Origin: Bacillota bacterium
Lineage (GTDB): Bacteria; Bacillota; Clostridia; Peptostreptococcales; Anaerovoracaceae
Reading direction: 5' to 3'
Assembly: GCA_017522185.1 (NCBI GenBank)
Contig: JAFWZZ010000030.1
Span: 1-64,000 of the forward strand
DNA length: 64,000 bases
Shown here in pieces: positions 1 through 64,000 of the stretch. The position numbers were made by a program, and so were the translations under genes. The notes below the pieces were generated by a model, which worked only from the letters and a program-made list of their open reading frames with translations, did no database searches and was not told the origin of the DNA. Positions within the stretch are counted from its first letter, which is position 1; each line of letters opens with the position of its first letter.

Positions 1-270
1 GACACAGATAAGCCGTCCGATACAGACAAACCGTCTGACACAGATAAGCCATCTGACACAGATAAGCCGTCCGATACAGACAAACCGTCTGACACAGACA
101 AACCGTCTGACACAGACAAACCAGCTGACACAGACAAACCGTCTGACACAGACAAACCGTCTGACACAGACAAACCAGCTGACACAGACAAACCGTCTGA
201 CACAGACAAACCGTCTGACACAGACAAACCAGCTGACACAGATAAACCAGCTGACACAGACAAGCCGGCT
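1..270 (+). repeat. 18-nt tandem repeat encoding D-T-D-K-P-[S/A]
   Basis: Fifteen in-frame 18-nt copies run without interruption and continue upstream of the window. Copies differ mainly at synonymous positions (GAC/GAT, AAG/AAA) and at the last codon (TCT/TCC Ser or GCT Ala). Such a tract is prone to copy-number change without breaking the frame. Confidence 0.95.
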
Positions 271-1089
271 GTAAAGCCAGTCATCAAGGTGGAAGGCACA
301 GAAACAGAAAAATGTGAAAACATCCTTGAAGAAACCGTAAACAAGATTATCGAAACGGTAATCAAGAATCCGGAAAACGGTGTTCAGATTGACAAGGCTG
401 TTGCAGATGCAATCAGGGAAACTATGACATCCGGTAAGAATGTATCTGTTGTCATCGAAGCAAAGACAGAGATTGTCAAGAAGACAGATGCCGAAAAGGT
501 ATTTGGCAAGAAAAACATTGAACTGGTAGAAACTGCTGCAAAAGATGCAGCGATTGCTCAGTATCTGGATCTCAACGTTTTCATGACAGTACAGGCAGAT
601 GGCAAGGAAGTTGCCAAAGGCAATGTTTCCAAGCTGGAAAAACCAATCAAGTTTACGATTTCTGTTCCAAGCGGCCTGGAAAAACCTGCTGACGGAATGG
701 TAAGAACCTTCTTTATCATCAGAGTACACGGCGAAGAAGTCACACGTATTCCAGTAACAGACAACGGTAACAATACCGTATCCTGGGAAACAGACCAGTT
801 CTCCACCTATGCATTAGCATACGAAGACGTTCCGGCTGCTGATGTACCGGCGGACGATGATAAGCCTGTGGTTGATGATAAGCCTGTGGTTGACGATGAA
901 CCTGCTGTTGACGACGAATCCATGACTGATGACGAAATTGTTGACAATGATATTATCGTCGAAGATGCGACAGACGATGAAGATTCCGAAACACCAGGAA
1001 CAGGCGATGACAATCATCTGCTTGCTTATGCATTCCTGTTATGCGCAGCACTGATGACATTTGTAATCGGCAGAAAAAGAGAAGAATAA
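1..1089 (+). CDS. Cell-wall-type surface protein, 5' end cut by window edge
   Basis: The reading frame is open from base 1, so the true start lies upstream; 362 residues are visible. Residues 1-90 are fifteen copies of a hexapeptide, D-T-D-K-P-[S/A], probably an extended wall-spanning linker. A globular domain of about 180 residues follows that I do not recognise. An acidic tail (repeated V-V-D-D-K-P and similar) comes next, then TPGTGD, a hydrophobic segment and the basic end GRKREE. That end resembles a sorting signal of the (S/N)PxTG kind known from clostridial class B sortases, so covalent attachment to peptidoglycan is inferred. It is the first of a co-directional series of exported-protein genes. 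No sortase gene lies in the window. The function of the globular part is unknown; the link to B12 uptake is by neighbourhood only. Confidence 0.8.
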   Translation, partial: DTDKPSDTDKPSDTDKPSDTDKPSDTDKPSDTDKPSDTDKPADTDKPSDTDKPSDTDKPADTDKPSDTDKPSDTDKPADTDKPADTDKPAVKPVIKVEGTETEKCENILEETVNKIIETVIKNPENGVQIDKAVADAIRETMTSGKNVSVVIEAKTEIVKKTDAEKVFGKKNIELVETAAKDAAIAQYLDLNVFMTVQADGKEVAKGNVSKLEKPIKFTISVPSGLEKPADGMVRTFFIIRVHGEEVTRIPVTDNGNNTVSWETDQFSTYALAYEDVPAADVPADDDKPVVDDKPVVDDEPAVDDESMTDDEIVDNDIIVEDATDDEDSETPGTGDDNHLLAYAFLLCAALMTFVIGRKREE

Positions 1090-1130
1090 ACCAACATGGC
1101 TTTTGGCCCTGTAAACAAGATTTACAAAGA

Positions 1131-1154
1131 CCTGCGGCAAATTTTTGCCGCAGG
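1131..1154 (+). terminator. Intergenic hairpin, possible terminator
   Basis: A perfect 10-bp GC-rich stem (CCTGCGGCAA with TTGCCGCAGG) and a 4-nt loop lie 42 nt after the stop of the first gene. Only a short CTTT follows, so termination is probably partial and the next gene may be read through. Confidence 0.45.
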
Positions 1155-1210
1155 CTTTGGACGTATATTAAGAAGGCATAGAAAGTAATGTTGGATAAGG
1201 AGATTGAATT

Positions 1211-2869
1211 ATGAAGAAAAAACTGATTTCTACAGTTCTTGCAACGATGCTGCTGTTAAGTACAACCGCATCGGCTATGGCTGCAAGTTTTCAGGTAAGC
1301 ACTGACAAAAATGTTGTCAATGCCGGAGAAAACGTGACAGTCACAGTAAATCTGGACAAAGAACTTACTGGAAATTTTAGAAACGTACAGGGTCAGCTGG
1401 GCTATGATACCAGCAGACTGACCTACGTATCTCATAAGATGGGCAGCCTATACCAGCATTACATGGCAAAAAATATGCCGTCAAAAAAGTATTTTACTTT
1501 TTCCAATACGGATATGAGCACGGCAGGATTTTCCTCGATGCCAAAAGGAAATGTCGTAACGGTTGTGTTTCAGACCAGTCAGAATATGAGTGAATCTCAT
1601 ATAACGGCTGCGTTTTCACTGAAATTAAGTGTACAGGACACGGCTGGGCATTCTGAAAAGTCGACATCATCGGCATCTGTGGTAGTCTGCAAAAGCCATA
1701 CATGGGATGGCGGAACCGTAACCACTGCACCAGGATGCAGCAGCAAAGGGGTCAAGTCTTACACCTGCACCTATCAGGGCTGTGGCGCTGTAAAAACAGA
1801 GCGCATTGACGAGACGGGGCATTCTTATGGAAACGGATACGTTTGCGGTACGTGTGGTCATGTGAACGAGGCCCTGAAGCCGGACCCAACACCGACCCCA
1901 GACCCAACACCGACCCCAGACCCAACGCCGACACCGGACCCAACACCGACCCCGGACCCAACACCGAGCCCGGAACCAACACCGACACCGGAGCCAACGC
2001 CAACACCAGACCCAGCACCGACACCGGAGCCAACGCCGACACCGGATCCAACGCCAACACCAGACCCGACGCCGACACCGGATCCAGCACCAACACCGGA
2101 TCCAACGCCGACACCAGATCCAACACCAACACCTTGTGCGCATAACTGGAAAGCTGCAACCTGCAAAGCAGCAAAAAGCTGCATCCTTTGTGGCGCGACA
2201 GAAGGTAAGGCATTAGGCCACAAAGCTGGAACTGTGAAAGTCACAAAGAAGGCAACGATGACGAAAGCCGGTACAAAAGTACAGAAGTGTACGAGATGCA
2301 ATGCGGTTGTAAAGACCATCAAAATCAAGCCGGCTAAGGTAGCCCTGTCCAAGAGCAGTTTTGTATATAATGGCAAGGTAATCGGCAGCAAGAAACTGCC
2401 AAAGGTCGTTGTAAGAGATGGCAGCGGCAAGAAAATTGCGGCGAAGTATTATACTGTAACAAAACCGAAGAACGTGAAGAAGATGAAGGCAATCGGCAGA
2501 TATGCTTACAAAATTACCTTCAAGAAAAACTGCAAGCAATACACCGGCTCCAAGACCGTTTACCTGCAGATTACACCGGCAAAGACTTCTATGAAATCAG
2601 TAAAAGGCGCGAAGAAGGCCGTAACTGTAAAATGGAAGAAGGCTGCGAAAATGCAGACCACCGGCTATCAGATTATGGTGGCAACCAACAGCAAGTTTAC
2701 CAAGAACAAGAAGACTGTATCCATCAAGGGCTACAAGAACATATCCAAGAAGGTAACCAAGCTGAAGGTGAAGACCAAGTATTATGTAAAGGTTAGAACT
2801 TATAAGACCGTAAAAGGTGTAAAGATTTACTCCAACTGGTCTAAGGTAAAGACCGTAAAAACAAAATAG
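1211..2869 (+). CDS. Secreted cohesin-domain protein with Pro-rich linker and Fn3-like C-terminus
   Basis: This 552-residue protein starts at ATG 1211, eight bases after AAGGAG. Residues 1-24 are a signal peptide ending ASAMAA. Residues 25-165 look like a cohesin-type beta-sandwich: an AGENVTVTV opening, then [11 protein letters not shown] and a GNVVTVVF strand. A small Cys/His-containing module follows (HTWDGG...CGTCGH, to about residue 220), then a T-P-D-P linker (224-308) and a second Cys pair module. The rest is a very Lys-rich Ig/Fn3-like region ending VKTVKTK. There is no sorting signal, so wall retention may be non-covalent. The first domain is clearly paralogous to that of the next gene (shared FRN[VL]QGQL and FTFSNTD). 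Cohesins bind dockerins, and a dockerin protein is encoded at 11793-16337; direct pairing is an inference. The cohesin call comes from pattern only. Confidence 0.8.
1880..2134 (+). repeat. Pro/Thr-rich linker repeat (T-P-[DE]-P)
   Basis: About 85 codons of alternating T-P and D-P / E-P dipeptides form an extended interdomain linker inside the preceding cohesin-domain protein. The tract leaves several long open frames on both strands that are composition artefacts. Confidence 0.95.
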
Positions 2870-2883
2870 CAGCTTATATGAAT

Positions 2884-2909
2884 CCTGGTGGTGCCATTGC
2901 ACCACCAGG
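2884..2909 (+). other. Strong intergenic hairpin
   Basis: A perfect 11-bp stem (CCTGGTGGTGC with GCACCACCAGG) with a CATT loop sits 15 nt after the stop of the first cohesin gene. The downstream bases are A-rich, with only a delayed TTTT. It could be a weak terminator or an mRNA-stabilising hairpin between the two cohesin genes. Confidence 0.5.
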
Positions 2910-2987
2910 AATATCAACACATTGTTTTCCCTTGTGGACTGGTACAGCCTGCAACGGAAAGCAATATGGAAAGAAAAGGATGGAGAC

Positions 2988-3677
2988 ATGAAAAGAATGA
3001 TCACATTGTTGTTCCTGATGACGATGCTTTGTACCATGCCCGCAGCGGCAATGACTTCGACATTGGAACTTCATGCAGACAAAGACAGACTGGGAGAAAA
3101 AGAACAGATTGCCGTAACGGTTTACCTGTATGAGACCGTAACCGGTGAATTCCGCAATCTCCAGGGGCAGTTAACCTATGACACAGAAATCTTTTCCTAT
3201 GTGTCCCACCAAATGGGTGAGGCATACAGTCAGTATGCGGCGGCAGACATGGCAGAAAAGGGATTCTTCACATTCTCCAATACCGATTTTACCGACAAGG
3301 GATTTTCTGAAATCCAGGAAGGCACCCTGGTTACGGTTGTCTTTGAGACAAAAGAGAAACTGAAACGGAAAGAAAGAGATACCAAATTCGTGTTAAATAT
3401 GGACCTGCAGGATACCAGAGGCGTGAGCGAGACGTTCGCAAAAGAAGTGTCCATAAAAGTGTCAGGAAAAAACAATGCCGGACAGTCTGAAGCCGATCAG
3501 ACTGACATGGATCATGCTGCAGGTGAAGCAGTAGAGAATCCTGCAAAAGAAGACGCGGCGGGCCAGAGCTCTGAACCGCGCAACCTGGAAACAGGGATTG
3601 TAATAATGGGCGCAGGCTTCGCATTGGTCTGGCTTCTGTATAGAATTTGGAGCCGTAAGAAGGAGAAACGTACATGA
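2988..3677 (+). CDS. Membrane-anchored cohesin-domain protein
   Basis: The 229-residue product starts at ATG 2988 (AAAGGA seven bases upstream). A longer frame from 2922 lacks a ribosome site and would hide the signal peptide. Residues 1-20 are a signal peptide. Residues 22-160 repeat the cohesin-like domain of the preceding gene (FRNLQGQLTYD, FTFSNTD, GTLVTVVFETKE). A polar linker leads to one C-terminal membrane helix (about 200-218) and the basic tail RKKEKRT. The residues NLETG before the helix resemble a sorting motif only weakly, so I favour a transmembrane anchor facing outward. The stop overlaps the next start by 4 nt, so the two are probably translationally coupled. It could serve as a surface receptor for the dockerin protein at 11793-16337, an inference from domain type. 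Confidence 0.8.
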   Translation: MKRMITLLFLMTMLCTMPAAAMTSTLELHADKDRLGEKEQIAVTVYLYETVTGEFRNLQGQLTYDTEIFSYVSHQMGEAYSQYAAADMAEKGFFTFSNTDFTDKGFSEIQEGTLVTVVFETKEKLKRKERDTKFVLNMDLQDTRGVSETFAKEVSIKVSGKNNAGQSEADQTDMDHAAGEAVENPAKEDAAGQSSEPRNLETGIVIMGAGFALVWLLYRIWSRKKEKRT

Positions 3678-6600
3678 GCATAAAGGGTTTTATCCGAAAT
3701 GCAAAATTTCAAAAATACATCAGCTGGATTCTCATTGCAGCAATGGTGTGCGGACTGTGGGTTTCCGGGAACAGTCTTCATGTTTCCGGCCCGAAAGCCC
3801 CATTACCGGATGACGAGATGCAGATTCTGGCGGATTTGAACTTAGGTGAAGATGCGCTGAAAGCGGAACAGATGGACGAGCTGGATGAGAATGCGGACCG
3901 GGGCGGCCAGTCTGATCAGGAACAGCAGGAAGAACAGGAAAAAACGGATCAGCCCGAGCAGCAGGAAGAACAGGAGCAGCCGGACCAACCTGATGAACCA
4001 GAGCAGCCGGAAGAACCGAAGCAGCCGGACCAACCTGATGAACCAGAGCAGCCGGAGCAGCCGGACCAACCTGATGAACCAGAGCAGCCGGACGAGCCAG
4101 ATGAACCTGACCAGCCGGATGAACCGGAACAAAAACCGGATGACTCCGAGCAGCAGCCGGAAAACACAACCCCGGATGGCGACACATCCGATGAAAACAC
4201 GGAAGAGCCGGGAACCGGTGATGGAAACCAGGGTCAGGAAGACGGCATTCAGGGTGAACAGGGCGGCGAAACAGCCGAACTGAGCCTGGGCATGGTCATG
4301 ACCTGGCAGAAATACGGCAAGCACCCGAGAACCATCGTATGCAGTCCTTCCAACACGGTAAGGGGCAGCATCAATACGGCGCAGCTGGTAAAAAACGAAC
4401 TGGAATACGATTTTGCTTTGGCTGGCGAAGAAGCCTCCCATGCATCCATTACCAAGGTATGGATGAAAGCAGGGGACGAGGCAGCACGGGAAATTGACCA
4501 GCGGGGCCATGTGGAGATCCTGCTGGACAATGAAGCCGTTGGCCGGATCTATACCTTCCAGATTGAAACCCTGTGGAAGGGCAAAGACGGAAACGGCAGG
4601 ACATCAGAGCAGCAGCTGACCTTTACCTATGAAATCCATTTTGCCTATGCTTTGGATTTGGAATTAGAACTGAACTGGCAGAAAGCAGACAAAGAGTCTG
4701 CAAGCCTGCGATGCATGGCAAACAAAGCAGTGGCAAAGACCATCGAAAGTTATGAGCTGGCAAAAGGCGCATTTACATATACGCCAAAACTGAGCGGCAG
4801 CCTGGCGAAGGATGCGAAATTTGTTAGCGGCGAATACAGCACGGCATCGGGAAAGAAAGGCACCCTGGATCCTTCCGGCGGCACTTTGACGCTGGAAGGT
4901 GTCGGAAAAGACAACCAGGATACCTACTACCTGACCTTCACGGCAGAGGTAATCGATGAAGACGGCATCCTGCAAACCGTCATTTACCGTATCACCATCC
5001 TGTATGTGGAGACGGTAGATGTGCAGCTTGGCTTCACATGGCTGGAGAAAGGCACCGTGCCAAGAGATATGATCTGTCAGGCAGATGGAACCGTATCCAC
5101 CACCGTGAAGAACAACCAGCTTTCTGCCGGTGCTGTGAAATACGAAATGAAACTGATCGGAAACGACAGCGATGAGGCAAGAATCCTGAGCATCAGCTAT
5201 ACTTCCGAAGGAAGCGATGGGGGCAGCTTAGCGGAAAGCGGCGCACTGCCTTTGATTTTGCCGAAAGCCAAAGCTTCCAACACCTATGAGATCACAGCGG
5301 TTGTGCTCCATGGCGGAAAGAAACTGAAATACCAGATTTATCTGCGCTATGTCATGGACACCCAGCTGGAGCTGATTTACACCATCAAAGAAGGCGGCGG
5401 TACCTTGGAGAAATCCATCCTCTGCGAAAACGGAAAGACCAAGACGGCAGAAGCCATTTATGATGATCAGCTGACCAAAGGCGTTCTGCCTTACAGCATG
5501 GTGCTGAAGGGCGAAGGCAATCTGGAAATCACATCGGTAAAATGCTATCAGTCCGGAAGCGGCAAAGTCATCAGCCTGCAGCCGGAAGGCCAGCTCACCT
5601 TATTATTAAATAACGGAAAAACAGGAGAAAACACGTTCACGGTAATGGCGAAAGATGATGCAGGGACAGAATACGTCTTCTACATCAACATGCAGTATAA
5701 GCACCGTGGACAGAACAATATCAAGATTACGACCAATATGACCAATGGTCAAACCATCGTCAACGAAACCTCTACCAACTTCAATGTGAAGGCGTGGAGC
5801 GAAGACGAGAGCGGCAAGGTTGTCAGCTACATCCCTGCCAACGGCGTAGATACCAAGCTGATTGTAAAACTGGATGGAGAAACTTTGAAATATGTCAGCA
5901 CTTCCGGTGCGTCATCTGAATTTATCCTTTATCCAAAGAACCCGCCGAAGGGCGACAAAAACGACCACACCATCTACGTTTATGCGGAAGACGCATACGG
6001 CAATTACGGCGAACTGACCCTGAACCTGAAGGGACAGCGAAAGCAGGCAGGACAGAAGAAAGGCAAGGCAACCATCCGCATCGACATGACCGTACTGGGG
6101 CTGGGTGTGGTGGAAACCATGTCCTACGATGTTCTTGCGGATGAACCGATTTCCTACTCTGTTGCAAAAGCTGTATTAGGCGAAGATACCGGAGATCCGT
6201 TCGGCGCCGCTAAGGATGCCATGGGCTGGGGGGGCCGTTATACGGGGACTTTGGATGTAGGTTTCTATTTGCAGAGTCTGACGCCGGGACTATCAGCCAA
6301 TGGACTGATGGGCAGCAGCTGGAACAAATACGGCAAGACAGAGAAAGAAGTTCTTGCAGCCATTGATGATGAATTTGGAAAAGGAACCGGACTGGCGACA
6401 CTATGGCGCTGTATCTACAGAAACGGTTTGAATAAGAGCAGCGGAACCAGCGGCTCCTATGGCGAATTTGACTTTACCAGCGGCTCCGGATGGCTGTTCT
6501 CCCTGGACGGCACCTATTATCCGGGACTGGCCATGTCAGAATACAGCCTGGAAGACGGCGATGTGCTGACACTGCGCTATACACTGGCACATGGATGGGA

Positions 6601-7408
6601 TGTAGGCGGCGGAACCAAAGGCTACGGAAATACCGTTGGCTATTGTGTGACCGCTCTGGATGGAAAATATTACATCAAACATCAGATGGAGCACAAGACC
6701 AATACAGACGGAACCAAGAGATATGTATGCCGCTGCTGCGGCCTGGAAGAAGGCTGTCTCCACGAGAACCTGACCAAGAAAAACCTGGGCGATGGAACCC
6801 ATATCACGTATTGCGGCGACTGTCAGACCGAAATTGGAGATCCGGAACTGCATAACTGGGATCAGACGGCAGAAGCACATCGATGCAATGGCTGTGATGC
6901 AGGAGAAGAACATCGCTGGAAAGAAAAAGAAGGGTCCGACACGGCAACCTGCACTGAGGGCGGCAGACATACCGTCTTCTGTACAGTATGCAATATGACA
7001 AAAGAAGAAGACAGTCCGGCCAAGGGTCATAAGCTGAACAACAGATGGAATCACAACAAGACAGAGCATTATCAGAAATGTTCTGTATGTAAGGAAGTCA
7101 TCGAATCCAGCAAAGGCAGCCATCAGTATGGCGCATATGATGCGGACTTTGAAGACTGGTTCTGTGTGATTTGCGATGCAGGCCATGACTGGGATTACTG
7201 TGGCAACGGAGATAATCTGGTCATTGTACCGGAAGAAACTACCTGCCAGCACGCAGTATATCGCTGCACAGACTGCGGCCTGCGTCTGGAAAAAGACGGT
7301 GTCTTTGAAGACTATCACAACTATACAGGCGGCGTCTGCATCTGCGGCAAAAGCGATCCGGCAGTTTTGCCGGAGGAAGAAACTGTAGAAATAACGGAAC
7401 AGGAGTAA
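3674..7408 (+). CDS. Large surface protein with tandem beta repeats and a transcobalamin-like DUF4430 domain
   Basis: The 1244-residue protein begins with a single N-terminal membrane segment (about 15-33). An acidic P-D-Q-P-D-E-P linker (about 75-165) follows. Three or four tandem units of roughly 110 residues come next (about 200-660), each opening with a hydrophobic strand, a TW/NW/TI pair and one Cys (TIVC, LRC, MIC, ILC). Another beta domain follows to about 800. Residues about 805-975 match the DUF4430 pattern: GSGWLFSLDG, then YSLEDGDVLTLRYT. This family resembles the C-terminal beta domain of transcobalamin and intrinsic factor. The last 230 residues carry many CxxC and Cx2CG pairs with His, like small zinc ribbons. 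The ATG overlaps the upstream stop by 4 nt. I infer a cobalamin-binding surface role; the ligand is not provable from sequence. Confidence 0.8.
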   Translation: MSIKGFIRNAKFQKYISWILIAAMVCGLWVSGNSLHVSGPKAPLPDDEMQILADLNLGEDALKAEQMDELDENADRGGQSDQEQQEEQEKTDQPEQQEEQEQPDQPDEPEQPEEPKQPDQPDEPEQPEQPDQPDEPEQPDEPDEPDQPDEPEQKPDDSEQQPENTTPDGDTSDENTEEPGTGDGNQGQEDGIQGEQGGETAELSLGMVMTWQKYGKHPRTIVCSPSNTVRGSINTAQLVKNELEYDFALAGEEASHASITKVWMKAGDEAAREIDQRGHVEILLDNEAVGRIYTFQIETLWKGKDGNGRTSEQQLTFTYEIHFAYALDLELELNWQKADKESASLRCMANKAVAKTIESYELAKGAFTYTPKLSGSLAKDAKFVSGEYSTASGKKGTLDPSGGTLTLEGVGKDNQDTYYLTFTAEVIDEDGILQTVIYRITILYVETVDVQLGFTWLEKGTVPRDMICQADGTVSTTVKNNQLSAGAVKYEMKLIGNDSDEARILSISYTSEGSDGGSLAESGALPLILPKAKASNTYEITAVVLHGGKKLKYQIYLRYVMDTQLELIYTIKEGGGTLEKSILCENGKTKTAEAIYDDQLTKGVLPYSMVLKGEGNLEITSVKCYQSGSGKVISLQPEGQLTLLLNNGKTGENTFTVMAKDDAGTEYVFYINMQYKHRGQNNIKITTNMTNGQTIVNETSTNFNVKAWSEDESGKVVSYIPANGVDTKLIVKLDGETLKYVSTSGASSEFILYPKNPPKGDKNDHTIYVYAEDAYGNYGELTLNLKGQRKQAGQKKGKATIRIDMTVLGLGVVETMSYDVLADEPISYSVAKAVLGEDTGDPFGAAKDAMGWGGRYTGTLDVGFYLQSLTPGLSANGLMGSSWNKYGKTEKEVLAAIDDEFGKGTGLATLWRCIYRNGLNKSSGTSGSYGEFDFTSGSGWLFSLDGTYYPGLAMSEYSLEDGDVLTLRYTLAHGWDVGGGTKGYGNTVGYCVTALDGKYYIKHQMEHKTNTDGTKRYVCRCCGLEEGCLHENLTKKNLGDGTHITYCGDCQTEIGDPELHNWDQTAEAHRCNGCDAGEEHRWKEKEGSDTATCTEGGRHTVFCTVCNMTKEEDSPAKGHKLNNRWNHNKTEHYQKCSVCKEVIESSKGSHQYGAYDADFEDWFCVICDAGHDWDYCGNGDNLVIVPEETTCQHAVYRCTDCGLRLEKDGVFEDYHNYTGGVCICGKSDPAVLPEEETVEITEQE

Positions 7409-7412
7409 GAAA

Positions 7413-8348
7413 ATGAATTCCAAAATCAGTGAAATCTTAAACGAAATAGAAAAAGTTATTGTAGGGAAAAACGAAATCGTCGAGAAAGTGCTGATGGCAG
7501 TGCTTTCCGGCGGCCACGTATTGATGGAAGACGTACCAGGCACAGGCAAAACAACCACTGCCATGACCTTTGCCAAGGTTCTGGGACTGGACAGCAGGCG
7601 TATCCAGTTTACCTCTGACACGGTGCCTTCTGACATTATCGGTTACAGTGTTTACGACAAAGAAACCAACAGTTTCGTGTTTAAGCCGGGTGCGGTGATG
7701 ACCAACCTGCTGCTGGCCGACGAAATCAACCGTACCTCCAGCAAGACCCAGTCTGCTTTGCTGGAGGCCATGGAAGAAATGCGCGTGACTGTAGATGGAC
7801 AGACTTATGACCTGCCGCAGCCATTCGTGGTACTGGCCACACAGAACCCGGTCGGATCTGCAGGCACCCAGATGCTGCCAAGCGCGCAGATGGACCGTTT
7901 CATGATCAAAATCAGCATGGGTTATCCTGACTTTGCCAGCCAGGTAAACATCCTGAAGGATCGTCACAGAGAAAACCCGCTGGACCGTATCCATGCAGTC
8001 GTATCCAAAGCGGAGTTGCAGGATTTGATCGAAGAAGCTTCAGCTGTAGAAGTACAGGACAGCGTGTATGAATACGTAACCCATCTGACTCAGGCAACCA
8101 GAGATCACGAAATGGTCCAGCTGGGGGTCAGCCCGAGAGGGGCACTGGCAGTCTGCAGAATGGCGAAAGCCCATGCTTTCCTGGAGGGAAGAGATTTTGT
8201 CATTCCGGAAGACGTGGCAGCGGTATTTGGCGATGTATGTTGTCACAGACTGGTGCTTTCCACGAAAGCGAGAATGTTGGAAGAGCGTCCGGAAAGCGTC
8301 ATCAAAGCGGTTCTGGAAGGCGTTGACATGCCGGTAATTAAGAAATAA
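7413..8348 (+). CDS. MoxR-family AAA+ ATPase
   Basis: This 311-residue cytoplasmic ATPase has the AAA+ motifs of the MoxR/RavA group: Walker A GTGKTT (residues 43-48), Walker B LLADEINR (about 100-107), sensor-1 ATQNP, and a C-terminal lid with SPRG (sensor 2). MoxR proteins act as chaperones or insertion factors, often for surface or metal-binding complexes, and are commonly encoded with DUF58 and transglutaminase-like membrane proteins, as here. It starts 4 nt after the preceding stop with AGGAG upstream, so it is in the same operon. Its place between surface-protein genes suggests it helps assemble or mature that complex; this is inferred from context. Confidence 0.93.
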   Translation: MNSKISEILNEIEKVIVGKNEIVEKVLMAVLSGGHVLMEDVPGTGKTTTAMTFAKVLGLDSRRIQFTSDTVPSDIIGYSVYDKETNSFVFKPGAVMTNLLLADEINRTSSKTQSALLEAMEEMRVTVDGQTYDLPQPFVVLATQNPVGSAGTQMLPSAQMDRFMIKISMGYPDFASQVNILKDRHRENPLDRIHAVVSKAELQDLIEEASAVEVQDSVYEYVTHLTQATRDHEMVQLGVSPRGALAVCRMAKAHAFLEGRDFVIPEDVAAVFGDVCCHRLVLSTKARMLEERPESVIKAVLEGVDMPVIKK

Positions 8349-8367
8349 GGGAGAGCAGGTACTGCTT

Positions 8368-9504
8368 ATGATCAAGATGAAACTTAGCTGGCTCGCACTG
8401 GAGATTCTTTTCACAGGATGCTTCCTTTACTTTGGAAGCAGCACAGCTTTGGCACTGGCGGCAGCCATGGTGCTGATACCTTTGGTATTGCTGCTGGCAA
8501 ACCTGTGTGTAAGAGGGAAGATCCATACGGCGATTTCAGCTGATTTGAATATACGAAAAGGAGACAGCGGCAACATCACGATAAGCCTGGAAAACCGGGC
8601 TGCACTGCCCGTACTTCGCATGCAGTGCAGAGTCAGAGTGGAGAACCAGCTGAATCGTGAAGTGCAGGTTTTCGCTGCAGGGACCTGGCTGATGCCGAAA
8701 GGAAAGCAGCAGCTGATCCTGCAGACCGGAAGCCGTTACTGCGGCAGACTGAAGATTACACTGGAAAAGGTAAATCTCTTTGACTGTTTTGGGCTGCTGG
8801 GAATTCCCTGCGGAAGGCAGACTGCTGCATATATGACGGTGCAGCCGGAAACTTTTGAGACGGATATTACCCTGCTGCCGAACACTGGTACAAACGAGGA
8901 AAGTGATATTTATTCCCAGGAAAAACCCGGATCAGACCTGACGGAAGTATTCCAGATCAGAGAATACGTGCCGGGAGACCATCCAAAACAGGTTCATTGG
9001 AAACTCAGTAACAAACTGGACCGTCTGATTGTCCGTGATCCCGGATTGCCGATCATCAGGAACGTACTGGTATTCTGGGAACGCGGCGGCGAATCCGGCG
9101 ATTTGGAACTGATTGATGCACAGGCGGAAATTGTGGTTTCCCTGTGTAGAAGCCTGCTGGAACATTCGATCCAGTTTACCATCGGATGGAATGATACAGA
9201 CCGCAACTTGTGCATTCTCCATGAGATTCAGAATATGGATGAACTGGTGGGGATTGTACCGAGACTTCTGCGTGCAACGGGAGCGAAAGATGCTGTCAGC
9301 GGACCGGAACTGCTGCTGCAGGAGGGCAGCCATGCCCTTTGCGGTCACATGGTTTATCTGGCAGAGAAGGCTGGAGCCGGCGCGGAAGCGCTGTGTGATT
9401 ACGGCCATGTAACCATGATTCTCGGCGATGAAACAACCATGCCGGGAAGTGTGGCTTTTGACGCAGAACATTACAGAGAACAGTTAGCGCATTTAGCATT
9501 ATAG
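8368..9504 (+). CDS. DUF58 membrane protein (MoxR partner)
   Basis: The 378-residue protein has two adjacent N-terminal membrane helices (about 8-47), a beta-rich region, and the DUF58 hallmark near residues 192-222: R-E-Y-V-P-G-D, then HWKLSNKLDRLIVRD. A degenerate von Willebrand-like fold continues to the C-terminus. DUF58 proteins are the usual neighbours of MoxR ATPases and are thought to be their membrane-bound substrates or partners; the biochemical function is unsettled. The ribosome site is a weak GGGAG about 13 nt upstream. ATG at 8377 is an alternative start. Confidence 0.88.
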   Translation: MIKMKLSWLALEILFTGCFLYFGSSTALALAAAMVLIPLVLLLANLCVRGKIHTAISADLNIRKGDSGNITISLENRAALPVLRMQCRVRVENQLNREVQVFAAGTWLMPKGKQQLILQTGSRYCGRLKITLEKVNLFDCFGLLGIPCGRQTAAYMTVQPETFETDITLLPNTGTNEESDIYSQEKPGSDLTEVFQIREYVPGDHPKQVHWKLSNKLDRLIVRDPGLPIIRNVLVFWERGGESGDLELIDAQAEIVVSLCRSLLEHSIQFTIGWNDTDRNLCILHEIQNMDELVGIVPRLLRATGAKDAVSGPELLLQEGSHALCGHMVYLAEKAGAGAEALCDYGHVTMILGDETTMPGSVAFDAEHYREQLAHLAL

Positions 9505-9518
9505 AGGAGGCGGATGCA

Positions 9519-11777
9519 TTGAACCAAAAAGTGAATCATGGAATGTGGATCCGCCAGAAGGATGGGCCAAAGGAAGACGACAGAAAATGGATATTTTCTG
9601 CGCTGGTGGCCTTTGCCGCCAGCACGCTGATGCTGCTTTCTGCGGCGGATATCACGGGATTTCAGCAGCTATACAGTCCCTGGGTAATGCTGCTTTCTGC
9701 GGCAGCGGTTAGTGTGCTTTGCGGACTGTCTGAAAGAGGAAGAACATGGATATATCCGGCCCTTTGTCTGCTGGCCTTCCTGCTGGTACTGCTGTTTGGA
9801 AAGCAGATTCTCGGAGGATGGTGTATCTTCTGGAATCAGCTGGGAGACGCATGGACAGCCGGCAGAGGATATGTGGTGCCGGAACTGGAGCCTGCGGAAG
9901 AGGGTGTCCGTGAAAATATGGGCCTGCTGCTATTCTCTCTGCTTCTGGGCGGTATGACGGCAGTCATCTGCCACTTTGTTACCAGACAGGAGAAACGCCT
10001 GCTGGCAGTGGTTCTGCCGCTGGTGGTGCTGATAGGTATGGTCCTGTTCCAGAGAATGGACATGGGATGGCATCTTCTTTTGACCCTGCTGTTTTCCATT
10101 GGCCTGCTGGCCACTGCGGTCGGGGAGAGAAATGCGAAACCTGTGCTGGCGGCGGCATGGCGCTGCGGCATGGCGGTTCTGGGCTGTGCGGCACTTCTGC
10201 TGATAACCCTGCATCCTGCTGTACAGACATGGACCGCGGATATGGGTGAAAAGACACGGGAAAAAATCCATACGGAACAGTATGAAACGGCATATACGAC
10301 ATTGCCGGAAGGTCAGCTGGCTGGCTATGATACGGAAGGGCAGCAGGACCAGCCTGCACTGATTGTAAATATGGAAAAGCCGGAAGCCATGTATTTGCGT
10401 GGGTTTACGGGAGCCGTGCTGGAAGACGGCAACTGGACGCCATTACATATGGATGTATTAGAAGAACAGGAAGATTTGCTCTACTGGCTCAATGTGGAAG
10501 GGATGAATCCCAACAGCCAGTATGGGGCGGCAGCATCTTTGTTGTTAGATAAGAAAGAGATGCAGGCGGCAAGGCAGAGCGTGACGGTGCAAAACCTCAA
10601 TGCCTGCAGTCAATATATGTATGTCCCATATACGATCCGGGACGGTGCTTACCTGGATGCATTGTATATCGGCACCGACGGTGTGGCCGGAAAAGGAGAG
10701 AGGACTTACACTTATACTGTCTTGAGCGGGAATCAGGAACTGCTTTCCCGGCTCAGCACATCTCTGCAGGCAGCAAAAGGAAAAGAAACCAAAGCCTACC
10801 TGCAGATAGAAAAGAAATACGGAGACTTTGTATCCGAACATTATCTGAGCGTATCGGATGCCGTAGCTGAAAAACTGGAGCCGGATTGGAAACAGGCGGC
10901 AAAGGCTTATGGCGGCATCAAGAGCCTGACGGCAGAGGAAGCACAGGAATGCGTGCGAACTTTCCTGAAACAGTATGCCGAAGCAGAAGTCAGCAGCTAC
11001 GAGTATGCGACTGCGGCGGTTATGACACTGCGCTACTTCGGCATGACGGCAAGATATGCAGAAGGCTATGTGATTACAGAGGACATGGCCGATGCGGCAG
11101 AGGGTGACGGCACCATCAAAGTGAACAGCAGTCAGGGCGGTGCCTGGGCCGAAGTCTATCAAAACGGTCTGGGATGGATTCCGATGGAAGTGCTTCCGGG
11201 CATGGAAACGGAATACCTTGGATTGAACCCCAATGCGGAGGGTGGCGAACTGCCGAAAGAAACACCGCCGAAACCGCAGGTGCAGGAAGAACCGGAACCA
11301 CAGCAGGACGAACTGAAACCACAGGGCGGATATGTCGTCACCCTGGAAGAGAATCTGTCTCTAGTCTGCTTACTGTTTTTCATTCCGGTACTGCTGATCC
11401 TGGCAGCCATTGCCTTGAGACGCCGGATGATTCTGAAAAAACGGATTCAAAGATGGGACTGCGGGGACCCGGGGGACGGCGTTGCATGGATTTTTGCAGA
11501 TGGAGCAGAACTTCTGCGCCGCATGGGATTTGACCGGGGTAAGGGCTCCATGAGAGCCTTAATCGGCCCGGTGCAGGAACAGCTGGGCGAAAGTTACAGC
11601 GCAGAATTGAAAAAAATGATAGATTTAAACGACCGTGCGGTCTTCAGCAGCAAACCATTGAGCGAGGATGCGCGGGAACAGGCAAAGGCGTTTTATGAAA
11701 GGACATTGCAGAAGATGCTGCAGGGTGCAAAATGCCATCAGAAACTGTGGATCAGATGGATCCTGTGCCTGTATTAA
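9519..11777 (+). CDS. Transglutaminase-like membrane protein, catalytic residues replaced
   Basis: This 752-residue protein starts at TTG 9519, eight bases after GAGGAGG; the in-frame ATG at 9543 has no good site. Several N-terminal membrane helices (to about 230) precede a long extracytoplasmic part. One more helix lies at about 610-630, followed by a cytoplasmic tail, the usual layout of TgpA-type proteins beside MoxR/DUF58. The transglutaminase core is recognisable at about 470-565 (MTLRYFGMTARYAEGY and GAWAEVYQNGLGWIPMEVLPG in outline). Compared with the family pattern C-x-x-[FY]-A / H-A-W-x-E-V / W-x-x-x-D, the Cys is Ser, the His is Gly, and the Asp position is not Asp. It is therefore probably a non-catalytic binding or scaffold domain. 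Confidence 0.88.
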   Translation: MNQKVNHGMWIRQKDGPKEDDRKWIFSALVAFAASTLMLLSAADITGFQQLYSPWVMLLSAAAVSVLCGLSERGRTWIYPALCLLAFLLVLLFGKQILGGWCIFWNQLGDAWTAGRGYVVPELEPAEEGVRENMGLLLFSLLLGGMTAVICHFVTRQEKRLLAVVLPLVVLIGMVLFQRMDMGWHLLLTLLFSIGLLATAVGERNAKPVLAAAWRCGMAVLGCAALLLITLHPAVQTWTADMGEKTREKIHTEQYETAYTTLPEGQLAGYDTEGQQDQPALIVNMEKPEAMYLRGFTGAVLEDGNWTPLHMDVLEEQEDLLYWLNVEGMNPNSQYGAAASLLLDKKEMQAARQSVTVQNLNACSQYMYVPYTIRDGAYLDALYIGTDGVAGKGERTYTYTVLSGNQELLSRLSTSLQAAKGKETKAYLQIEKKYGDFVSEHYLSVSDAVAEKLEPDWKQAAKAYGGIKSLTAEEAQECVRTFLKQYAEAEVSSYEYATAAVMTLRYFGMTARYAEGYVITEDMADAAEGDGTIKVNSSQGGAWAEVYQNGLGWIPMEVLPGMETEYLGLNPNAEGGELPKETPPKPQVQEEPEPQQDELKPQGGYVVTLEENLSLVCLLFFIPVLLILAAIALRRRMILKKRIQRWDCGDPGDGVAWIFADGAELLRRMGFDRGKGSMRALIGPVQEQLGESYSAELKKMIDLNDRAVFSSKPLSEDAREQAKAFYERTLQKMLQGAKCHQKLWIRWILCLY

Positions 11778-11792
11778 ACTTGGAGGAACAAG

Positions 11793-14700
11793 ATGAGAAA
11801 TAACAGAGTTTCAATTGGAAAGAGAATATGCAGTCTTCTGCTTTCTTTCATGCTGATTGTCAGCATGATACCGGCCAGCGTATTCGCCGCAGGCGGTGGC
11901 AGTTTCATTCTGGTTGCAGAAGGAGACGGGAAACTGGCAATTCCGCCAACCTATGTCAGCTACAAAGACGGACAAACCGTAGGGGCGGCACTGAAAGACA
12001 GCGGTTATCCTTTTGTGGGCCTGGAGGCAGGCTGGATTACGGAAATCAATGGCGTTGTAGGAAACTATCACCGCAGCGACCAGGATGGCGGCTATGATCT
12101 GGCTGCACCAGCATCCGGCGTGAAGTATTACCGTTTCTGTGAGGCCGAAGAAAGCCAGTTTACAGAGGGTCTGAAGGCTTTGATGACGGCCATGGCGGAT
12201 TATCAGACAAAAGCCCCAGACGTACAGGCAGCAGCGAAGGCAGAATACGATACAGCCTGTAAACAATTCGTAGGTATTGACAGTGCCAATGCAAAGGCTT
12301 TGGCAGATGCACTCAATTCCTGCGTGAAGGCATATGAAGACAGTCAGAGCGGCACCAGGTATCCGGTAACTTTTGAAAACGGAAACGATGCCCATCAGGG
12401 TGCGGAAATCACAGTCGTCAATGACTACGGAAAAGAATGGCGTGACGACGGAGACGGAACGTTAGAACTGCCGGCAGGGAACTATCATTTTCAGGTAAGC
12501 AAAGATGGTCTGCATGTAGCCGGAGACATTGAAGTCCGTGCAGCGATGCGTGTTCCGGCCACCCTGCCGACAGATTTGTGGCTGGACCAGGATGCGTTCA
12601 GATTATCCGGAAGCTATAACGAAGGAGAAGACGGAGACGGCGGTATGTTTACTGACGACGAGTATGTATTGGATTCGTGGAATCAGCGCAATCTGGAAGT
12701 AGCCGTAAAAGACAATTTTACAGGGAAAATATATTCCTATGTGAAGTACAAAGATGCGGCAAACCTGTCTGATCCAACCATAACGGCTATTTATCAGTCT
12801 GCCAAGACAGAAAAGACAAAAGAACAGAAATTGGCTTTTGAATCTTTTGTTTCCGGAATTTCTGAAGTGCTGTCCAAAGGTGCGGAGGGCAACACGGTAA
12901 CTTATCGCATCAGCGCTGTGGGAAGATATAACTACGTGTTCTCACAAGACTATACTGTAACATTTCACCGAATTCCGACGTTAACCGGAATTACTGTTTC
13001 AGATGAGGATGGAACTGATCAGGCATCTACAGAAGCATTCCGCGGGGACAAGACAGAATATACTTACAAGATTCTGGATTCTGTTGGAACAGTGACCGTC
13101 AAAGCGGAGCCGCTGGACGATGCATATGATGTTACGATAAATGGAGCCTCAGCAAAGGACGGCGTGGATATTGAGGTCAATGGAGAAACACAGGTTCCAG
13201 TAGTAGTAAGCTACGGAGACTATGAAAATACATATAACCTGACAATCCTGCCTGGAGAGGGCAGAGAAGTCAGCTTTATAACAGAAACCAGAGCTATTAC
13301 CCTGAAGGTGGTCAATGCCAACGGTCAGATTATGCCGTACAGCCTCCATAAAGAGGGGACAAACCAGCACAGGTACAAGTACGTTCTGGTTCCTGGGGAA
13401 ACTTACAGCTATGTTGCAACCTCCCATACCTATTATCATGCCGCAGATGAATTTACGATGGAAGATTCTGCGGATACTACAATCCGTGTTGACGTACCGA
13501 TGGACGACTGGATGACAAGCCTGTCTTTCCGATACGGTGTTGATGGGGGAACGAAGACACCTTTGGCACTGCAGACGGAATTTACAGCGGCAAATCACGC
13601 CTACATCACACAGATGCCTGACATCTATCACATCCCGTATATTCGGTTAAATACAGTCAGTGGTGTCAGTGCCAAGTTGATTTATGAGCAGAAATTTAAC
13701 TCGAATCGGTACCATGGAGAAGAAACAACGAAAGAACTGACGTCAGGAGCGACAACTTGGGTGCAGATGAACCGTTTTCTTATGGATGAAAATCCAATCG
13801 AAAACACCGCAACAATCCGACTGTCTAAAGATGTGGACGGCGTGACACATTACCAGGACTACATTGTTGATTTCCAAAGACAATTGACATTGAAAGATAT
13901 TTCTGCAAAATGTGAAGGAAAAACCGTTACGCTGGTAAGCGAAGATGGAAAGATGAATTTTGCACCGCAAACAAAAGAATATAATGTCACTGTCTCCATG
14001 GCTGCACAGGCACTTGAACTGAATCTGTTAAAATATACGGAAAACAGATGTTATGGAGAAACAGAAGTGGGATATCACATAGCTGTTGACGGAGCAGATG
14101 TAACAGAAGTGGGCGTGGCAGTTGTTCCACTCAATGGGACGCTGGATACACAAACTATAACTGTTACGGTAGAAAACGACAAGGCACCGAACGGAGCGAC
14201 GGAATACATCATTCATGTGCTGAAATCCCCACCGGTAGAAGCCGGCTTTGACATCAATCCGGAAAATGCACTGATTGCCATGTACGAAACCATGTCCGGC
14301 GAGCGTGTATGGCCGAACAAGGATGGCAAATTCCAGCTTTGTGAAGGTTACAACTACCAGTATGCGGCGACGGCCTATGGCTATGTCGGCAAAACCGGGG
14401 TCCTGGAAGTAACCAGAGATGAAAATACCAAGAATTTAATTGTGAAAGACGGGGAAGAGCGCCATGCAGTAACCGGAACACCATCCGGCGGAGGGGCCCT
14501 GACCATTGACTGGACTCTGGCAAAAGCGGAAACGAATGCGTCCATCCGCACAGACATGACAGCAGAATGGGACAGCTTCCGTGGAAACCCGAATAATAAT
14601 GGAGTGACGGATGCAGAGATTCCGACCGCGGCGGAAGAAGGAACCCTGTATTGGGCCAATAAAATCGGTGAAGGATACAGTGCCGATGCCGTGGGAAGCC

Positions 14701-16337
14701 CGATCCTGGTAGACGGCGATTTGGTTACCTATGCAGGTAATAAGATTTTCAGAGTGGACACTGTAACCGGTGAAATCAAGGTAACCGGCACCATGGACCA
14801 CAAGTCTGCCCATGCAACCACCCCGCCATCCTATGCGGAAGGCATGGTTTTCGTTGCTCTGACAGACGGCACGGTGCAGGCCTTCAACGCAGATACGTTA
14901 GAATCCCTGTGGATTTACAAGGACCCATTGGGCGGCCAGCCGGTATGTCCGCTGACCATCCATGACGGCTATTTATACACCGGCTTTTGGAACAGCGAGA
15001 CGGCAGAAGCAAATTTTGTGTGCCTGTCTATTACAGATGAGAATCCAAAGCAGTCGGAAGAGGCCAAGGCTGCAAGTTGGTATCATACGGCAGCCGGTGG
15101 ATATTACTGGGCCGGAGCCTATGTATGTGACGACTTTGTCCTGATTGGTACGGATGACGGCACCAGCAGATGCGACAGCAAGACGTCCGGCATGCTGTTA
15201 TTTGATCCGGTAACCGGAAAGATGCTGGACAGCTGGAAGAACCTAAACGGCGATATTCGAAGCAGTGTTGTTTACGATGCAGCAACAAACGCCTATTATT
15301 TTACATCCAAGGGCGGCACCTTCTATTCCATGCAGGTTGTACAGAAGGGCTCCGGATGGAAGTTTGCAAACACCTGGAGCGTGAATTTGGAGAGTGGCGC
15401 AGACGGCGTTCCGATGAGTACCTGCTCCCCATCTGTATATAACGGAAGAGCCTACGTGGGCGTGTCCGGTGAAGGCCAGTTTGCGGCATACTCCGGCCAC
15501 AATATTACGGTCCTTGACCTGAAAAAGAAATCCATCGCGTATCGCATCGAAACCCAGGGCTATCCGCAGACCAGCGGTCTTCTGACTACGGCCTATGAAG
15601 AGGAAAGCGGCTATGTCTATGTATATTTCTTCGATAACATGACACCGGGTAAGCTGCGTGTGCTGCGCGACAAGGCTGGCCAGACCAAGGCGGACTATAC
15701 GACAACAGAAGGAAAATATACGACGGCATATGCACTGTTTACGCCAACCGGCGATCAGGCAGAGTATGCAATCTGCAGTCCAATCGTAGACGAATACGGA
15801 ACCGTATACTTCAAGAACGACTCCGCACACATGATGGCTTTTGGCAGCAGAATTACGAAGATTCAGGTAACAAAAAAGCCATCCAAAATGATTTACCGTG
15901 ACGGAGAATCCTTCAATCCGGAAGGTATGGTGGTAACTGCGACGTATAGAAATGGTAAAACGCGAGATGTTACCAAGTATGTAACTTATGATCTGACGAA
16001 GATTACGGAGAAGGAAAAGACTGTAACCATTACCTTCCCTCATGTACAGTATCATAATGAAGAAAATGGAACAGAAATGATTGCGGGAATCATGTCTACC
16101 ACCCCGGTAACAACATTGTCTTTCGTGGTAGGAGAACCTGCCATGGGCGATGTAAACTTTGATGGTGCGGTAGATACCATTGACGCGGGGCTTGTTGTCT
16201 CCCACTACTATGAAGACGTAATTCTGACAGACGATGCGAAGGCGTTTGCGGATGTGAATAAAGATGGTGAGGTAGACACAGAAGATGCAGGTCTTATCGT
16301 TTCCTACTATTATGGAACTGTAAAGAGTCTTGATTAA
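11793..16337 (+). CDS. Secreted multidomain protein: beta-propeller plus C-terminal dockerin
   Basis: The 1514-residue protein starts at ATG 11793 behind GGAGG. A signal peptide ends near residue 32 (SVFAAG). Residues 34-115 form a small domain with T-V-G-A-A-L and I-T-E-I-N-G strands, reminiscent of DUF4430. Two cadherin-like beta-sandwich domains lie at about 396-489 and 699-813. Residues about 920-1353 form a PQQ-type beta-propeller (SPILVDGDLVTYAG, then blades with LYTGFW, VLIGTDDG, AYVGVSG). A bacterial Ig-like domain (about 1355-1446) follows. The end, 1451-1514, is a type I dockerin: two calcium-loop repeats, D-V-N-F-D-G-A-V-D and D-V-N-K-D-G-E-V-D, each followed by a helix. The dockerin should dock to a cohesin, and two are encoded upstream. 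The propeller has no dehydrogenase catalytic signature that I can see and is more likely a binding module. Confidence 0.88.
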   Translation: MRNNRVSIGKRICSLLLSFMLIVSMIPASVFAAGGGSFILVAEGDGKLAIPPTYVSYKDGQTVGAALKDSGYPFVGLEAGWITEINGVVGNYHRSDQDGGYDLAAPASGVKYYRFCEAEESQFTEGLKALMTAMADYQTKAPDVQAAAKAEYDTACKQFVGIDSANAKALADALNSCVKAYEDSQSGTRYPVTFENGNDAHQGAEITVVNDYGKEWRDDGDGTLELPAGNYHFQVSKDGLHVAGDIEVRAAMRVPATLPTDLWLDQDAFRLSGSYNEGEDGDGGMFTDDEYVLDSWNQRNLEVAVKDNFTGKIYSYVKYKDAANLSDPTITAIYQSAKTEKTKEQKLAFESFVSGISEVLSKGAEGNTVTYRISAVGRYNYVFSQDYTVTFHRIPTLTGITVSDEDGTDQASTEAFRGDKTEYTYKILDSVGTVTVKAEPLDDAYDVTINGASAKDGVDIEVNGETQVPVVVSYGDYENTYNLTILPGEGREVSFITETRAITLKVVNANGQIMPYSLHKEGTNQHRYKYVLVPGETYSYVATSHTYYHAADEFTMEDSADTTIRVDVPMDDWMTSLSFRYGVDGGTKTPLALQTEFTAANHAYITQMPDIYHIPYIRLNTVSGVSAKLIYEQKFNSNRYHGEETTKELTSGATTWVQMNRFLMDENPIENTATIRLSKDVDGVTHYQDYIVDFQRQLTLKDISAKCEGKTVTLVSEDGKMNFAPQTKEYNVTVSMAAQALELNLLKYTENRCYGETEVGYHIAVDGADVTEVGVAVVPLNGTLDTQTITVTVENDKAPNGATEYIIHVLKSPPVEAGFDINPENALIAMYETMSGERVWPNKDGKFQLCEGYNYQYAATAYGYVGKTGVLEVTRDENTKNLIVKDGEERHAVTGTPSGGGALTIDWTLAKAETNASIRTDMTAEWDSFRGNPNNNGVTDAEIPTAAEEGTLYWANKIGEGYSADAVGSPILVDGDLVTYAGNKIFRVDTVTGEIKVTGTMDHKSAHATTPPSYAEGMVFVALTDGTVQAFNADTLESLWIYKDPLGGQPVCPLTIHDGYLYTGFWNSETAEANFVCLSITDENPKQSEEAKAASWYHTAAGGYYWAGAYVCDDFVLIGTDDGTSRCDSKTSGMLLFDPVTGKMLDSWKNLNGDIRSSVVYDAATNAYYFTSKGGTFYSMQVVQKGSGWKFANTWSVNLESGADGVPMSTCSPSVYNGRAYVGVSGEGQFAAYSGHNITVLDLKKKSIAYRIETQGYPQTSGLLTTAYEEESGYVYVYFFDNMTPGKLRVLRDKAGQTKADYTTTEGKYTTAYALFTPTGDQAEYAICSPIVDEYGTVYFKNDSAHMMAFGSRITKIQVTKKPSKMIYRDGESFNPEGMVVTATYRNGKTRDVTKYVTYDLTKITEKEKTVTITFPHVQYHNEENGTEMIAGIMSTTPVTTLSFVVGEPAMGDVNFDGAVDTIDAGLVVSHYYEDVILTDDAKAFADVNKDGEVDTEDAGLIVSYYYGTVKSLD

Positions 16338-16355
16338 CAGGAGGGGGAAATAAAT

Positions 16356-17306
16356 ATGAATAGAAAAAGGAGAATCGTCAGCCTCTTGCTGGCAATTATG
16401 CTCGTGCTTGGACTGACCGGATGCGAAGGCCAGAAGACGGAAGCTGTTGATCTGGAGCCGGTTCTGACGGAAACTGCAAACCTGTTGGTGGAGAAGACAC
16501 CAAATCCAGGCTACGGCTCCATTGGCGGTGAATGGGCTGTGTACGGACTGGCCAACTGGAACGGCGATGTGCCGGAAGCTTCGTGGTTCGATACCTATTA
16601 TGCAAACCTGGAGTCCTATGTGAAGGATTGCAAAGGCGTGCTGGATGCCCGCAAGTATACGGAGTATTCCCGCGTAATTCTGGCATTGACAGCCATAGGG
16701 AAGGATCCGTCCAATGTAGCAGGCTATAACCTGCTGGAACCTTTGGCAGATTTCGACCAGACTGTATTTCAGGGTATCAATGGTCCGGCCTACGCTTTGA
16801 TGGCGATGGACAGCGGAAGATATGAGATGCCAAAAGTCAAAGGTGATGGCATCCAGGCAAGCCGTGATATGTACATTGACTATATTCTGGATAAAGAAGC
16901 AGAGGGCGGTGGATGGTCTCTGTCCGGCGGACCGGCAGAAGCAGATCTGACCGCGATGATGCTGCAGGCCCTGGCCAAGTATCAGGATAGAGAAGATGTA
17001 CAGGCCGCGGTAGAGCGTGGTGTAGAAGTATTGGCAACACTGCAGGGTGCAGACGGCAGCTATACTTCTTACGAAACAGACAGTAGCGAAACCATTTCAC
17101 AGGTTATAGCTGCGCTGTGTCAGCTGGGCATTTCCATGGACGATGAGCGTTTCGTTGTCGATGGCAAGACCCTGCCTGACAGATTATTGGCATATCGCAC
17201 CGAAGACGGCACTTTCAGACATACGATGGATGGAGAAGGTGACATGATGGCTACGGAACAGGCTTTTTATGCATTAGTAGGGTTGTATCAGGTGCAGAAT
17301 AAATAA
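16356..17306 (+). CDS. Lipoprotein with intrinsic-factor-like alpha/alpha domain
   Basis: The 316-residue product follows a very strong AGGAGGGGG site. Its signal peptide ends in a lipobox (L-T-G-C, Cys at about residue 23), so it is tethered to the outer face of the membrane. The rest is an all-helical prenyltransferase/squalene-oxidase-type repeat domain, with LALTAIGKDPSNVAGYNLLE, NGPAYALMAMDSG, GGWSLSGG and ATEQAFYALVGL. The N-terminal barrel of animal intrinsic factor and transcobalamin belongs to the same fold class and binds cobalamin together with a beta domain. DUF4430 beta domains are encoded nearby. No DxDD cyclase motif was seen, so binding rather than terpene chemistry is inferred. 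It is paralogous to the protein at 22223-23794 (shared KD[AC]KGVLD[AS]RK). It ends the first operon segment. Confidence 0.85.
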   Translation: MNRKRRIVSLLLAIMLVLGLTGCEGQKTEAVDLEPVLTETANLLVEKTPNPGYGSIGGEWAVYGLANWNGDVPEASWFDTYYANLESYVKDCKGVLDARKYTEYSRVILALTAIGKDPSNVAGYNLLEPLADFDQTVFQGINGPAYALMAMDSGRYEMPKVKGDGIQASRDMYIDYILDKEAEGGGWSLSGGPAEADLTAMMLQALAKYQDREDVQAAVERGVEVLATLQGADGSYTSYETDSSETISQVIAALCQLGISMDDERFVVDGKTLPDRLLAYRTEDGTFRHTMDGEGDMMATEQAFYALVGLYQVQNK

Positions 17307-17330
17307 TTTTGGTTTCCATTTATTTTTGAG

Positions 17331-17374
17331 GAGCCCGTGGTGCATGGTGACATGTACCAGGGCTCTTCTTTTTT
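17331..17374 (+). terminator. Rho-independent terminator after the surface-protein operon
   Basis: GAGCCC... pairs with ...GGGCTC through a long stem with one bulge (GTGGTGCATG with CATGTACCAG), followed by TTCTTTTTT. It separates the upstream operon from the riboswitch-controlled transporter operon. Confidence 0.85.
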
Positions 17375-17381
17375 CTGCCAC

Positions 17382-17410
17382 TTTACGAATCGGCCGAAAA
17401 GTGCTATAAT
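17382..17410 (+). promoter_or_regulatory. Promoter of the B12 transporter operon
   Basis: TTTACG and a perfect TATAAT are separated by 17 nt, ending about 20 nt before the cobalamin riboswitch. This is a vegetative sigma-A type promoter. Confidence 0.75.
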
Positions 17411-17429
17411 ATTTGTCGAACAAAATAAC

Positions 17430-17606
17430 ATGAAGTTTCATGTTCTCCCGTTACGACGAGAGCTAAGAGGGAAGCAGGTGGGAATCCTGCGCGGTGCCGC
17501 CGCTGTATGGGACGAGTATCGTCTAACATGTCACTGTAGTCATAAGACTATGGGAAGGCAGACGATATGATGAAGCCCAAAGCCAGAAGACCTGCATGAG
17601 ATTTCG
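17430..17606 (+). promoter_or_regulatory. Cobalamin riboswitch 1
   Basis: The leader contains the conserved core landmarks of the cobalamin aptamer: CTAAGAGGGAAGCAGGTG, then AATCCTGCGCGG, GCCGCTGTATGGGA, a TGGGAAGGCAGACGAT arm, and the B12 box GCCAGAAGACCTGC. The GCCGCTG variant replaces the more common GCCACTG. It precedes two stacked terminator hairpins and the ECF transporter genes, so B12 binding is expected to stop transcription of the import operon. The 416-nt gap between 17306 and 17723 is filled by this element, its promoter and the terminators. Exact ends are approximate. Confidence 0.95.
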
Positions 17607-17612
17607 CCAAGA

Positions 17613-17647
17613 GCCCCGACGGTCTATCGGGTTAGGCTGAGTTTTTT
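17613..17647 (+). terminator. Riboswitch expression-platform terminator
   Basis: AGCC and GGCT enclose a CCCGA/TCGGG stem, followed by GAGTTTTTTG. It lies immediately after the B12 box and is the likely B12-dependent attenuator. Confidence 0.7.
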
Positions 17648-17663
17648 GTGTACAGAAAATACG

Positions 17664-17698
17664 GACTGTAATACCAACTTGGTGTTACAGTCTTTTTT
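17664..17698 (+). terminator. Second terminator ahead of the ECF genes
   Basis: A 12-bp stem (GACTGTAATACC with GGTGTTACAGTC, one G-U pair) with an AACTT loop and a T6 tract sits 16 nt beyond the first attenuator and about 25 nt before the start codon. It may act as a fail-safe or as a separate regulatory step. Confidence 0.85.
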
Positions 17699-17722
17699 AT
17701 TTAGCAAAAGGAGTTATCACAT

Positions 17723-18631
17723 ATGCATAAACAGGGACTGGGTGAAACCAGCGAATTCTGCACCTATCACCCTCTGGTCAACACCACTTACTATATCATG
17801 GTCATCGGCATTACCATGTTTTCCATGTCGCCGTATTTTGTGGCAGTAACGCTGATTGGCGCATGGGCCTATTCCATCATGCTGAAGGGAAAATCGGCGG
17901 TAAAGTTTAATCTCTTCATGTCGGTGCCGATGGTTCTGGTCATGATGGTGGTAAACACATTCTTTAACAATAACGGCGAAACCGTATTGTTCTACTTCAA
18001 TACCAGCCGTGTCACCCTGGAAGCGCTGGCTTTCGGCTTTGTCGGCGGCCTGGTTCTGGTGGCTGTAGTTGTCTGGTTCTCCAGCTTCAACGTGGTTATG
18101 ACGGCGGACAAAGTCATCTACTTATTCGGCAAGGTTGCACCGGTCCTGGGGCTGACCCTGTCTATGATCTTCCGCTTCATCCCATTGCTGAAGAGCCGGT
18201 TCGCAGAAATCTCCCTGGGACAGAAGTGCATGGGCCGCGGCCACGATCAGGGCAGCTTCATCAAAAGAGCCAGACAGGTGGTCAAGGAAATCTCCATCCT
18301 CATCGCATGGTCTCTGGAGGCTTCCATCGAAAGCGCAGACTCCATGGAAGCAAGAGGCTATGGTCTGAAGGGCAGAACCAGCTTCCATCTGTTTAAACTG
18401 ACTTACAGGGATTACATCGCTTTGGCAGCCATGGCAGTAACCGGCATTCCGGTCATCATCGGATGCGTCTTGGATCTGACCAACATGTATTTCTTCCCGA
18501 AGCTGGTCATCCAGCCTTTGGAACTGCATACGGCGATTTTGCTGGTATGCTATTGTTTGCTTACAGCAGTCCCAATCATCATTGACATTGCAGGAGAATT
18601 AAAATGGAAACAATTAGACTTAGAAATGTAA
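17723..18631 (+). CDS. ECF transporter transmembrane T component (CbiQ-type)
   Basis: This 302-residue membrane protein starts at ATG 17723 after AAAGGAG. It has about six membrane helices. Its cytoplasmic part carries the CbiQ-family coupling motifs that touch the ATPases, including MGRGHDQGS and SMEARGYGLKG (the A-R-G signature). It couples ATP hydrolysis by the next gene product to substrate release by the S component. The gene overlaps the ATPase gene by 28 nt. Because a cobalamin riboswitch precedes it and an S component follows, this is a dedicated ECF complex, probably for cobalamin or a cobalamin precursor. Confidence 0.92.
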   Translation: MHKQGLGETSEFCTYHPLVNTTYYIMVIGITMFSMSPYFVAVTLIGAWAYSIMLKGKSAVKFNLFMSVPMVLVMMVVNTFFNNNGETVLFYFNTSRVTLEALAFGFVGGLVLVAVVVWFSSFNVVMTADKVIYLFGKVAPVLGLTLSMIFRFIPLLKSRFAEISLGQKCMGRGHDQGSFIKRARQVVKEISILIAWSLEASIESADSMEARGYGLKGRTSFHLFKLTYRDYIALAAMAVTGIPVIIGCVLDLTNMYFFPKLVIQPLELHTAILLVCYCLLTAVPIIIDIAGELKWKQLDLEM

Positions 18632-20256
18632 GCTTTACTTATCCACTGGCTGAGAGAAAAGCCCTGGATGATGTAAGCTTTGATATAGAACCCAGCCAGT
18701 TTGTGGTGGTATGCGGCAAGTCCGGCTGCGGCAAGAGCACGCTGCTGAAACAGCTGAAGAAAAACCTGATTCCTTACGGCCTGCTGGAGGGCGAGGTCCT
18801 CTACTGTGGGACGCCGGTGGAAGATCTGGACGACAGACGCAGTGCGTGCGAAATCGGTTTCGTACAGCAGAATCCGGACAACCAGATTGTGACAGACAAA
18901 GTATGGCACGAACTGGCCTTTGGCCTGGAGAGTCTGGGCCTGCCCAATGCAGCGATCAAAAGAAGAGTTGCCGAAATGGCCAGCTATTTCGACATCCAGA
19001 CCTGGTTCCGCAAAGGTGTCAACGAGTTATCCGGCGGCCAGAAACAGCTGCTGAATCTGGCATCTATTATGGCCATGCAGCCGAAAGTATTGATTCTGGA
19101 TGAACCGACATCCCAGCTGGACCCGATTGCGGCATCGGAATTCCTGCAGACGGTATATAAGATCAATCGTGACCTGGGAACGACAGTAATCATCTCCGAA
19201 CATCGCCTGGAAGAACTGTTCCCCATGGCGGACAAAGTCATGGTCATGGACAAAGGCAGGATCTTGGCTTTTGAAGATCCGCGCAAAATCGGTGAATTCC
19301 TGGCCGATGTGGACGGAAACAGACATCCCATGTTCTACGGTCTGCCGTCAGTGATGCGCATTTTCTCTGAGATTTCCCCGGCAGAACAGAGCCCTTTGAC
19401 AATCAGAGAAGGCCGTCTGAAGATGGAAGAATTACTCGACGGCAAACACGACAAAATCAACCACAACGTGATGCCGCCAAAGGCGCTGCCACAGCAAAAG
19501 GTAAAGAATCCAGTCATCTCCATCAAAGATGCCTGGTTCAAATACAGCAGAGAAAGCGGAGATGTCCTTCGCGGCCTCAATCTGGATGTGGAAGAAAACC
19601 AGTGGTACTGCCTCCTCGGGGGCAACGGTGCCGGTAAGAGCACCACACTGAAGATGATCTCCGGCATCAAAAAGCCCCAGAGAGGTTCCGTCAAAGTGGA
19701 CCGCACAAAGCTTTCCATGCTGCCCCAAAATCCACAGTCCGTCTTCACGGAAATTACGGCAGAGGAAGAACTGCTGGAAGCACTCCATTATGACAGAATT
19801 CCGGATCAGGAAAAAATCGACAGGGTGAACGCCATGCTGCAGCTGATGGAAATCGAGCACCTGCGCAAGTCCAATCCTTATGACCTGTCCGGCGGGGAAC
19901 AGCAGAGACTGGCCTTGGGCAAGATTCTCTTACTGGAACCAAAGATTCTCCTTCTGGACGAACCGACAAAGGGGCTGGATCCTTTCTTCAAGAGAACCCT
20001 GGCAGGTATCCTGCGCAAACTGGTAGACAGCGGCGTGAGCCTGTTCATGGTTTCCCATGATATCGAGTTCTGCGCTGAATACGCAGACCGCTGTGCTATG
20101 TTCTTTGATGGAGACATCGTGTCCGAAGGTGAACCGAAGGAATTCTTTAACGGAAACAACTTCTATACCACCACGGCTAATAAGATTGCCCGTGAATGGA
20201 ACGAAGAAGTCATAACCTGCGAGGAGGTGGCAGCTTGGCTAAAAGATACGATATAA
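18604..20256 (+). CDS. ECF transporter ATPase, two ABC domains fused
   Basis: The 550-residue protein carries two complete ABC ATPase domains. The first has Walker A GKSGCGKST (residues 38-46), signature LSGGQ (about 142) and Walker B VLILDEPTSQLDP. The second has Walker A GGNGAGKST (about 339-347), signature LSGGEQQRLALG and Walker B ILLLDEPTKGLDP. In many ECF systems the two ATPases (A and A') are separate genes; here they are one chain, as in several clostridial B12 and thiamin-type ECF modules. The ATG is preceded by AGGAG, lies inside the end of the T gene, and its own end overlaps the S-component start by 22 nt. Translational coupling of all three subunits is likely. Confidence 0.95.
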   Translation: METIRLRNVSFTYPLAERKALDDVSFDIEPSQFVVVCGKSGCGKSTLLKQLKKNLIPYGLLEGEVLYCGTPVEDLDDRRSACEIGFVQQNPDNQIVTDKVWHELAFGLESLGLPNAAIKRRVAEMASYFDIQTWFRKGVNELSGGQKQLLNLASIMAMQPKVLILDEPTSQLDPIAASEFLQTVYKINRDLGTTVIISEHRLEELFPMADKVMVMDKGRILAFEDPRKIGEFLADVDGNRHPMFYGLPSVMRIFSEISPAEQSPLTIREGRLKMEELLDGKHDKINHNVMPPKALPQQKVKNPVISIKDAWFKYSRESGDVLRGLNLDVEENQWYCLLGGNGAGKSTTLKMISGIKKPQRGSVKVDRTKLSMLPQNPQSVFTEITAEEELLEALHYDRIPDQEKIDRVNAMLQLMEIEHLRKSNPYDLSGGEQQRLALGKILLLEPKILLLDEPTKGLDPFFKRTLAGILRKLVDSGVSLFMVSHDIEFCAEYADRCAMFFDGDIVSEGEPKEFFNGNNFYTTTANKIAREWNEEVITCEEVAAWLKDTI

Positions 20257-21170
20257 CCCAGAGCGAAGCTGCGAGAAAGAAGAGACTGCAGCTTTCCGCC
20301 CTGCTCATTTTAGTAGCCATGCCCCTGACCATCTTTGTTGGGGCGCGGTTCCTGCAGGATCAGTACATGCTGGTCAGCCTGCTGCTGCTGGTGTTCACCA
20401 TGGCACCTTTCTTCATGGTTTTTGAAAAACGAAAACCCAAGGCGAGAGAAATCGTCCTCATCGCCATGATGAGTGCCATCACGGTTTGCACCCACATGTT
20501 TTTCCACATCACCATTCCGATTCAGATCGGGACGGCGATGATCATCATATCTGGCATTTCCCTGGGACCTGAAGCAGGCTTTCTTATCGGAGCCATTTCC
20601 CGTTTCGTGGCCAACTTCTATATGGGACAGGGGACCTGGACGCCATGGCAGATGTTCTGCTGGGGTATTCTGGGATTCCTGGCAGGTCTGGCTTTTAACA
20701 AAGTGGACCTGGACCAGCTGAAATCCAGAAGCTTCAAGATGGTCATGGGACCGGTGATGTGTATTTTGTTCAGCATTCTGGCGGCATACGTCTGCTACCA
20801 GATCTGGCCGGGAGCGGATTCGTCCTTCTTCGGCTGGAGATTATACGCTTTCGGCCTGGCGGGCCTTGTTGCAGGGGTTCTTCTGCAGAGAAAACGTCTG
20901 CCGGTGGACAGCGTGACGTTGACTTTGTTTACATTCTTTGCAACTTTTATCATATACGGCGGCGTGATGAATCTCTGTGCGCTGGTCACTTCGGCCATGC
21001 TGCCGGGAGGTCAGGCCATTACGGTAGAGAGCCTGAGAGTTCTGTATCTCTCCGGTGCACCATATGACCTGTACCACGCCTTCACCGCATCTCTGTGCGT
21101 CTTCCTCTTCGGAAACAGCATGATCAAAAAGCTGGAAAGAATCAAAATCAAATACGGTATTTATAAGTAA
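20235..21170 (+). CDS. ECF transporter substrate-binding S component, probably cobalamin-specific
   Basis: The likely start is TTG 20235, seven bases after GAGGAGG, giving 311 residues (MAKRYDITQSEAARKKR...). An in-frame ATG at 20196 lies inside the ATPase gene without a ribosome site. The protein has one pair of N-terminal helices, then the six-helix S-component core, with A-x-x-x-A-like packing residues in IVLIAMMSAITVCTH and the conserved loop GPEAGFLIGAISRFVANFYMG / GTWTPWQMFCWGILGF in outline. The length is greater than RibU or ThiT because of the N-terminal addition. Specificity for cobalamin is inferred from the upstream riboswitch and the DUF4430 and alpha/alpha-domain neighbours, not from ligand residues. 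Confidence 0.88.
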   Translation: MAKRYDITQSEAARKKRLQLSALLILVAMPLTIFVGARFLQDQYMLVSLLLLVFTMAPFFMVFEKRKPKAREIVLIAMMSAITVCTHMFFHITIPIQIGTAMIIISGISLGPEAGFLIGAISRFVANFYMGQGTWTPWQMFCWGILGFLAGLAFNKVDLDQLKSRSFKMVMGPVMCILFSILAAYVCYQIWPGADSSFFGWRLYAFGLAGLVAGVLLQRKRLPVDSVTLTLFTFFATFIIYGGVMNLCALVTSAMLPGGQAITVESLRVLYLSGAPYDLYHAFTASLCVFLFGNSMIKKLERIKIKYGIYK

Positions 21171-21183
21171 AGGAGATAAAACA

Positions 21184-22203
21184 ATGAATGGAAACACAAT
21201 GAAAAAGAAAATGATGTCTCTCCTGCTGGTTGCAGCCATGGTGCTGACAACTCTGGGTGTGACAACCTTAGGAAACACAGCTTATGCAGCTGAAAACGAA
21301 ATCGCAATCACCGTGACGGTCAGCAATGCCGGTGAGCTGGCAAAGGATGCAGCAGGCAACGTGGCAGCAAACCTGCCGGTCACAGTTCCTGCCGATACAA
21401 ATGGCACAGCGACAGTCGATGCGGCACTGAAGGCACTGCACGAAACATATTGTCCAGGTGGATATGTGACATCCGAATCTGCATACGGTCTGGCTGTACA
21501 GAAGCTGTGGGGCGTTGAAAACGGCGGCAGCTACCTGTTTGCGATTAACGGTGTCGGTTGCAGCTCCGGCGTAGGCGGTGATTACGTAGGCAATGGTGAT
21601 CAGCTGACTGCCATCGTGATGAAAGACATGACTTACTGGTCTGACTTAGTTGCATCTTTTGATAAGAGTGCGGTAACCACAAAGGTCGGTGAACAGGTGG
21701 AACTGGCGCTGACTTATGACGCAGTGACTTATGACGAAAACTGGAATGCGGCACACGCTGCAACACCGGTTGTTGGTGCCAACGTATCCGTTGTTGGTGA
21801 AGCAGAGCCTTTCGCAGTAACCGATACCATGGGTAAAGCATTTGTATCTTTTGATGAAGCAGGCACTTATATCGTAACAGCTTCCGGCGCGGTGAAGATG
21901 CAGGTGCAGGACTGGTCCCAGGGTGGCGCTTATGTAGAGGCAGATGCACCAATCAGTGCACCTGCATGCGTGATTACGGTTGAAGCTGAAGAAGAAGAGC
22001 TGGAAACACCGGTCGTTGATGAGGACGAAGAGCCGGTTGTTGAAGACGAAGAGCAGGCTGTAGAAGAAGAGCAGGAACCTGTAGCTGAAGAGGAAGAAGG
22101 CGAAAAAGCGCCTGCAACAGGCGATGCATCCCAGATGGCAATGTATCTGCTGGTGATGATCGGTGCAGCAGGAGCTGCTTCTGTTTTAAAGAAGCAGAAA
22201 TAA
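21184..22203 (+). CDS. Wall-type DUF4430 (transcobalamin-like) protein
   Basis: This 339-residue protein follows AAAGGAG and begins with a signal peptide (to about residue 36, AYAA). Residues about 50-140 fit the DUF4430 beta-grasp pattern: T-V-D-A-A-L, GGSYLFAINGVGCSSG and NGDQLTAIVM. An Ig-like domain follows (about 160-255), then a Glu-rich spacer and APATGD, a hydrophobic helix and KKQK. That end matches a [S/N/A/T]PxTG-type sorting signal. It lies in the riboswitch-controlled operon, 13 nt after the S component. I infer a wall-displayed B12-binding beta domain that hands cobalamin towards the ECF transporter. Confidence 0.85.
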   Translation: MNGNTMKKKMMSLLLVAAMVLTTLGVTTLGNTAYAAENEIAITVTVSNAGELAKDAAGNVAANLPVTVPADTNGTATVDAALKALHETYCPGGYVTSESAYGLAVQKLWGVENGGSYLFAINGVGCSSGVGGDYVGNGDQLTAIVMKDMTYWSDLVASFDKSAVTTKVGEQVELALTYDAVTYDENWNAAHAATPVVGANVSVVGEAEPFAVTDTMGKAFVSFDEAGTYIVTASGAVKMQVQDWSQGGAYVEADAPISAPACVITVEAEEEELETPVVDEDEEPVVEDEEQAVEEEQEPVAEEEEGEKAPATGDASQMAMYLLVMIGAAGAASVLKKQK

Positions 22204-22222
22204 CAGAATCAGGGGAACGATT

Positions 22223-23794
22223 ATGAGAAGAAGATTGATTTCACTTCTTGTCATCCTGTGTATGGGCATGTCAGTACTGGCATGTCCATGTCTGGTTTTC
22301 GGAAACAGCTCTGTTTCCTGGAACACAGCGATGACAAAGACAGAAACCTATATCGCAAAAACAATAGAAAATCCCGGCTATGGCAGCGAATGGACCGTTA
22401 CGGCCATGGCCAGAGACGGCGGCGCCGTGAAATATGGCACCTATGAGAAGTATTACAACAGCATCCTCCGTCAGGTGAAAGATGCCAAAGGCGTTTTGGA
22501 CAGCCGGAAGGCCCTGCCTTATACCAAGGTGATTCTGGCGTTAACTGCCATCGGAAAGGACCCGCAAAATGTCGGCGGATACAACCTGCTGGAGGGCCTT
22601 GCTGACTTTGATAAAGTCATGCTGACCGGAACCAACGGGCCGATTTTCGCTTTGCTGGCACTGGACAGCGGCAAGTACGATATCCCTGCGGCACCTGCAG
22701 GTAAAACCCAGACCACCAGGGATCTGCTGGTAGACACCATTCTCAGCCGTGAACTGGAAGGCGGCGGATTTACTGTAGGCATGAGCTCCTATGGTCCGGA
22801 GACAGACATTACGGCTATGGCGATTCAGACCCTGGCACCATACAGAGAACGTGCGGACGTGCAGGCGGTCATTGACCGTGCTTTAGATGTCCTGTCCAAG
22901 AAGCAGGGCAGTGACGGCAGCTATTCTGATTACGGTACAAAGTCCTGCGAAAGTATCGCCCAGGTGATGATGGCTTTGATTGCGCTGGATCTGGATCCGC
23001 TGACCGACAGCCGCTTTGTGAAGAACGAGAATACTTTGATGGATGCCTTACTGCGGTTTTATGTATCCGGAGGCGGCTTCCGTCATGTGCTGAAGACCAC
23101 TGCAGGCTACGATGCACCGATCAACGGCATGGCGACAGAGCAGGCCTACGCGGCACTGGGCGCGTACAAGAGATTTATGAACGGAGACAACTTTATCTAC
23201 GATATGACTGACGGCATGCCCGTTTCCCGCCCGGCCCTGGTGACACAAAAGACACCGGCCCGCGGTCTGGGACAGGCGACCGTGAAGTGGAGCAAAGTTG
23301 CCGGCGCCAAAGGGTACCAGATTCAGTATGGTACCAACAAGAACTTCAGTGGTGCTAAGCATGTCAATGTGGGTTCTGTGTCGACTTTGAGCAAGACCCT
23401 TAAGAATCTGAACAAGTCCAAGACCTGTTATTTCAAGGTGAGAGCCTATAAGCTGGATGGGGCGGGCAACAAAATCTGGGGCCAGTTCAGCAGCACAAAA
23501 TCATGCGTGCCAAACGGCAAGGTCACAGGGCTGACGCTGAAGTCGCCGAAGACCAAGCTTTTGAAGGTCTCCTGGACGAAAGTTACCGGGGCCAAAGGGT
23601 ACCAGGTGAAATATGCGACCAATTCCGGTTTCAAGAATAGCAAGACTGCTGCGACAACTTATGGATATAAGACGTTGAAGTCTTTGAAGAAAGGCAAGAC
23701 TTACTGGGTAAAGGTCAGAGCCTATCAAGTTAATGCAAATGGAACAAAATCTTACGGTGCTTACAGCGCGGTAAAGAAACTAAAAGTAAAATAA
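22223..23794 (+). CDS. Secreted intrinsic-factor-like alpha/alpha protein with two Fn3 domains
   Basis: The 523-residue product begins with a signal peptide (to about residue 28). Residues about 35-325 form the same helical repeat domain as the lipoprotein at 16356-17306: NPGYGSEWTV, VKDAKGVLDSRK, LALTAIGKDPQNVGGYNLLE, GSYSDYGTKSCESIAQVMMAL in outline. This fold class includes the cobalamin-binding alpha domain of intrinsic factor. Two Fn3 repeats follow (about 340-430 and 432-523), each with KGYQ[IV][QK]YxTN and a Tyr-rich KVRAY strand. The end is Lys-rich and has no sorting motif. It lies between two DUF4430 genes under B12 control. A pair of alpha-domain and beta-domain proteins jointly holding B12 is the attractive reading, but is inferred. 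Confidence 0.87.
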   Translation: MRRRLISLLVILCMGMSVLACPCLVFGNSSVSWNTAMTKTETYIAKTIENPGYGSEWTVTAMARDGGAVKYGTYEKYYNSILRQVKDAKGVLDSRKALPYTKVILALTAIGKDPQNVGGYNLLEGLADFDKVMLTGTNGPIFALLALDSGKYDIPAAPAGKTQTTRDLLVDTILSRELEGGGFTVGMSSYGPETDITAMAIQTLAPYRERADVQAVIDRALDVLSKKQGSDGSYSDYGTKSCESIAQVMMALIALDLDPLTDSRFVKNENTLMDALLRFYVSGGGFRHVLKTTAGYDAPINGMATEQAYAALGAYKRFMNGDNFIYDMTDGMPVSRPALVTQKTPARGLGQATVKWSKVAGAKGYQIQYGTNKNFSGAKHVNVGSVSTLSKTLKNLNKSKTCYFKVRAYKLDGAGNKIWGQFSSTKSCVPNGKVTGLTLKSPKTKLLKVSWTKVTGAKGYQVKYATNSGFKNSKTAATTYGYKTLKSLKKGKTYWVKVRAYQVNANGTKSYGAYSAVKKLKVK

Positions 23795-23795
23795 T

Positions 23796-25136
23796 ATGGA
23801 CAAAGATTTTGAAAAGAAAGTAAAACAAAAGAGAATCCGCACCATCGCCGTGGCCGTTGTCATCCTGGCAGCGGTGATTTATCTGATCACCGGCACAAAG
23901 GTGGAGAAGGCTGATTACACGGACTCTCTGAAAAAAGAAATTAAGGCGGCACAGGAGCTTTATGCTGCCAACAAGGATCATACCGGCAATGGATCCGGTC
24001 AGTATGCAGCCTACACGATTTTGAAATTCGAAAAGGATATCGCCAAGGCTGAAGCGGTTGCAGCCGATGAGAACAGTGAGTATCATGCAAAGAAGACTGC
24101 TTATGAGACACTGAAGGCACAGGCTGATACATTTAAGAAAGACCAGAATACACTAGTGTTAAATGAAGACGATGTGGCTGCTTTGATGGCGGGAAATGAA
24201 CGGAAAACCGTAGAAACGGAGCTGGAAAACCAGCAGAAGATTGTTTATACCATTGACGGCAGCACCCTGAAAACCGCAGCAGATATGAACCTGATGGCGA
24301 GAGCGGAAGGTCCATATTATGCGGAAATAAACGAAATCCTGGCTGGGAAAAAACTGCAGGGCCAGGTGGTTTCCTTTTATCAGGAAGGGTCCTTTGGTGG
24401 AAAAATTAAGGTTCTGACACCGTTTTATAGTGAAGAAGAAACAAAGGGGTATGCGTACAAAATCGACCCGGAAAAAGGCAAATTAACCTTTGTTTCCAAT
24501 GCGGACATCGACATGGAAGCACAGACTGTAGCCTTCTCTGTAAAGGAAGGCGGCGACTATGTGGTATTAACGAAGAAGCTACACAAAGACAAGAAAACAG
24601 TAGCGGTAAAGCCGGATACGGAAGAAGACAATTATGACAGCCAGACGGAATCCGATGAGGGCACCGTTGAAACACCGGATCAGGATGTGCAGAATGACGG
24701 CGAAAATGAACAGCAGGCTGCTGCACCGGAATCCGATGGGATTGCTGTATCTCTGTACATCCGCTGCGATACACTGGCGGCAGATTTGTCAAAACTGAGA
24801 GATCCGTCGCTGGAAAGCTATGTACCTGCTGATGGCGTGATTCTGGCCTTAAACGAGGTAAACGTGACAAAGGGAGAATCCGTATACGATGTCCTGGACA
24901 GAGTCTGCAGAGACAAGGGCATTCATCTGGAAGCAGTCTACACGCCAAATTACGGTGCCGACTATATTGAAGGCATCAACTATCTGTACGAATTCGATGC
25001 AGGTGAGCAGAGCGGCTGGATGTATACGGTAAACGGTGTCTTCCCGAACTACGGCTGCTCCGACTACATTCTGGAAGATGGGGACAGCATTGTCTGGGCT
25101 TACACCTGTGACATGGGAAAGGATTTAGGCAAGTAG
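23796..25136 (+). CDS. Membrane-anchored DUF4430 (transcobalamin-like) protein
   Basis: The 446-residue protein starts at ATG 23796, directly after the upstream stop (TAA-T-ATG) with no clear ribosome site, so it probably depends on translational coupling. A cytoplasmic basic start and one helix (about 17-33) anchor it. A helical region (40-115), a beta region and an acidic Q/E/D spacer (about 265-310) follow. The C-terminal 130 residues form the DUF4430 domain: T-K-G-E-S-V-Y-D-V-L, GEQSGWMYTVNGVFPNYG and LEDGDSIVWAYTCDMG. That domain is like the beta half of transcobalamin. It ends the riboswitch-controlled operon and may sit close to the ECF transporter in the membrane. Confidence 0.87.
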   Translation: MDKDFEKKVKQKRIRTIAVAVVILAAVIYLITGTKVEKADYTDSLKKEIKAAQELYAANKDHTGNGSGQYAAYTILKFEKDIAKAEAVAADENSEYHAKKTAYETLKAQADTFKKDQNTLVLNEDDVAALMAGNERKTVETELENQQKIVYTIDGSTLKTAADMNLMARAEGPYYAEINEILAGKKLQGQVVSFYQEGSFGGKIKVLTPFYSEEETKGYAYKIDPEKGKLTFVSNADIDMEAQTVAFSVKEGGDYVVLTKKLHKDKKTVAVKPDTEEDNYDSQTESDEGTVETPDQDVQNDGENEQQAAAPESDGIAVSLYIRCDTLAADLSKLRDPSLESYVPADGVILALNEVNVTKGESVYDVLDRVCRDKGIHLEAVYTPNYGADYIEGINYLYEFDAGEQSGWMYTVNGVFPNYGCSDYILEDGDSIVWAYTCDMGKDLGK

Positions 25137-25139
25137 CGT

Positions 25140-25168
25140 TTGACTTCCGAAGAGATTTGCAATATAAT
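25140..25168 (+). promoter_or_regulatory. Promoter for the second cobalamin riboswitch unit
   Basis: TTGACT and TATAAT are separated by 17 nt and lie about 30 nt before the aptamer. The -35 hexamer begins just after the stop of the preceding gene. Confidence 0.75.
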
Positions 25169-25199
25169 AATAGTGTAATTTGATACAATCTTATGTTCC

Positions 25200-25372
25200 G
25201 TTTTCTCGCATTTTTGTGACGGGAAGCGGCTAAGAGGGAAGCAGGTGAAAGTCCTGCGCGGTCCCGCCACTGTAATGGGGGAGCCTGATCCGGATGCCAC
25301 TGCGGCTGCTGCCGTGGGAAGGCGGATGAGGCGGAGAACCCGGAGCCAGGAGACCTGCATAAGATTTACGTC
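25200..25372 (+). promoter_or_regulatory. Cobalamin riboswitch 2
   Basis: The leader shows the canonical aptamer core: CTAAGAGGGAAGCAGGTG, AAGTCCTGCGCGGTCCCGCC, ACTGTAATGGGGGAGC, GTGGGAAGGCGGATG and the B12 box GCCAGGAGACCTGC. It is more canonical than the first copy, with which it shares GCTAAGAGGGAAGCAGGTG. It lies in the 422-nt gap between the DUF4430 gene and the TIM-barrel gene and is followed by terminator-like hairpins. Cobalamin is expected to repress the downstream genes. Confidence 0.96.
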
Positions 25373-25420
25373 CAACCTTCCGGCGGAGAACCGGAAAGCG
25401 GCACAAAAAAACATAACAGC

Positions 25421-25458
25421 AAATACGGGCTGTGGGTCATCCACAGCCCTTCGTATTT
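25421..25458 (+). terminator. Riboswitch 2 terminator
   Basis: AAATACG plus GGCTGTGG pair with CCACAGCC plus CGTATTT (3-nt bulge), followed by a TTTTG run. A further GAGGCAGG/CCTGCCTC hairpin (25509-25533) lies just before the ribosome site of the next gene and may take part in control. Confidence 0.75.
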
Positions 25459-25558
25459 TGAATTGTATTTTGGGAACGGATGACCGGGCTTTTCATTCTT
25501 TTTTACATGAGGCAGGCTTCGTCACCCTGCCTCAATTACATTTTAGGAGTAATCGACT

Positions 25559-26320
25559 ATGGATAAGAGTAAGATTTATATCGCTACATTTTCAGAACAC
25601 GCGGCGGAAACCGCGGCGAAATACGGTGTCAACCTGGAGCTGAACGACACCTGCATTTCCATGAGACTGGACCCGGAACATATGGACGTGACCCTGCGCT
25701 CCATGGAAAAGGAACTGACAAAGGCAGGCTCCCGCAATGCCATCGTGCACGGACCTTTCACGGAAATCATCCCGTCTGCCATCGACCACCGTGCTGTAGA
25801 ATTCGGTCTGCAGCGCCTGCAGGAAGCCTATGAGGCGACCGCTGCCATGGGACTGAACCGCATGGTGGTGCATACAGGATATATTCCGCTGATGTATCAC
25901 AAGAGCTGGCACCTGGAAAAATCCATCGAATTCTGGAATCGTTTCATGGAAGGCAAGCCGGCAGATTTTCAGCTGTATATCGAGAACGTCTTTGATGATG
26001 AGCCGCTGATGATGAAGGATCTGATCGACGGCCTGGACGATCCCCGTGTCCGCATGTGTCTGGATGTGGGACATGCCCATGTGGTGACCGTGCCGGAGTA
26101 CGATGTATACCAGTGGATTGAAGTGCTGGGCAGACGCATCGGCCACTTTCACCTCCACAACAACGACGGAACTGCCGACACACACCAGAGTATGGAAGAC
26201 GGCACGCTGGATATGGTCCGCGTACTGGCTGCCATCAAAGAGCACTGCGATGATGATGTGACCTTCACCATCGAGAGCCGCAAGAGCGAAGAAAACGTGA
26301 TTTGGATGCTGGAACACTAG
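25559..26320 (+). CDS. B12-regulated TIM-barrel protein (sugar isomerase / endonuclease IV-like fold)
   Basis: This 253-residue protein starts at ATG 25559 behind TAGGAG. It has the metal-site pattern of the xylose-isomerase-like / AP-endonuclease-2 superfamily: VHGPF, VVHTG, ENVFD, CLDVGHAH, HLHNNDG and a final TIES. These supply His, Glu and Asp ligands for divalent metals. Members are sugar-phosphate isomerases, epimerases and nucleases, and the substrate cannot be read from sequence. Unusually it sits directly behind a cobalamin riboswitch. It could therefore act on cobalamin, its nucleotide loop or a salvage product, or be a B12-independent stand-in for a B12-dependent step. That role is speculative. 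Confidence 0.85.
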   Translation: MDKSKIYIATFSEHAAETAAKYGVNLELNDTCISMRLDPEHMDVTLRSMEKELTKAGSRNAIVHGPFTEIIPSAIDHRAVEFGLQRLQEAYEATAAMGLNRMVVHTGYIPLMYHKSWHLEKSIEFWNRFMEGKPADFQLYIENVFDDEPLMMKDLIDGLDDPRVRMCLDVGHAHVVTVPEYDVYQWIEVLGRRIGHFHLHNNDGTADTHQSMEDGTLDMVRVLAAIKEHCDDDVTFTIESRKSEENVIWMLEH

Positions 26321-26335
26321 AAGGAGAAATTCACT

Positions 26336-26524
26336 ATGGCAAAGAAAGAAGAACGTTTTGTTATGATTCATGAAGAGGGAAAAGGCTTGAAACTGGAAGG
26401 CATTCGCTGCCTGTTTGTGGATAAAGAGACCGGTGTAACCTATTTAGGATGGCATTCTGGATATGGTAGTAGTATAACACCTCTAATCGATGCAGATGGG
26501 AAACCGGTAATTACAAAACTATAG
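26336..26524 (+). CDS. DUF6440 family small protein
   Basis: The 62-residue product follows AAGGAG and begins 15 nt after the TIM-barrel gene, so it shares the second riboswitch. The sequence has the pattern of DUF6440 proteins: KEERFVMIHEEGKG, then VDKETGVTYLGWHSGYGS and the TPLIDADGKPVI ending. There is no signal peptide or membrane helix. These small proteins are common in Firmicutes and their function is unknown. B12 control may be simple read-through from the gene before it. Confidence 0.75.
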   Translation: MAKKEERFVMIHEEGKGLKLEGIRCLFVDKETGVTYLGWHSGYGSSITPLIDADGKPVITKL

Positions 26525-26528
26525 GAAG

Positions 26529-26559
26529 AAAACGTGTGGAACGATGGACCACACGTTTT
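26529..26559 (+). terminator. Bidirectional terminator
   Basis: An 11-bp stem (AAAACGTGTGG with CCACACGTTTT) lies between converging genes. The flanking A and T runs let it work on both strands. Confidence 0.8.
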
Positions 26560-26564
26560 ACTGT

Positions 26565-27191
26565 TTATTGGGAATCTTGGTTTTCGATTTGTCGTGTTAT
26601 GAGAATGACCGCCAGAAGATAAACCGCAAACGTCACACCTTCAAAAACGATGGAACTGTATGGACGGGGATAAAGACGGACCAGCATTATCATGACCAGT
26701 CTGACAGGGAAATACATTCCCAGCCATGCCGAAATCTTATAGAACCTTTTTCGGAATGTCCTGGCAGCTTCGTTTGCTGCATTTGACCTTTTTCGATAGG
26801 CATATTCGAATCCGCCCACCGCGCCGACGAAGGGAAGGAAACTGAGTACGCCCAAAACCTCATTCTGCAGAACAATCGTTGACATAAACTGAAGGATGAG
26901 AATCATAACTTCAATCATAATCATAAGAACCATGATCTGCTGAAGGCCGGTGCTTGTTGTCTCTCTGACCTTTGGCAGATCGTTGTCACTTTCATATTCA
27001 TCATGGAGAAGGTAGTCTGTAGTGACCCCGAACAGTTTGCTCAGCTGAAGAATATTTGCAGCATCCGGCTGTGCCGCAGCGCCCTCCCAGCGGGAAACGG
27101 CCTGGCGGGATACGCCCAGCTTCTCGGCCAAATCTTCCTGGGACCAGCCATTGGCTTTTCTGAGCTGCAGGATTTTATCTGATAGTCTCAT
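26565..27191 (-). CDS. XRE-family regulator with membrane-embedded C-terminus
   Basis: The 208-residue product starts at the ATG read on the minus strand at 27191, behind AAAGGAGG; a longer frame lacks a site. Residues 1-62 are a Cro/C1-type helix-turn-helix (ILQLRKANGWSQEDLAEKLG, then SRQAVSRWEG). Three or four hydrophobic segments follow from residue 80 onward, so the DNA-binding domain is tethered to the membrane. Such proteins usually sense envelope or small-molecule signals in Firmicutes. It reads away from pcrA, and a striking 81-nt repeat array fills the divergent gap. Whether the regulator binds that array is unknown. Confidence 0.85.
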   Translation of the reverse strand: MRLSDKILQLRKANGWSQEDLAEKLGVSRQAVSRWEGAAAQPDAANILQLSKLFGVTTDYLLHDEYESDNDLPKVRETTSTGLQQIMVLMIMIEVMILILQFMSTIVLQNEVLGVLSFLPFVGAVGGFEYAYRKRSNAANEAARTFRKRFYKISAWLGMYFPVRLVMIMLVRLYPRPYSSIVFEGVTFAVYLLAVILITRQIENQDSQ

Positions 27192-27329
27192 AACGAAACC
27201 TCCTTTACCTTTGGTGACTTCATTGTAACAAAAATCCCATGTGGATGCTACCACCCCGGCTTTACATTTCCGCAACATGAGGTTGCATTACAGAGACATT
27301 GGGCTCTGGGAAGGTGTTTCTTGCTTCAG

Positions 27330-27630
27330 GTTTTCTTTTTGTCCAGAAAGGTTTTCCATGGAAAAGCATTATGGTTATTTTGAAAACACTTCCCTTGCAA
27401 ATCGTCAAAAGTTTTACTTTTAGCTCTATAGGTTTTCTATAGAAAACCTATAGAGCTGTTTTGAAAACTTCGCCATTGAAATACGTATGGAGTTTTCTTT
27501 TTATCTCAAGAAGTTTTCTATGGAAAACTTTTCGAGTTGACATGAAAACTTTTGATGTCCCCGCAGCCTGAAGTTTTCTAATTCGTCATAATAGTTTTCT
27601 GTGGAAAACATTTTCATGTAAAATGAAAAC
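27330..27630. repeat. Four-unit 81-nt phased inverted-motif array (GTTTTC/GAAAAC type)
   Basis: GTTTTC (once GTTTTA) starts at 27330, 27411, 27492 and 27573. The palindrome GTTTTC-N4-GAAAAC (first copy ends GAAAAG) starts at 27351, 27432, 27513 and 27594. Lone GAAAAC starts at 27382, 27463, 27544 and 27625. Every series has exactly 81-nt spacing. Each unit is thus GTTTTC-N15-GTTTTC-N4-GAAAAC-N15-GAAAAC followed by a 23-nt spacer, symmetric about the central palindrome. The sequences between motifs are not conserved. In unit 2 the inner stem extends to about 16 bp. No further units occur on either side. It fills most of the 561-nt gap between the XRE gene and pcrA. The frame through it contains stops, so it is not coding. 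Confidence 0.9.
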
Positions 27631-27752
27631 TGCACCTATAAGAGAGGTCTTATTCCTACCCAAATCCCAATTTACCACTCCTCGCTATGGAACACCCCTC
27701 GAAAATATGATAAAATTAAAGAGTTAGAGATTAATCGAAAAGGAGAACATAC

Positions 27753-29972
27753 ATGAGCTTAGATAGATTAAACGACAAACAGCGTCAGGCGGCCATGCAT
27801 ATAGAAGGCCCTCTGCTGATTCTGGCAGGTGCCGGATCCGGTAAGACCAGCACCATGACAGAGCGTATCGCATATATGATTGATCAGGGCATCAGCCCGT
27901 ACAACATCCTGGCTGTGACCTTTACTAATAAGGCAGCCAAGGAAATGAAAAACAGGGTAGAAGACCTGGTTGGCTACATCGACGACATGTGGATTATGAC
28001 CTTCCACTCCATGTGCCTGCGCATCCTGCGCTACCACTGCGAGCTGATCGGTTACAAGTCCAACTTCGTCATCTACGACGGCACAGACCAGAAGACCCTG
28101 GTGAAGAACATCCTGAAGGAAAACAATATCAATGAGAAGGAGTTCAACCCGGCTTATATTCTGTCCATCATCAGCAATTACAAGGAAAAATCCATGGGCG
28201 CCGAGGAATATAAGCGCCACGTGGAAGAAAACTATAAGACGAAGATTATCTACGGCGTCTTCAAGGCTTACGACGAGACCCTGAAGAAGAACAACGCCAT
28301 GGACTTTGATGACCTGCTGCTCAACACGGTGAAGCTGTTCGAGGCGGACGAGGCGACGCTGCTGAAATATCAGAACCGTTTCCGCTACATCATGGTGGAC
28401 GAGTACCAGGATACGAACCACATTCAGTACAAGCTGATCAAAATGCTGGCCGACGCCCATCACAACCTTTGTGTAGTAGGCGATGACGACCAGTGCATCT
28501 ACCAGTGGAGAGGTGCTGACATCCGCAACATCCTGGACTTCGAGAAGGATTTTCCGGAGACAAAGGTGGTCAAACTGGAACAGAATTACCGTTCCGTCGG
28601 CAACATCCTGGCGGCTGCCCACTCCGTCATCGAGAACAACAAAGGCCGCAAAGGCAAGAAACTTTGGACAAACAAAGAGGACGGCGAGAAAATCAAGTAC
28701 TACCGTGCCGATACGGAGAAGGACGAGGCCCGCTTCGTGGCCCAGGAAATCGTGCTGAAGAAGAACAAGGACAGGAAGTACAGCGATTTTGCCATCCTGT
28801 ACAGAACCAACGCCCAGTCCAGACATTTTGAAGAGGCGCTGACCCGACGCGATATTCCGTACCGCGTGCTTTCCGGCCTCCGTTATTACGACAGAAAAGA
28901 AATCAAAGACGTCATGGCCTACATGCGTCTGGTGGTAAATCCATACGATGACCTGTCTCTGAAGAGGGTCATCAACGAGCCGAAGCGCGGCATGGGTGAC
29001 AAATCCGTTGCCAAGGTAGAGGCTTTCGCAAAGGTAAGGGGAGAAAGCCTGCTGCAGGCACTCTCAAATGATGAAGTGCTGGACACTCTGCCGAACAAGG
29101 CTTACCAGGGCGTCAAGGCCATGGTGGACTGCATCAATAACTGCCGGTCTGAAAAGGACAACCTGCGTGTGTCCGATATCTACGACCAGCTGCTGGTTCA
29201 CACCGGATACATGAAAGCCCTGGAAGATGCCAATACTGTAGAGGCAGAAGGCCGCATTGAAAACCTGATGGAATTCAAATCGGTTATTTACGATTACGAG
29301 GAACAGGCCAGAGAAAACAATGAGGAGCCGACTATCGAAGGCTTCATGGAAAAGGTTACCCTCATGGCAGAAGTGGACAACCACGACGAAACCCAGGACG
29401 CGGTGGTACTGATGACTATGCACAGTGCAAAGGGTCTGGAGTTCCCTGTGGTATTCCTGCCGGGCCTGGAAGACGGACTCTTCCCGGGCCACAAAGCCTT
29501 TGACAGTCCTTCCGGCATGGAAGAGGAGCGACGTCTCTGCTACGTAGGCATGACCCGCGCCAAGGAGATTCTGATTCTGACTAGCGCGTCCATGAGAACC
29601 CTTTACGGCAGAACCGATTACACCAGAGAGTCCCAGTTTCTCCGGGAGGTGGACAAGCACCTGCTGGACGGCGATGCTGTCTACGAGCGCAAGGGTTATG
29701 ACGATCATCTAGGCGTGGACACCGGCCTCTTTGACGGCTTCCGCGATCCGGCGCCGGCAAAGCCTTACGACACTCTCCGCTATGCAAAGGCGGCAACAAA
29801 GGCCAACGCATCGCTGGTCGACGATGGTTTTGATATAGGTGACAAGCTAAAACATCCGAAGTTCGGCGAGGGTCTGCTCATCGAACAGGATGCCAAGACC
29901 ATGTCTGTCATGTTCGACAGCGTGGGGATGAAGAAGCTGGCAAAAGGTTTCGTCAAGCTGACGAAAATTTAG
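27753..29972 (+). CDS. pcrA: ATP-dependent DNA helicase UvrD/PcrA
   Basis: This 739-residue superfamily 1A helicase unwinds DNA 3' to 5' in repair and plasmid replication. The motifs are all present: Walker A AGAGSGKT (residues 25-32), motif Ia AVTFTNKAAKEMK, Walker B VDEYQDTN, motif III VGDDDQCIYQWRGAD, motif IV VVKLEQNYRS, motif V TMHSAKGLEFPVVFLPG, and motif VI YVGMTRAKE. A C-terminal Tudor-like segment (FGEGLLIEQDAKTMSVMF) is typical of PcrA. The start ATG follows AAAAGGAG. It is followed 9 nt later by ligA, the common pcrA-ligA arrangement of Firmicutes. Confidence 0.97.
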   Translation: MSLDRLNDKQRQAAMHIEGPLLILAGAGSGKTSTMTERIAYMIDQGISPYNILAVTFTNKAAKEMKNRVEDLVGYIDDMWIMTFHSMCLRILRYHCELIGYKSNFVIYDGTDQKTLVKNILKENNINEKEFNPAYILSIISNYKEKSMGAEEYKRHVEENYKTKIIYGVFKAYDETLKKNNAMDFDDLLLNTVKLFEADEATLLKYQNRFRYIMVDEYQDTNHIQYKLIKMLADAHHNLCVVGDDDQCIYQWRGADIRNILDFEKDFPETKVVKLEQNYRSVGNILAAAHSVIENNKGRKGKKLWTNKEDGEKIKYYRADTEKDEARFVAQEIVLKKNKDRKYSDFAILYRTNAQSRHFEEALTRRDIPYRVLSGLRYYDRKEIKDVMAYMRLVVNPYDDLSLKRVINEPKRGMGDKSVAKVEAFAKVRGESLLQALSNDEVLDTLPNKAYQGVKAMVDCINNCRSEKDNLRVSDIYDQLLVHTGYMKALEDANTVEAEGRIENLMEFKSVIYDYEEQARENNEEPTIEGFMEKVTLMAEVDNHDETQDAVVLMTMHSAKGLEFPVVFLPGLEDGLFPGHKAFDSPSGMEEERRLCYVGMTRAKEILILTSASMRTLYGRTDYTRESQFLREVDKHLLDGDAVYERKGYDDHLGVDTGLFDGFRDPAPAKPYDTLRYAKAATKANASLVDDGFDIGDKLKHPKFGEGLLIEQDAKTMSVMFDSVGMKKLAKGFVKLTKI

Positions 29973-29981
29973 GAGAACAGA

Positions 29982-31964
29982 ATGGAAAACATGGAAATAA
30001 TCAAAGCGCAGATGCGCGAGAAAATAGAAATCCTGAGCAAGGCCGCCAAGGCCTATTACCAGGACGCAGAGGAAATCATGTCCAACTTTGAGTACGATAA
30101 ACTCTATGACGAGCTGGAAAGCCTCGAGAAGGAAACCGGCGTAATCCTGGCAGGCAGCCCGACCCAGCAGGTGGGTTACGAAGTGCTGTCGGAACTGCCC
30201 AAGGAGGCCCATCCAAGCCGTATGCTGTCTCTGGACAAGACCAAAGACAGAGATGCCTTAGCTGGATGGCTCAACGGTCAGAAAGGGATTTTGTCCTGGA
30301 AGCTGGACGGTCTGACCATCGTGCTGACTTATGAAGAGGGGCAGCTGACAAAGGCATTGACCCGCGGCAACGGTGATGTGGGAGAAGTCATCACCAACAA
30401 CGCAAAGGTATTCGCTAACCTGCCGCTGGAAATCCCACACAAGGGCAGACTGGTACTTCGCGGGGAGGCGGTCATCCGCTACAGCGATTTTGAGAAGATC
30501 AACGCGTCTATTCCTGATGCAGATGCCAAATACAAGAATCCGAGAAACCTGTGCAGCGGCTCCGTACGCCAGCTGAACAACGAGATTACAGCCCAGAGAA
30601 ACGTCAATTTCTTTGCCTTCTCCTTAGTGGAAGCGGAAGGTGTGGATTTTGATAACAGCCGTGAAAACCAGCTGAAATGGCTGGCAGGCCAGGGCTTTGA
30701 CGTGGTAGAATACCGGATGGTGGAACCGGCAACCATTGTGGAAGCCGTAGGCAGCTTTGAGAAAGAAGTAGAAACCAACGATCTGCCGTCTGACGGACTC
30801 GTATTGGTATTAGACGATATTGCATACAGCAAGGGCCTGGGAACCACAGCCAAGTTCCCAAGAGATGCCATCGCCTTCAAGTGGAGGGACCAGATTGCGG
30901 AAACCACTCTGCAGGAGATTGAGTGGAGCGCATCCAGAACCGGACTCATTAATCCGGTTGCCATCTTTGCGCCGGTGGAACTGGAAGGTACGACGGTAAG
31001 CCGTGCGTCCGTTCACAACATCAGCGTGATGCAGGACCTGAAGCTTGGCATCGGCGACACGATTACTGTGTATAAGGCCAACATGATCATCCCGCAGATT
31101 GCGGAGAACCTGACCGGCACAGGTAACGTGGAGATTCCGAAGACATGCCCTGTCTGCGGCGGAGACACAGAGATCAAAGACGACAGCGGCATCAAGACCC
31201 TCTACTGCACCAACCCGGACTGCCTGGCGAAGCAGATCAAGCGTTTTGCACTCTTTGTTTCCCGTGATGCCATGAACATGGACGGTCTGTCTGAGGCAAC
31301 CATCGAGAAGTTCATCGCGGAAGGGCTGATCAAAAACCTGGCGGACCTGTTCCACATGGAGCAGCATCAGGAGACTATCGTCAACATGGAAGGCTTTGGA
31401 CAGAAGTCCTTTGATAACCTGATTGCATCGGTCAACAAGGCGAGAGAGACCACGCCGGAGAGACTGCTCTACGCGCTGGGAATCCCGGGCATCGGTGTTG
31501 CCAACGCCAAGGTCATCTCCAAGGCCTGCGGACGCAAGTGGGAAACCATCATGAATCTGACCCGGGAACAGCTGCTGGAAATCGACGGCATCGGTGACAT
31601 CATGGCAGATGCATACGTGAACTTCTTTGCCGACGAAATCAAGCGCCGTGAGGCTGAGGCCGTTGCGGCAGAAGTGCGGCTTGACGAGGAGATGGAAGAA
31701 ACGGCTGACTTTTTCGGCGGCCTGACCTTTGTCATCACGGGTTCGCTGAACCATTTCGCCAACCGCGACGCCCTGAAGGAGGCCATCGAGCAGGCAGGCG
31801 GCAAAGTTGCCGGTTCTGTGAGCAAAAAGACTAGCTATTTGGTCAATAATGATGTAAACTCTAATTCAGGGAAGAACAAAAAAGCCAAGGAGCTTGGCAT
31901 CCCGATTATCGATGAAGAGACAATCAAAACATGGTTAGAAACAGGAGTTGTGACACATGCTTAA
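29982..31964 (+). CDS. ligA: NAD-dependent DNA ligase, divergent form
   Basis: The 660-residue enzyme seals nicks using NAD. The adenylation lysine lies in KLDG (K107), followed by TRGNGDVGE. A four-Cys zinc finger (CPVCGG...CTNPDC), helix-hairpin-helix repeats (GIPGIGVANAKVI, IDGIGDIMADAYV) and a C-terminal BRCT domain (FVITGSLNHFANRDALKEAI) complete the usual order. Several normally strong blocks differ: PRNLCSGSVRQLN instead of PRN-A-A-GS-RQLD, FKWRDQIAETTL instead of YKFPA-type, and KANMIIPQ instead of RAGDVIP. It is therefore a divergent LigA subtype but appears complete. The gene overlaps the next by 8 nt. Confidence 0.95.
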   Translation: MENMEIIKAQMREKIEILSKAAKAYYQDAEEIMSNFEYDKLYDELESLEKETGVILAGSPTQQVGYEVLSELPKEAHPSRMLSLDKTKDRDALAGWLNGQKGILSWKLDGLTIVLTYEEGQLTKALTRGNGDVGEVITNNAKVFANLPLEIPHKGRLVLRGEAVIRYSDFEKINASIPDADAKYKNPRNLCSGSVRQLNNEITAQRNVNFFAFSLVEAEGVDFDNSRENQLKWLAGQGFDVVEYRMVEPATIVEAVGSFEKEVETNDLPSDGLVLVLDDIAYSKGLGTTAKFPRDAIAFKWRDQIAETTLQEIEWSASRTGLINPVAIFAPVELEGTTVSRASVHNISVMQDLKLGIGDTITVYKANMIIPQIAENLTGTGNVEIPKTCPVCGGDTEIKDDSGIKTLYCTNPDCLAKQIKRFALFVSRDAMNMDGLSEATIEKFIAEGLIKNLADLFHMEQHQETIVNMEGFGQKSFDNLIASVNKARETTPERLLYALGIPGIGVANAKVISKACGRKWETIMNLTREQLLEIDGIGDIMADAYVNFFADEIKRREAEAVAAEVRLDEEMEETADFFGGLTFVITGSLNHFANRDALKEAIEQAGGKVAGSVSKKTSYLVNNDVNSNSGKNKKAKELGIPIIDEETIKTWLETGVVTHA

Positions 31965-32952
31965 GATAGGAAAACTGGACAGCGAAGTGCTGCAGAGAAT
32001 TGTTATCGACAAGATCAGCTACAGACGTCCGGAAGTAAAAACAAGAGCAGGCGTAGGAGAAGACTGTGCGGTCATCGACTACGGCGAATATGAATGCGTC
32101 ATTTCCACAGACCCGATTACGGCCTCTGTCAATGACATCGGCAGACTTGCCATTCATATTTCCTGCAACGACATCGCCAGCAACGGCATCGAGCCCCTGG
32201 GCATTACCCTGGCGGTACTGCTGCCAGACGGCACGACGAGAGAAGATGTAAAGAATATTATGGCCCAGGCAGGGGAAGCTGCCGAAGCCATCGGTGTGGA
32301 AATCATCGGCGGACATACAGAGGTAACCCCTGCGGTCAATCAGCCGGTTATCGTATCCACGGCCTTCGGCAGAGGCGTTGCGGGAGAATCCGCACCGTCT
32401 ACTCAGATGCAGCCGGGTGACTGGATCCTCATGACAAAGTCTGCAGGACTGGAAGGCACCGGCATTATCGCCAGCGACAAGGCGTCAGAACTGGAAGGCA
32501 TCCTGACGGAAGAGGAAATGAACCATGCGAAGGAGCTGCTTAATCAGGTCAGCGTAGTCAAAGAGGGCATCGCTGCCGGCAAAGTCGGTACCTCCGGTAT
32601 GCACGATGTGACCGAAGGCGGTATCCTGGGAGCCGTGTGGGAGCTTTGTCATCTGGAAGGCATGGGATGCGAAGTCTGGGAAGACCAGGTTGCCATCGAC
32701 CCTGTAACGGTGAAGATTGCGGCACATTACGGCATCGATCCGCTGAGACTGATCTCCAGCGGCAGCATGATTATCATGGCTTCCGACGAGAGAAAGGACG
32801 CTATCGTCAAAGCCGTTGAAGCGGAAGGTATTTCCATCAGCTGCATCGGCAGAATCCGCCCGGCCGAAGAAGGTGTGATAATCAAGAGAATCAGTGGGGA
32901 AACCTGCGAAATTACACCGCCGGAAGCAGACGAACTGTACAAGGTGGTATAA
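31957..32952 (+). CDS. AIR synthase / HypE-related protein
   Basis: This 331-residue cytosolic protein belongs to the PurM/HypE/SelD/ThiL ATP-binding fold. Visible features are the N-terminal GVGEDCAVIDYG, the metal/nucleotide segments STDPITASVNDIGRLAIHISCNDIASNG in outline, EIIGGHTEV, and the C-terminal GMHDVTEGGILGAVWEL. It lacks the HypE C-terminal cysteine tail (P-R-I-C) and the SelD active-site Cys/Sec, and no hyp or selenium genes are near. It matches the orphan AIR-synthase-related proteins common in Clostridia. The substrate is unknown. Its start lies inside the end of ligA. Confidence 0.85.
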   Translation: MLKIGKLDSEVLQRIVIDKISYRRPEVKTRAGVGEDCAVIDYGEYECVISTDPITASVNDIGRLAIHISCNDIASNGIEPLGITLAVLLPDGTTREDVKNIMAQAGEAAEAIGVEIIGGHTEVTPAVNQPVIVSTAFGRGVAGESAPSTQMQPGDWILMTKSAGLEGTGIIASDKASELEGILTEEEMNHAKELLNQVSVVKEGIAAGKVGTSGMHDVTEGGILGAVWELCHLEGMGCEVWEDQVAIDPVTVKIAAHYGIDPLRLISSGSMIIMASDERKDAIVKAVEAEGISISCIGRIRPAEEGVIIKRISGETCEITPPEADELYKVV

Positions 32953-32960
32953 GAAATTCG

Positions 32961-32989
32961 TTGACATTGTCGGCGAAAATCAGTATAAT
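32961..32989 (+). promoter_or_regulatory. Consensus promoter for SRP RNA
   Basis: A perfect TTGACA and a perfect TATAAT are separated by 17 nt, placing the start near 32996. This strength suits a stable RNA gene. Confidence 0.9.
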
Positions 32990-33008
32990 ATTATGGTATG
33001 AAAACTTC

Positions 33009-33167
33009 AAACTGCCCTTATATAGCTCCGCCTGGTATGGTTTGGGTCCTGCGCAATGAGATGCCGTGAACCTTGTCAGGTCCGGAAGGAAGCAGCAATA
33101 AGCGGATTTTCTCATGTGCCGCAGATTAGCCTTCTCCAACGCCTGCGGAGCTGTATAAGGGCAGTTT
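33009..33167 (+). ncRNA. ffs: Signal recognition particle RNA (small bacterial type)
   Basis: The conserved SRP domain IV is present: GTCAGGTCCGGAAGGAAGCAGC around 33075-33096 (shown in part), with the flanking helix. The ends pair over about 20 bp (ACTGCCCTTATA with TATAAGGGCAGT, plus GCTCCG with CGGAGC), giving an RNA of roughly 160 nt, longer than E. coli 4.5S. TTTTATTTTT follows the closing stem as a terminator. The position directly upstream of dnaX matches the arrangement in Bacillus and related bacteria. Confidence 0.95.
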
Positions 33168-33199
33168 TATTTTTAACAGAAAAACAGGAAGGAGCAGCC

Positions 33200-34846
33200 A
33201 TGTATACGGCACTTTACAGAGCCCAGAGACCTGAAATCTTTCAGGAAGTCATCGGGCAGGACCACATTGTCCGCATCCTGAAAAACCAAATAGCGACGGC
33301 TACCGTGAGCCATGCCTACCTGTTTTGCGGGACAAGAGGAACCGGCAAGACGACTACGGCCAGAATCCTGGCGAAGGCGGTCAACTGTCTGGATACCGAA
33401 GAGGCGCCATGTGGCAGCTGTCCAAACTGCCAGTCCATCAAAGAAGGCACGTTCATGGACGTCATCGAAATCGACGCGGCTTCCAACAACGGGGTGGAAA
33501 ACATCCGTGAACTGAGAGAAAGCGTCAAGTATCCGCCGGCAGTGGGACGAAAAAAAGTCTACATCATCGACGAAGTCCACATGCTTTCTACCGGTGCTTC
33601 CAATGCGCTTCTGAAGACGCTGGAAGAACCGCCGGAAAATGTCATCTTCATCCTGGCGACGACTGATCCGCAGAAACTGCCGCAGACCATCCTGTCCAGA
33701 TGTATGCGTTTGGATTTTAAGAGGGTTCCGGAGAACACTTTGATGGAGCATATGCGCAGAATCTGCATGGAGAAAGGCGTCAAAATCTCTGAAAGTGCAC
33801 TGCGTCTTCTGGCGGCAAACGCCGATGGCTCCGTGCGTGACGGCCTCAGCATCCTGGATCAGTGTCTGGCCGGAGGAGACAAAGAACTGGGCAGAGACGA
33901 TATCCTGGAGTTCCTGGGAACCGTATCGGAAGAGTTTTTCCTGAACCTGACCGACAGAGTGGTTATGCAGGACGCGGCAGGTGCGCTGGTACTTCTGGAT
34001 GAGGCGCTGCAGGAAGGTAAAGACGTCAAGCAGCTGATGAAGGACTGGATGAGTCATTACCGCAGCCTTCTGATTACGAAATACATCAAAAACGCTGAAG
34101 ACATGTTGAATATGTCCTCGGAAAATGTAGAAAAACTGCGACAGCAGAGTATGCAGGTATCTTTAGAAGAAATCAACAGCGGCATCATTACGCTGTCAAA
34201 GACCATTAACGATGCAAGATACTCCACCCAGCCTAGAATCTTACTGGAACTGGCCATTGTGACCATCGCGACAGGTCTCATGGAGCAGAGTGTAACGGTA
34301 AAGACAGGTGCACAGCCACAGCGGCAGCAGGTGAGAAACCACGGCATGGCGACTGCAACGGTCAAGGCGAAACCACAGATGCAGGCAGAGCAGACGGTGC
34401 AGACAGTAGCGGCAGGAGAACCTTTGATGACGGAACCTGCAGGAAGCGGTATGATACAGGAGACAGCTTCTGCGGCTATGGAAGCGGCCGGACAGGCAGT
34501 ACAGGCGGTACCGCAATACGACCTGGCTGATATCTGGAACCGTATCTTCGAGAGCGGGGAGAACATCAAGGGCAGCTTCAACATCATACGCATGGGCGCA
34601 GAACTGGTTGAAATCAGTGATACCGAATTCAAGGTGCTGGTGCAGAGCGATTTTGTGAAGAAATATGTGGAACAGAATCAGAGTCAGATCTGCTCTTTGA
34701 TGGAGAATATCGTGGGAAAGAAGCTGAAACTGGTGTGCAGAGCCATGGGACAGCAGGAAGAAAAAGAGGAGAACCAGGATATGCAGAGACTGGCAAGTGA
34801 AATCGAAGATAAGTTAAATCTGGGAATACCCGTTAAAGTGAAATAG
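33200..34846 (+). CDS. dnaX: DNA polymerase III subunits gamma/tau
   Basis: The 548-residue clamp-loader subunit starts at ATG 33200 behind AAGGAG; the frame extends upstream into the SRP RNA but that part is not coding. It shows Walker A GTRGTGKTTTAR, a four-Cys zinc module (CLDTEEAPCGSCPNC), DEVHMLS as Walker B, LEEPPENV and the SRC sensor segment. The C-terminal third is Gln/Ala-rich and then forms the tau-type region that contacts polymerase. No obvious slippery A-run for gamma production was identified. It is followed closely by ybaB and recR. Confidence 0.96.
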   Translation: MYTALYRAQRPEIFQEVIGQDHIVRILKNQIATATVSHAYLFCGTRGTGKTTTARILAKAVNCLDTEEAPCGSCPNCQSIKEGTFMDVIEIDAASNNGVENIRELRESVKYPPAVGRKKVYIIDEVHMLSTGASNALLKTLEEPPENVIFILATTDPQKLPQTILSRCMRLDFKRVPENTLMEHMRRICMEKGVKISESALRLLAANADGSVRDGLSILDQCLAGGDKELGRDDILEFLGTVSEEFFLNLTDRVVMQDAAGALVLLDEALQEGKDVKQLMKDWMSHYRSLLITKYIKNAEDMLNMSSENVEKLRQQSMQVSLEEINSGIITLSKTINDARYSTQPRILLELAIVTIATGLMEQSVTVKTGAQPQRQQVRNHGMATATVKAKPQMQAEQTVQTVAAGEPLMTEPAGSGMIQETASAAMEAAGQAVQAVPQYDLADIWNRIFESGENIKGSFNIIRMGAELVEISDTEFKVLVQSDFVKKYVEQNQSQICSLMENIVGKKLKLVCRAMGQQEEKEENQDMQRLASEIEDKLNLGIPVKVK

Positions 34847-34859
34847 GAGGAAATAAATT

Positions 34860-35219
34860 ATGGGAAGAGGAATGAGAGCTGGTAAGAAGCAGAAAGTTGG
34901 CGGCGGTGGCGGCAACATGCAGCAGCAGTTAAAGCAGATGCAGGCAATGCAGCGCCAGATGGAAGCGATGCAGGAAGAGCTGGAAGCAAAGGAATTCACA
35001 ACAACTTCTGGCGGCGGTACAGTTTCCGTAACAGCTAACGGCAAGAGAGAAATCGTGAAATTAGACATCGATAAGGACGTTGTGGATCCGGATGATGTAG
35101 AAATGTTACAGGACCTGATTATCGCGGCAGTGAACGAAGCGATGAGACAGATTGTCGAAACGTCCAACGACGCAATGGGTCAGCTTACAGGCGGCCTGAG
35201 CATCCCTGGCTTAATGTAG
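34860..35219 (+). CDS. YbaB/EbfC nucleoid-associated protein
   Basis: The 119-residue protein has the YbaB layout: a Met/Gln-rich coiled helix (residues 20-45), then TSGGGTVSVTANGKREIVKLDIDKDVVD in outline, and a terminal helix with AVNEAMRQ. These proteins bind DNA as dimers and influence nucleoid structure and recombination. An AGGAGG site precedes it by 8 nt, and it lies between dnaX and recR as in most bacteria. The N-terminal Gly/Lys-rich stretch (GRGMRAGKKQKVGGGGG) is somewhat longer than usual. Confidence 0.95.
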   Translation: MGRGMRAGKKQKVGGGGGNMQQQLKQMQAMQRQMEAMQEELEAKEFTTTSGGGTVSVTANGKREIVKLDIDKDVVDPDDVEMLQDLIIAAVNEAMRQIVETSNDAMGQLTGGLSIPGLM

Positions 35220-35239
35220 GATCTTGAAGGGCTGATTGT

Positions 35240-35839
35240 ATGAAACAGTATCCAAGACCTTTGGGAAGATTGGTAAACGAGCTTTCCAAGATGCCCGGCA
35301 TTGGCGGAAAGACGGCCCAGAGACTGGCCTTTCACATCTTATCCTTAAGCGATGAGGAAGCCAAGGCGCTGGCTTTTGCCATTACAGATGCCAAGGAAAA
35401 CATGAAATACTGTTCTGTCTGCGGTAACCTGACCGATCAGGAGCCATGTGCAATCTGCAGGGACAAAGCGCGCAGACAGGATATCATCTGCGTCGTGGAA
35501 AGTCCGAAAGACGTCATGGCGATGGAGAGAATGAAGGAATTCGACGGCCTCTATCACGTACTGCATGGGGCAATTTCCCCGATGGACGGTGTAGGACCGG
35601 AGGATATCAATCTGAAACAGCTGATTCTCCGTCTCCAGAACACCGACGTGCAGGAGCTGATTCTGGCGACAAACCCTAACATCGAAGGGGAGGCTACGGC
35701 CATGTATATCGCCAGACTGATCAAGCCGTCCGGCATCAAAGTCAGCCGTATCGCCAACGGTATTCCGGTCGGCGGAGACCTGGAATATGCTGACGAAGTG
35801 ACGCTGCTGAAGGCCATGGAAGGGCGCAGAGAATTATAA
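35240..35839 (+). CDS. recR: Recombination mediator RecR
   Basis: The 199-residue protein matches RecR throughout: [20 protein letters not shown] (helix-hairpin-helix), the four-Cys zinc finger [16 protein letters not shown], a Toprim domain ([31 protein letters not shown]) and the C-terminal ARGIP-like segment [17 protein letters not shown]. With RecO and RecF it loads RecA at gaps. It is the third gene of the dnaX-ybaB-recR unit. Length and residues are normal. Confidence 0.97.
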
Positions 35840-35870
35840 GTATAAGAGACGACAAAGAAGGCATTGCCCG

Positions 35871-36083
35871 CTAGACGGACATGCCTTTTTCTTTTGCTAA
35901 ACGGATTAAATTGGCATATTTGGTCTTTGCGGCCAGGAGATTATATGCGGCATAATCGATTGCGGCAGAGTCTGTCATTTCGTTGAACAAAAGCGTTGCC
36001 TGCTCCACTTCGGAGTGGGCATTTTTTATGAAAGAAAGAATCTGCTCTTCTTCGGTTTCGGGTTTTCTTTTTATAAATAACAT
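35871..36083 (-). CDS. DUF2508 (YaaL-like) small protein, inverted
   Basis: The 70-residue product reads on the minus strand from ATG 36083 (GTG at 36086 is adjacent), behind AAAGGAGG. It fits the YaaL family: a basic start, then an amphipathic helix with A-H-S-E-V-E-Q-A, F-N-E-M-T-D, DYAAYNLLAAKTKYANLIRLAKEKG. In Bacillus yaaL lies between recR and bofA in the same direction; here it lies in the same place but is inverted. The function is unknown. Confidence 0.75.
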   Translation of the reverse strand: MLFIKRKPETEEEQILSFIKNAHSEVEQATLLFNEMTDSAAIDYAAYNLLAAKTKYANLIRLAKEKGMSV

Positions 36084-36170
36084 CACGTCCGCCTCCTTTT
36101 CGTACTTCTATTTTATTCCACGGACACATATTTTATACAGCATAGGAATATTTTCGTGGAGGATGTTTGT

Positions 36171-36431
36171 ATGAGCGTAGAATTGGGCGTGTTTCTGACG
36201 TTTTGCGGGACGTTGATACTGCTGTTTCTTTTGGGAAAGACCCTGTTGGTGCCGCTGAAAATTATCCTGAAGATGATGGTAAACAGTCTGCTTGGTGCAA
36301 TCCTTCTGGTGGTGCTCAACGCCTTTGGCAGTGCGGCAGGGCTGATGATACCGCTAAATCTGGTAAATGCTGTGACGGTGGGGGTGCTGGGTGTTCCGGG
36401 CATCATCATGTTGCTGCTGTTCTGCAACTGA
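36171..36431 (+). CDS. bofA: BofA-family protein (pro-sigma-K processing inhibitor-like)
   Basis: The 86-residue hydrophobic protein starts at ATG 36171 with GGAGG eight bases upstream; the frame can be read from GTG 36156 but that overlaps the ribosome site. Two or three membrane helices carry the BofA signature LLGKTLLVPLKIILKMMVNSLLG and IPLNLVNAVTVGVLGVPGI in outline. In Bacillus BofA inhibits the SpoIVFB protease during sporulation. Its presence is compatible with a spore-forming ancestry but does not prove sporulation, since BofA-like proteins persist in non-sporulating relatives. Confidence 0.85.
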   Translation: MSVELGVFLTFCGTLILLFLLGKTLLVPLKIILKMMVNSLLGAILLVVLNAFGSAAGLMIPLNLVNAVTVGVLGVPGIIMLLLFCN

Positions 36432-36450
36432 ATTGGAAAACGGGCAAAGT

Positions 36451-36481
36451 AAAACCGGCACGAGTGTCTCGCGCCGGTTTT
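36451..36481 (+). terminator. Bidirectional terminator
   Basis: AAAACCGGC pairs with GCCGGTTTT around an inner CGAG/CTCG stem. It lies between bofA and the converging transporter gene and has A and T runs on both sides. Confidence 0.85.
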
Positions 36482-36527
36482 GGTTATTGTGGTTATATTT
36501 GATAATGTGAATTTCTAAATATTTTGT

Positions 36528-37922
36528 TTAGCCGAACATTCCTAAGCCTAAGAAGCCGTCTAACTGACCTAACAGAACGATTACCATCATGATAGGAGCA
36601 ATGAACTTGATACAGAATTCGTAGAATTTCTGTGTCTTGAACTGATTGCCGTTCAGCGTAACTTCTTCTTCAACTAATGTAGTAGGAACTACGATAGCAC
36701 AGTAGCATGCAGCTAATGGCATCAGGATACCTTCGGAGATTAAGTCAACAGCATCTAACCAGCAGCCCTGACCTAAGAACTGTGGGAATCCGTTCTGACC
36801 TAAACCATCGATGGAGATGATAGATGCAGTTACCGCGATGGACGCACCTAAGATCATAACTAACTTGTTTCTGTTAACTGACTTGCCCTTTTCTTCCATC
36901 TTGTCAACTGCTACAGCAGTGATACCTTCTAACAGGGAGATGGAGGAAGTGATTGCAGCGATGAATACTAATGTGTAGAATACGAATCCGAAGATTGGAC
37001 CTACGCCGCCCATGCCCTTGAATACAGTCTGCAGAGTTACAAACAGTAAGCCAGGACCTGCACCTGGTTCTAAACCAGCTGCAAATACTGCAGGCATAGT
37101 AGCTAAACCAGCCATCAGTGCAACGATTGTATCAGCGAAAGGAATGATTAAAGCACTTCTTTCTAAGTTGTCTGTCTTTGGCAGGTAGGAACCATATGCA
37201 ACCATGATGGACATACCTAAGGACAGGGAGAAGAACATCTGACCACCAGCTACGGATAATACCTTAACCCAGCCAGTACCTTCGAATGCACTCCAGTCAG
37301 GCTTGAACATGAAAGCGATACCTTCAGAAGCACCTGGTAATGTGCAAGCTCTGATAATTACGATCACTAACATTACGAATAATGCTGGCATAGCGATGGA
37401 AGTGAACTTTTCGATACCGCCGGATACGCCTGCTCTAACGATGAATACTGTTAGCAGAACGAAGATCAGGGAGAAGATCACTGTCTGGCCCATGTCTGCT
37501 GCGAAACCGAAGAAGTAAGCGTCACTTGCTGCGTCGCCGATACCCCAGCCTGCACCAAACAGGTCGCCTAAGTTTGCGACTGCATACTTCATGCAGTAAC
37601 CGCCCAGCATACAGTAGAAGGATAAGATTAACCAAGGAGCGATTGCACTCATCCAGCCGATGAATGTGTACTTCTTGGATAAGTCTGTGTAAGCGCCAAC
37701 TACGCCCTTACCAGTCTTTCTACCTAAAGCTAATTCAGTTAACATAATTACATAACCAACAAATACTACTAATACTAAGTACAGTAATAAGAATGCGAAA
37801 CCACCGTTTGCACCCATTTTGTATGGGAATCCCCATAAGTTACCGAGTCCTACTGCGGACCCTACGGCAGCCATCATAAATCCAAAACTGCTGCCCCACT
37901 GGCCTTTGCCTTGTTGTTCCAT
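36528..37922 (-). CDS. Sodium:neurotransmitter symporter family transporter 1
   Basis: The 464-residue protein starts at the minus-strand ATG at 37922 behind TTAGGAGG; a longer frame has no site. It belongs to the NSS (LeuT/SLC6) family: the unwound helix 1 motif GSAVGLGNLWGFPYKMGANGG in outline (substrate and Na1 site), then about eleven helices and GLEPGAGPGLLF. NSS proteins use sodium to import amino acids or related amines. It is one of three tandem paralogues here, each with its own promoter. The specific substrate cannot be read. Leucine is mostly TTA, unlike the CTG-rich neighbours, which may reflect high expression. Confidence 0.93.
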   Translation of the reverse strand: MEQQGKGQWGSSFGFMMAAVGSAVGLGNLWGFPYKMGANGGFAFLLLYLVLVVFVGYVIMLTELALGRKTGKGVVGAYTDLSKKYTFIGWMSAIAPWLILSFYCMLGGYCMKYAVANLGDLFGAGWGIGDAASDAYFFGFAADMGQTVIFSLIFVLLTVFIVRAGVSGGIEKFTSIAMPALFVMLVIVIIRACTLPGASEGIAFMFKPDWSAFEGTGWVKVLSVAGGQMFFSLSLGMSIMVAYGSYLPKTDNLERSALIIPFADTIVALMAGLATMPAVFAAGLEPGAGPGLLFVTLQTVFKGMGGVGPIFGFVFYTLVFIAAITSSISLLEGITAVAVDKMEEKGKSVNRNKLVMILGASIAVTASIISIDGLGQNGFPQFLGQGCWLDAVDLISEGILMPLAACYCAIVVPTTLVEEEVTLNGNQFKTQKFYEFCIKFIAPIMMVIVLLGQLDGFLGLGMFG

Positions 37923-37979
37923 AACGAAACCTCCTAATAAAAATTTATCAAATATAATATGAATAATTTCACATATGCC

Positions 37980-38009
37980 ATTATATATGAATGGTATGTA
38001 ATTTGTCAA
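37980..38009 (-). promoter_or_regulatory. Promoter of NSS transporter 1
   Basis: On the minus strand TTGACA (38009-38004) and TATAAT (37985-37980) are separated by 18 nt. The 281-nt gap up to the next gene also holds the terminator of transporter 2. Confidence 0.8.
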
Positions 38010-38123
38010 TGGATATCATAAAAAATAGAGAAAAATTGTTGAAAAAAACAAAAGTATACACGAAAATAAGGAGAGAACACAAAGAAATGCCGACAGATTG
38101 TGGACGATTTTCTGCACAAAAGC

Positions 38124-38163
38124 AAAAAGAAAGAGCAGGTTATGAAAACCTGCTCTTTCTTCA
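38124..38163 (-). terminator. Terminator of NSS transporter 2
   Basis: A stem of about 15 bp (AAGAAAGAGCAGGTT with AACCTGCTCTTTCTT) is followed on the minus strand by a T run. It lies about 40 nt after the stop of the gene. Confidence 0.9.
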
Positions 38164-38203
38164 CTTTAATTTGCATTATTTATTATAGAGTTGTATGTAT
38201 TTT

Positions 38204-39616
38204 TTAGAATAAATCTGTGAAGTTAAAGAATCCGTCTAAGGATACGATTAACAGGATTGCACAAATCACTGGATCGATGTACTTCAGACATACGTCTACG
38301 AAAGGCTTTGTCTTGAAGTTGGAGCCCTGCAGAACTTCGTCGTCTAAGTAGTTCTTTCTAGTCCAGCCTAACATTACGGCCATACCTAAAGCACCTAATG
38401 GCATCAGGATACCTTCTGCGAATAAGTCGAAGAAGTCTAACCAAACTTTGCCAGCTTCAGGTCCTAACAGTGCGCTTAATGGGTTCCACCAACCGGAGGA
38501 GCCTAAGCCGTCGCCAGTAACGATTAAGTTACCAACTAAAGCGATAGCAGCAGTCAGGATTACGCAGTTCATTCTGTTTACTTTGCCCTTCTTTTCCTGA
38601 TAGTCTACCATAGCGTGGATACCACCTTCCATCATACCGATGGAGGAAGATAATGCTGCGAAGAATACCAGTAAGAAGAAGATTACGCTGAAGATAGGAC
38701 CGATAGCGCCCATGTTCTGGAATACAGTTACTAATGTAACGAATAATAATCCAGGACCAGCACCAGGTTCTAAGCCGTATGCGAATACAGCAGGGAAAAT
38801 AGTAATGCCAGCCATTACAGCTACACAAGTATCAGCAACTGCAACGATCATAGCGTTCTTTTCTAAGTTTTCAGACTTGGATAAGCCTGCACCGTAAGCG
38901 ATTAAGCAACCGGAAGCCAGTGATAATGAGAAGAAGCACTGGTTACCAGCAGCACCTAATACGCCAATCCAGCCAGTTCCCTTGAATGGTTCTAAGCTTG
39001 GCTTGAAGATGAATGCTAAACCATCCATTGCGCCAGGTAATGTAACCGCTCTGATGATAACAATAATCATACAAACGACTAATGCTGGAATTGCGAACTT
39101 ACAGAATTTTTCGATACCTTCAGTACCCTTGATTACGATTGCAACTGTTAAGCCCCAGAAAACTACCATGTACAGGATTGCTTCCATACCGGAGGAAATG
39201 AATCCGCCGAAGAAGTCTCCTGCAGCCATAGTTCCTAAGTCACCCATGCCAAGAACCCAGCCAACAGATGCAACTAAGTACTTTGTGATGTAACCACCGA
39301 ATGTGCAGTAGAACGCTACTAAGAAGTAAGGTGCTACAGTTTCGATGATACCAACAATCTTGAACTTAGGATTAACAGTTGCAAAACCTTCGATTGCAGC
39401 CTTCTGTGTTTTACGGCCGATTGCGAATTCACCTAATAACAGAGGATAACCTACTAATACCAGGAATACCAGATAGCAAGCTAAGAAAACGAAACCGCCC
39501 ATGTTACCCATCTTGTATGGGAAGGACCATAAGTTACCTAAACCTACAGCGGAACCAATGGCAGCCATCAGGAAGCCAAAGTTACTGTTAAAACCACTAT
39601 TAGTTTTCTTTTCCAT
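38204..39616 (-). CDS. Sodium:neurotransmitter symporter family transporter 2
   Basis: The 470-residue protein starts at the minus-strand ATG at 39616 behind TTAGGAGG. It has the NSS core: AIGSAVGLGNLWSFPYKMGN in helix 1, about twelve helices, and YGLEPGAGPGLLF. Helix 1 reads LWSFPYKMGNMGGF where the other two copies read LWGFPYKMG[AN]; this Gly-to-Ser change lies by the substrate pocket and may alter specificity. It is flanked by its own promoter and terminator. The substrate is probably an amino acid, undetermined. Confidence 0.93.
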   Translation of the reverse strand: MEKKTNSGFNSNFGFLMAAIGSAVGLGNLWSFPYKMGNMGGFVFLACYLVFLVLVGYPLLLGEFAIGRKTQKAAIEGFATVNPKFKIVGIIETVAPYFLVAFYCTFGGYITKYLVASVGWVLGMGDLGTMAAGDFFGGFISSGMEAILYMVVFWGLTVAIVIKGTEGIEKFCKFAIPALVVCMIIVIIRAVTLPGAMDGLAFIFKPSLEPFKGTGWIGVLGAAGNQCFFSLSLASGCLIAYGAGLSKSENLEKNAMIVAVADTCVAVMAGITIFPAVFAYGLEPGAGPGLLFVTLVTVFQNMGAIGPIFSVIFFLLVFFAALSSSIGMMEGGIHAMVDYQEKKGKVNRMNCVILTAAIALVGNLIVTGDGLGSSGWWNPLSALLGPEAGKVWLDFFDLFAEGILMPLGALGMAVMLGWTRKNYLDDEVLQGSNFKTKPFVDVCLKYIDPVICAILLIVSLDGFFNFTDLF

Positions 39617-39667
39617 TGAACTACCTCCTAATAAAATAAAATAAATGCATTAAAGTTTTTCGTAAAC

Positions 39668-39697
39668 ATTATACGCCTCTACTTATTTCTATGTCAA
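39668..39697 (-). promoter_or_regulatory. Promoter of NSS transporter 2
   Basis: On the minus strand TTGACA (39697-39692) and TATAAT (39673-39668) are 18 nt apart, the same spacing as for transporter 1. Confidence 0.8.
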
Positions 39698-39790
39698 TAT
39701 GTATACATTTTATGGAAGATAAAATTTTCAGAATTTTTCTTTTTTCGTGGATGGAATACAAAATAATTTGTGACTCGACACAAATTAGAC

Positions 39791-39831
39791 AAAAAACCAA
39801 AAGTCCCGTTATGGGTGAACGGGATCTTTGG
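39791..39831 (-). terminator. Terminator of NSS transporter 3
   Basis: On the minus strand CCAAAGATCCCGTT pairs with AACGGGACTTTTGG, followed by TTTTTTG. Confidence 0.9.
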
Positions 39832-39883
39832 CCTTTCGTGCATTTATTATTTTATTAGGTGTATTGATATGAACAGCGCTTCT

Positions 39884-41293
39884 TTAGAACCACTTTAAGC
39901 CAAAGAAGCTGTTCATCTGACCTACCAGGATGAAAATCATGAAGATTGGTGCTAACCACTTCAGACAGAACTTCACGTATTTCTTGGAAACATACTTGCT
40001 TCCGCTTTCTACTTCGTCATCGATATAGTTAGGATACATCCATCCTAACAGGATTGCCATAACCAGACATCCGATTGGCATCATGAAACCTTCCGCGAAT
40101 AAATCAAATGCGTCTAACCAAGTGGACAGACCGAAAGGCTTAGGCAATGGACCTGCACCTAATGCGTCGATGGCAACGATCAGGGAACCAATTGTAGTGA
40201 TTGCGATGATTGCCCAGCTGATCTTTGTTCTGCTTGCTGTCTTGCCTTTCTTTTCTGCGTTGTCAATGAATGCAGATACAGCACCTTCCAGCATACCGAT
40301 GGAAGAAGTCAGTGCTGCGAAGAATACTAACAGATAGAAAATGGTACCAAAGATTGGACCAACAGCACCCATGGAGTTAAATACTGTCTGTAATGTTACG
40401 AACAGCATACCAGGACCTGCAGCTGGTTCTAATCCGGATGCGAATGTAGCAGGAATTGTTGCCAGTGCAGCTAATAATGCTACGGAAGTATCCATGATTG
40501 GAACTAATACAGCGTTCTTTTCCAGGTTTTCCTGTTTGCTCAGGTAGGATCCGTAAGCAATCAGACAACCGGAAGCCAGGGATAAGGAGAAGAACATCTG
40601 ACCGCCGGCAGATGCCAGCACGGTAATCCAGCCCGTTCCTTTGAATACATCAAAGTTTGGCTTGAAGATGAATTCCAGACCATCCATTGCCCCAGGCAGT
40701 GTGCAGGATCTGATTACGGTAATCAGCAGCAGAACTGCCAGACCAGGCATTGCGATGGTACAGAACTTTTCGATACCGCCGGATACACCACCCATAACGA
40801 TAACAACCGTTAAGATGATGAATACTGCAGAGAATAGAATAGCAGGTACGGTACTTGTTCCGGAGATGCCTACGAAATCTTCAAAGTATGCACCAGGATT
40901 AGCGCCGTTTACACCCCAGCTTGCGCCAAAGATGTCACCGATGTTGGCAATCAGATATTTCATTACGTATCCGCCTAATACGCAGTAGAAAGATAACAGG
41001 AAGAATGGAACGATGGTTGCCATCCAGCCGTTGAATCCAAATCTTTTATCTACTGATTCATACGCGCCGATAGCGGCTTTGCCAGATTTTCTACCGATAG
41101 CAAATTCTCCAACCATGCAAGGATAACCGATCAGAATGCCTAATGCTAAGTAAAGAATTAAAAATGCGAATCCTCCGCCGTTCCCCATCTTATATGGAAA
41201 ACCCCAGAGGTTACCGAGTCCAACTGCAGAGCCTACTGCAGCCATCAAGAACCCGAAGTTACTCTTAAATTGGCCTTTGTTGTTACTTGACAT
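39884..41293 (-). CDS. Sodium:neurotransmitter symporter family transporter 3
   Basis: The 469-residue protein starts at the minus-strand ATG at 41293 behind TTAGGAGG. It shows the same NSS pattern (VGSAVGLGNLWGFPYKMGNG in helix 1, SGLEPAAGPGMLF later) and aligns with the other two across the full length. The three copies differ most in the C-terminal helices and in extracellular loops. Its leucine codon choice is more mixed than in copy 1. A tandem triplication with separate promoters suggests different substrates or conditions, an inference. Confidence 0.93.
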   Translation of the reverse strand: MSSNNKGQFKSNFGFLMAAVGSAVGLGNLWGFPYKMGNGGGFAFLILYLALGILIGYPCMVGEFAIGRKSGKAAIGAYESVDKRFGFNGWMATIVPFFLLSFYCVLGGYVMKYLIANIGDIFGASWGVNGANPGAYFEDFVGISGTSTVPAILFSAVFIILTVVIVMGGVSGGIEKFCTIAMPGLAVLLLITVIRSCTLPGAMDGLEFIFKPNFDVFKGTGWITVLASAGGQMFFSLSLASGCLIAYGSYLSKQENLEKNAVLVPIMDTSVALLAALATIPATFASGLEPAAGPGMLFVTLQTVFNSMGAVGPIFGTIFYLLVFFAALTSSIGMLEGAVSAFIDNAEKKGKTASRTKISWAIIAITTIGSLIVAIDALGAGPLPKPFGLSTWLDAFDLFAEGFMMPIGCLVMAILLGWMYPNYIDDEVESGSKYVSKKYVKFCLKWLAPIFMIFILVGQMNSFFGLKWF

Positions 41294-41343
41294 TGAACTA
41301 CCTCCTAATTACGAATGATGAATAAATGCAATTATGTGGCTTC

Positions 41344-41372
41344 ATTATAGTAAAGCGGATTTTTTACCGCAA
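41344..41372 (-). promoter_or_regulatory. Probable promoter of NSS transporter 3
   Basis: On the minus strand TTGCGG and TATAAT (41349-41344) are 17 nt apart. The -35 box is weaker than for the other two copies. Confidence 0.55.
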
Positions 41373-41383
41373 TGAGTCCAGGG

Positions 41384-41420
41384 CCTTTTCAAACCCAGGT
41401 CTTATGCCTGGGAGAAAGGT
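41384..41420. other. Intergenic extended hairpin
   Basis: CCTTTTC plus ACCCAGG pair with CCTGGG plus GAAAGG around TCTTATG. It lies between divergent genes, so neither strand needs a terminator here. The role is unknown. Confidence 0.5.
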
Positions 41421-41473
41421 TTTAGACTAAAGTATGATGTGAAAATGACCCGGGACAAAATAATAGAAGCACC

Positions 41474-41502
41474 TTGATTTCATTTTTGTCTTTCAGTACA
41501 AT
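41474..41502 (+). promoter_or_regulatory. Promoter of the ybaK gene
   Basis: TTGATT and TACAAT are 17 nt apart, about 40 nt before the start codon. Confidence 0.6.
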
Positions 41503-41541
41503 ATAAATATATGAAAGAAAACAAAAAAAGGAGACCATCTC

Positions 41542-42024
41542 ATGGCAATTGAAAAAGTAAGAGCATATTTTAAGGAGTTTGGAATTGAAGATAGAATTAT
41601 GGAATTTGATGTATCCAGCGCGACAGTGGATCTGGCGGCACAGGCAGTCGGTGTAGAGGGTGCCAGAATCTGCAAGACCCTTTCCTTCAAAAAAGGGGAA
41701 GACGGATGTATCCTGATTCAGATGGCCGGAGACGCAAAGATTAACAACAGAAAGTTTAAGGATACCTTTGGCTTCAAAGCAAAGATGCTGAGCGCAGAAG
41801 AGGTTGTGGAATTTACAGGCCATGCCATTGGAGGGGTCTGCGCTTTTGCCATCGAGAACCCAAATGTAACCGTTTACTGTGACGAGTCTATGAAACGTTT
41901 TGAAACCGTGTTCCCGGCATGTGGAAGTTCTAACAGTGCCATCGAGTTTACCTGTGAGGAACTGTTCCAATACTCCAATGCCGACAGCTGGATTGACGTG
42001 GCAAAACTGCCGGAAGAAGAATAA
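41542..42024 (+). CDS. YbaK/EbsC-type aminoacyl-tRNA deacylase
   Basis: The 160-residue protein follows AAAAAGGAG. It matches the YbaK/ProX editing family, which hydrolyses mischarged aminoacyl-tRNA (for example Cys-tRNA-Pro or Ala-tRNA-Pro). Visible features are the strand VDLAAQAVGVEGARICKTLSF in outline, the conserved lysine region KINNRKFKDTFG, and the GHAIGGVCAFAI glycine loop of the active site. The end (VFPACGSSNSAIEFTCEEL) is also typical. It is close to the YitT gene downstream and may be cotranscribed. Confidence 0.92.
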   Translation: MAIEKVRAYFKEFGIEDRIMEFDVSSATVDLAAQAVGVEGARICKTLSFKKGEDGCILIQMAGDAKINNRKFKDTFGFKAKMLSAEEVVEFTGHAIGGVCAFAIENPNVTVYCDESMKRFETVFPACGSSNSAIEFTCEELFQYSNADSWIDVAKLPEEE

Positions 42025-42035
42025 TGGGGGATATC

Positions 42036-42941
42036 ATGAAAAAAGACGAGAAAGACCTGACTTTAGAGTATCAGCCGGAGACAAGATCAAGAACCCAAAA
42101 AAATATACGCTGCCTGGTGCTGTGTACCTTGGGGGCAGCGCTGTATGCATTTAACCTGAACAGCTTCGTGGACGCGGGAGGACTGTATCCGGGCGGCTTT
42201 GCCGGCATCACCGTGCTGCTGCAGAATATCTGTGAGGCTTTCGCAGGCATCAGTGTCCCGTATACAATGATTTATCTGCCGCTGAACTTGATCCCGATTT
42301 ACATCGGTATCCGTTATCTGGGGAAGCGGTTTACCTTTTTCTCTGTTTACGTGATTGTGGTAAGCAGTATTCTGACAGACCTGCTGCCTAACGTGGCGAT
42401 TACCTCTGACATTCTGCTGATCAGTATATTCGGCGGCATCCTCAACGGTACGGCTGTTGGATTATGTCTGCTGGCCGGTGCATCTGCAGGCGGTACGGAT
42501 TTCATTTCCATTTACTTTTCAGAGAAGAAAGGTATCGATACCTGGAACTATATCTTCATGGCTAATATCTGCATTCTGGTGGCTGCAGGCCTGATTTTCG
42601 GTTTCGATAAGGCTTTGTACTCCATCATCTTCCAGTATGCAACCACGCAGCTGATTCAGATGCTGCATAAGCGCTATCAGAAGCATACGCTGCTAATCAT
42701 TACCGAACAGCCAAATGTGATTTATGGCCGTATCAAGGCAATCACAAATCACGATGCGACCCTGTTCAAAGGCATCGGCTGTTTCCAGGGCGCGGAGCGT
42801 AACATGCTGTATTCCGTGGTTTCCAGCGACGAAGTTGATAAGGTGATGTCGGCCATCAAAGATGCAGATCCAAATGCCTTCATCAACTCTATCAAGACAG
42901 AGGAAATCGGCGGCTGGTTCTACAGTAAGCCAAATAAATAG
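42036..42941 (+). CDS. YitT family membrane protein
   Basis: The 301-residue protein starts at ATG 42036, with GGGGGAT just upstream; ATG 42024 overlaps the previous stop and is less likely. Five membrane helices (to about residue 200) show the DUF161 pattern, with N-S-F-V-D-A-G-G-L-Y-P-G-G and LLAGASAGGTDFISIYFSEKKG. A soluble DUF2179 domain follows (about 215-300; LLIITEQPNVIYGRIK, HDATLFKGIGCFQG). The family is widespread in Firmicutes and its transport or sensing role is unknown. Confidence 0.92.
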   Translation: MKKDEKDLTLEYQPETRSRTQKNIRCLVLCTLGAALYAFNLNSFVDAGGLYPGGFAGITVLLQNICEAFAGISVPYTMIYLPLNLIPIYIGIRYLGKRFTFFSVYVIVVSSILTDLLPNVAITSDILLISIFGGILNGTAVGLCLLAGASAGGTDFISIYFSEKKGIDTWNYIFMANICILVAAGLIFGFDKALYSIIFQYATTQLIQMLHKRYQKHTLLIITEQPNVIYGRIKAITNHDATLFKGIGCFQGAERNMLYSVVSSDEVDKVMSAIKDADPNAFINSIKTEEIGGWFYSKPNK

Positions 42942-42951
42942 AAAAAAGAAG

Positions 42952-42980
42952 TTGACAGATACGGCCTTTGTACGTATACT
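42952..42980 (+). promoter_or_regulatory. Promoter of the riboflavin uptake operon
   Basis: TTGACA and TATACT are separated by 17 nt, about 25 nt upstream of the FMN aptamer. Confidence 0.85.
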
Positions 42981-43003
42981 GTGCTTAACAAAATTGAATA
43001 AAT

Positions 43004-43115
43004 TCTTCGGGGCAGGGTGCAATTCCCTACCGGCGGTGATAGTCCGCGACCCGCTGCGGCGGCTGACCTGGTGGAACTCCAGGACCGACAGTTACAGTCT
43101 GGATGAGAGAAGAAA
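43004..43115 (+). promoter_or_regulatory. FMN riboswitch (RFN element)
   Basis: The element shows all hallmarks: TCTTCGGGGCAGGGTG, AATTCCCTACCGGCGGTGAT, AGTCCGCGACC, a variable GC hairpin, TGGTGGAACTCCAGG, ACCGACAGTTACAGTCTGG and GATGAGAGAAGA. FMN binding should favour the terminator downstream and switch off ribU. Together with its promoter and terminator it fills the 315-nt gap after the yitT gene. Confidence 0.97.
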
Positions 43116-43143
43116 TGTATGTGTATTTTTCTATTGCAATGCA

Positions 43144-43176
43144 AACGGTGCCCCTTTTTTGGGTACCGTTTTTTTA
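43144..43176 (+). terminator. FMN riboswitch terminator
   Basis: AACGGTGCCC pairs with GGGTACCGTT (one mismatch), followed by a long T run. Confidence 0.88.
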
Positions 43177-43256
43177 TTCTTAAGTGATAGACCATACCGT
43201 TTCACGAGGAATTTATCGGACCAATATAAATTCAAAAGTGAAAGGAGATTAATAAC

Positions 43257-43886
43257 ATGAATCAGAAATGGTCTACCAACAAGTTAGTTCTTACAGCTAT
43301 GCTGGCTGCAGTATCGGGGGTATTGATGTCGCTGGAATTCTCCATGCCTATGATGCCGCCTTTTTACAAAATCGATTTCAGTGACGTTCCAACGGTTATC
43401 GCGCTGTTTACCATGGGACCGGGATCCGCAATCAGCGTAGAAGTCATCAAAATCATTATCAAACTGATCACAGTAGGCACCAACTCCATGTACGTTGGGG
43501 AGCTGGCAAACCTGCTGGGTATCATTCTCTTTATCGTCCCTGTATGGCTGATTTACAAGAAAAAAGGACAGACAACAAAGGCCGCATGTGTGGCATTGGC
43601 TATCGATGTGCCAATCCGTATCGCCTTCTCCTGCTTCCTAAACGCATGCATCACGTTGCCGCTGTACGCCAAGGCGATGGGTATGCCGCTTGACGAAGTG
43701 GTGCAGGCGGTGGCCTTTGTGAACCCGATGATTACAGATCTGACCACCTTTATCGTGATGGCTACCATTCCGTTTAACCTGGTGAAGATTACGTTAAACT
43801 TTGTGGTTGGCTACTGGCTCTATGAAAGACTGAAGAGCACAAGCGTATTGAGAGGACTGAAAGTAAATGCTGAAAGAGTATCGTAA
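43257..43886 (+). CDS. ribU: Riboflavin ECF transporter S component
   Basis: The 209-residue membrane protein carries the RibU features: an N-terminal helix with A-M-L-A-A-V-S, then YKIDFSDVPTVIALFTMGP in outline, the loop that binds riboflavin, and a total of about six helices. It needs the general ECF energising module (EcfA, EcfA', EcfT), which is not in this window; the B12-linked module at 17723-20256 looks dedicated. The FMN riboswitch upstream supports the assignment strongly. The gene overlaps the next by 20 nt. Confidence 0.95.
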   Translation: MNQKWSTNKLVLTAMLAAVSGVLMSLEFSMPMMPPFYKIDFSDVPTVIALFTMGPGSAISVEVIKIIIKLITVGTNSMYVGELANLLGIILFIVPVWLIYKKKGQTTKAACVALAIDVPIRIAFSCFLNACITLPLYAKAMGMPLDEVVQAVAFVNPMITDLTTFIVMATIPFNLVKITLNFVVGYWLYERLKSTSVLRGLKVNAERVS

Positions 43887-44661
43887 TTTAACACGTCTGG
43901 AAATGGAACAGATAGATAAAGAAGAAACCATCGTCCTGATTCCCGTTGGAGCCGTGGAACAACACGGGAATCAGGCTCCGCTGGGAACCGATGACATCAT
44001 TGCAGAGGCCATGGTGGAATATCTGGGAAGAGCACTAGAAGAGGCCGGGGAAGCGGACTTTCCGATGCTGGTATTCCCTTTGATTCCGGTGGGTCTCAGC
44101 ACGGAGCATAAGAACTTCTGTGGGACGGTTACCCTGCGCCCGGATACCTACTATCATCTGCTATACGATATCTGTACGTCCCTGGCCCATCACGGATTCA
44201 AAAAGATTGCCTTCCTGGTGTGTCACGGCGGCAATATGACAATCCTCCAGGTGCTAAGCAGAGAACTGCGCAGTGAACTTGGAATCGCACCGTTCTTCCT
44301 GTCATCGGGTGCATTCGGACATCCTGACGTGAAGGCTACTTTGTCAGAGGGGAATATCTGGGACTTCCACGGCGGAGAAATGGAGACTTCCATGGTCATG
44401 GCCGTCGATGAAAGCCTGGTCAAACTGGAAACCTCGGAAGCGGGACTTCCGGCTTCCTTCGTCGATAATCATACGTTATTACCTTACGGCGCTGTTTCCA
44501 TCGGATGGGTTTCCGAGGATTGGAGAACTGAGGACGGAAAGCCTATCGGCATCGGGGGAGATCCATCCGGAGCAACTGCCGAAAAGGGAAGAATCATTCT
44601 GGAGACCAGTGCAAAGGCGCTGGTGCCGGGACTGTTGGAAATTAGAGATTGGAAAGTTTAG
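43867..44661 (+). CDS. Creatininase-family amidohydrolase under FMN control
   Basis: The 264-residue protein belongs to the creatininase fold: IPVGAVEQHGNQAPLGTDD (metal Glu, His, Asp), PVGLSTEHKNFCGTVTL, VCHGGN and DFHGGEMETSMVMAV. These provide the two-metal site. Family members include creatininase and the formamide hydrolase ArfB of archaeal and actinobacterial riboflavin biosynthesis. The start lies 20 nt inside ribU, so it is cotranscribed and under the FMN riboswitch. That points to a flavin-related role such as salvage of a pathway intermediate or flavin breakdown product, rather than creatinine metabolism. The substrate is unproven. Confidence 0.88.
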   Translation: MLKEYRNLTRLEMEQIDKEETIVLIPVGAVEQHGNQAPLGTDDIIAEAMVEYLGRALEEAGEADFPMLVFPLIPVGLSTEHKNFCGTVTLRPDTYYHLLYDICTSLAHHGFKKIAFLVCHGGNMTILQVLSRELRSELGIAPFFLSSGAFGHPDVKATLSEGNIWDFHGGEMETSMVMAVDESLVKLETSEAGLPASFVDNHTLLPYGAVSIGWVSEDWRTEDGKPIGIGGDPSGATAEKGRIILETSAKALVPGLLEIRDWKV

Positions 44662-44695
44662 AAGTAAAGTTCATATGTAATAAAACCTTTATGCG

Positions 44696-44727
44696 CCCTG
44701 CCATATGCCTCCGGCAGGGTATTTTAT
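44696..44727 (+). terminator. Terminator of the ribU operon
   Basis: CCCTGCC pairs with GGCAGGG, followed by TATTTTATT. Confidence 0.75.
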
Positions 44728-44743
44728 TGGAATTTTTGTGTGA

Positions 44744-44757
44744 TTAGTTAAAACTAA
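44744..44757 (+). promoter_or_regulatory. DtxR-type operator 1 of feo
   Basis: TTAG-N6-CTAA inverted repeat directly upstream of the -35 box. The same half-sites occur twice more in the operon. Iron regulators of the DtxR/IdeR family bind similar repeats. Confidence 0.65.
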
Positions 44758-44760
44758 CTG

Positions 44761-44789
44761 TTGACAGCCTCGTAAGGATATGGTAAATT
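44761..44789 (+). promoter_or_regulatory. feo promoter
   Basis: TTGACA and TAAATT are separated by 17 nt. The promoter is bracketed by operators 1 and 2. Confidence 0.7.
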
Positions 44790-44799
44790 ATAGATGCGG

Positions 44800-44813
44800 T
44801 TAGTTTTTGCTAA
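44800..44813 (+). promoter_or_regulatory. DtxR-type operator 2 of feo
   Basis: TTAG-N6-CTAA, extended to GTTAG...CTAAC, overlapping the expected transcription start. Binding here would block initiation. Confidence 0.7.
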
Positions 44814-44873
44814 CTAACCGCGCGGTGAAAACGTAAGAGTAAACTTTTGAAAGATAGAAATGGGAGGACAACG

Positions 44874-45086
44874 ATGACATTATTAAATGCCAATGCAGGC
44901 GAAGAATATATCATCCGCGATATTGTGACGGACGATGAAGAGTTAGACGCATTTCTGTTTTCCCTGGGATGTTACAGCGGGGAGCCGATTACGGTGATTA
45001 AGCACCTGAGGGGCGGCTGCGTGGTATCCATCAAGGATGGCAGATACAACATCGACAACGATTTGGCTGGAGCCATCGCAATTTAA
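44874..45086 (+). CDS. feoA: Ferrous iron transport protein A
   Basis: The 70-residue SH3-like protein starts at ATG 44874 behind GGGAGG; an earlier in-frame start at 44847 is upstream of the ribosome site and unlikely. It has the FeoA layout: an N-terminal LNANAGEEYIIRDI strand, FLFSLGCYSGEPITVIKH, then GGCVVSIKDGRYNIDNDLAGAI. FeoA assists FeoB-dependent ferrous iron uptake. It lies between two DtxR-like operators and 105 nt before feoB. Confidence 0.92.
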   Translation: MTLLNANAGEEYIIRDIVTDDEELDAFLFSLGCYSGEPITVIKHLRGGCVVSIKDGRYNIDNDLAGAIAI

Positions 45087-45098
45087 TAAATGAAGAAC

Positions 45099-45120
45099 AT
45101 GTGGTGAGTTTTCACCACAT
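45099..45120 (+). other. Hairpin between feoA and feoB
   Basis: A perfect 9-bp stem (ATGTGGTGA with TCACCACAT) and GTTT loop, followed by ATATTTTG. It may be a partial terminator or mRNA-processing hairpin that sets the feoA:feoB ratio. Confidence 0.5.
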
Positions 45121-45136
45121 ATATTTTGAGAAGAGG

Positions 45137-45150
45137 TTAGGCGAAACTAA
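45137..45150 (+). promoter_or_regulatory. DtxR-type operator 3, ahead of feoB
   Basis: GTTAG-N6-CTAAC inverted repeat about 40 nt before the feoB start. It could block an internal promoter or act as a roadblock. Confidence 0.6.
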
Positions 45151-45191
45151 CCAACAAGCAAACTATGACTTATGCAGGAGGAAAAACGAAA

Positions 45192-47195
45192 ATGAGAATT
45201 GCATTAGCAGGAAATCCAAACAGTGGTAAAACCACAATGTACAACGCCTTAACGGGCCGAAATGAAAAAGTGGGAAACTGGGCGGGTGTAACAGTAGATA
45301 AGAAGGAAGCAACCATCAAAAAGAGCTTCTTTGATGGGGCGGAGCTGGTAGCGGTAGACCTTCCAGGGGCGTATTCCATGTCCCCGTTTACTGCGGAAGA
45401 GAGCATTACAAGTGCTTATGTAAAACAGGAATCACCAGATGCCATCATCAACATCGTAGACGGCACAAACCTGAGCCGTTCCCTGTTCTTCACAACACAG
45501 CTTTTGGAACTGGGTATTCCGGTTGTGGTTGCACTGAACAAGAGCGATATCAACGCAAAGAAAAATACAAAGATTGACGTAGCGGCATTATCTGCAAAGC
45601 TGGGATGCCCGGTCATCAAAACCGTTTCCACAACTGCGGCTGACAAAGGTTTGGCTGAAGTAGTAAAGAAGGTTGTAGAAGTGGCTGGCAAAGGCCAGAC
45701 TGCGCCTTACGAGCAGGGAGATATCAACTTCCATGATAAGGCGGAAGTAACAGCGGCAGACAGAAAGCGTTTCGAATTTGTAAATAAAATCGTAAAAGCC
45801 GTTGAAACAAGAGAGGTTTATACGAAAGATACAAACAAGCAGGACAAAATCGATGAAATCCTGACCAACAAAGTTTTGGGCATCATTATCTTTGCTGCAA
45901 TTATGTTTGGTGTGTTCAACCTTTCCCAGTCTACGGTTGGTCCTGCGATTGCAGATTATCTGGTTGGCTGGATCGAAAGCTTCCAGGGATGGGTTGGCGA
46001 ACTGGTTTCCGGTGCATCTCCATTCATGCAGGCACTGCTGGTTGACGGTATTATCGGCGGTGTTGGTGCGGTTATCGGCTTCTTACCATTAGTTATGGTA
46101 ATGTACTTCTTAATCGCATTATTAGAAGACTGCGGTTACATGGCAAGAGCGACTGTTGTACTGGACCCGATTTTCAAGAAGGTTGGCTTATCCGGTAAGT
46201 CCGTGATTCCATTCGTTATCGGTACAGGTTGTGCAATCCCAGGGGTTATGGCATGTCGTACCATCAGAAATGAAAGAGAAAGAAGGGCCACTGCAATGCT
46301 GACACCATTCATGCCTTGCGGTGCAAAGTTACCGGTTATCGCTTTATTCTCCGGTGCATTCTTTGCAGATGCATCCTGGGTGGGTACTTTGATGTACTTC
46401 GTAGGTATTCTGCTGATTCTGCTGGGTGCCTTACTGGTAAACAAGATTACAGGTTACAAGCACAAGAAGTCCTTCTTTATCATGGAATTACCTGAATACA
46501 AACTGCCAAGCCTGAAGAGAGCGACCACTTCCATGTTTGCAAGAGCAAAGGCGTACATCGTAAAGGCTGGTACAGTTATCCTGGTATGTAACACAGTTGT
46601 ACAGATCATGCAGGCTTTCAACTGGCAGCTGCAGCTGGTGGAAGAAGGCATGGAATCCACTTCCATTCTGGCAACTGTTGCATCTCCGTTTGCCGTACTG
46701 CTGATTCCACTGGGATTCGGTGCATGGCAGCTGGCAGCAGCATCTATTACAGGATTTATCGCCAAAGAAAACGTAGTTGGTACGCTGGCAGTTGTATATG
46801 CCATCACTAACTTTATTGACACAGAAGAATTGGCACTGGTTGGCGGCGCAAACGAAGTTGCGACTGCTATGGGGCTGACTTCTGTAGCAGCGCTGGCTTA
46901 CCTGATGTTTAACCTGTTTACACCACCATGCTTTGCAGCACTGGGTGCAATGAACGCAGAAATGCAGGATAAGAAGTGGCTGTGGGGCGGCATTGCATTA
47001 CAGTTCGGCACCGGTTATGTGGTAGCATTCCTGGTATACCAGATCGGTACGCTGATCACTACAGGTTCTGTTGGCACAGGTTTCGTTCCTGGTCTGATTG
47101 TAGTTGCAGCACTGGCGGCTATCGTTATTACGCTGATTAAAAAAGCAGACGAAAAAGTTGATGCGGAATACGCATTAAAGAAGAAGGCTGCTTAG
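45192..47195 (+). CDS. feoB: Ferrous iron transport protein B
   Basis: The 667-residue transporter starts at ATG 45192 with AGGAGG upstream; ATG 45165 has no site. The N-terminal G domain has G1 GNPNSGKT, G3 DLPGAYS, and G4 NKSD. Two gates and about eleven helices follow, with the conserved VIGFLPLVMVMYFLIALLEDCGYMAR stretch in outline, GTGCAIPGVMACRT and FMPCGAKLPV. FeoB imports ferrous iron. It is shorter than E. coli FeoB, as is common in Clostridia. The upstream DtxR-like operators imply iron-dependent repression. Confidence 0.96.
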   Translation: MRIALAGNPNSGKTTMYNALTGRNEKVGNWAGVTVDKKEATIKKSFFDGAELVAVDLPGAYSMSPFTAEESITSAYVKQESPDAIINIVDGTNLSRSLFFTTQLLELGIPVVVALNKSDINAKKNTKIDVAALSAKLGCPVIKTVSTTAADKGLAEVVKKVVEVAGKGQTAPYEQGDINFHDKAEVTAADRKRFEFVNKIVKAVETREVYTKDTNKQDKIDEILTNKVLGIIIFAAIMFGVFNLSQSTVGPAIADYLVGWIESFQGWVGELVSGASPFMQALLVDGIIGGVGAVIGFLPLVMVMYFLIALLEDCGYMARATVVLDPIFKKVGLSGKSVIPFVIGTGCAIPGVMACRTIRNERERRATAMLTPFMPCGAKLPVIALFSGAFFADASWVGTLMYFVGILLILLGALLVNKITGYKHKKSFFIMELPEYKLPSLKRATTSMFARAKAYIVKAGTVILVCNTVVQIMQAFNWQLQLVEEGMESTSILATVASPFAVLLIPLGFGAWQLAAASITGFIAKENVVGTLAVVYAITNFIDTEELALVGGANEVATAMGLTSVAALAYLMFNLFTPPCFAALGAMNAEMQDKKWLWGGIALQFGTGYVVAFLVYQIGTLITTGSVGTGFVPGLIVVAALAAIVITLIKKADEKVDAEYALKKKAA

Positions 47196-47213
47196 TTGAA
47201 AGGAATAGAGATT

Positions 47214-47399
47214 ATGACAGACTTTATCATTGGAGCAATTGTTGCGGTCATTTTGATTGCGGCAGGATTATACATCGTCAAAGCAAAGCGCCGCGGCGTG
47301 AAGTGCATCGGCTGCCCGACAGCCGGAAGCTGTGAGAAACACGGTGAACACGTGCACTGCCATTGCGGTTGCTGCGGGGATGAAGAATACGATAATTAA
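47214..47399 (+). CDS. FeoB-associated Cys-rich membrane protein
   Basis: The 61-residue product starts at ATG 47214 after AAAGGA; the frame opens at TTG 47196 without a site. One membrane helix (about 5-23) is followed by a short basic stretch and a Cys/His-rich tail: C-I-G-C-P-T-A-G-S-C, then HVHCHCGCCG. It matches the small FeoB-associated proteins found after feoB in Firmicutes, thought to aid iron transfer. Confidence 0.9.
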   Translation: MTDFIIGAIVAVILIAAGLYIVKAKRRGVKCIGCPTAGSCEKHGEHVHCHCGCCGDEEYDN

Positions 47400-47413
47400 T
47401 CGATGCAAATATG

Positions 47414-47453
47414 ACTGCTGTTTTCACAGGAATGTGGAGACGGCAGTTTTTTT
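47414..47453 (+). terminator. Terminator of the feo operon
   Basis: A 15-bp stem with several G-U pairs (ACTGCTGTTTTCACA with TGTGGAGACGGCAGT), a GGAA loop, and T6. Confidence 0.88.
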
Positions 47454-47492
47454 ATGCTAAAATAATAAATCATAAGCGGGAGGAAAGAAAAA

Positions 47493-47840
47493 ATGGCAAT
47501 GGTACACGTAACAATTTATACAGCAAAATTGGAAGAATCCATTCAATTCTATGAAGAAATCGTAGGATTGAAGATACAGAGAGATTTTAGAGAATTTGGC
47601 GGCAATATCGTCTTTCTCGCCGAAAAAGAGGGCGACACCCAGGTGGAACTGATCGATGAGCCTGCAAAGGCTTACTGCGGCAGCGGCATCTCCATGGGTT
47701 TTCACGTAAATGACGTGGAAGCAAAGCGTGAAGAGGTCATCGCGAAGGGTTTGAACCCGACACCAATTATCGCACCAAATCCACAGGTAAAGTTTTTCTT
47801 TGTTGATGATCCAAACGGCGTGACTGTGCAGTTTATTTAA
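47493..47840 (+). CDS. VOC/glyoxalase superfamily protein
   Basis: The 115-residue protein follows GGGAGG. It forms one vicinal-oxygen-chelate unit: VHVTIYTAKLEESIQFYEEIVG with the first metal His, a middle QVELIDEP strand with Glu, and a C-terminal FFFVDDPNGVTVQFI, which ends like the D-P-x-G-x-x-[IV]-x-[FL] motif of glyoxalase-type enzymes. The substrate is not determined; members include lactoylglutathione lyases and dioxygenases. It stands alone before the second repeat array. Confidence 0.9.
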   Translation: MAMVHVTIYTAKLEESIQFYEEIVGLKIQRDFREFGGNIVFLAEKEGDTQVELIDEPAKAYCGSGISMGFHVNDVEAKREEVIAKGLNPTPIIAPNPQVKFFFVDDPNGVTVQFI

Positions 47841-47875
47841 AATGATAAATTGGGATTTTTCTGTTAGGGCAGGTT

Positions 47876-48174
47876 GTTTCATTTTCGAAGTAAATGGTTT
47901 CTACAGAAACGGCTTTTATCTTCTTGGAAACCAGAATGATTACAGACTGTAATATGGTTTCTTTTTGTGAAAGAATCGTTTCCAGAGAAACCATTTATTA
48001 CTTTTGGGAAGTAGAATTACATATAAAGCAGTATTTGGTTTCTTATTTTGGAAAGATTGTTTCTATAGAAACGGTTTGTGGGCTGTTAGAAACAGAATCA
48101 ATTAAAAATCAAGAGTTCGTTTCCTTTTTCGAGCAATGCGTTTTCATGGAAACTATTCTTGGCATTTTAGAAAC
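47876..48174. repeat. Four-unit 81-nt phased inverted-motif array (GTTTC/GAAAC type)
   Basis: GTTTC starts at 47876, 47957, 48038 and 48119. The palindrome GTTTC-N4-GAAAC starts at 47897, 47978 and 48059, with a variant (GTTTT...GAAAC) at 48140. Lone GAAAC starts at 47927, 48089 and 48170, with a degenerate GAAGT at 48008. All series are spaced exactly 81 nt. The unit geometry (outer motif, 21 nt to the palindrome, 21 nt on to the closing motif) equals that of the array at 27330-27630. The intervening sequence is not conserved apart from a weak AGAAT after the closing motif. It fills most of the 427-nt gap between the VOC and NUDIX genes. One frame is open for 102 codons but has no ribosome site. 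Confidence 0.9.
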
Positions 48175-48267
48175 CGACATCCTCACAAACCCCAATTTGT
48201 AAGAATGCTTATGGTGGGATTGACTGTTTTATGATATGATGAAAAGGCAGAAAGTGAGGAGACGAAA

Positions 48268-48909
48268 ATGAACTTACAGCAGATTGAAGCATTCATGAAA
48301 GACAGAAAACCGGGGGATGTCGGCAAGCGGAAGAACTGCAGCGTGCTGATTCCTTTGGTGGAGATAGACGGGGAGCTGCATATTTTGTATACGCAGAGAT
48401 CCAGTAAGCTGAAGACGCAGCCGGGGGATGTATGTTTTCCGGGTGGTGTCATGGAGCCGGGGGAAACGCCGTTACAGTGTGCAGTCCGTGAGACGGAAGA
48501 GGAGACCGGAATTCCGGTTGACAAAATCCGGGTAATCGGCCAGTTCGACTCCATATATGAAGTAAGAAATATTACCATGCATACCATTATCGGGGTTATC
48601 GAGCAGGAGGATTTGAAACTGCTGAACCCGAACCCTGACGAGGTGGCAAAGGTGTTTACGGTACCGTTCAGATTCTTTGAAGAGGTGGAGCCGTATATCT
48701 ATGAGTATGATGTGGTGCAGAAGGTGGATGATTTTCCATATGAAGAAATGGGCGTCAACCCTGACTATAAATGGCGTGTGGGACGGAACCTGGTGCCAAT
48801 CTGGCATTACGGCGAGGGCGAAGACAGACAGCTGCTCTGGGGCCTCACCGCGCTGATTACATTATGGCTGAAAGACAAACTGGAGGAATATTATGAAGGC
48901 GTTAAGTAA
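48268..48909 (+). CDS. NUDIX hydrolase, CoA pyrophosphatase-like
   Basis: The 213-residue enzyme follows GTGAGGAG. It has the NUDIX box GGVMEPGETPLQCAVRETEE plus ETGI, and the CoA-pyrophosphatase-type lead-in LYTQRSSKLKTQPGDVCFPGG in outline, which resembles the LLT-x-R-S...G-x-x-x-FPGG signature. Such enzymes cleave CoA or acyl-CoA to phosphopantetheine and 3',5'-ADP. The gene overlaps the following CoA-transferase gene by 17 nt, which suggests a shared link to CoA metabolism. Confidence 0.9.
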   Translation: MNLQQIEAFMKDRKPGDVGKRKNCSVLIPLVEIDGELHILYTQRSSKLKTQPGDVCFPGGVMEPGETPLQCAVRETEEETGIPVDKIRVIGQFDSIYEVRNITMHTIIGVIEQEDLKLLNPNPDEVAKVFTVPFRFFEEVEPYIYEYDVVQKVDDFPYEEMGVNPDYKWRVGRNLVPIWHYGEGEDRQLLWGLTALITLWLKDKLEEYYEGVK

Positions 48910-50071
48910 CTTAAAAGTTTTAGATTTTACAACCTTATTACCTGGGCCCTACGCAACCATGATGCTGGCAGACCTGGGGGCGGAAGTGCTGAAAATCAGC
49001 TCTCCGAGTAAACCTGACCTGATTCTGGACCATGAGCCTTTTGCGGCAGGCACGGATATCGCAATCAACGAGCTGTGGCTGGGCAGAAACAAGAAGAACA
49101 TCTTCCTGAATCTGAAGCATCCGGAGGCCATTAAAATCATCAAAGAACTGGTGAAGGAATACGATATCGTCATCGAACAGTTCCGCCCCGGCGTCATGAA
49201 CAAACTGGGGCTGGGTTATGAAGAACTGAAGAAGGAAAATCCGGGGTTGATTTACTGTTCCCTGACCGGCTATGGACAGACCGGCCCGAGAGCAAAGTCT
49301 GCAGGCCACGACAATAACTTTGTAGCTCTTTCCGGCAACCTGGCTATGCTGGGCTATAAGGCAACCGGACCGGCACCGATGAACCTGCAGCTGGGGGACA
49401 TCTGCTCTGGATCCAGCAATGCGGTCATCAGCATTCTGGCGGCGGTGAACCAGAGAACCGTGACTGGCGAAGGGCAGTATATAGACGTGGCCATGTTGGA
49501 CGGTCTGATTCCACTGACCACCATGGACGGAACCAAATTCCTGGCGACGGGAGAAGAAACCGGCAGAGAAGACAGCCGCTTCAACGGCGGATCCGTTTAT
49601 GGATTCTATGAAACAAAGGATGGAGAATACTACAGCGTAGGTTCCCTGGAACCGAAGTTCTGGGAAATCTTCTGTAATACCATCGGCTGTCCAGAGCTGA
49701 TTCCGGGTACTGCGGAACCGGCTGATCTGGAAGAGGCAAAGGCGAAAGTCAAAGCGGCCATGAAGACAAAGACAAAGGCGGAATGGGTGGAAATCTTCGC
49801 ACCGCTGGACTGCTGCGTGGAGCCGGTGCTGACTTTGAAAGAAGCGCTTAGCGAAGATGAGCACATCCAGGCCCGCGGCATGGTCGTGGAGGTAGAAGTT
49901 CCGGGATCCGGCGGCCACAAAGTCCGTCAGCTTGGCTCCCAGTTCAAATTGTCCGCATCTCCTGTGACCTACGAAATGGGTGGCTATCCGCTGGGATATC
50001 ATACGAAAGAAGTCATGGAAGGACTGGGACTGGACTACAATGCGCTTCTGGAAGAGGGCGTGTTTAAATAG
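48893..50071 (+). CDS. CaiB/BaiF (class III) CoA-transferase
   Basis: The 392-residue protein shows the family pattern: VLDFTTLLPGPYATMMLADLG, the FRPGVMNKLGLGYEEL stretch, SLTGYGQTGP and AGHDNNFVALSG in outline. The Asp of GHDNN is the catalytic aspartate that forms the acyl-anhydride and CoA-thioester intermediates. The length and the whole AMACR/CaiB layout are typical. Substrates vary widely (carnitine, bile acids, aromatic acids, alpha-methylacyl-CoA) and cannot be inferred. The start lies within the NUDIX gene, so expression is coupled. Confidence 0.93.
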   Translation: MKALSNLKVLDFTTLLPGPYATMMLADLGAEVLKISSPSKPDLILDHEPFAAGTDIAINELWLGRNKKNIFLNLKHPEAIKIIKELVKEYDIVIEQFRPGVMNKLGLGYEELKKENPGLIYCSLTGYGQTGPRAKSAGHDNNFVALSGNLAMLGYKATGPAPMNLQLGDICSGSSNAVISILAAVNQRTVTGEGQYIDVAMLDGLIPLTTMDGTKFLATGEETGREDSRFNGGSVYGFYETKDGEYYSVGSLEPKFWEIFCNTIGCPELIPGTAEPADLEEAKAKVKAAMKTKTKAEWVEIFAPLDCCVEPVLTLKEALSEDEHIQARGMVVEVEVPGSGGHKVRQLGSQFKLSASPVTYEMGGYPLGYHTKEVMEGLGLDYNALLEEGVFK

Positions 50072-50207
50072 AATGCAGATGAAATGCATTTCACACCATA
50101 TAAACTACCTTTCGCGTAGAAGGAGAAAACCTGCGCCTGAAACCTGTATAATATAGGGCATAATATGCGCGAACTGTAATTTCAGTGTTGCATTAGGAGG
50201 AAGTAAG

Positions 50208-52136
50208 ATGAAAAAGACGAATATCTTGAGAAACACAATTAGCTTCATGCTATGCGCGGTGCTTATTGTGGCTGGTATGTGGATGACGACAGAACAATCC
50301 TCAGCCATAAGCAAAACCGGCAGTGGCAATATAAGCTGGTACAGCAATGTGCCAGATTACACCCACGGCTTCAATGTTATAGGCGAGGCCTACGTGGTGG
50401 GCAGCGATAATAAAGTGCAGACCAACAGTTTTGGCAGAGGCGCCCATGTAGATGCGTATAGTGCTTACGGATCAAAGTACGCTTCTACAGTAAAGGGCAA
50501 CATCCAAAACCTGTATAACCTGTATTATTCCAGTAACGCATATGGGGGAGCAGGCATTTCCTGGCCTTCAAATGTCGAGTACTATCTGTGTGAAGGTGAA
50601 AAGGTAGCTGTGATAGGCTATGATGACACCTATGCATATTACTACAGCCCGGGATTCAAATCCTTCGGAAACAGCCTGTATAACTGTGACACGAGCACAC
50701 TGCTGGAATCCCACCCGGCCGGCGTTTACAAGGTAAAGATGACAGATGTATGGCTGGATCTTTCCGGCAAGAGAGAAGTGGCAACCAGCACTAACTATGT
50801 GGGAACTGCCCAGATAACCAGAGCATCGTCAGGGGTTTTCCAAAGCCTTGATATGATTGGTATAGCAAGATGTTATGGATATCCGGTAAACACGGAAATC
50901 AACATTGTGGATGCTACGCCGGTAACCGTAGGAGACTACGATTATTACAAGGCAGTGATCAAAGGCGACAATGCCGTAGATTATCTGGAATGCAACAATT
51001 TCTATGTATATGTAAATACGGAGAGTATCAGCTATCGTGGCAAAGATGTGGCGATTCCGGCAGAATCCTCTGTAGCAAAAGTTACAGGTGTAGGCCAGGG
51101 GAAAGTTCTTAAGGTATACGGATCAAAGGAAAGTACCACAGCACTTCGAGGTCTTTTTGCAGATGATGCGAAATTGAAGACCTATCCGAAGATGTCAGAT
51201 GATAAGAGAACCTGTATATGGCATAACGACGGATACGCGTATATTTCGACAAAGTATGTGAAATACTATGTTGACCAGTTAAATATCAAAAATATTGTAA
51301 ATGACCAATACGTATTGTCCTGGGATCCGGTTCCCGTTGAAGTCACATTGACGGCAAACGAAAACTGGGGTGGAAAGCAGATTAAAATCGATGGTAAGAG
51401 TTCCATTACACTCCCAGCTTATACAAGCACATATACAGTAAAGAATTCTTTGCTGTATGGGTATGAAGGAAGCCTGTCAAGACAGGGGGTTGAAATCACG
51501 GTACACGTGAAAGGCGACGATTCTGAAAAAGGAAGCCATAAACTCTATGTTCCGCTGCGTCCAGATACACCGTACTGCAGAAAACCACACAACAACCAGC
51601 TGACCATCAACGCTTCCTGGATGGGAAAAGACTATGGCACGGTACTGGAGTATTCAACGAACAAAAACTTCAAGAATGCGAAAAAAGTTTACCCAAAGAA
51701 AAACAACCATGATGTAAAGAAGCTGAAGAAGAATACAAAATACTACTTCAGAGCCTATAATACCTTTATGGTTGATACCGAAAACGGTAAAAAATTAAAG
51801 AAGAGTAAGACCACAAAAGTATATTCTGTAAAAACGGCGAATATTACGCTCAAAAAGCCAACAATAAAGAAAGTTTCCGGCGGCAGAAAGAGCATCACTA
51901 TAACGTATAAGAAGAATACAGGCACTGGCAACAAGTATGAAATCTGGGTATCAACCGATAAGAAATTCAAAAAGAATGTGAAGAAAGGAACCCCTACGAG
52001 AAGCATCACAGAAATTAGATTCGGCGGCCTTAAGGCAAACAAAAAGTATTATGTGAAGATGAGAGTTATTTATGATACTTATACGCCTGCAGTTACATCT
52101 GCCTGGACAAAGGTTAAGACAGTGAAGACCCGTTAA
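50208..52136 (+). CDS. Secreted surface protein with Fn3-like C-terminus
   Basis: The 642-residue product follows AGGAGG. A signal peptide spans residues 1-35. Residues 40-290 are Tyr/Ser/Gly-rich and unrecognised (WYSNVPDYTHGFNVIGEAYV; YYYSPGFKSFG). A middle beta region leads to two Fn3-like units (about 455-545 and 545-642) that are very Lys-rich and end KVKTVKTR. This is nearly the same ending as the cohesin protein at 1211-2869 (VKTVKTK) and is related to the repeats at 22223-23794. No sorting motif is present. Wall binding through the basic Fn3 region is inferred. A -10-like TATAAT lies at 50147-50152 without a clear -35. Confidence 0.82.
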   Translation: MKKTNILRNTISFMLCAVLIVAGMWMTTEQSSAISKTGSGNISWYSNVPDYTHGFNVIGEAYVVGSDNKVQTNSFGRGAHVDAYSAYGSKYASTVKGNIQNLYNLYYSSNAYGGAGISWPSNVEYYLCEGEKVAVIGYDDTYAYYYSPGFKSFGNSLYNCDTSTLLESHPAGVYKVKMTDVWLDLSGKREVATSTNYVGTAQITRASSGVFQSLDMIGIARCYGYPVNTEINIVDATPVTVGDYDYYKAVIKGDNAVDYLECNNFYVYVNTESISYRGKDVAIPAESSVAKVTGVGQGKVLKVYGSKESTTALRGLFADDAKLKTYPKMSDDKRTCIWHNDGYAYISTKYVKYYVDQLNIKNIVNDQYVLSWDPVPVEVTLTANENWGGKQIKIDGKSSITLPAYTSTYTVKNSLLYGYEGSLSRQGVEITVHVKGDDSEKGSHKLYVPLRPDTPYCRKPHNNQLTINASWMGKDYGTVLEYSTNKNFKNAKKVYPKKNNHDVKKLKKNTKYYFRAYNTFMVDTENGKKLKKSKTTKVYSVKTANITLKKPTIKKVSGGRKSITITYKKNTGTGNKYEIWVSTDKKFKKNVKKGTPTRSITEIRFGGLKANKKYYVKMRVIYDTYTPAVTSAWTKVKTVKTR

Positions 52137-52160
52137 TACATCTAATTTAAAACAATCAAA

Positions 52161-52187
52161 ACGGAGCCCCTCGAGGCTCCGTTTTTT
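52161..52187 (+). terminator. Terminator, shared by convergent genes
   Basis: ACGGAGCC pairs with GGCTCCGT around CCTCGA, followed by T6. Confidence 0.9.
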
Positions 52188-52195
52188 GTTGTATT

Positions 52196-54226
52196 TTATG
52201 GTTCGATGAGATTGAAACTTTTCTCTGCGTTCAGATTAAACTGATTCAGATTCTTCATAATCTTCTTCAGCACTTCCGTATCTCCTTCGGCCTTCATGGC
52301 TTTGGTCAGGCTTTCAAAATCGCCTTTTAGGATGAGCAGCAGTGCGTTCTTTGGACAGGTTATGGACAGGTCTGCATCTTCCGCGGTGTTGTTTTCGTAG
52401 TAGAGCAGAACACCGTTCTTCAGATGAAGCAGATACTGTTCCCTGGTATCTATCAGGGCTACATTAATCTTGAATTCGTCCTGCGCCAGAGTCTGCTTAT
52501 CCAGCAGGATACCCATGTAGTTGAAGATCATGGCTGGTGTCATGTTCTTCACAGTGTCGCCGCTGTTTTTTCCCTTTGTTCCGGCACCGGAGAGATTGCC
52601 TTCCCGCAACTCTTTGGCGCCGCCAAGGTATGCGTTACGCCATGCCCCGGATTCGGACTGATAGCCCAGCTGCTCCAAGGCGTCGGCACAAAGCAGTCTG
52701 GCCGCTTTGTTTTCCGGGTCTGCGTAAACCAGTACGCTGGTGATTTCAGCTACCCACTGGTATTCTCCGGCATTAAAGTCTTCCTTCGCCATCTTTAAGA
52801 CCTTGTCTGTATCGCCTAAATATTCCACCCACTTCTTTGCGCTGTCTGTCGGTGCCAGTGGATTCAGATTTACCGGATTACCGTCATACCAGCCTATGTA
52901 TTTCTGGTAGACTGCCTTTGCATTGTGGGATACCGTGCCGTAATACTGGCGGGTGTACCAGTGACGGGCCAGGTCTTCTGGCAGCTGTATCATGTTAGAG
53001 ATTTCATCGGAAGTATATCCCTGATTGATGTAGGTCAGGGTCTGATCGTTGATGTATTTGTACATGGCTGCCGTATTGATCATGTATTCGTTGATGATTT
53101 TGTTGCCCCAGTGAGGCCAGTTGTGGGACTGGAAGGCTACTTCTACATCTTCTCCGTAGAGGGTCAGAGACTCTAAGATGTATTTTGCCCATGTAGCTCC
53201 GTCGCGGACCTGAGCTCCACGCAGGGTGTAAAGATTGTGCATGGTAGATGTGCAGTTTTCTGCCAGCCACAGAGCCTTTTTGTCCGGGAACCAGGTGTTC
53301 ATCTCAGCAGGAGCTTCCGTGCCCGGGGTAATCTGAAACTCCAATGTAACACCGTCAATGGTCAACGTTTCTCCGGTTTCTTTGACCTCATAAGTAGGTG
53401 GCAGATAGGACGACGTACCGACAGACTGTCCTAGACCGATGCCGATACCCATGCTGCCGGTAACACCCTTGTCAAGGATCGTGCCGTACTGATAGCCTGC
53501 GCGGCGGGCCATGGCGGCACCGCTATAGATGTTTTCGCTGACCGCATGTTCCGCAAATCCTTCTGGTACGATGACAGGTATTTTACCGCTTGCCAGCTGT
53601 GCGTCAATAGGAAGAGACGGATCGGCTAAATCATCTTCACCGGCAATGCCGCGGATACCGCCATAATGGTCAACATGGCTGTGAGAAATGAGGATGGCTT
53701 TGACCGGCTTTTTTCCCAGCTCTTTGTCTACCAGCTGCATGGCGGCTTTGGTACATTCTACGCTCATCAGTGGATCGTAGACAATCCAGCCGGAATCGCC
53801 CTCGATTAGGGTAAGGTTTGTCATGTCGTAACCTCTGACCTGATAGATGCTGTCGGTCACCTTGAAGAGGCCGTAGAGGTGATTATATTTGGTGTTTTCC
53901 CAAAGGGCCGGGTTCACAGAGCCTGGAGCGGTTTCTGCTTCATCGAGGAAGGCATAGGCCTCCTGGCTCCAAAGCACATTACTTTCGGCATCCTTCAGTT
54001 CTAATTTCTTAGGGGCGGCGATAAGGCCTTTGGCCGCGAACTCCGCTTCCTGTTTATCCTCAAAATCCAACGTATCGTAAACAGCTGCATTGATTTCCGT
54101 CGTTTTCTCTGTTGCTTCCTTTGGTTCCGCGGTCAGGCCCAGTTTGGAGACCATGTCCTGACTGCCGCAGGAGATGCAAGAGAGTGAAAGACAAAGGGTT
54201 AATCCTGCAATCGCAAGTTTCTTCAT
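52196..54226 (-). CDS. Alkylsulfatase-like metallo-beta-lactamase-fold lipoprotein
   Basis: The 676-residue product starts at the minus-strand ATG at 54226 behind AAGGAGG. The signal peptide ends in a lipobox (L-S-C-I-S-C), so it is membrane-tethered outside the cell. The metallo-beta-lactamase motif H-S-H-V-D-H lies in ILISHSHVDHYGGIRGI, with YQVRGYDMTNLTLIEGDSG before it, as in the SdsA1/BDS1 linear alkylsulfatases. An alpha-helical dimerisation region and a C-terminal SCP2-like domain complete the usual layout. It probably hydrolyses alkyl sulfates or related esters. A lipoprotein form in an anaerobic Firmicute is unusual compared with the well-studied proteobacterial enzymes. Confidence 0.9.
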   Translation of the reverse strand: MKKLAIAGLTLCLSLSCISCGSQDMVSKLGLTAEPKEATEKTTEINAAVYDTLDFEDKQEAEFAAKGLIAAPKKLELKDAESNVLWSQEAYAFLDEAETAPGSVNPALWENTKYNHLYGLFKVTDSIYQVRGYDMTNLTLIEGDSGWIVYDPLMSVECTKAAMQLVDKELGKKPVKAILISHSHVDHYGGIRGIAGEDDLADPSLPIDAQLASGKIPVIVPEGFAEHAVSENIYSGAAMARRAGYQYGTILDKGVTGSMGIGIGLGQSVGTSSYLPPTYEVKETGETLTIDGVTLEFQITPGTEAPAEMNTWFPDKKALWLAENCTSTMHNLYTLRGAQVRDGATWAKYILESLTLYGEDVEVAFQSHNWPHWGNKIINEYMINTAAMYKYINDQTLTYINQGYTSDEISNMIQLPEDLARHWYTRQYYGTVSHNAKAVYQKYIGWYDGNPVNLNPLAPTDSAKKWVEYLGDTDKVLKMAKEDFNAGEYQWVAEITSVLVYADPENKAARLLCADALEQLGYQSESGAWRNAYLGGAKELREGNLSGAGTKGKNSGDTVKNMTPAMIFNYMGILLDKQTLAQDEFKINVALIDTREQYLLHLKNGVLLYYENNTAEDADLSITCPKNALLLILKGDFESLTKAMKAEGDTEVLKKIMKNLNQFNLNAEKSFNLIEP

Positions 54227-54330
54227 ATGCAAGTCCTCCTTGTGGTTATGGATGGGTCTATTATACCACAAAGTGTTAGATGGAAGACAGAGCGAATTAA
54301 ATCGTTTTATTAACTTGGAAGAACGAATGT

Positions 54331-54359
54331 TTGCTTGAAAAAGGGAAAAGTGATATAAT
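54331..54359 (+). promoter_or_regulatory. Promoter ahead of a non-coding leader
   Basis: TTGCTT and a perfect TATAAT are 17 nt apart, with TGA directly before the -10 (extended -10). No gene starts within the following 260 nt. Confidence 0.6.
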
Positions 54360-54365
54360 GAGTTT

Positions 54366-54520
54366 AAGCTATGAAATTTGTATCCTAGTGTGGGGGATTG
54401 GATTATAAGGCTCCGAAAAAATTATTTCTGAAATTATTATACATACGCACTTATAAAAAATATAATGTGCGATTTTTATAAGTCTTGCCTTAAAAAATAT
54501 GATTATTGGCAAGATTTTTT
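54366..54520 (+). ncRNA. Candidate small RNA or leader with terminator
   Basis: Between a good promoter and a terminator lie about 155 nt with no convincing open frame (the only ATG near the start gives a 5-residue peptide). It contains a stem ACTTATAAAAA/TTTTTATAAGT (54449-54483) and ends with TCTTGCC/GGCAAGA (54483-54514) followed by T6. It lies in the 407-nt gap between the alkylsulfatase gene and the LytTR regulator. It could be an independent sRNA or an attenuated leader for the two-component genes. Confidence 0.45.
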
Positions 54521-54633
54521 ATGATGAGATGCTTTTAAAATCACAAATAATATACAATTCGTCCCAGTAGGTGTTTTGGTACAATTTGATTTGGTATAAT
54601 ATAATTCAATATATGGGCGAAAGGAAGCGAAGT

Positions 54634-55356
54634 ATGTTAAGGATCGCAGTATGTGATGATGAGAAAATATATATAGACAACATATCTGATTTGGTAAAAA
54701 AGTATTCAGAGAAAAAATCTGTAGAGATCGACGTATATCAGTTTGAAAAATCTTTTGATCTTCTTGACAGGATTGAGGAAGGCGAGCTTTATGACGCCTT
54801 TCTTCTTGACATCTATATGCCGGGAATATCCGGAATGACGGTAGCTGAAGAACTGAGAGAAAAACACATAAATGCTCCTGTTATATTCCTTACATCTTCA
54901 CCGGATCATGCTATAGAGGCCTTTGAAGTAAGTGCAACACACTACATACTGAAGCCAATATCCGAAGAAAAATTCTTCTCCGCAATGGACAAAGCTATAT
55001 CAAACGTTCCGGAAAAAAGCAAAGATGAGATCCTCTTAAAAACAGAGAGAGTGTACAGAAGTGTCTTTGTAAATGACATCATTTATGTCGAAACAGATGG
55101 AAACTATCAGAGAGTCTTCTTGAGCAATGGTGAGGAAATCCGTGTTCGAATGACTTCTGCTGAGCTTTTTAATCTATTATGTAATTGGGACAGATTCTAT
55201 AAATGCGGCAGAGCATATATAGTGAATCTTGGAAAGATAAACAAACTGACTAATAAAACAGTTGTGGTCAAAGGCGGCAATGAACTTCAGATTCCAAGAA
55301 ATGTAATGATTGACCTAAAAGAAGCTTATTTTAAGTTTTTTGATAGACACAAATAG
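54634..55356 (+). CDS. LytTR-family response regulator
   Basis: The 240-residue protein starts at ATG 54634 after GAAAGGAAG; a longer AT-rich extension from 54571 is unlikely. Residues 1-118 are a receiver domain (VCDDEK, phospho-acceptor D in LLDIYMPG, LTSSPDHA, LKPI). Residues 135-240 are a LytTR DNA-binding domain (YVETDGNYQRVFL, RVRMTSAELF, KCGRAYIVNLGKIN). AgrA and similar regulators of surface proteins, toxins or bacteriocins share this form. It is 12 nt upstream of a matching kinase, and a giant adhesin follows. The block is AT-richer than most of the window. Confidence 0.93.
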   Translation: MLRIAVCDDEKIYIDNISDLVKKYSEKKSVEIDVYQFEKSFDLLDRIEEGELYDAFLLDIYMPGISGMTVAEELREKHINAPVIFLTSSPDHAIEAFEVSATHYILKPISEEKFFSAMDKAISNVPEKSKDEILLKTERVYRSVFVNDIIYVETDGNYQRVFLSNGEEIRVRMTSAELFNLLCNWDRFYKCGRAYIVNLGKINKLTNKTVVVKGGNELQIPRNVMIDLKEAYFKFFDRHK

Positions 55357-55368
55357 GAGGGAATACAG

Positions 55369-56586
55369 ATGTTAATGTTTTATCTTGTACTGACAACAAT
55401 ATCCCATATTTGTGCATCTATTTTTCTTGCAAAACCCAGATTTGGTAAGCTACTGACGGTTTTGATTTGGGGTGCCTTCGGTGTCATATTTCTTGCATTA
55501 CCGGAAGAAACCGCATCTATCAATTACCATTTAACACTTGTGCTGAATTTTATCCTGTTCCTACTGGTCACTAAAGGACGACTGGTTGAAAAAGGATTTC
55601 TATTCCTAAACTATGTGTGTATGTATAACTTTTGCGGTGCAATATTAAACTGTTTTGTGATTGGACGTGGCAGCATATTGATCCAAGTTATTATGATACT
55701 TGTAATTATGGGTGCGCTCCAGTATATAATGTACGGAATATATTTTCCTGCATTTAATAAAGTAAGCCCGTATTTGAATAAAGATTGGCCTAAATACTAT
55801 GCTGTCGTTATTATTTTCTTTGCACTGATCATGATGGAAACGGTGGTACCGGATGTCGTTCGTGAAATGAACGTCAGAGAATCTATTATTTTCTTTACGA
55901 CAATTGTAGCGTTCCTTATAACTTGTATTTCCATGTTTTCCGGTATGAACCATATCGCAGAACTTTATAAAGAAAAGCGTGAGAAGGTCCAGATGGAATT
56001 ATTATCAACACAAGTAGAAGCACAGGCGAAGGAAGTAGAAACGGCCAGACGTAATCGTCACGATATACGTCACCATTACAGCATGCTTCTTTCATATGCA
56101 AAAGACGGAGAGGTTGATCGCATCATAGAATATCTTGAAGAACAGACAGAGGCCATTGATTCTGAAAAGCCATTGAGATTTTGTGAAAACGATACCATTA
56201 ATAATATTATTCGTGTTTACCATCAGAAGACAGAGGCAGGTTCCATTAAGCTTGATGTAAATGTAAATATTAAGCCTATCCTGGGAGTTACCAATCCCGA
56301 TTTAGTAGCAATTCTGGCCAATATCATGGAAAATGCTGTTCATGGAGCACAAGATTCAAATATATTAGAACCATGGATCGTACTTAATATATATCATAAA
56401 GAAGATCGTTTAGTAATAAACTGTGAGAACTCATGTGACAGAAAAAACGACTATACAGAAATGCCGAATCAGTCTTATGGAATAGGCATCAATAGCATTA
56501 TTTCAACGGTGGAAAAGTATAGCGGTAGTTATCGATTTTCTGCATCAAATGGGACTTTCAAATGTCTTCTGATTATGGATGCATGA
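55369..56586 (+). CDS. GHKL-type sensor histidine kinase (AgrC-like)
   Basis: The 405-residue protein follows AGGAGG. About six membrane helices (1-195) form the sensor. A short coiled segment leads to the phospho-acceptor region R-N-R-H-D-I-R-H-H-Y and then a GHKL ATPase with the N box ILANIMENAVHGA and the G box SYGIGINSI. This layout is that of AgrC and other quorum-sensing kinases that pair with LytTR regulators. No AgrB or AgrD gene was found nearby, so the signal is unknown. It probably forms an operon with the preceding regulator. Confidence 0.92.
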   Translation: MLMFYLVLTTISHICASIFLAKPRFGKLLTVLIWGAFGVIFLALPEETASINYHLTLVLNFILFLLVTKGRLVEKGFLFLNYVCMYNFCGAILNCFVIGRGSILIQVIMILVIMGALQYIMYGIYFPAFNKVSPYLNKDWPKYYAVVIIFFALIMMETVVPDVVREMNVRESIIFFTTIVAFLITCISMFSGMNHIAELYKEKREKVQMELLSTQVEAQAKEVETARRNRHDIRHHYSMLLSYAKDGEVDRIIEYLEEQTEAIDSEKPLRFCENDTINNIIRVYHQKTEAGSIKLDVNVNIKPILGVTNPDLVAILANIMENAVHGAQDSNILEPWIVLNIYHKEDRLVINCENSCDRKNDYTEMPNQSYGIGINSIISTVEKYSGSYRFSASNGTFKCLLIMDA

Positions 56587-56628
56587 TGCATATTTACAGA
56601 ACAATTTAAAAGCATACCAAATATCACA

Positions 56629-56672
56629 AAAAACACGCAAGTTATCCCAAAAACGGAATATGGCGTGTTTTT
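56629..56672 (+). terminator. Terminator after the two-component genes
   Basis: AAAAACACGC pairs with GCGTGTTTTT across a 24-nt loop region. Confidence 0.75.
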
Positions 56673-56748
56673 GTCATACAATGAGAGTAGTAAAATAGAC
56701 GGATTTTGAAACGTTCATTTTAAGATAAATGAAAGGTGGAGGGACAAC

Positions 56749-59700
56749 ATGTCAAAGAATACGAAGAAGCGGAAAGGATTAGCAATTCTTTTGATTGCGG
56801 CATTGTTAATCACAACCATGCAGCCCCTTATAACGGAAGTGGCGTATGCTGGTAAAAACGATAAGCTGTCTTGGGATGAATACAAGGTCAGCAAAGATGG
56901 AAAAACAGTTTACATTGATCCCGATGACTACAATGTGACGGAGAACACAGGTCAGCAAGATAATGCTGGATATGCTTTCCGTCAGGCATTACGTGATATT
57001 CAAACTAGTAACGGAGATGCGAAAAATGCTGATACTATTATCATCCAAGGAGATATTCGTGTAAGTGAAGGAGAAAACCAATCCAGTTGGGCACCTACCG
57101 TTGCAAAAATGAATGTTACTGTAAAAGGTGACGGCAAACCAACGATATGGGTAGAAAACTATCATAATTATTTCTTGCGAGGATATCGTTCTTATATTAC
57201 ATTGGAAAACCTTGTTATTGATGGTTCAGCAAATAACCGCCTTATACAAGGTGGATGTCTTTATGGTGAAGATACTGACTTTATCCTGAAAAATGCAACC
57301 ATTCAGAACTTCGATAAAAAGGGTGCGTATAATGATGGAAGCGCACCGGATGATTACGGCAAAATGGGCAAAGGCATTTATGGCGGCGCTGCTGTCATGC
57401 TTTTTTCTGACGGATTTTCCTCAAGTGAGGAGGTTCCGATTTCTTCATTTAAAATGGATGCAAATTCCAAAATTTTAAACTGCCATTCATATGAGGCGGG
57501 TGGAGATGCCAGTGTTGACTACGATTTTGGTGCCATAGGTGGTGCCGTGTATTTAGAAGGTATTGCCTTGAACCATACTATGGAAGTAGAACTCAATGGT
57601 GAAATCAACGGTGGTAATGGATCTGCAGTTTATGCTAAGTGGTGTGATATTACTATGGGAAGCAACTCATATATCCATAATGGAGAGGGTATATATGGCG
57701 GTGCTATGCAATTGTCAGGATCCGGTCTCGTAATGGATGGAAGTAAGATCGAAAACTGTGAAGGTACTTATGGCGGTGCTCTTTATATTGATGCAGGTGA
57801 GCAGAGAGACGTGCTGAGCGGTCATACATCAACAGTTGAAGGAAAAGTGATCAGCCTTAACAGCGGAACGATCCAAAACTGTACTGCAAAACAAGGCGGT
57901 GCTGTTTATGCAGAAAAATACAAGGTCAAAGTTGGGGATACGCATGAGAAGGATAATGTCATGTACGATGAGTATGACTATAGACCTGCTGATCATGTAG
58001 GCGACTATCCTTATATTACTTTTGGCGGAATGAATATATATAACAACAGTGCAGAAGAAGGCGGTGCTATTTACAACAATAGAAGTTATCTTGAAATAAA
58101 GGGAGGTAACATAAGCGGCAACACTGCATCAAAAGATGGAGGGGCTGTCTACAAGACAAAAAAGGCAAGTGTGATCTTGTCCGGTGGTGTATTTGAAAAC
58201 AATACGGCAGGAGATGAGGGACATGATATTTATGCCATTACTATCAGTAACCTCTATGGCTATTCATATGATAATGATAGGGATGAAGAAAAATATGCAC
58301 AAAACAATCGAGAATACTTATATGTAAAAGGCTCTCCGAAGATTTCCACTCCGATTCACATCAACAATGCAGAACAAAAGAGTGCAGAAAATGATGCTTC
58401 TCCGGTTCAAGTATTAGGTCCTGTGAGCGAAACTTTGAAATTTGATTTTGAAGCGATGGGAAAAGACAATGGTACTGAGCATGATCCACTAATTGTCGGC
58501 TGTGGAACAGGTTATGAGAGTGACTTTGACAATCGCAATCAGAGCGCACAATACCATACAAATATGTATGAGATGACCTATGATGATTTTATGAATCTGA
58601 TTGTCGCTCAAATAGATTCTTATGCAGTAAGTTATAATGGTGGACGTAGTAATGGTGAATATGGGGCTTACTTCCCGGGACTCTTTAGTGTAGATGACAA
58701 GATTGAAGGCCGCGCTTATACATATAATTCTATTTCTGCGATTGATAAAGCACCAGTAAGCGAGAAGTATGGCTGTGATAGACCGGCTAGCGAAATCATA
58801 TACATTTCATCAAATGGCAATGACAGTACAGGAGATGGTTCAAAGGAAAACCCTGTAAAGACATATAACAAAGCTCGCCAGTTGATGAAGAACAAGATCA
58901 CTTTGACAGAAAAGGATAAAGATGGAGTAGAGCATGTTACCGGTATTTATTATATCAACAGTATTGCGGCATTAACTCCGCTTACAAGTGAAATGGGCGT
59001 TCCGGACAATATGAAAGATATGATCTGGTACAGTGTGGATCATCCGGGGGCTTCTATTAACGACGTACCCGGAGACTTGGCTAGAGAAGGCAAAGAACTG
59101 ACATTTGAGGTTAAGTGGCCGGACGGATACGAACTTCATGATAATTCTAAAAATGACGTAACATGGATGGTTTTGAAAGGTGATATGCCTCGTAGCAGAA
59201 CTACAACAGATTTCAAAGGAACTAACTATATTGGAATTATGCCGGCAGAACCTGTTATGATTCTGGCTGACTCTGGTCAGGTGAATTATATTAAATCTAT
59301 GGAGTTTGATCTCAGCAATATCCCTGACCCTGACAATTATACTGACACAAGTTTCCTGACGATTAAATCTGCAAAAGCCGGCGACAGAAACGGCAATACT
59401 GAAGATCTTACAGAAGAACAGATAATCGCTACTTTTGGAAGTATGGATTTGCCAGTTGAATGGAAAGTGGCAGGTGCAGAAGAATTTGGATTTGATGAAG
59501 ATGAGGCATATGCTGTATTCTCCTTGGATACCGGGTTTATTAAGAATGCCGGAAATGGATATGCAATTGCTGAAGACATAGAAATCAAAGTAAATAATAA
59601 AGTTGCAACTACTAGCGTCAATAGTTTTGAAAACTGTGATGTAGCCCATATGCTTAATAAGGATAAGCTTCCTGAGTTGAATAAGCCTGAAGTTTCATTG

Positions 59701-62700
59701 AATGGTGATGAAGTCGTAGAAGTGTCCAACGAAGGAATAACAAATCCGATTTCATTGACCGTAAGCGGAGTATATGAGTTCACAAAACCTGTACGCTGGA
59801 CTATCAGCGAGGTTTCCGATGAGGACGATATTGTGACTCTACCTGAAGCAACCAGTGGTGATCTTCCTGTAGGGAAAAACATGGAAGCTGCTCTCGGCAG
59901 CATCAAGATTAAAGAAAATAAAGTCGGCGAAGGTGCCAAAACTGCAAAAATAAAAATAAGTTTCTCAAAAGAAGCCGGCATTTTAAACTACAAAGCAATG
60001 CCGGAAGATATCATTATTACATATAACCTTGCTAAGGGTGAGGATCTGCCTAAAATACAGGCCAACATCAATTATGAAAATGAAACTATCGAAGTAATAA
60101 AAGAAGCTGGCCTTGAAGACTATGAGGTAGAGTATATCATTGTTGAAGAAGGCGAATATTATGAAGATCTGTGGCAGTACAACAGTTATGTTAATAAACT
60201 CACTGGTACTAGTGCGAAAATCGCAGGATTCATTGCCAGCCTGGACGATGACTATCTGAATGTTATCTATATAAGATACAAAGAATTGGCAAAAGATCCT
60301 GGCCCTGGTGAAGTAAACGAAATCGTGATCCCTGCAAGACCTGCAGCACCAGAGGAAGAAATCGATTACAAAGCTGAAACAACGATAGACGTTGTAGCAG
60401 ATAATATGGTGTATGGTACAGCTAAAACTTCACTTACTGAAACAGGAACAGGAGAAAAAGTAGCTCTGACTCCAGGAACAGATCTGTATTTCAGATACAA
60501 GGCGGGAGAAGATCATTTTGCCAGCGAAGTACAGAGATTAAGAGTGAAAGAACGACCTGCAGCACCTGAAGGCATTGGTATCAACTACAGAGAAGAAGTT
60601 ACAAACAAAGCCATCGTACAGGAATGGGTATATGGTGCTTCTCCTGAAGAAGTGAATGCAGAGGCTAATGTAGGACCTGACAAAGCAGTACAGCTAACTC
60701 CGGGAGCTAATATGTATTTTGCAGTGAAATCTACAGCAACTGATTTCAGAAGTGACGTGGTTGAACTGGTGGTACCTGCACGTCCGGAAAAAACTGCATT
60801 TACCGTAAATTATTCAGATGAAAAAACAAACGAATCTGTTCCGCCAACTGTTCAGTATGGCGTTTCTGAAGATGCAATGGATACAGTTGGTACAGATTCA
60901 AGACTGACGCTTTCTCCTGGAACAGATGTGTACTTCTTTAAGACTTCAACGGGCAGCACTTTCAAGAGTGATACTCAGCACCTGGTTGTTAAAGAAAGAC
61001 GCGGTGCTCCTGATGTTAAAGTAGTAAACGAGGACATTTGGGGTGAAGGCGACGGTAAAATCAAGGGCCTTGATGCAAATGCCGAATATCGCATGATGCA
61101 GTCAAATGGACAGTGGGGATCTTGGATTAATAATGGATCTTCCGACAACATAAAGAATTTAACAACAGGCACATATGAAGTTAGATATACGCCAACTTCA
61201 GATGAGTTTGTTTCCTATGCAAAAACAGCTGAAGTAAGTTACGACAGAACAATCACTGTTAAATTCGATTCCAATAAGGGAACAGACATCGAAAACCAGA
61301 CAGGATTAAAATACGATTCAAAGGTTACGAAACCTTCAGATCCACAGAAAAAGAACTGTGAATTTGTGAAATGGTGTGAAGACTCCTTGTTGCTCAACGA
61401 GTGGAACTTTGACAAGGATACAGTTAAGGACGATACGACTCTCCATGCTAAGTGGAAGAGAAACAAAATGGACACACCTGAGGATCTCAAGTGGAGCAAA
61501 AATACAGCCAAGTGGGATTCTGTTGATGACGAAGATGAATATGTAGTTAAACTGTATAAAGATGGTTCTCATGTTGAAACAGTAGAGACTAAAAAGAACT
61601 CATATGACATGGCTGATCTTATGAAGAAAACCGGAAGCGGAGACTACAGATTCTCAGTGGTAGCTGTAAGTACCGGATTATTCGGAAGCGATATCAAGGA
61701 CAGTGATGTTGCCAATAGTGATACAAGAACTTACTATAGAGCTCCTGATATCACTAAGCAGCCGGCAGATTATGAGACTACAGAAACTGCATCTGCAACA
61801 TTTACAGTAGGCGCTACAGTTGACAGAAATGAAACACTTTCATATCAGTGGCAGAGAAGAGAAAACGGCAGCGATAAGTGGAAAGACATCGACGGTGCTA
61901 AAGACACAGAATACAAGATAAAAGAAAGTGTTCTTGAAGACGGAAATTATGATTATCGTTGTAAGATTGAAGATGAGAAGGATAATGAAGTATATACAAA
62001 CGTGGCATCTCTGATCGTCAACAAGAAACCAGTAATCAATATCTCCGCGTCAGTAAATCCTGTTGAAAAAATGATGGAAACTGAATTGACTGCAAATGTT
62101 AGTTACGGTACAGGCAAAATGACATATAAGTGGACAGATGAAGATGGTTCCACTACGCAGAAAATTACAGCTAAATTAAAGAAAACAAGCAAATTAAAAG
62201 TAACTGTTACAGATGAGAGAGGTGTTACCGCTACTGAAACAATTACAATTACTGTTGAGAAGGGCCAGGCAGAAATCATTCTGGAAGAGATGTTGTCTAT
62301 TGAAGATCTGCTTTATAAAGTGGACGACGAAGATGCAACATCAGGTCATATCTATTATCTTATGAAGACTGCTGTTGAAGGATATGAAGCGTTAAGCAGC
62401 GAAGAAAAAGATGCTCTTAATGAATATCTTGAAGATAACAGACTTGAAGAATTGTACGATAAATATAAGGCGGCAATAGATAAGTCAGATGAATTTACTG
62501 CGAAGGTCGAAGCGATAACAAGTCCGTTCTCACCATCAACAAGAGCGGAAATAGAAATACTTGCACAGGAAATGGAAACACTTCTTAGCGAAGGGGTGCC
62601 GGTTGCAACACATATTTCCGATCCGGAAACAGGTAGAATAGCCGAACTTCAAGGAATGCTTGAAAACACAAGAAGTGTTCAGCAAATGGCGATGTCTCTT

Positions 62701-64000
62701 ATCAAGGAAATCTTATCTCAGATGGATAATGACGAGATGTCTGAGTTCAAGTCAACAATGAGAGCCTACATTGAGGGATTACCGGAAACACAGGAAATAC
62801 CGGGATTGGGAGAATATCTGAAACAGCTGATTTCAGGTGAAACAGAAATGTCTCTGGGATCATACTTGAAGTGCCTTCTGTCGGGTAAATCAAGTGATGA
62901 GTTGGATGCATTCATGGATGCTTTGGTGAAAAAACTGAATGAAAACGGAAATAAAGAAGAAGCAATCCAGTACCTGTGCGATACTCTTGTAGCACAGTAC
63001 GAAACAGCCAATGATGCTTCTATAAAAGAAACTTTATGGGCATACAATGGACTTCATGCTGATGAAAGACATATGGTTGCACCTGCTTTAGCACGTTCAG
63101 TGAAGGCTTTATATGATAAAGTGCTTGAAGTAAAGCCTGGAGATGAACTGAAGGCTATTGCATTTGAAGAACTTTTGGCAGATGTTGAAGCTGATCCTAC
63201 AATCGAAAGTATCACTAAGTTAGAAACTGCATACAACAAGCTTACAGATTCACAAAAGACTCTGTTGACAGAAGATGAAATAGCAAGAGCGGAAAAGTTA
63301 ATAGAAGATAAGAATGCAGCTTCAGAAATTGCATCAAAACTTATCGCCCTTGATACTGCTAAAGTAAGAGAAATTCTCGATAAGAACGATGGCAAGGGTG
63401 CAGATGAAATAGTTGAAGCGTACCAAGGACTTACAGATGAAAGAAAAGCTCTTATTAAGGATGCGCTGGGCAGAAAAGCTGACAACGTAATAGGAGTAAT
63501 ATCTATTATAAAGAAGGTTAGAGCTTTAGATAGAGATGCAATGTCCAACGATGAATACTGGGACGGCGTAGAAGAAGTCGTAAAGGATGCGAACTTACTT
63601 TCTGATAAGGCACAGGATATTCTGAAAGAAGTATACGTTAATAACGATTCTGCAGAGGCTGCTGATTTTAAGGAATGGAGAGATAACTACAAATTTACTT
63701 GTAAGGCAAGTACTGCTAAGACAACAATAGAAGTGGTCGGTGTGTCCAATGATAAGCTGAAGAAGATTGCAGAAGACAATAACTATACTGAATTTGCGCT
63801 TCAGGCAACCGACATTAACTTTGGTAAGTTATCAGGTAGTGGCGAAGGCAAAGAGGCAATTGTAGCTGTAGATACAAGCTTACTGTTAACCAGAGAAAAC
63901 AATGACGGTAGTTATACGGTTAAAGATGCAGAACTTAAGAATCCTGTTCAGGTAAAAATGAAACTTCCGAACAACTACCAGGTAGAAAGCATGGAACTGT
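56749..64000 (+). CDS. Giant surface adhesin, 3' end beyond window
   Basis: The frame opens at ATG 56749 (GGTGGAGG upstream) and stays open to the last base, giving at least 2417 residues. A signal peptide covers about 1-35. Residues about 150-480 are a right-handed beta-helix with GGA[IV]Y repeats, as in polymorphic and pectate-lyase-like adhesins. Beta domains follow. Three repeats of about 75 residues (about 1195-1424) each end near LTPGTDLYF-like and RPAAPE-like strings. An InlB-type repeat (about 1503-1570, KFDSNKGTDIENQ) and an Ig-like domain (about 1670-1757) come next, then a long helical region to about 2300. It directly follows a LytTR/AgrC-like system that may control it. Confidence 0.9.
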   Translation, partial: MSKNTKKRKGLAILLIAALLITTMQPLITEVAYAGKNDKLSWDEYKVSKDGKTVYIDPDDYNVTENTGQQDNAGYAFRQALRDIQTSNGDAKNADTIIIQGDIRVSEGENQSSWAPTVAKMNVTVKGDGKPTIWVENYHNYFLRGYRSYITLENLVIDGSANNRLIQGGCLYGEDTDFILKNATIQNFDKKGAYNDGSAPDDYGKMGKGIYGGAAVMLFSDGFSSSEEVPISSFKMDANSKILNCHSYEAGGDASVDYDFGAIGGAVYLEGIALNHTMEVELNGEINGGNGSAVYAKWCDITMGSNSYIHNGEGIYGGAMQLSGSGLVMDGSKIENCEGTYGGALYIDAGEQRDVLSGHTSTVEGKVISLNSGTIQNCTAKQGGAVYAEKYKVKVGDTHEKDNVMYDEYDYRPADHVGDYPYITFGGMNIYNNSAEEGGAIYNNRSYLEIKGGNISGNTASKDGGAVYKTKKASVILSGGVFENNTAGDEGHDIYAITISNLYGYSYDNDRDEEKYAQNNREYLYVKGSPKISTPIHINNAEQKSAENDASPVQVLGPVSETLKFDFEAMGKDNGTEHDPLIVGCGTGYESDFDNRNQSAQYHTNMYEMTYDDFMNLIVAQIDSYAVSYNGGRSNGEYGAYFPGLFSVDDKIEGRAYTYNSISAIDKAPVSEKYGCDRPASEIIYISSNGNDSTGDGSKENPVKTYNKARQLMKNKITLTEKDKDGVEHVTGIYYINSIAALTPLTSEMGVPDNMKDMIWYSVDHPGASINDVPGDLAREGKELTFEVKWPDGYELHDNSKNDVTWMVLKGDMPRSRTTTDFKGTNYIGIMPAEPVMILADSGQVNYIKSMEFDLSNIPDPDNYTDTSFLTIKSAKAGDRNGNTEDLTEEQIIATFGSMDLPVEWKVAGAEEFGFDEDEAYAVFSLDTGFIKNAGNGYAIAEDIEIKVNNKVATTSVNSFENCDVAHMLNKDKLPELNKPEVSLNGDEVVEVSNEGITNPISLTVSGVYEFTKPVRWTISEVSDEDDIVTLPEATSGDLPVGKNMEAALGSIKIKENKVGEGAKTAKIKISFSKEAGILNYKAMPEDIIITYNLAKGEDLPKIQANINYENETIEVIKEAGLEDYEVEYIIVEEGEYYEDLWQYNSYVNKLTGTSAKIAGFIASLDDDYLNVIYIRYKELAKDPGPGEVNEIVIPARPAAPEEEIDYKAETTIDVVADNMVYGTAKTSLTETGTGEKVALTPGTDLYFRYKAGEDHFASEVQRLRVKERPAAPEGIGINYREEVTNKAIVQEWVYGASPEEVNAEANVGPDKAVQLTPGANMYFAVKSTATDFRSDVVELVVPARPEKTAFTVNYSDEKTNESVPPTVQYGVSEDAMDTVGTDSRLTLSPGTDVYFFKTSTGSTFKSDTQHLVVKERRGAPDVKVVNEDIWGEGDGKIKGLDANAEYRMMQSNGQWGSWINNGSSDNIKNLTTGTYEVRYTPTSDEFVSYAKTAEVSYDRTITVKFDSNKGTDIENQTGLKYDSKVTKPSDPQKKNCEFVKWCEDSLLLNEWNFDKDTVKDDTTLHAKWKRNKMDTPEDLKWSKNTAKWDSVDDEDEYVVKLYKDGSHVETVETKKNSYDMADLMKKTGSGDYRFSVVAVSTGLFGSDIKDSDVANSDTRTYYRAPDITKQPADYETTETASATFTVGATVDRNETLSYQWQRRENGSDKWKDIDGAKDTEYKIKESVLEDGNYDYRCKIEDEKDNEVYTNVASLIVNKKPVINISASVNPVEKMMETELTANVSYGTGKMTYKWTDEDGSTTQKITAKLKKTSKLKVTVTDERGVTATETITITVEKGQAEIILEEMLSIEDLLYKVDDEDATSGHIYYLMKTAVEGYEALSSEEKDALNEYLEDNRLEELYDKYKAAIDKSDEFTAKVEAITSPFSPSTRAEIEILAQEMETLLSEGVPVATHISDPETGRIAELQGMLENTRSVQQMAMSLIKEILSQMDNDEMSEFKSTMRAYIEGLPETQEIPGLGEYLKQLISGETEMSLGSYLKCLLSGKSSDELDAFMDALVKKLNENGNKEEAIQYLCDTLVAQYETANDASIKETLWAYNGLHADERHMVAPALARSVKALYDKVLEVKPGDELKAIAFEELLADVEADPTIESITKLETAYNKLTDSQKTLLTEDEIARAEKLIEDKNAASEIASKLIALDTAKVREILDKNDGKGADEIVEAYQGLTDERKALIKDALGRKADNVIGVISIIKKVRALDRDAMSNDEYWDGVEEVVKDANLLSDKAQDILKEVYVNNDSAEAADFKEWRDNYKFTCKASTAKTTIEVVGVSNDKLKKIAEDNNYTEFALQATDINFGKLSGSGEGKEAIVAVDTSLLLTRENNDGSYTVKDAELKNPVQVKMKLPNNYQVESMEL

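What the first reader, a model, noticed from the sequence alone, without database searches (positions are those of the whole stretch)
1..26524. Surface B12-capture system built from split intrinsic-factor/transcobalamin-like parts
Three DUF4430 proteins (3674-7408, 21184-22203, 23796-25136) resemble the beta half of transcobalamin. Two proteins with alpha/alpha domains (16356-17306, 22223-23794) resemble its alpha half. They surround a riboswitch-controlled ECF transporter, and a second B12 riboswitch follows. Seen directly: the domain patterns, the riboswitches and the operon layout. Known: animal B12 carriers join both halves in one chain, and gut Bacteroides use BtuG/BtuB-type systems. Inferred: here the halves act as partner proteins on a Gram-positive surface and pass B12 to the ECF complex.
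Basis: partly seen in the sequence, partly recalled or inferred. Interest (0 to 1): 0.92.

Follow-up and report, generated by a model that had tools for sequence, protein, structure and literature searches.

The report
Bacterial surface system for capturing B12
A bacterium that probably cannot make vitamin B12 carries a B12-controlled gene cluster whose surface proteins look like the two halves of our own B12 carriers, placed beside a likely B12 importer and, in this species and a few relatives, joined by the snap-fit modules known from cellulose-digesting machines.

Summary
A natural fusion of the two halves from a relative has domains whose 15 best PDB matches are transcobalamin, haptocorrin and intrinsic factor, although their relative placement was not reproduced. 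Of 116 loci found by the toroid alone (two duplicate pairs), 108 carry DUF4430, 58 with both in one chain, and 77 match a cobalamin-riboswitch core model (0 of 36 control loci). The core idea is not new: Burroughs et al. 2007 predicted such B12-scavenging operons. What I did not find in print: the genome's only two cohesins and only dockerin lie in this locus, in the same order as in another genus; a MoxR-DUF58-transglutaminase trio recurs, once fused to the toroid; and the second riboswitch precedes a CbiR-like gene. The upstream contig, very probably adjoining, adds three riboswitches. Binding, hand-off and cohesin-dockerin pairing are inferred. Verdict: real, a new variant of a predicted kind whose experimental test I did not find.

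The parts
1..1089 (+). C-terminal part of a giant secreted protein with a sortase-type tail (by eye), whose start lies very probably on the adjoining contig C18
   Evidence: Open at the window start in DTDKPS repeats, ends TPGTGDD, hydrophobic stretch, RKREE. C18 ends in the same repeats with a 139-base exact in-frame overlap; an exact degenerate pattern of the repeat matched only these two contig ends
1211..2869 (+). Secreted cohesin protein with C-terminal fn3-like part
   Evidence: Pfam Cohesin 3.8e-8; one of two cohesin matches in the genome
2988..3677 (+). Second cohesin protein with hydrophobic, basic C-terminal tail (first ATG of the frame used; start not settled)
   Evidence: Pfam Cohesin 25.3 bits, cut-off 24.1; relatives in G412 and G461
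3674..7408 (+). Large secreted protein with a DUF4430-like (beta-half) domain, about residues 646-988
   Evidence: Profile of relatives without window sequences, E 1.1e-17; not reached by Pfam
7413..8348 (+). MoxR-type AAA+ ATPase
   Evidence: Pfam AAA_3 6.6e-57
8368..9504 (+). DUF58-type protein
   Evidence: Weak Pfam match (0.065); its family recurs between MoxR and TgpA in six other loci of the 116 and in G412
9519..11777 (+). TgpA-like membrane protein with transglutaminase fold
   Evidence: Pfam TgpA_N 1.3e-14, Transglut_core 1.4e-8
11793..16337 (+). Secreted protein: possible DUF4430-like start, cadherin-like, PQQ beta-propeller, Big_3, C-terminal dockerin (16146-16298)
   Evidence: Pfam; the only dockerin match in the genome at E up to 0.1; start versus DUF4430 hhalign probability only 61
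16356..17306 (+). Alpha/alpha toroid (alpha-half) protein, likely lipoprotein (lipobox LTGC, by eye)
   Evidence: Toroid profile without window sequences 4.6e-114; N-terminus
17423..17613 (+). Cobalamin riboswitch upstream of the ECF genes
   Evidence: RF00174 116.8 bits
17723..18631 (+). ECF transporter T component
   Evidence: Pfam CbiQ 4.2e-6
18604..20256 (+). ECF double ATPase (two ABC domains in one chain)
   Evidence: Pfam ABC_tran, 2 stretches, 6.7e-58
20196..21170 (+). ECF S component, closest solved relative CbrT (6FNP)
   Evidence: phmmer 9.6e-7 to 6fnp_A, next 4hzu_S 0.0018; 6FNP is ECF-CbrT
21184..22203 (+). Protein with divergent DUF4430/SLBB beta-half domain (about residues 35-155) and sortase-type tail (by eye)
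   Evidence: hhalign probability 93, or 82 with the strict set; model pLDDT 73.5, best PDB matches transcobalamin; tail APATGD
22223..23794 (+). Secreted alpha/alpha toroid (alpha-half) protein with C-terminal fn3-type region
   Evidence: Toroid profile without window sequences 5.3e-113; Pfam fn3 8.1e-8
23796..25136 (+). DUF4430 (beta-half) protein, probably tethered by an N-terminal membrane segment
   Evidence: Pfam DUF4430 1.6e-20; N-terminal hydrophobic segment
25176..25376 (+). Second cobalamin riboswitch
   Evidence: RF00174 124.2 bits
25559..26320 (+). CbiR-like AP-endonuclease-2 TIM-barrel protein (possible cobamide remodelling)
   Evidence: Pfam AP_endonuc_2 5e-21; NCBIfam CbiR 36.3 bits, below its cut-off 105; homologue behind a riboswitch match in L155

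Best explanation
A cobamide-capture and import system on a Gram-positive surface. When internal B12 is low, cobalamin riboswitches let the locus be expressed (riboswitches shown; direction of control from general knowledge). Toroid (alpha) and DUF4430 (beta) proteins, held at the surface as lipoprotein, membrane-tethered or wall-linked proteins, bind a cobamide between or on them as transcobalamin and intrinsic factor do (fold shown, binding inferred). They hand it to a CbrT-like ECF importer encoded in the same operon (homology shown, hand-off inferred). A CbiR-like enzyme may then remodel imported cobamides (inferred). In this species and relatives such as G412, cohesin and dockerin modules probably clip a beta-propeller protein into the surface complex, with the MoxR-DUF58-TgpA trio as a putative assembly or quality-control machine (modules shown, role inferred).
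For: Riboswitches: two in the window, six in the genome; 77 of 116 toroid loci by a core model (70 of the 109 loci not used to build it), 0 of 36 control loci; Rfam confirms 7 of 7 loci first tested. In 73 loci a riboswitch match lies on the same strand within 6 kb upstream of a toroid or DUF4430 ORF (85 matches, median 297 bases). Pairing: 108 of 116 loci have DUF4430, 103 fused or within 100 bases on the same strand, 58 fused. Fold: fusion model pLDDT 86.4; its top 15 PDB matches are all transcobalamin, haptocorrin or intrinsic factor (E 1.8e-11 to 1.4e-8); beta domain against 5np4 TM 0.79 (target), rmsd 1.8 A. ECF T or A genes in 88 and an S relative in 80 of 116 loci; the window's S component is closest to CbrT. 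No CbiC match in a 99.1% complete genome but five B12-binding-domain matches. Cohesin-dockerin gene order conserved on one contig of another genus behind two riboswitches.
Confidence: 0.8

Rival explanations
1. The system scavenges corrinoid precursors or other cobamides (for example cobinamide or pseudo-B12) rather than B12 itself, with the CbiR-like enzyme and other salvage genes making the final cofactor.
For: CbiR-like gene behind the second riboswitch; a homologue near ECF genes in L134, L122 and L156 and behind a riboswitch match in L155. Burroughs 2007 already allowed B12 or precursors.
Against: The CbiR match is below its curated cut-off (36.3 of 105 bits) and scores less than a deoxyribonuclease IV model (45 bits, cut-off 244), which is not met either. 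Ligand range cannot be read from sequence.
Confidence: 0.35
2. The toroid proteins are enzymes of the terpene-cyclase or prenyltransferase kind, and the neighbourhood with B12 genes is incidental.
For: Sequence profile and VIA-align rank squalene or drimenyl cyclases first for the toroid alone.
Against: The class II cyclase motif DXDD (recalled as the defining motif) is in 0 of 183 toroid domains (of 192 profile matches). The window toroids have N-terminal hydrophobic signal-like segments. Toroids are fused to DUF4430 in 58 of 116 loci, and 73 loci have a riboswitch match upstream of a toroid or DUF4430 ORF.
Confidence: 0.04
3. The cohesin and dockerin modules serve a polysaccharide-degrading or adhesion complex and merely sit in the same operon.
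For: Cohesin and dockerin are classically cellulosomal (recalled); 36 other cohesin/dockerin regions of the same family, chosen by hand, show no toroid or DUF4430 match.
Against: In this genome they are the only matches (1 dockerin, 2 cohesins at E up to 0.1), no glycoside hydrolase was recognised among the 17 window proteins scanned, and order and content are kept in G412 behind two riboswitches. Dockerins also occur on a toroid-DUF4430 fusion (L085) and on a toroid (L076).
Confidence: 0.2
4. MoxR-DUF58-TgpA is an independent cell-wall or secretion module that only shares the promoter.
For: The trio occurs outside B12 loci (recalled; related operons in bifidobacteria seen in a search listing); it is complete in only 6 of the 116 loci.
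Against: A riboswitch lies directly before MoxR in L153 and TgpA is fused to the toroid in L140.
Confidence: 0.35

Closest known systems
Bacterial transcobalamin-like SLBB plus toroid proteins in CbiO/CbiQ operons (Burroughs et al. 2007, PMC1796856)
   Same: SLBB/DUF4430 domains, alpha/alpha toroid, secreted and wall-anchored, CbiO-like ATPase and CbiQ genes, several SLBB paralogues, a beta-propeller fusion, usual lack of key B12 synthesis enzymes; predicted surface complexes that scavenge B12 or precursors (section 7 read).
   Different: A term search of its main text found no mention of ECF, riboswitch, cohesin, dockerin, MoxR, transglutaminase or AP endonuclease (figures and supplements not seen). 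In the window the two halves are in separate proteins, whereas it describes their fusion as a common architecture.
Animal intrinsic factor, transcobalamin, haptocorrin
   Same: Toroid plus beta-grasp domain; they are the 15 best PDB matches of the bacterial fusion; the transcobalamin beta domain alone has been solved with cyanocobalamin (title of 5np4).
   Different: Separate proteins here, not one chain; domain placement not reproduced in the model; delivery to an ECF importer rather than to a receptor (inferred).
ECF-CbrT of Lactobacillus delbrueckii (PMC5997447, passages)
   Same: ECF importer with an S component closest to CbrT.
   Different: Here A, T and S genes lie together with extracellular binding proteins; the CbrT passages that I saw describe a nrdJ-cbrS-cbrT-pduO cluster.
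BtuG/BtuB surface system of Bacteroides (PMC6143338 and PMC10404256 search listing; PMC6977713 passages)
   Same: Surface capture of B12 ahead of import, with a beta-propeller protein among the parts.
   Different: BtuG works with the outer-membrane transporter BtuB; here the signs are of a Gram-positive wall and an ECF importer, and the toroid and DUF4430 folds differ from a propeller.
Type I cohesin-dockerin assemblies (cellulosomes; recalled)
   Same: Pfam cohesin and dockerin domains above cut-off.
   Different: In a riboswitch-marked B12 locus with no carbohydrate enzyme recognised among the scanned proteins; only one dockerin and two cohesin matches in the genome.

Membership tests
Animal cobalamin carriers (IF/TC/HC) | Alpha/alpha toroid domain | tested here: met
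Animal cobalamin carriers (IF/TC/HC) | Beta-grasp (SLBB) domain of the transcobalamin type | tested here: met
   5np4 TM 0.79, rmsd 1.8 A for L061; 23796 Pfam DUF4430; 21184 domain best matches transcobalamin, E 1.7e-3, probability 1.00, moderate model
Animal cobalamin carriers (IF/TC/HC) | Both domains in one chain | tested here: not met
   Separate genes in the window; one chain in 58 of 116 relatives' loci
Animal cobalamin carriers (IF/TC/HC) | High-affinity cobalamin binding between the domains | not testable with these tools
   No ligand modelling or binding assay available; the model did not reproduce the domain placement
Bacterial SLBB-toroid B12 operons (Burroughs 2007) | Secreted SLBB/DUF4430 protein with toroid and CbiO/CbiQ-type genes | tested here: met
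ECF transporter, CbrT type | Two ATPase domains, T and S components, S related to CbrT | tested here: met
ECF transporter, CbrT type | Cobalamin as substrate | not testable with these tools
   Inferred from CbrT similarity and the riboswitch only
Cobalamin riboswitch | Full RF00174 model over gathering score | tested here: met
   Two hits, 116.8 and 124.2 bits, model 1-189
Cohesin-dockerin type I | Both domains above Pfam cut-off | tested here: met
   Cohesins 34.1 and 25.3 bits (cut-off 24.1); dockerin 34.9 (22.9)
Cohesin-dockerin type I | Physical cohesin-dockerin binding | not testable with these tools
   Needs co-folding or a binding assay
CbiR cobamide-remodelling phosphodiesterase | NCBIfam NF041277 above curated cut-off | tested here: not met
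   36.3 bits against 105; described as CbiR-like only
Class II terpene cyclase | DXDD catalytic motif (recalled) | tested here: not met
   0 of 183 toroid domains

The most novel reading that the evidence does not exclude
A riboswitch-controlled, snap-together cobamide-capture complex. Cohesin proteins on the cell surface hold a dockerin-bearing beta-propeller subunit next to split intrinsic-factor-like alpha and beta proteins, and a MoxR-DUF58-TgpA machine assembles or remodels the complex that feeds a CbrT-like ECF importer. It would be a Gram-positive counterpart of BtuG/BtuB and a use of cohesin-dockerin for vitamin uptake.
Probability: 0.4. Interest if true: 0.82.

Novelty: new variant of a known kind. 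Interest (0 to 1): 0.66.

Why it matters
How Gram-positive gut bacteria capture B12 at the surface is little described in what I could read (review PMC6977713, passages: many encode btuFCD without btuB, suggesting variations of the known machinery). If correct, this is a concrete and widespread candidate: intrinsic-factor-like parts, split or fused, tied to B12 riboswitches and a CbrT-like importer. It makes the 2007 prediction testable with defined protein pairs, bears on the proposed bacterial origin of animal B12 carriers, and suggests cohesin-dockerin assembly outside carbohydrate breakdown.

Tried and rejected
Sequence-only links to animal carriers failed or were weak: phmmer of 16356 found squalene cyclases and chance ubiquitin-type matches; 23796 found nothing relevant; the DUF4430 profile found no carrier; the fusion profile reached intrinsic factor only at E 1.1. 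Only fold comparison joined them.

21184-22203 was first in doubt as DUF4430 (no Pfam match, profile E 1.8, and 4.5 without window rows); its own family, hhalign and fold changed that. The start of 11793-16337 as a further DUF4430 domain stays unproven (hhalign probability 61). A DUF4430 domain in the giant C18 protein was suspected by eye; the profile did not find it, nor did Pfam.

The first profiles contained window sequences, so their E-values for window proteins were partly by construction; one search repeated the test without them and those values are the ones quoted.

I tested whether cohesin/dockerin regions elsewhere in the family are B12-linked: 36 regions, no toroid or DUF4430 match and no riboswitch-model match; two had an ECF-T match and a looser regular expression flagged one possible riboswitch in L208. 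The regions were chosen by hand from the matches. The window-type cohesin was found in 3 of 393 genomes of the order and in none of the 7 other same-genus genomes listed there, so this part is rare.

Count caveats: the 116 loci are 76 (96 relatives found, best 80 kept) and 40 same-family regions chosen by hand for toroid rather than fn3-only matches; two pairs are duplicates (L081/L137, L065/L125), so 114 are distinct; neither pair is in the riboswitch count. Lengths run from about 3.6 to 21 kb, so absences are soft. The 183 toroid domains are those of 192 with E < 1e-20 and more than 200 profile positions. Dockerins were searched in the genomes of 50 of the 76 loci, chosen by hand. The riboswitch core model was built from 14 sequences of the window, its genome and 7 of the 116 loci; it missed L142, which Rfam found.
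Full report
WHAT IS THERE. The window is contig C28 of a 2.12-Mb genome, 99.1% complete. From base 1 to 26320 the genes that I assign run on the + strand with short gaps or overlaps, interrupted by two full-length cobalamin riboswitches at 17423-17613 and 25176-25376. Before the first riboswitch: the end of a giant protein with a sortase-type tail, two cohesin proteins, a large DUF4430 protein, MoxR ATPase, DUF58 protein, TgpA-like membrane protein with transglutaminase fold, a beta-propeller protein with a dockerin, and a toroid protein with a lipobox (tail and lipobox by eye). Between the riboswitches: ECF-T, a double ECF-A, an S component, a divergent DUF4430 protein with a sortase-type tail, a toroid protein with fn3-type region, and a DUF4430 protein with an N-terminal membrane segment. 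Behind the second: a TIM-barrel protein that hits CbiR below the curated cut-off.

THE LOCUS PROBABLY EXTENDS LEFT. Contig C18 ends in the repeat in which the window begins; 139 bases overlap exactly, in frame, and an exact degenerate pattern of the repeat matched only these two contig ends in the genome. C18 carries three more cobalamin riboswitches, standing before, in order, two small genes of which one is a cysteine-rich small domain (PF04071), an 89-residue ORF, and the giant gene. In another genus (G412, contig C72, 33.8 kb) the same order stands on one contig: riboswitch, zf-like gene, riboswitch, giant protein with sortase-type tail, cohesin, cohesin, DUF4430 giant, MoxR, DUF58, TgpA, propeller with dockerin, toroid, DUF4430, ECF-T, ECF-A/S. 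That supports the join and suggests that the cohesin-dockerin genes are riboswitch-led; the join itself is inference.

IS IT MORE THAN CHANCE. A search with the toroid protein in genome contigs and in 99 genomes of the family (62 with a match, part of them fn3-only) led to 116 loci that I read (two duplicate pairs). Of 116, 108 carry DUF4430, 103 have it fused to or within 100 bases of the toroid ORF on the same strand, 58 have both in one chain, 88 have ECF T or A genes and 80 an S relative. A riboswitch core model matched 77 of 116 (70 of the 109 outside its building set) and 0 of 36 cohesin/dockerin control regions, 542 kb; a looser regular expression flagged one of those 36. Full Rfam models confirmed 7 of 7 loci first tested. 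In a second batch of eight sources Rfam found a Cobalamin or AdoCbl riboswitch in four (L250, L153, L142, L154) and none in L251, L252, L064 and L140.

PHYSIOLOGY. The genome has no CbiC match, a marker of corrin-ring synthesis, and five B12-binding-domain matches, so it looks like a B12 user that must take it up. One marker family is thin proof of auxotrophy. It also has a riboswitch before a BtuFCD-like set on C21, assigned by eye from the ORFs, so the present locus would be a second route.

HOW IT LIKELY WORKS. Shown: genes, riboswitches, folds, linkage. Inferred: low B12 opens the riboswitches; surface alpha and beta proteins bind cobamide together; the membrane-tethered beta protein and the alpha lipoprotein bring it to the CbrT-like S component; ECF ATPases drive import; the CbiR-like enzyme may remodel it. 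The cohesins may hold the dockerin propeller protein in the complex. MoxR-DUF58-TgpA could assemble or remodel it: the trio is complete in 6 of the 116 loci and in G412, in L153 it follows a riboswitch directly, and in L140 TgpA and toroid are one chain.

COHESIN AND DOCKERIN. The genome gives one dockerin and two cohesin matches at E up to 0.1, all within this locus. In 99 family genomes cohesins occur in 22 and dockerins in 29 at E <= 0.001, but 36 such regions that I read show no toroid or DUF4430. The window-type cohesin is found in 3 of 393 genomes of the order: this one, G412 and G461; the G461 contig is only 3.7 kb and shows the two cohesins and the start of the next large protein, whose DUF4430 part is not on it. 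Independently, a dockerin sits on a toroid-DUF4430 fusion in L085 and on a toroid in L076; the L076 genome has 60 dockerin matches, so that case may belong to a general assembly system.

KNOWN OR NEW. Burroughs et al. 2007 (PMC1796856; abstract, passages, sections 7 and 12 read) predicted B12 scavenging by these SLBB and toroid proteins in CbiO/CbiQ operons, with surface complexes, and a transfer of such proteins to animals. I therefore file the finding as a new variant of a known, predicted kind. In ten paper searches of an open-access library (one search failed) I saw, in listings and the passages opened, no experimental test of these proteins and no link of cohesin-dockerin with B12 uptake; most listed papers were not opened and subscription papers are largely absent, so this is weak evidence of absence. 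CbrT: PMC5997447, passages. CbiR: PMC7733943, passages. BtuG: search listing and PMC6977713 passages.

VERDICT. Observation confirmed; interpretation partly supported and partly anticipated in print; the most interesting additions are the cohesin-dockerin modules, the MoxR-DUF58-TgpA trio and the split/fused spectrum of the halves.

Noticed in passing
L140 7690-10602: TgpA-like transglutaminase-fold membrane protein fused in one chain with the B12-type toroid domain.
   Followed up: partly
L085 9728-12649; L076 166-1329: Dockerin on a toroid-DUF4430 fusion and on a toroid protein in other Clostridia.
   Followed up: partly
L009 7645-7926 and L250 3423-4016: Cysteine-rich small domain (PF04071) gene behind a cobalamin riboswitch in both genera; in L250 the domain is the C-terminal part of a longer ORF.
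   Followed up: no
L009 8473-8742: 89-residue ORF between the second and third C18 riboswitch, function unknown.
   Followed up: no
L011 9303-9734: Small DUF4430 protein with lipobox-like start (by eye) elsewhere in the genome, on a contig without a riboswitch match; it may bind something else.
   Followed up: no
window 42999-43118 and 32947-33177: FMN riboswitch and large SRP RNA, unrelated to the finding.
   Followed up: no
L154 14926-19512: Protein behind an AdoCbl riboswitch with two divergent DUF4430-type domains and cell-wall-binding repeats.
   Followed up: no
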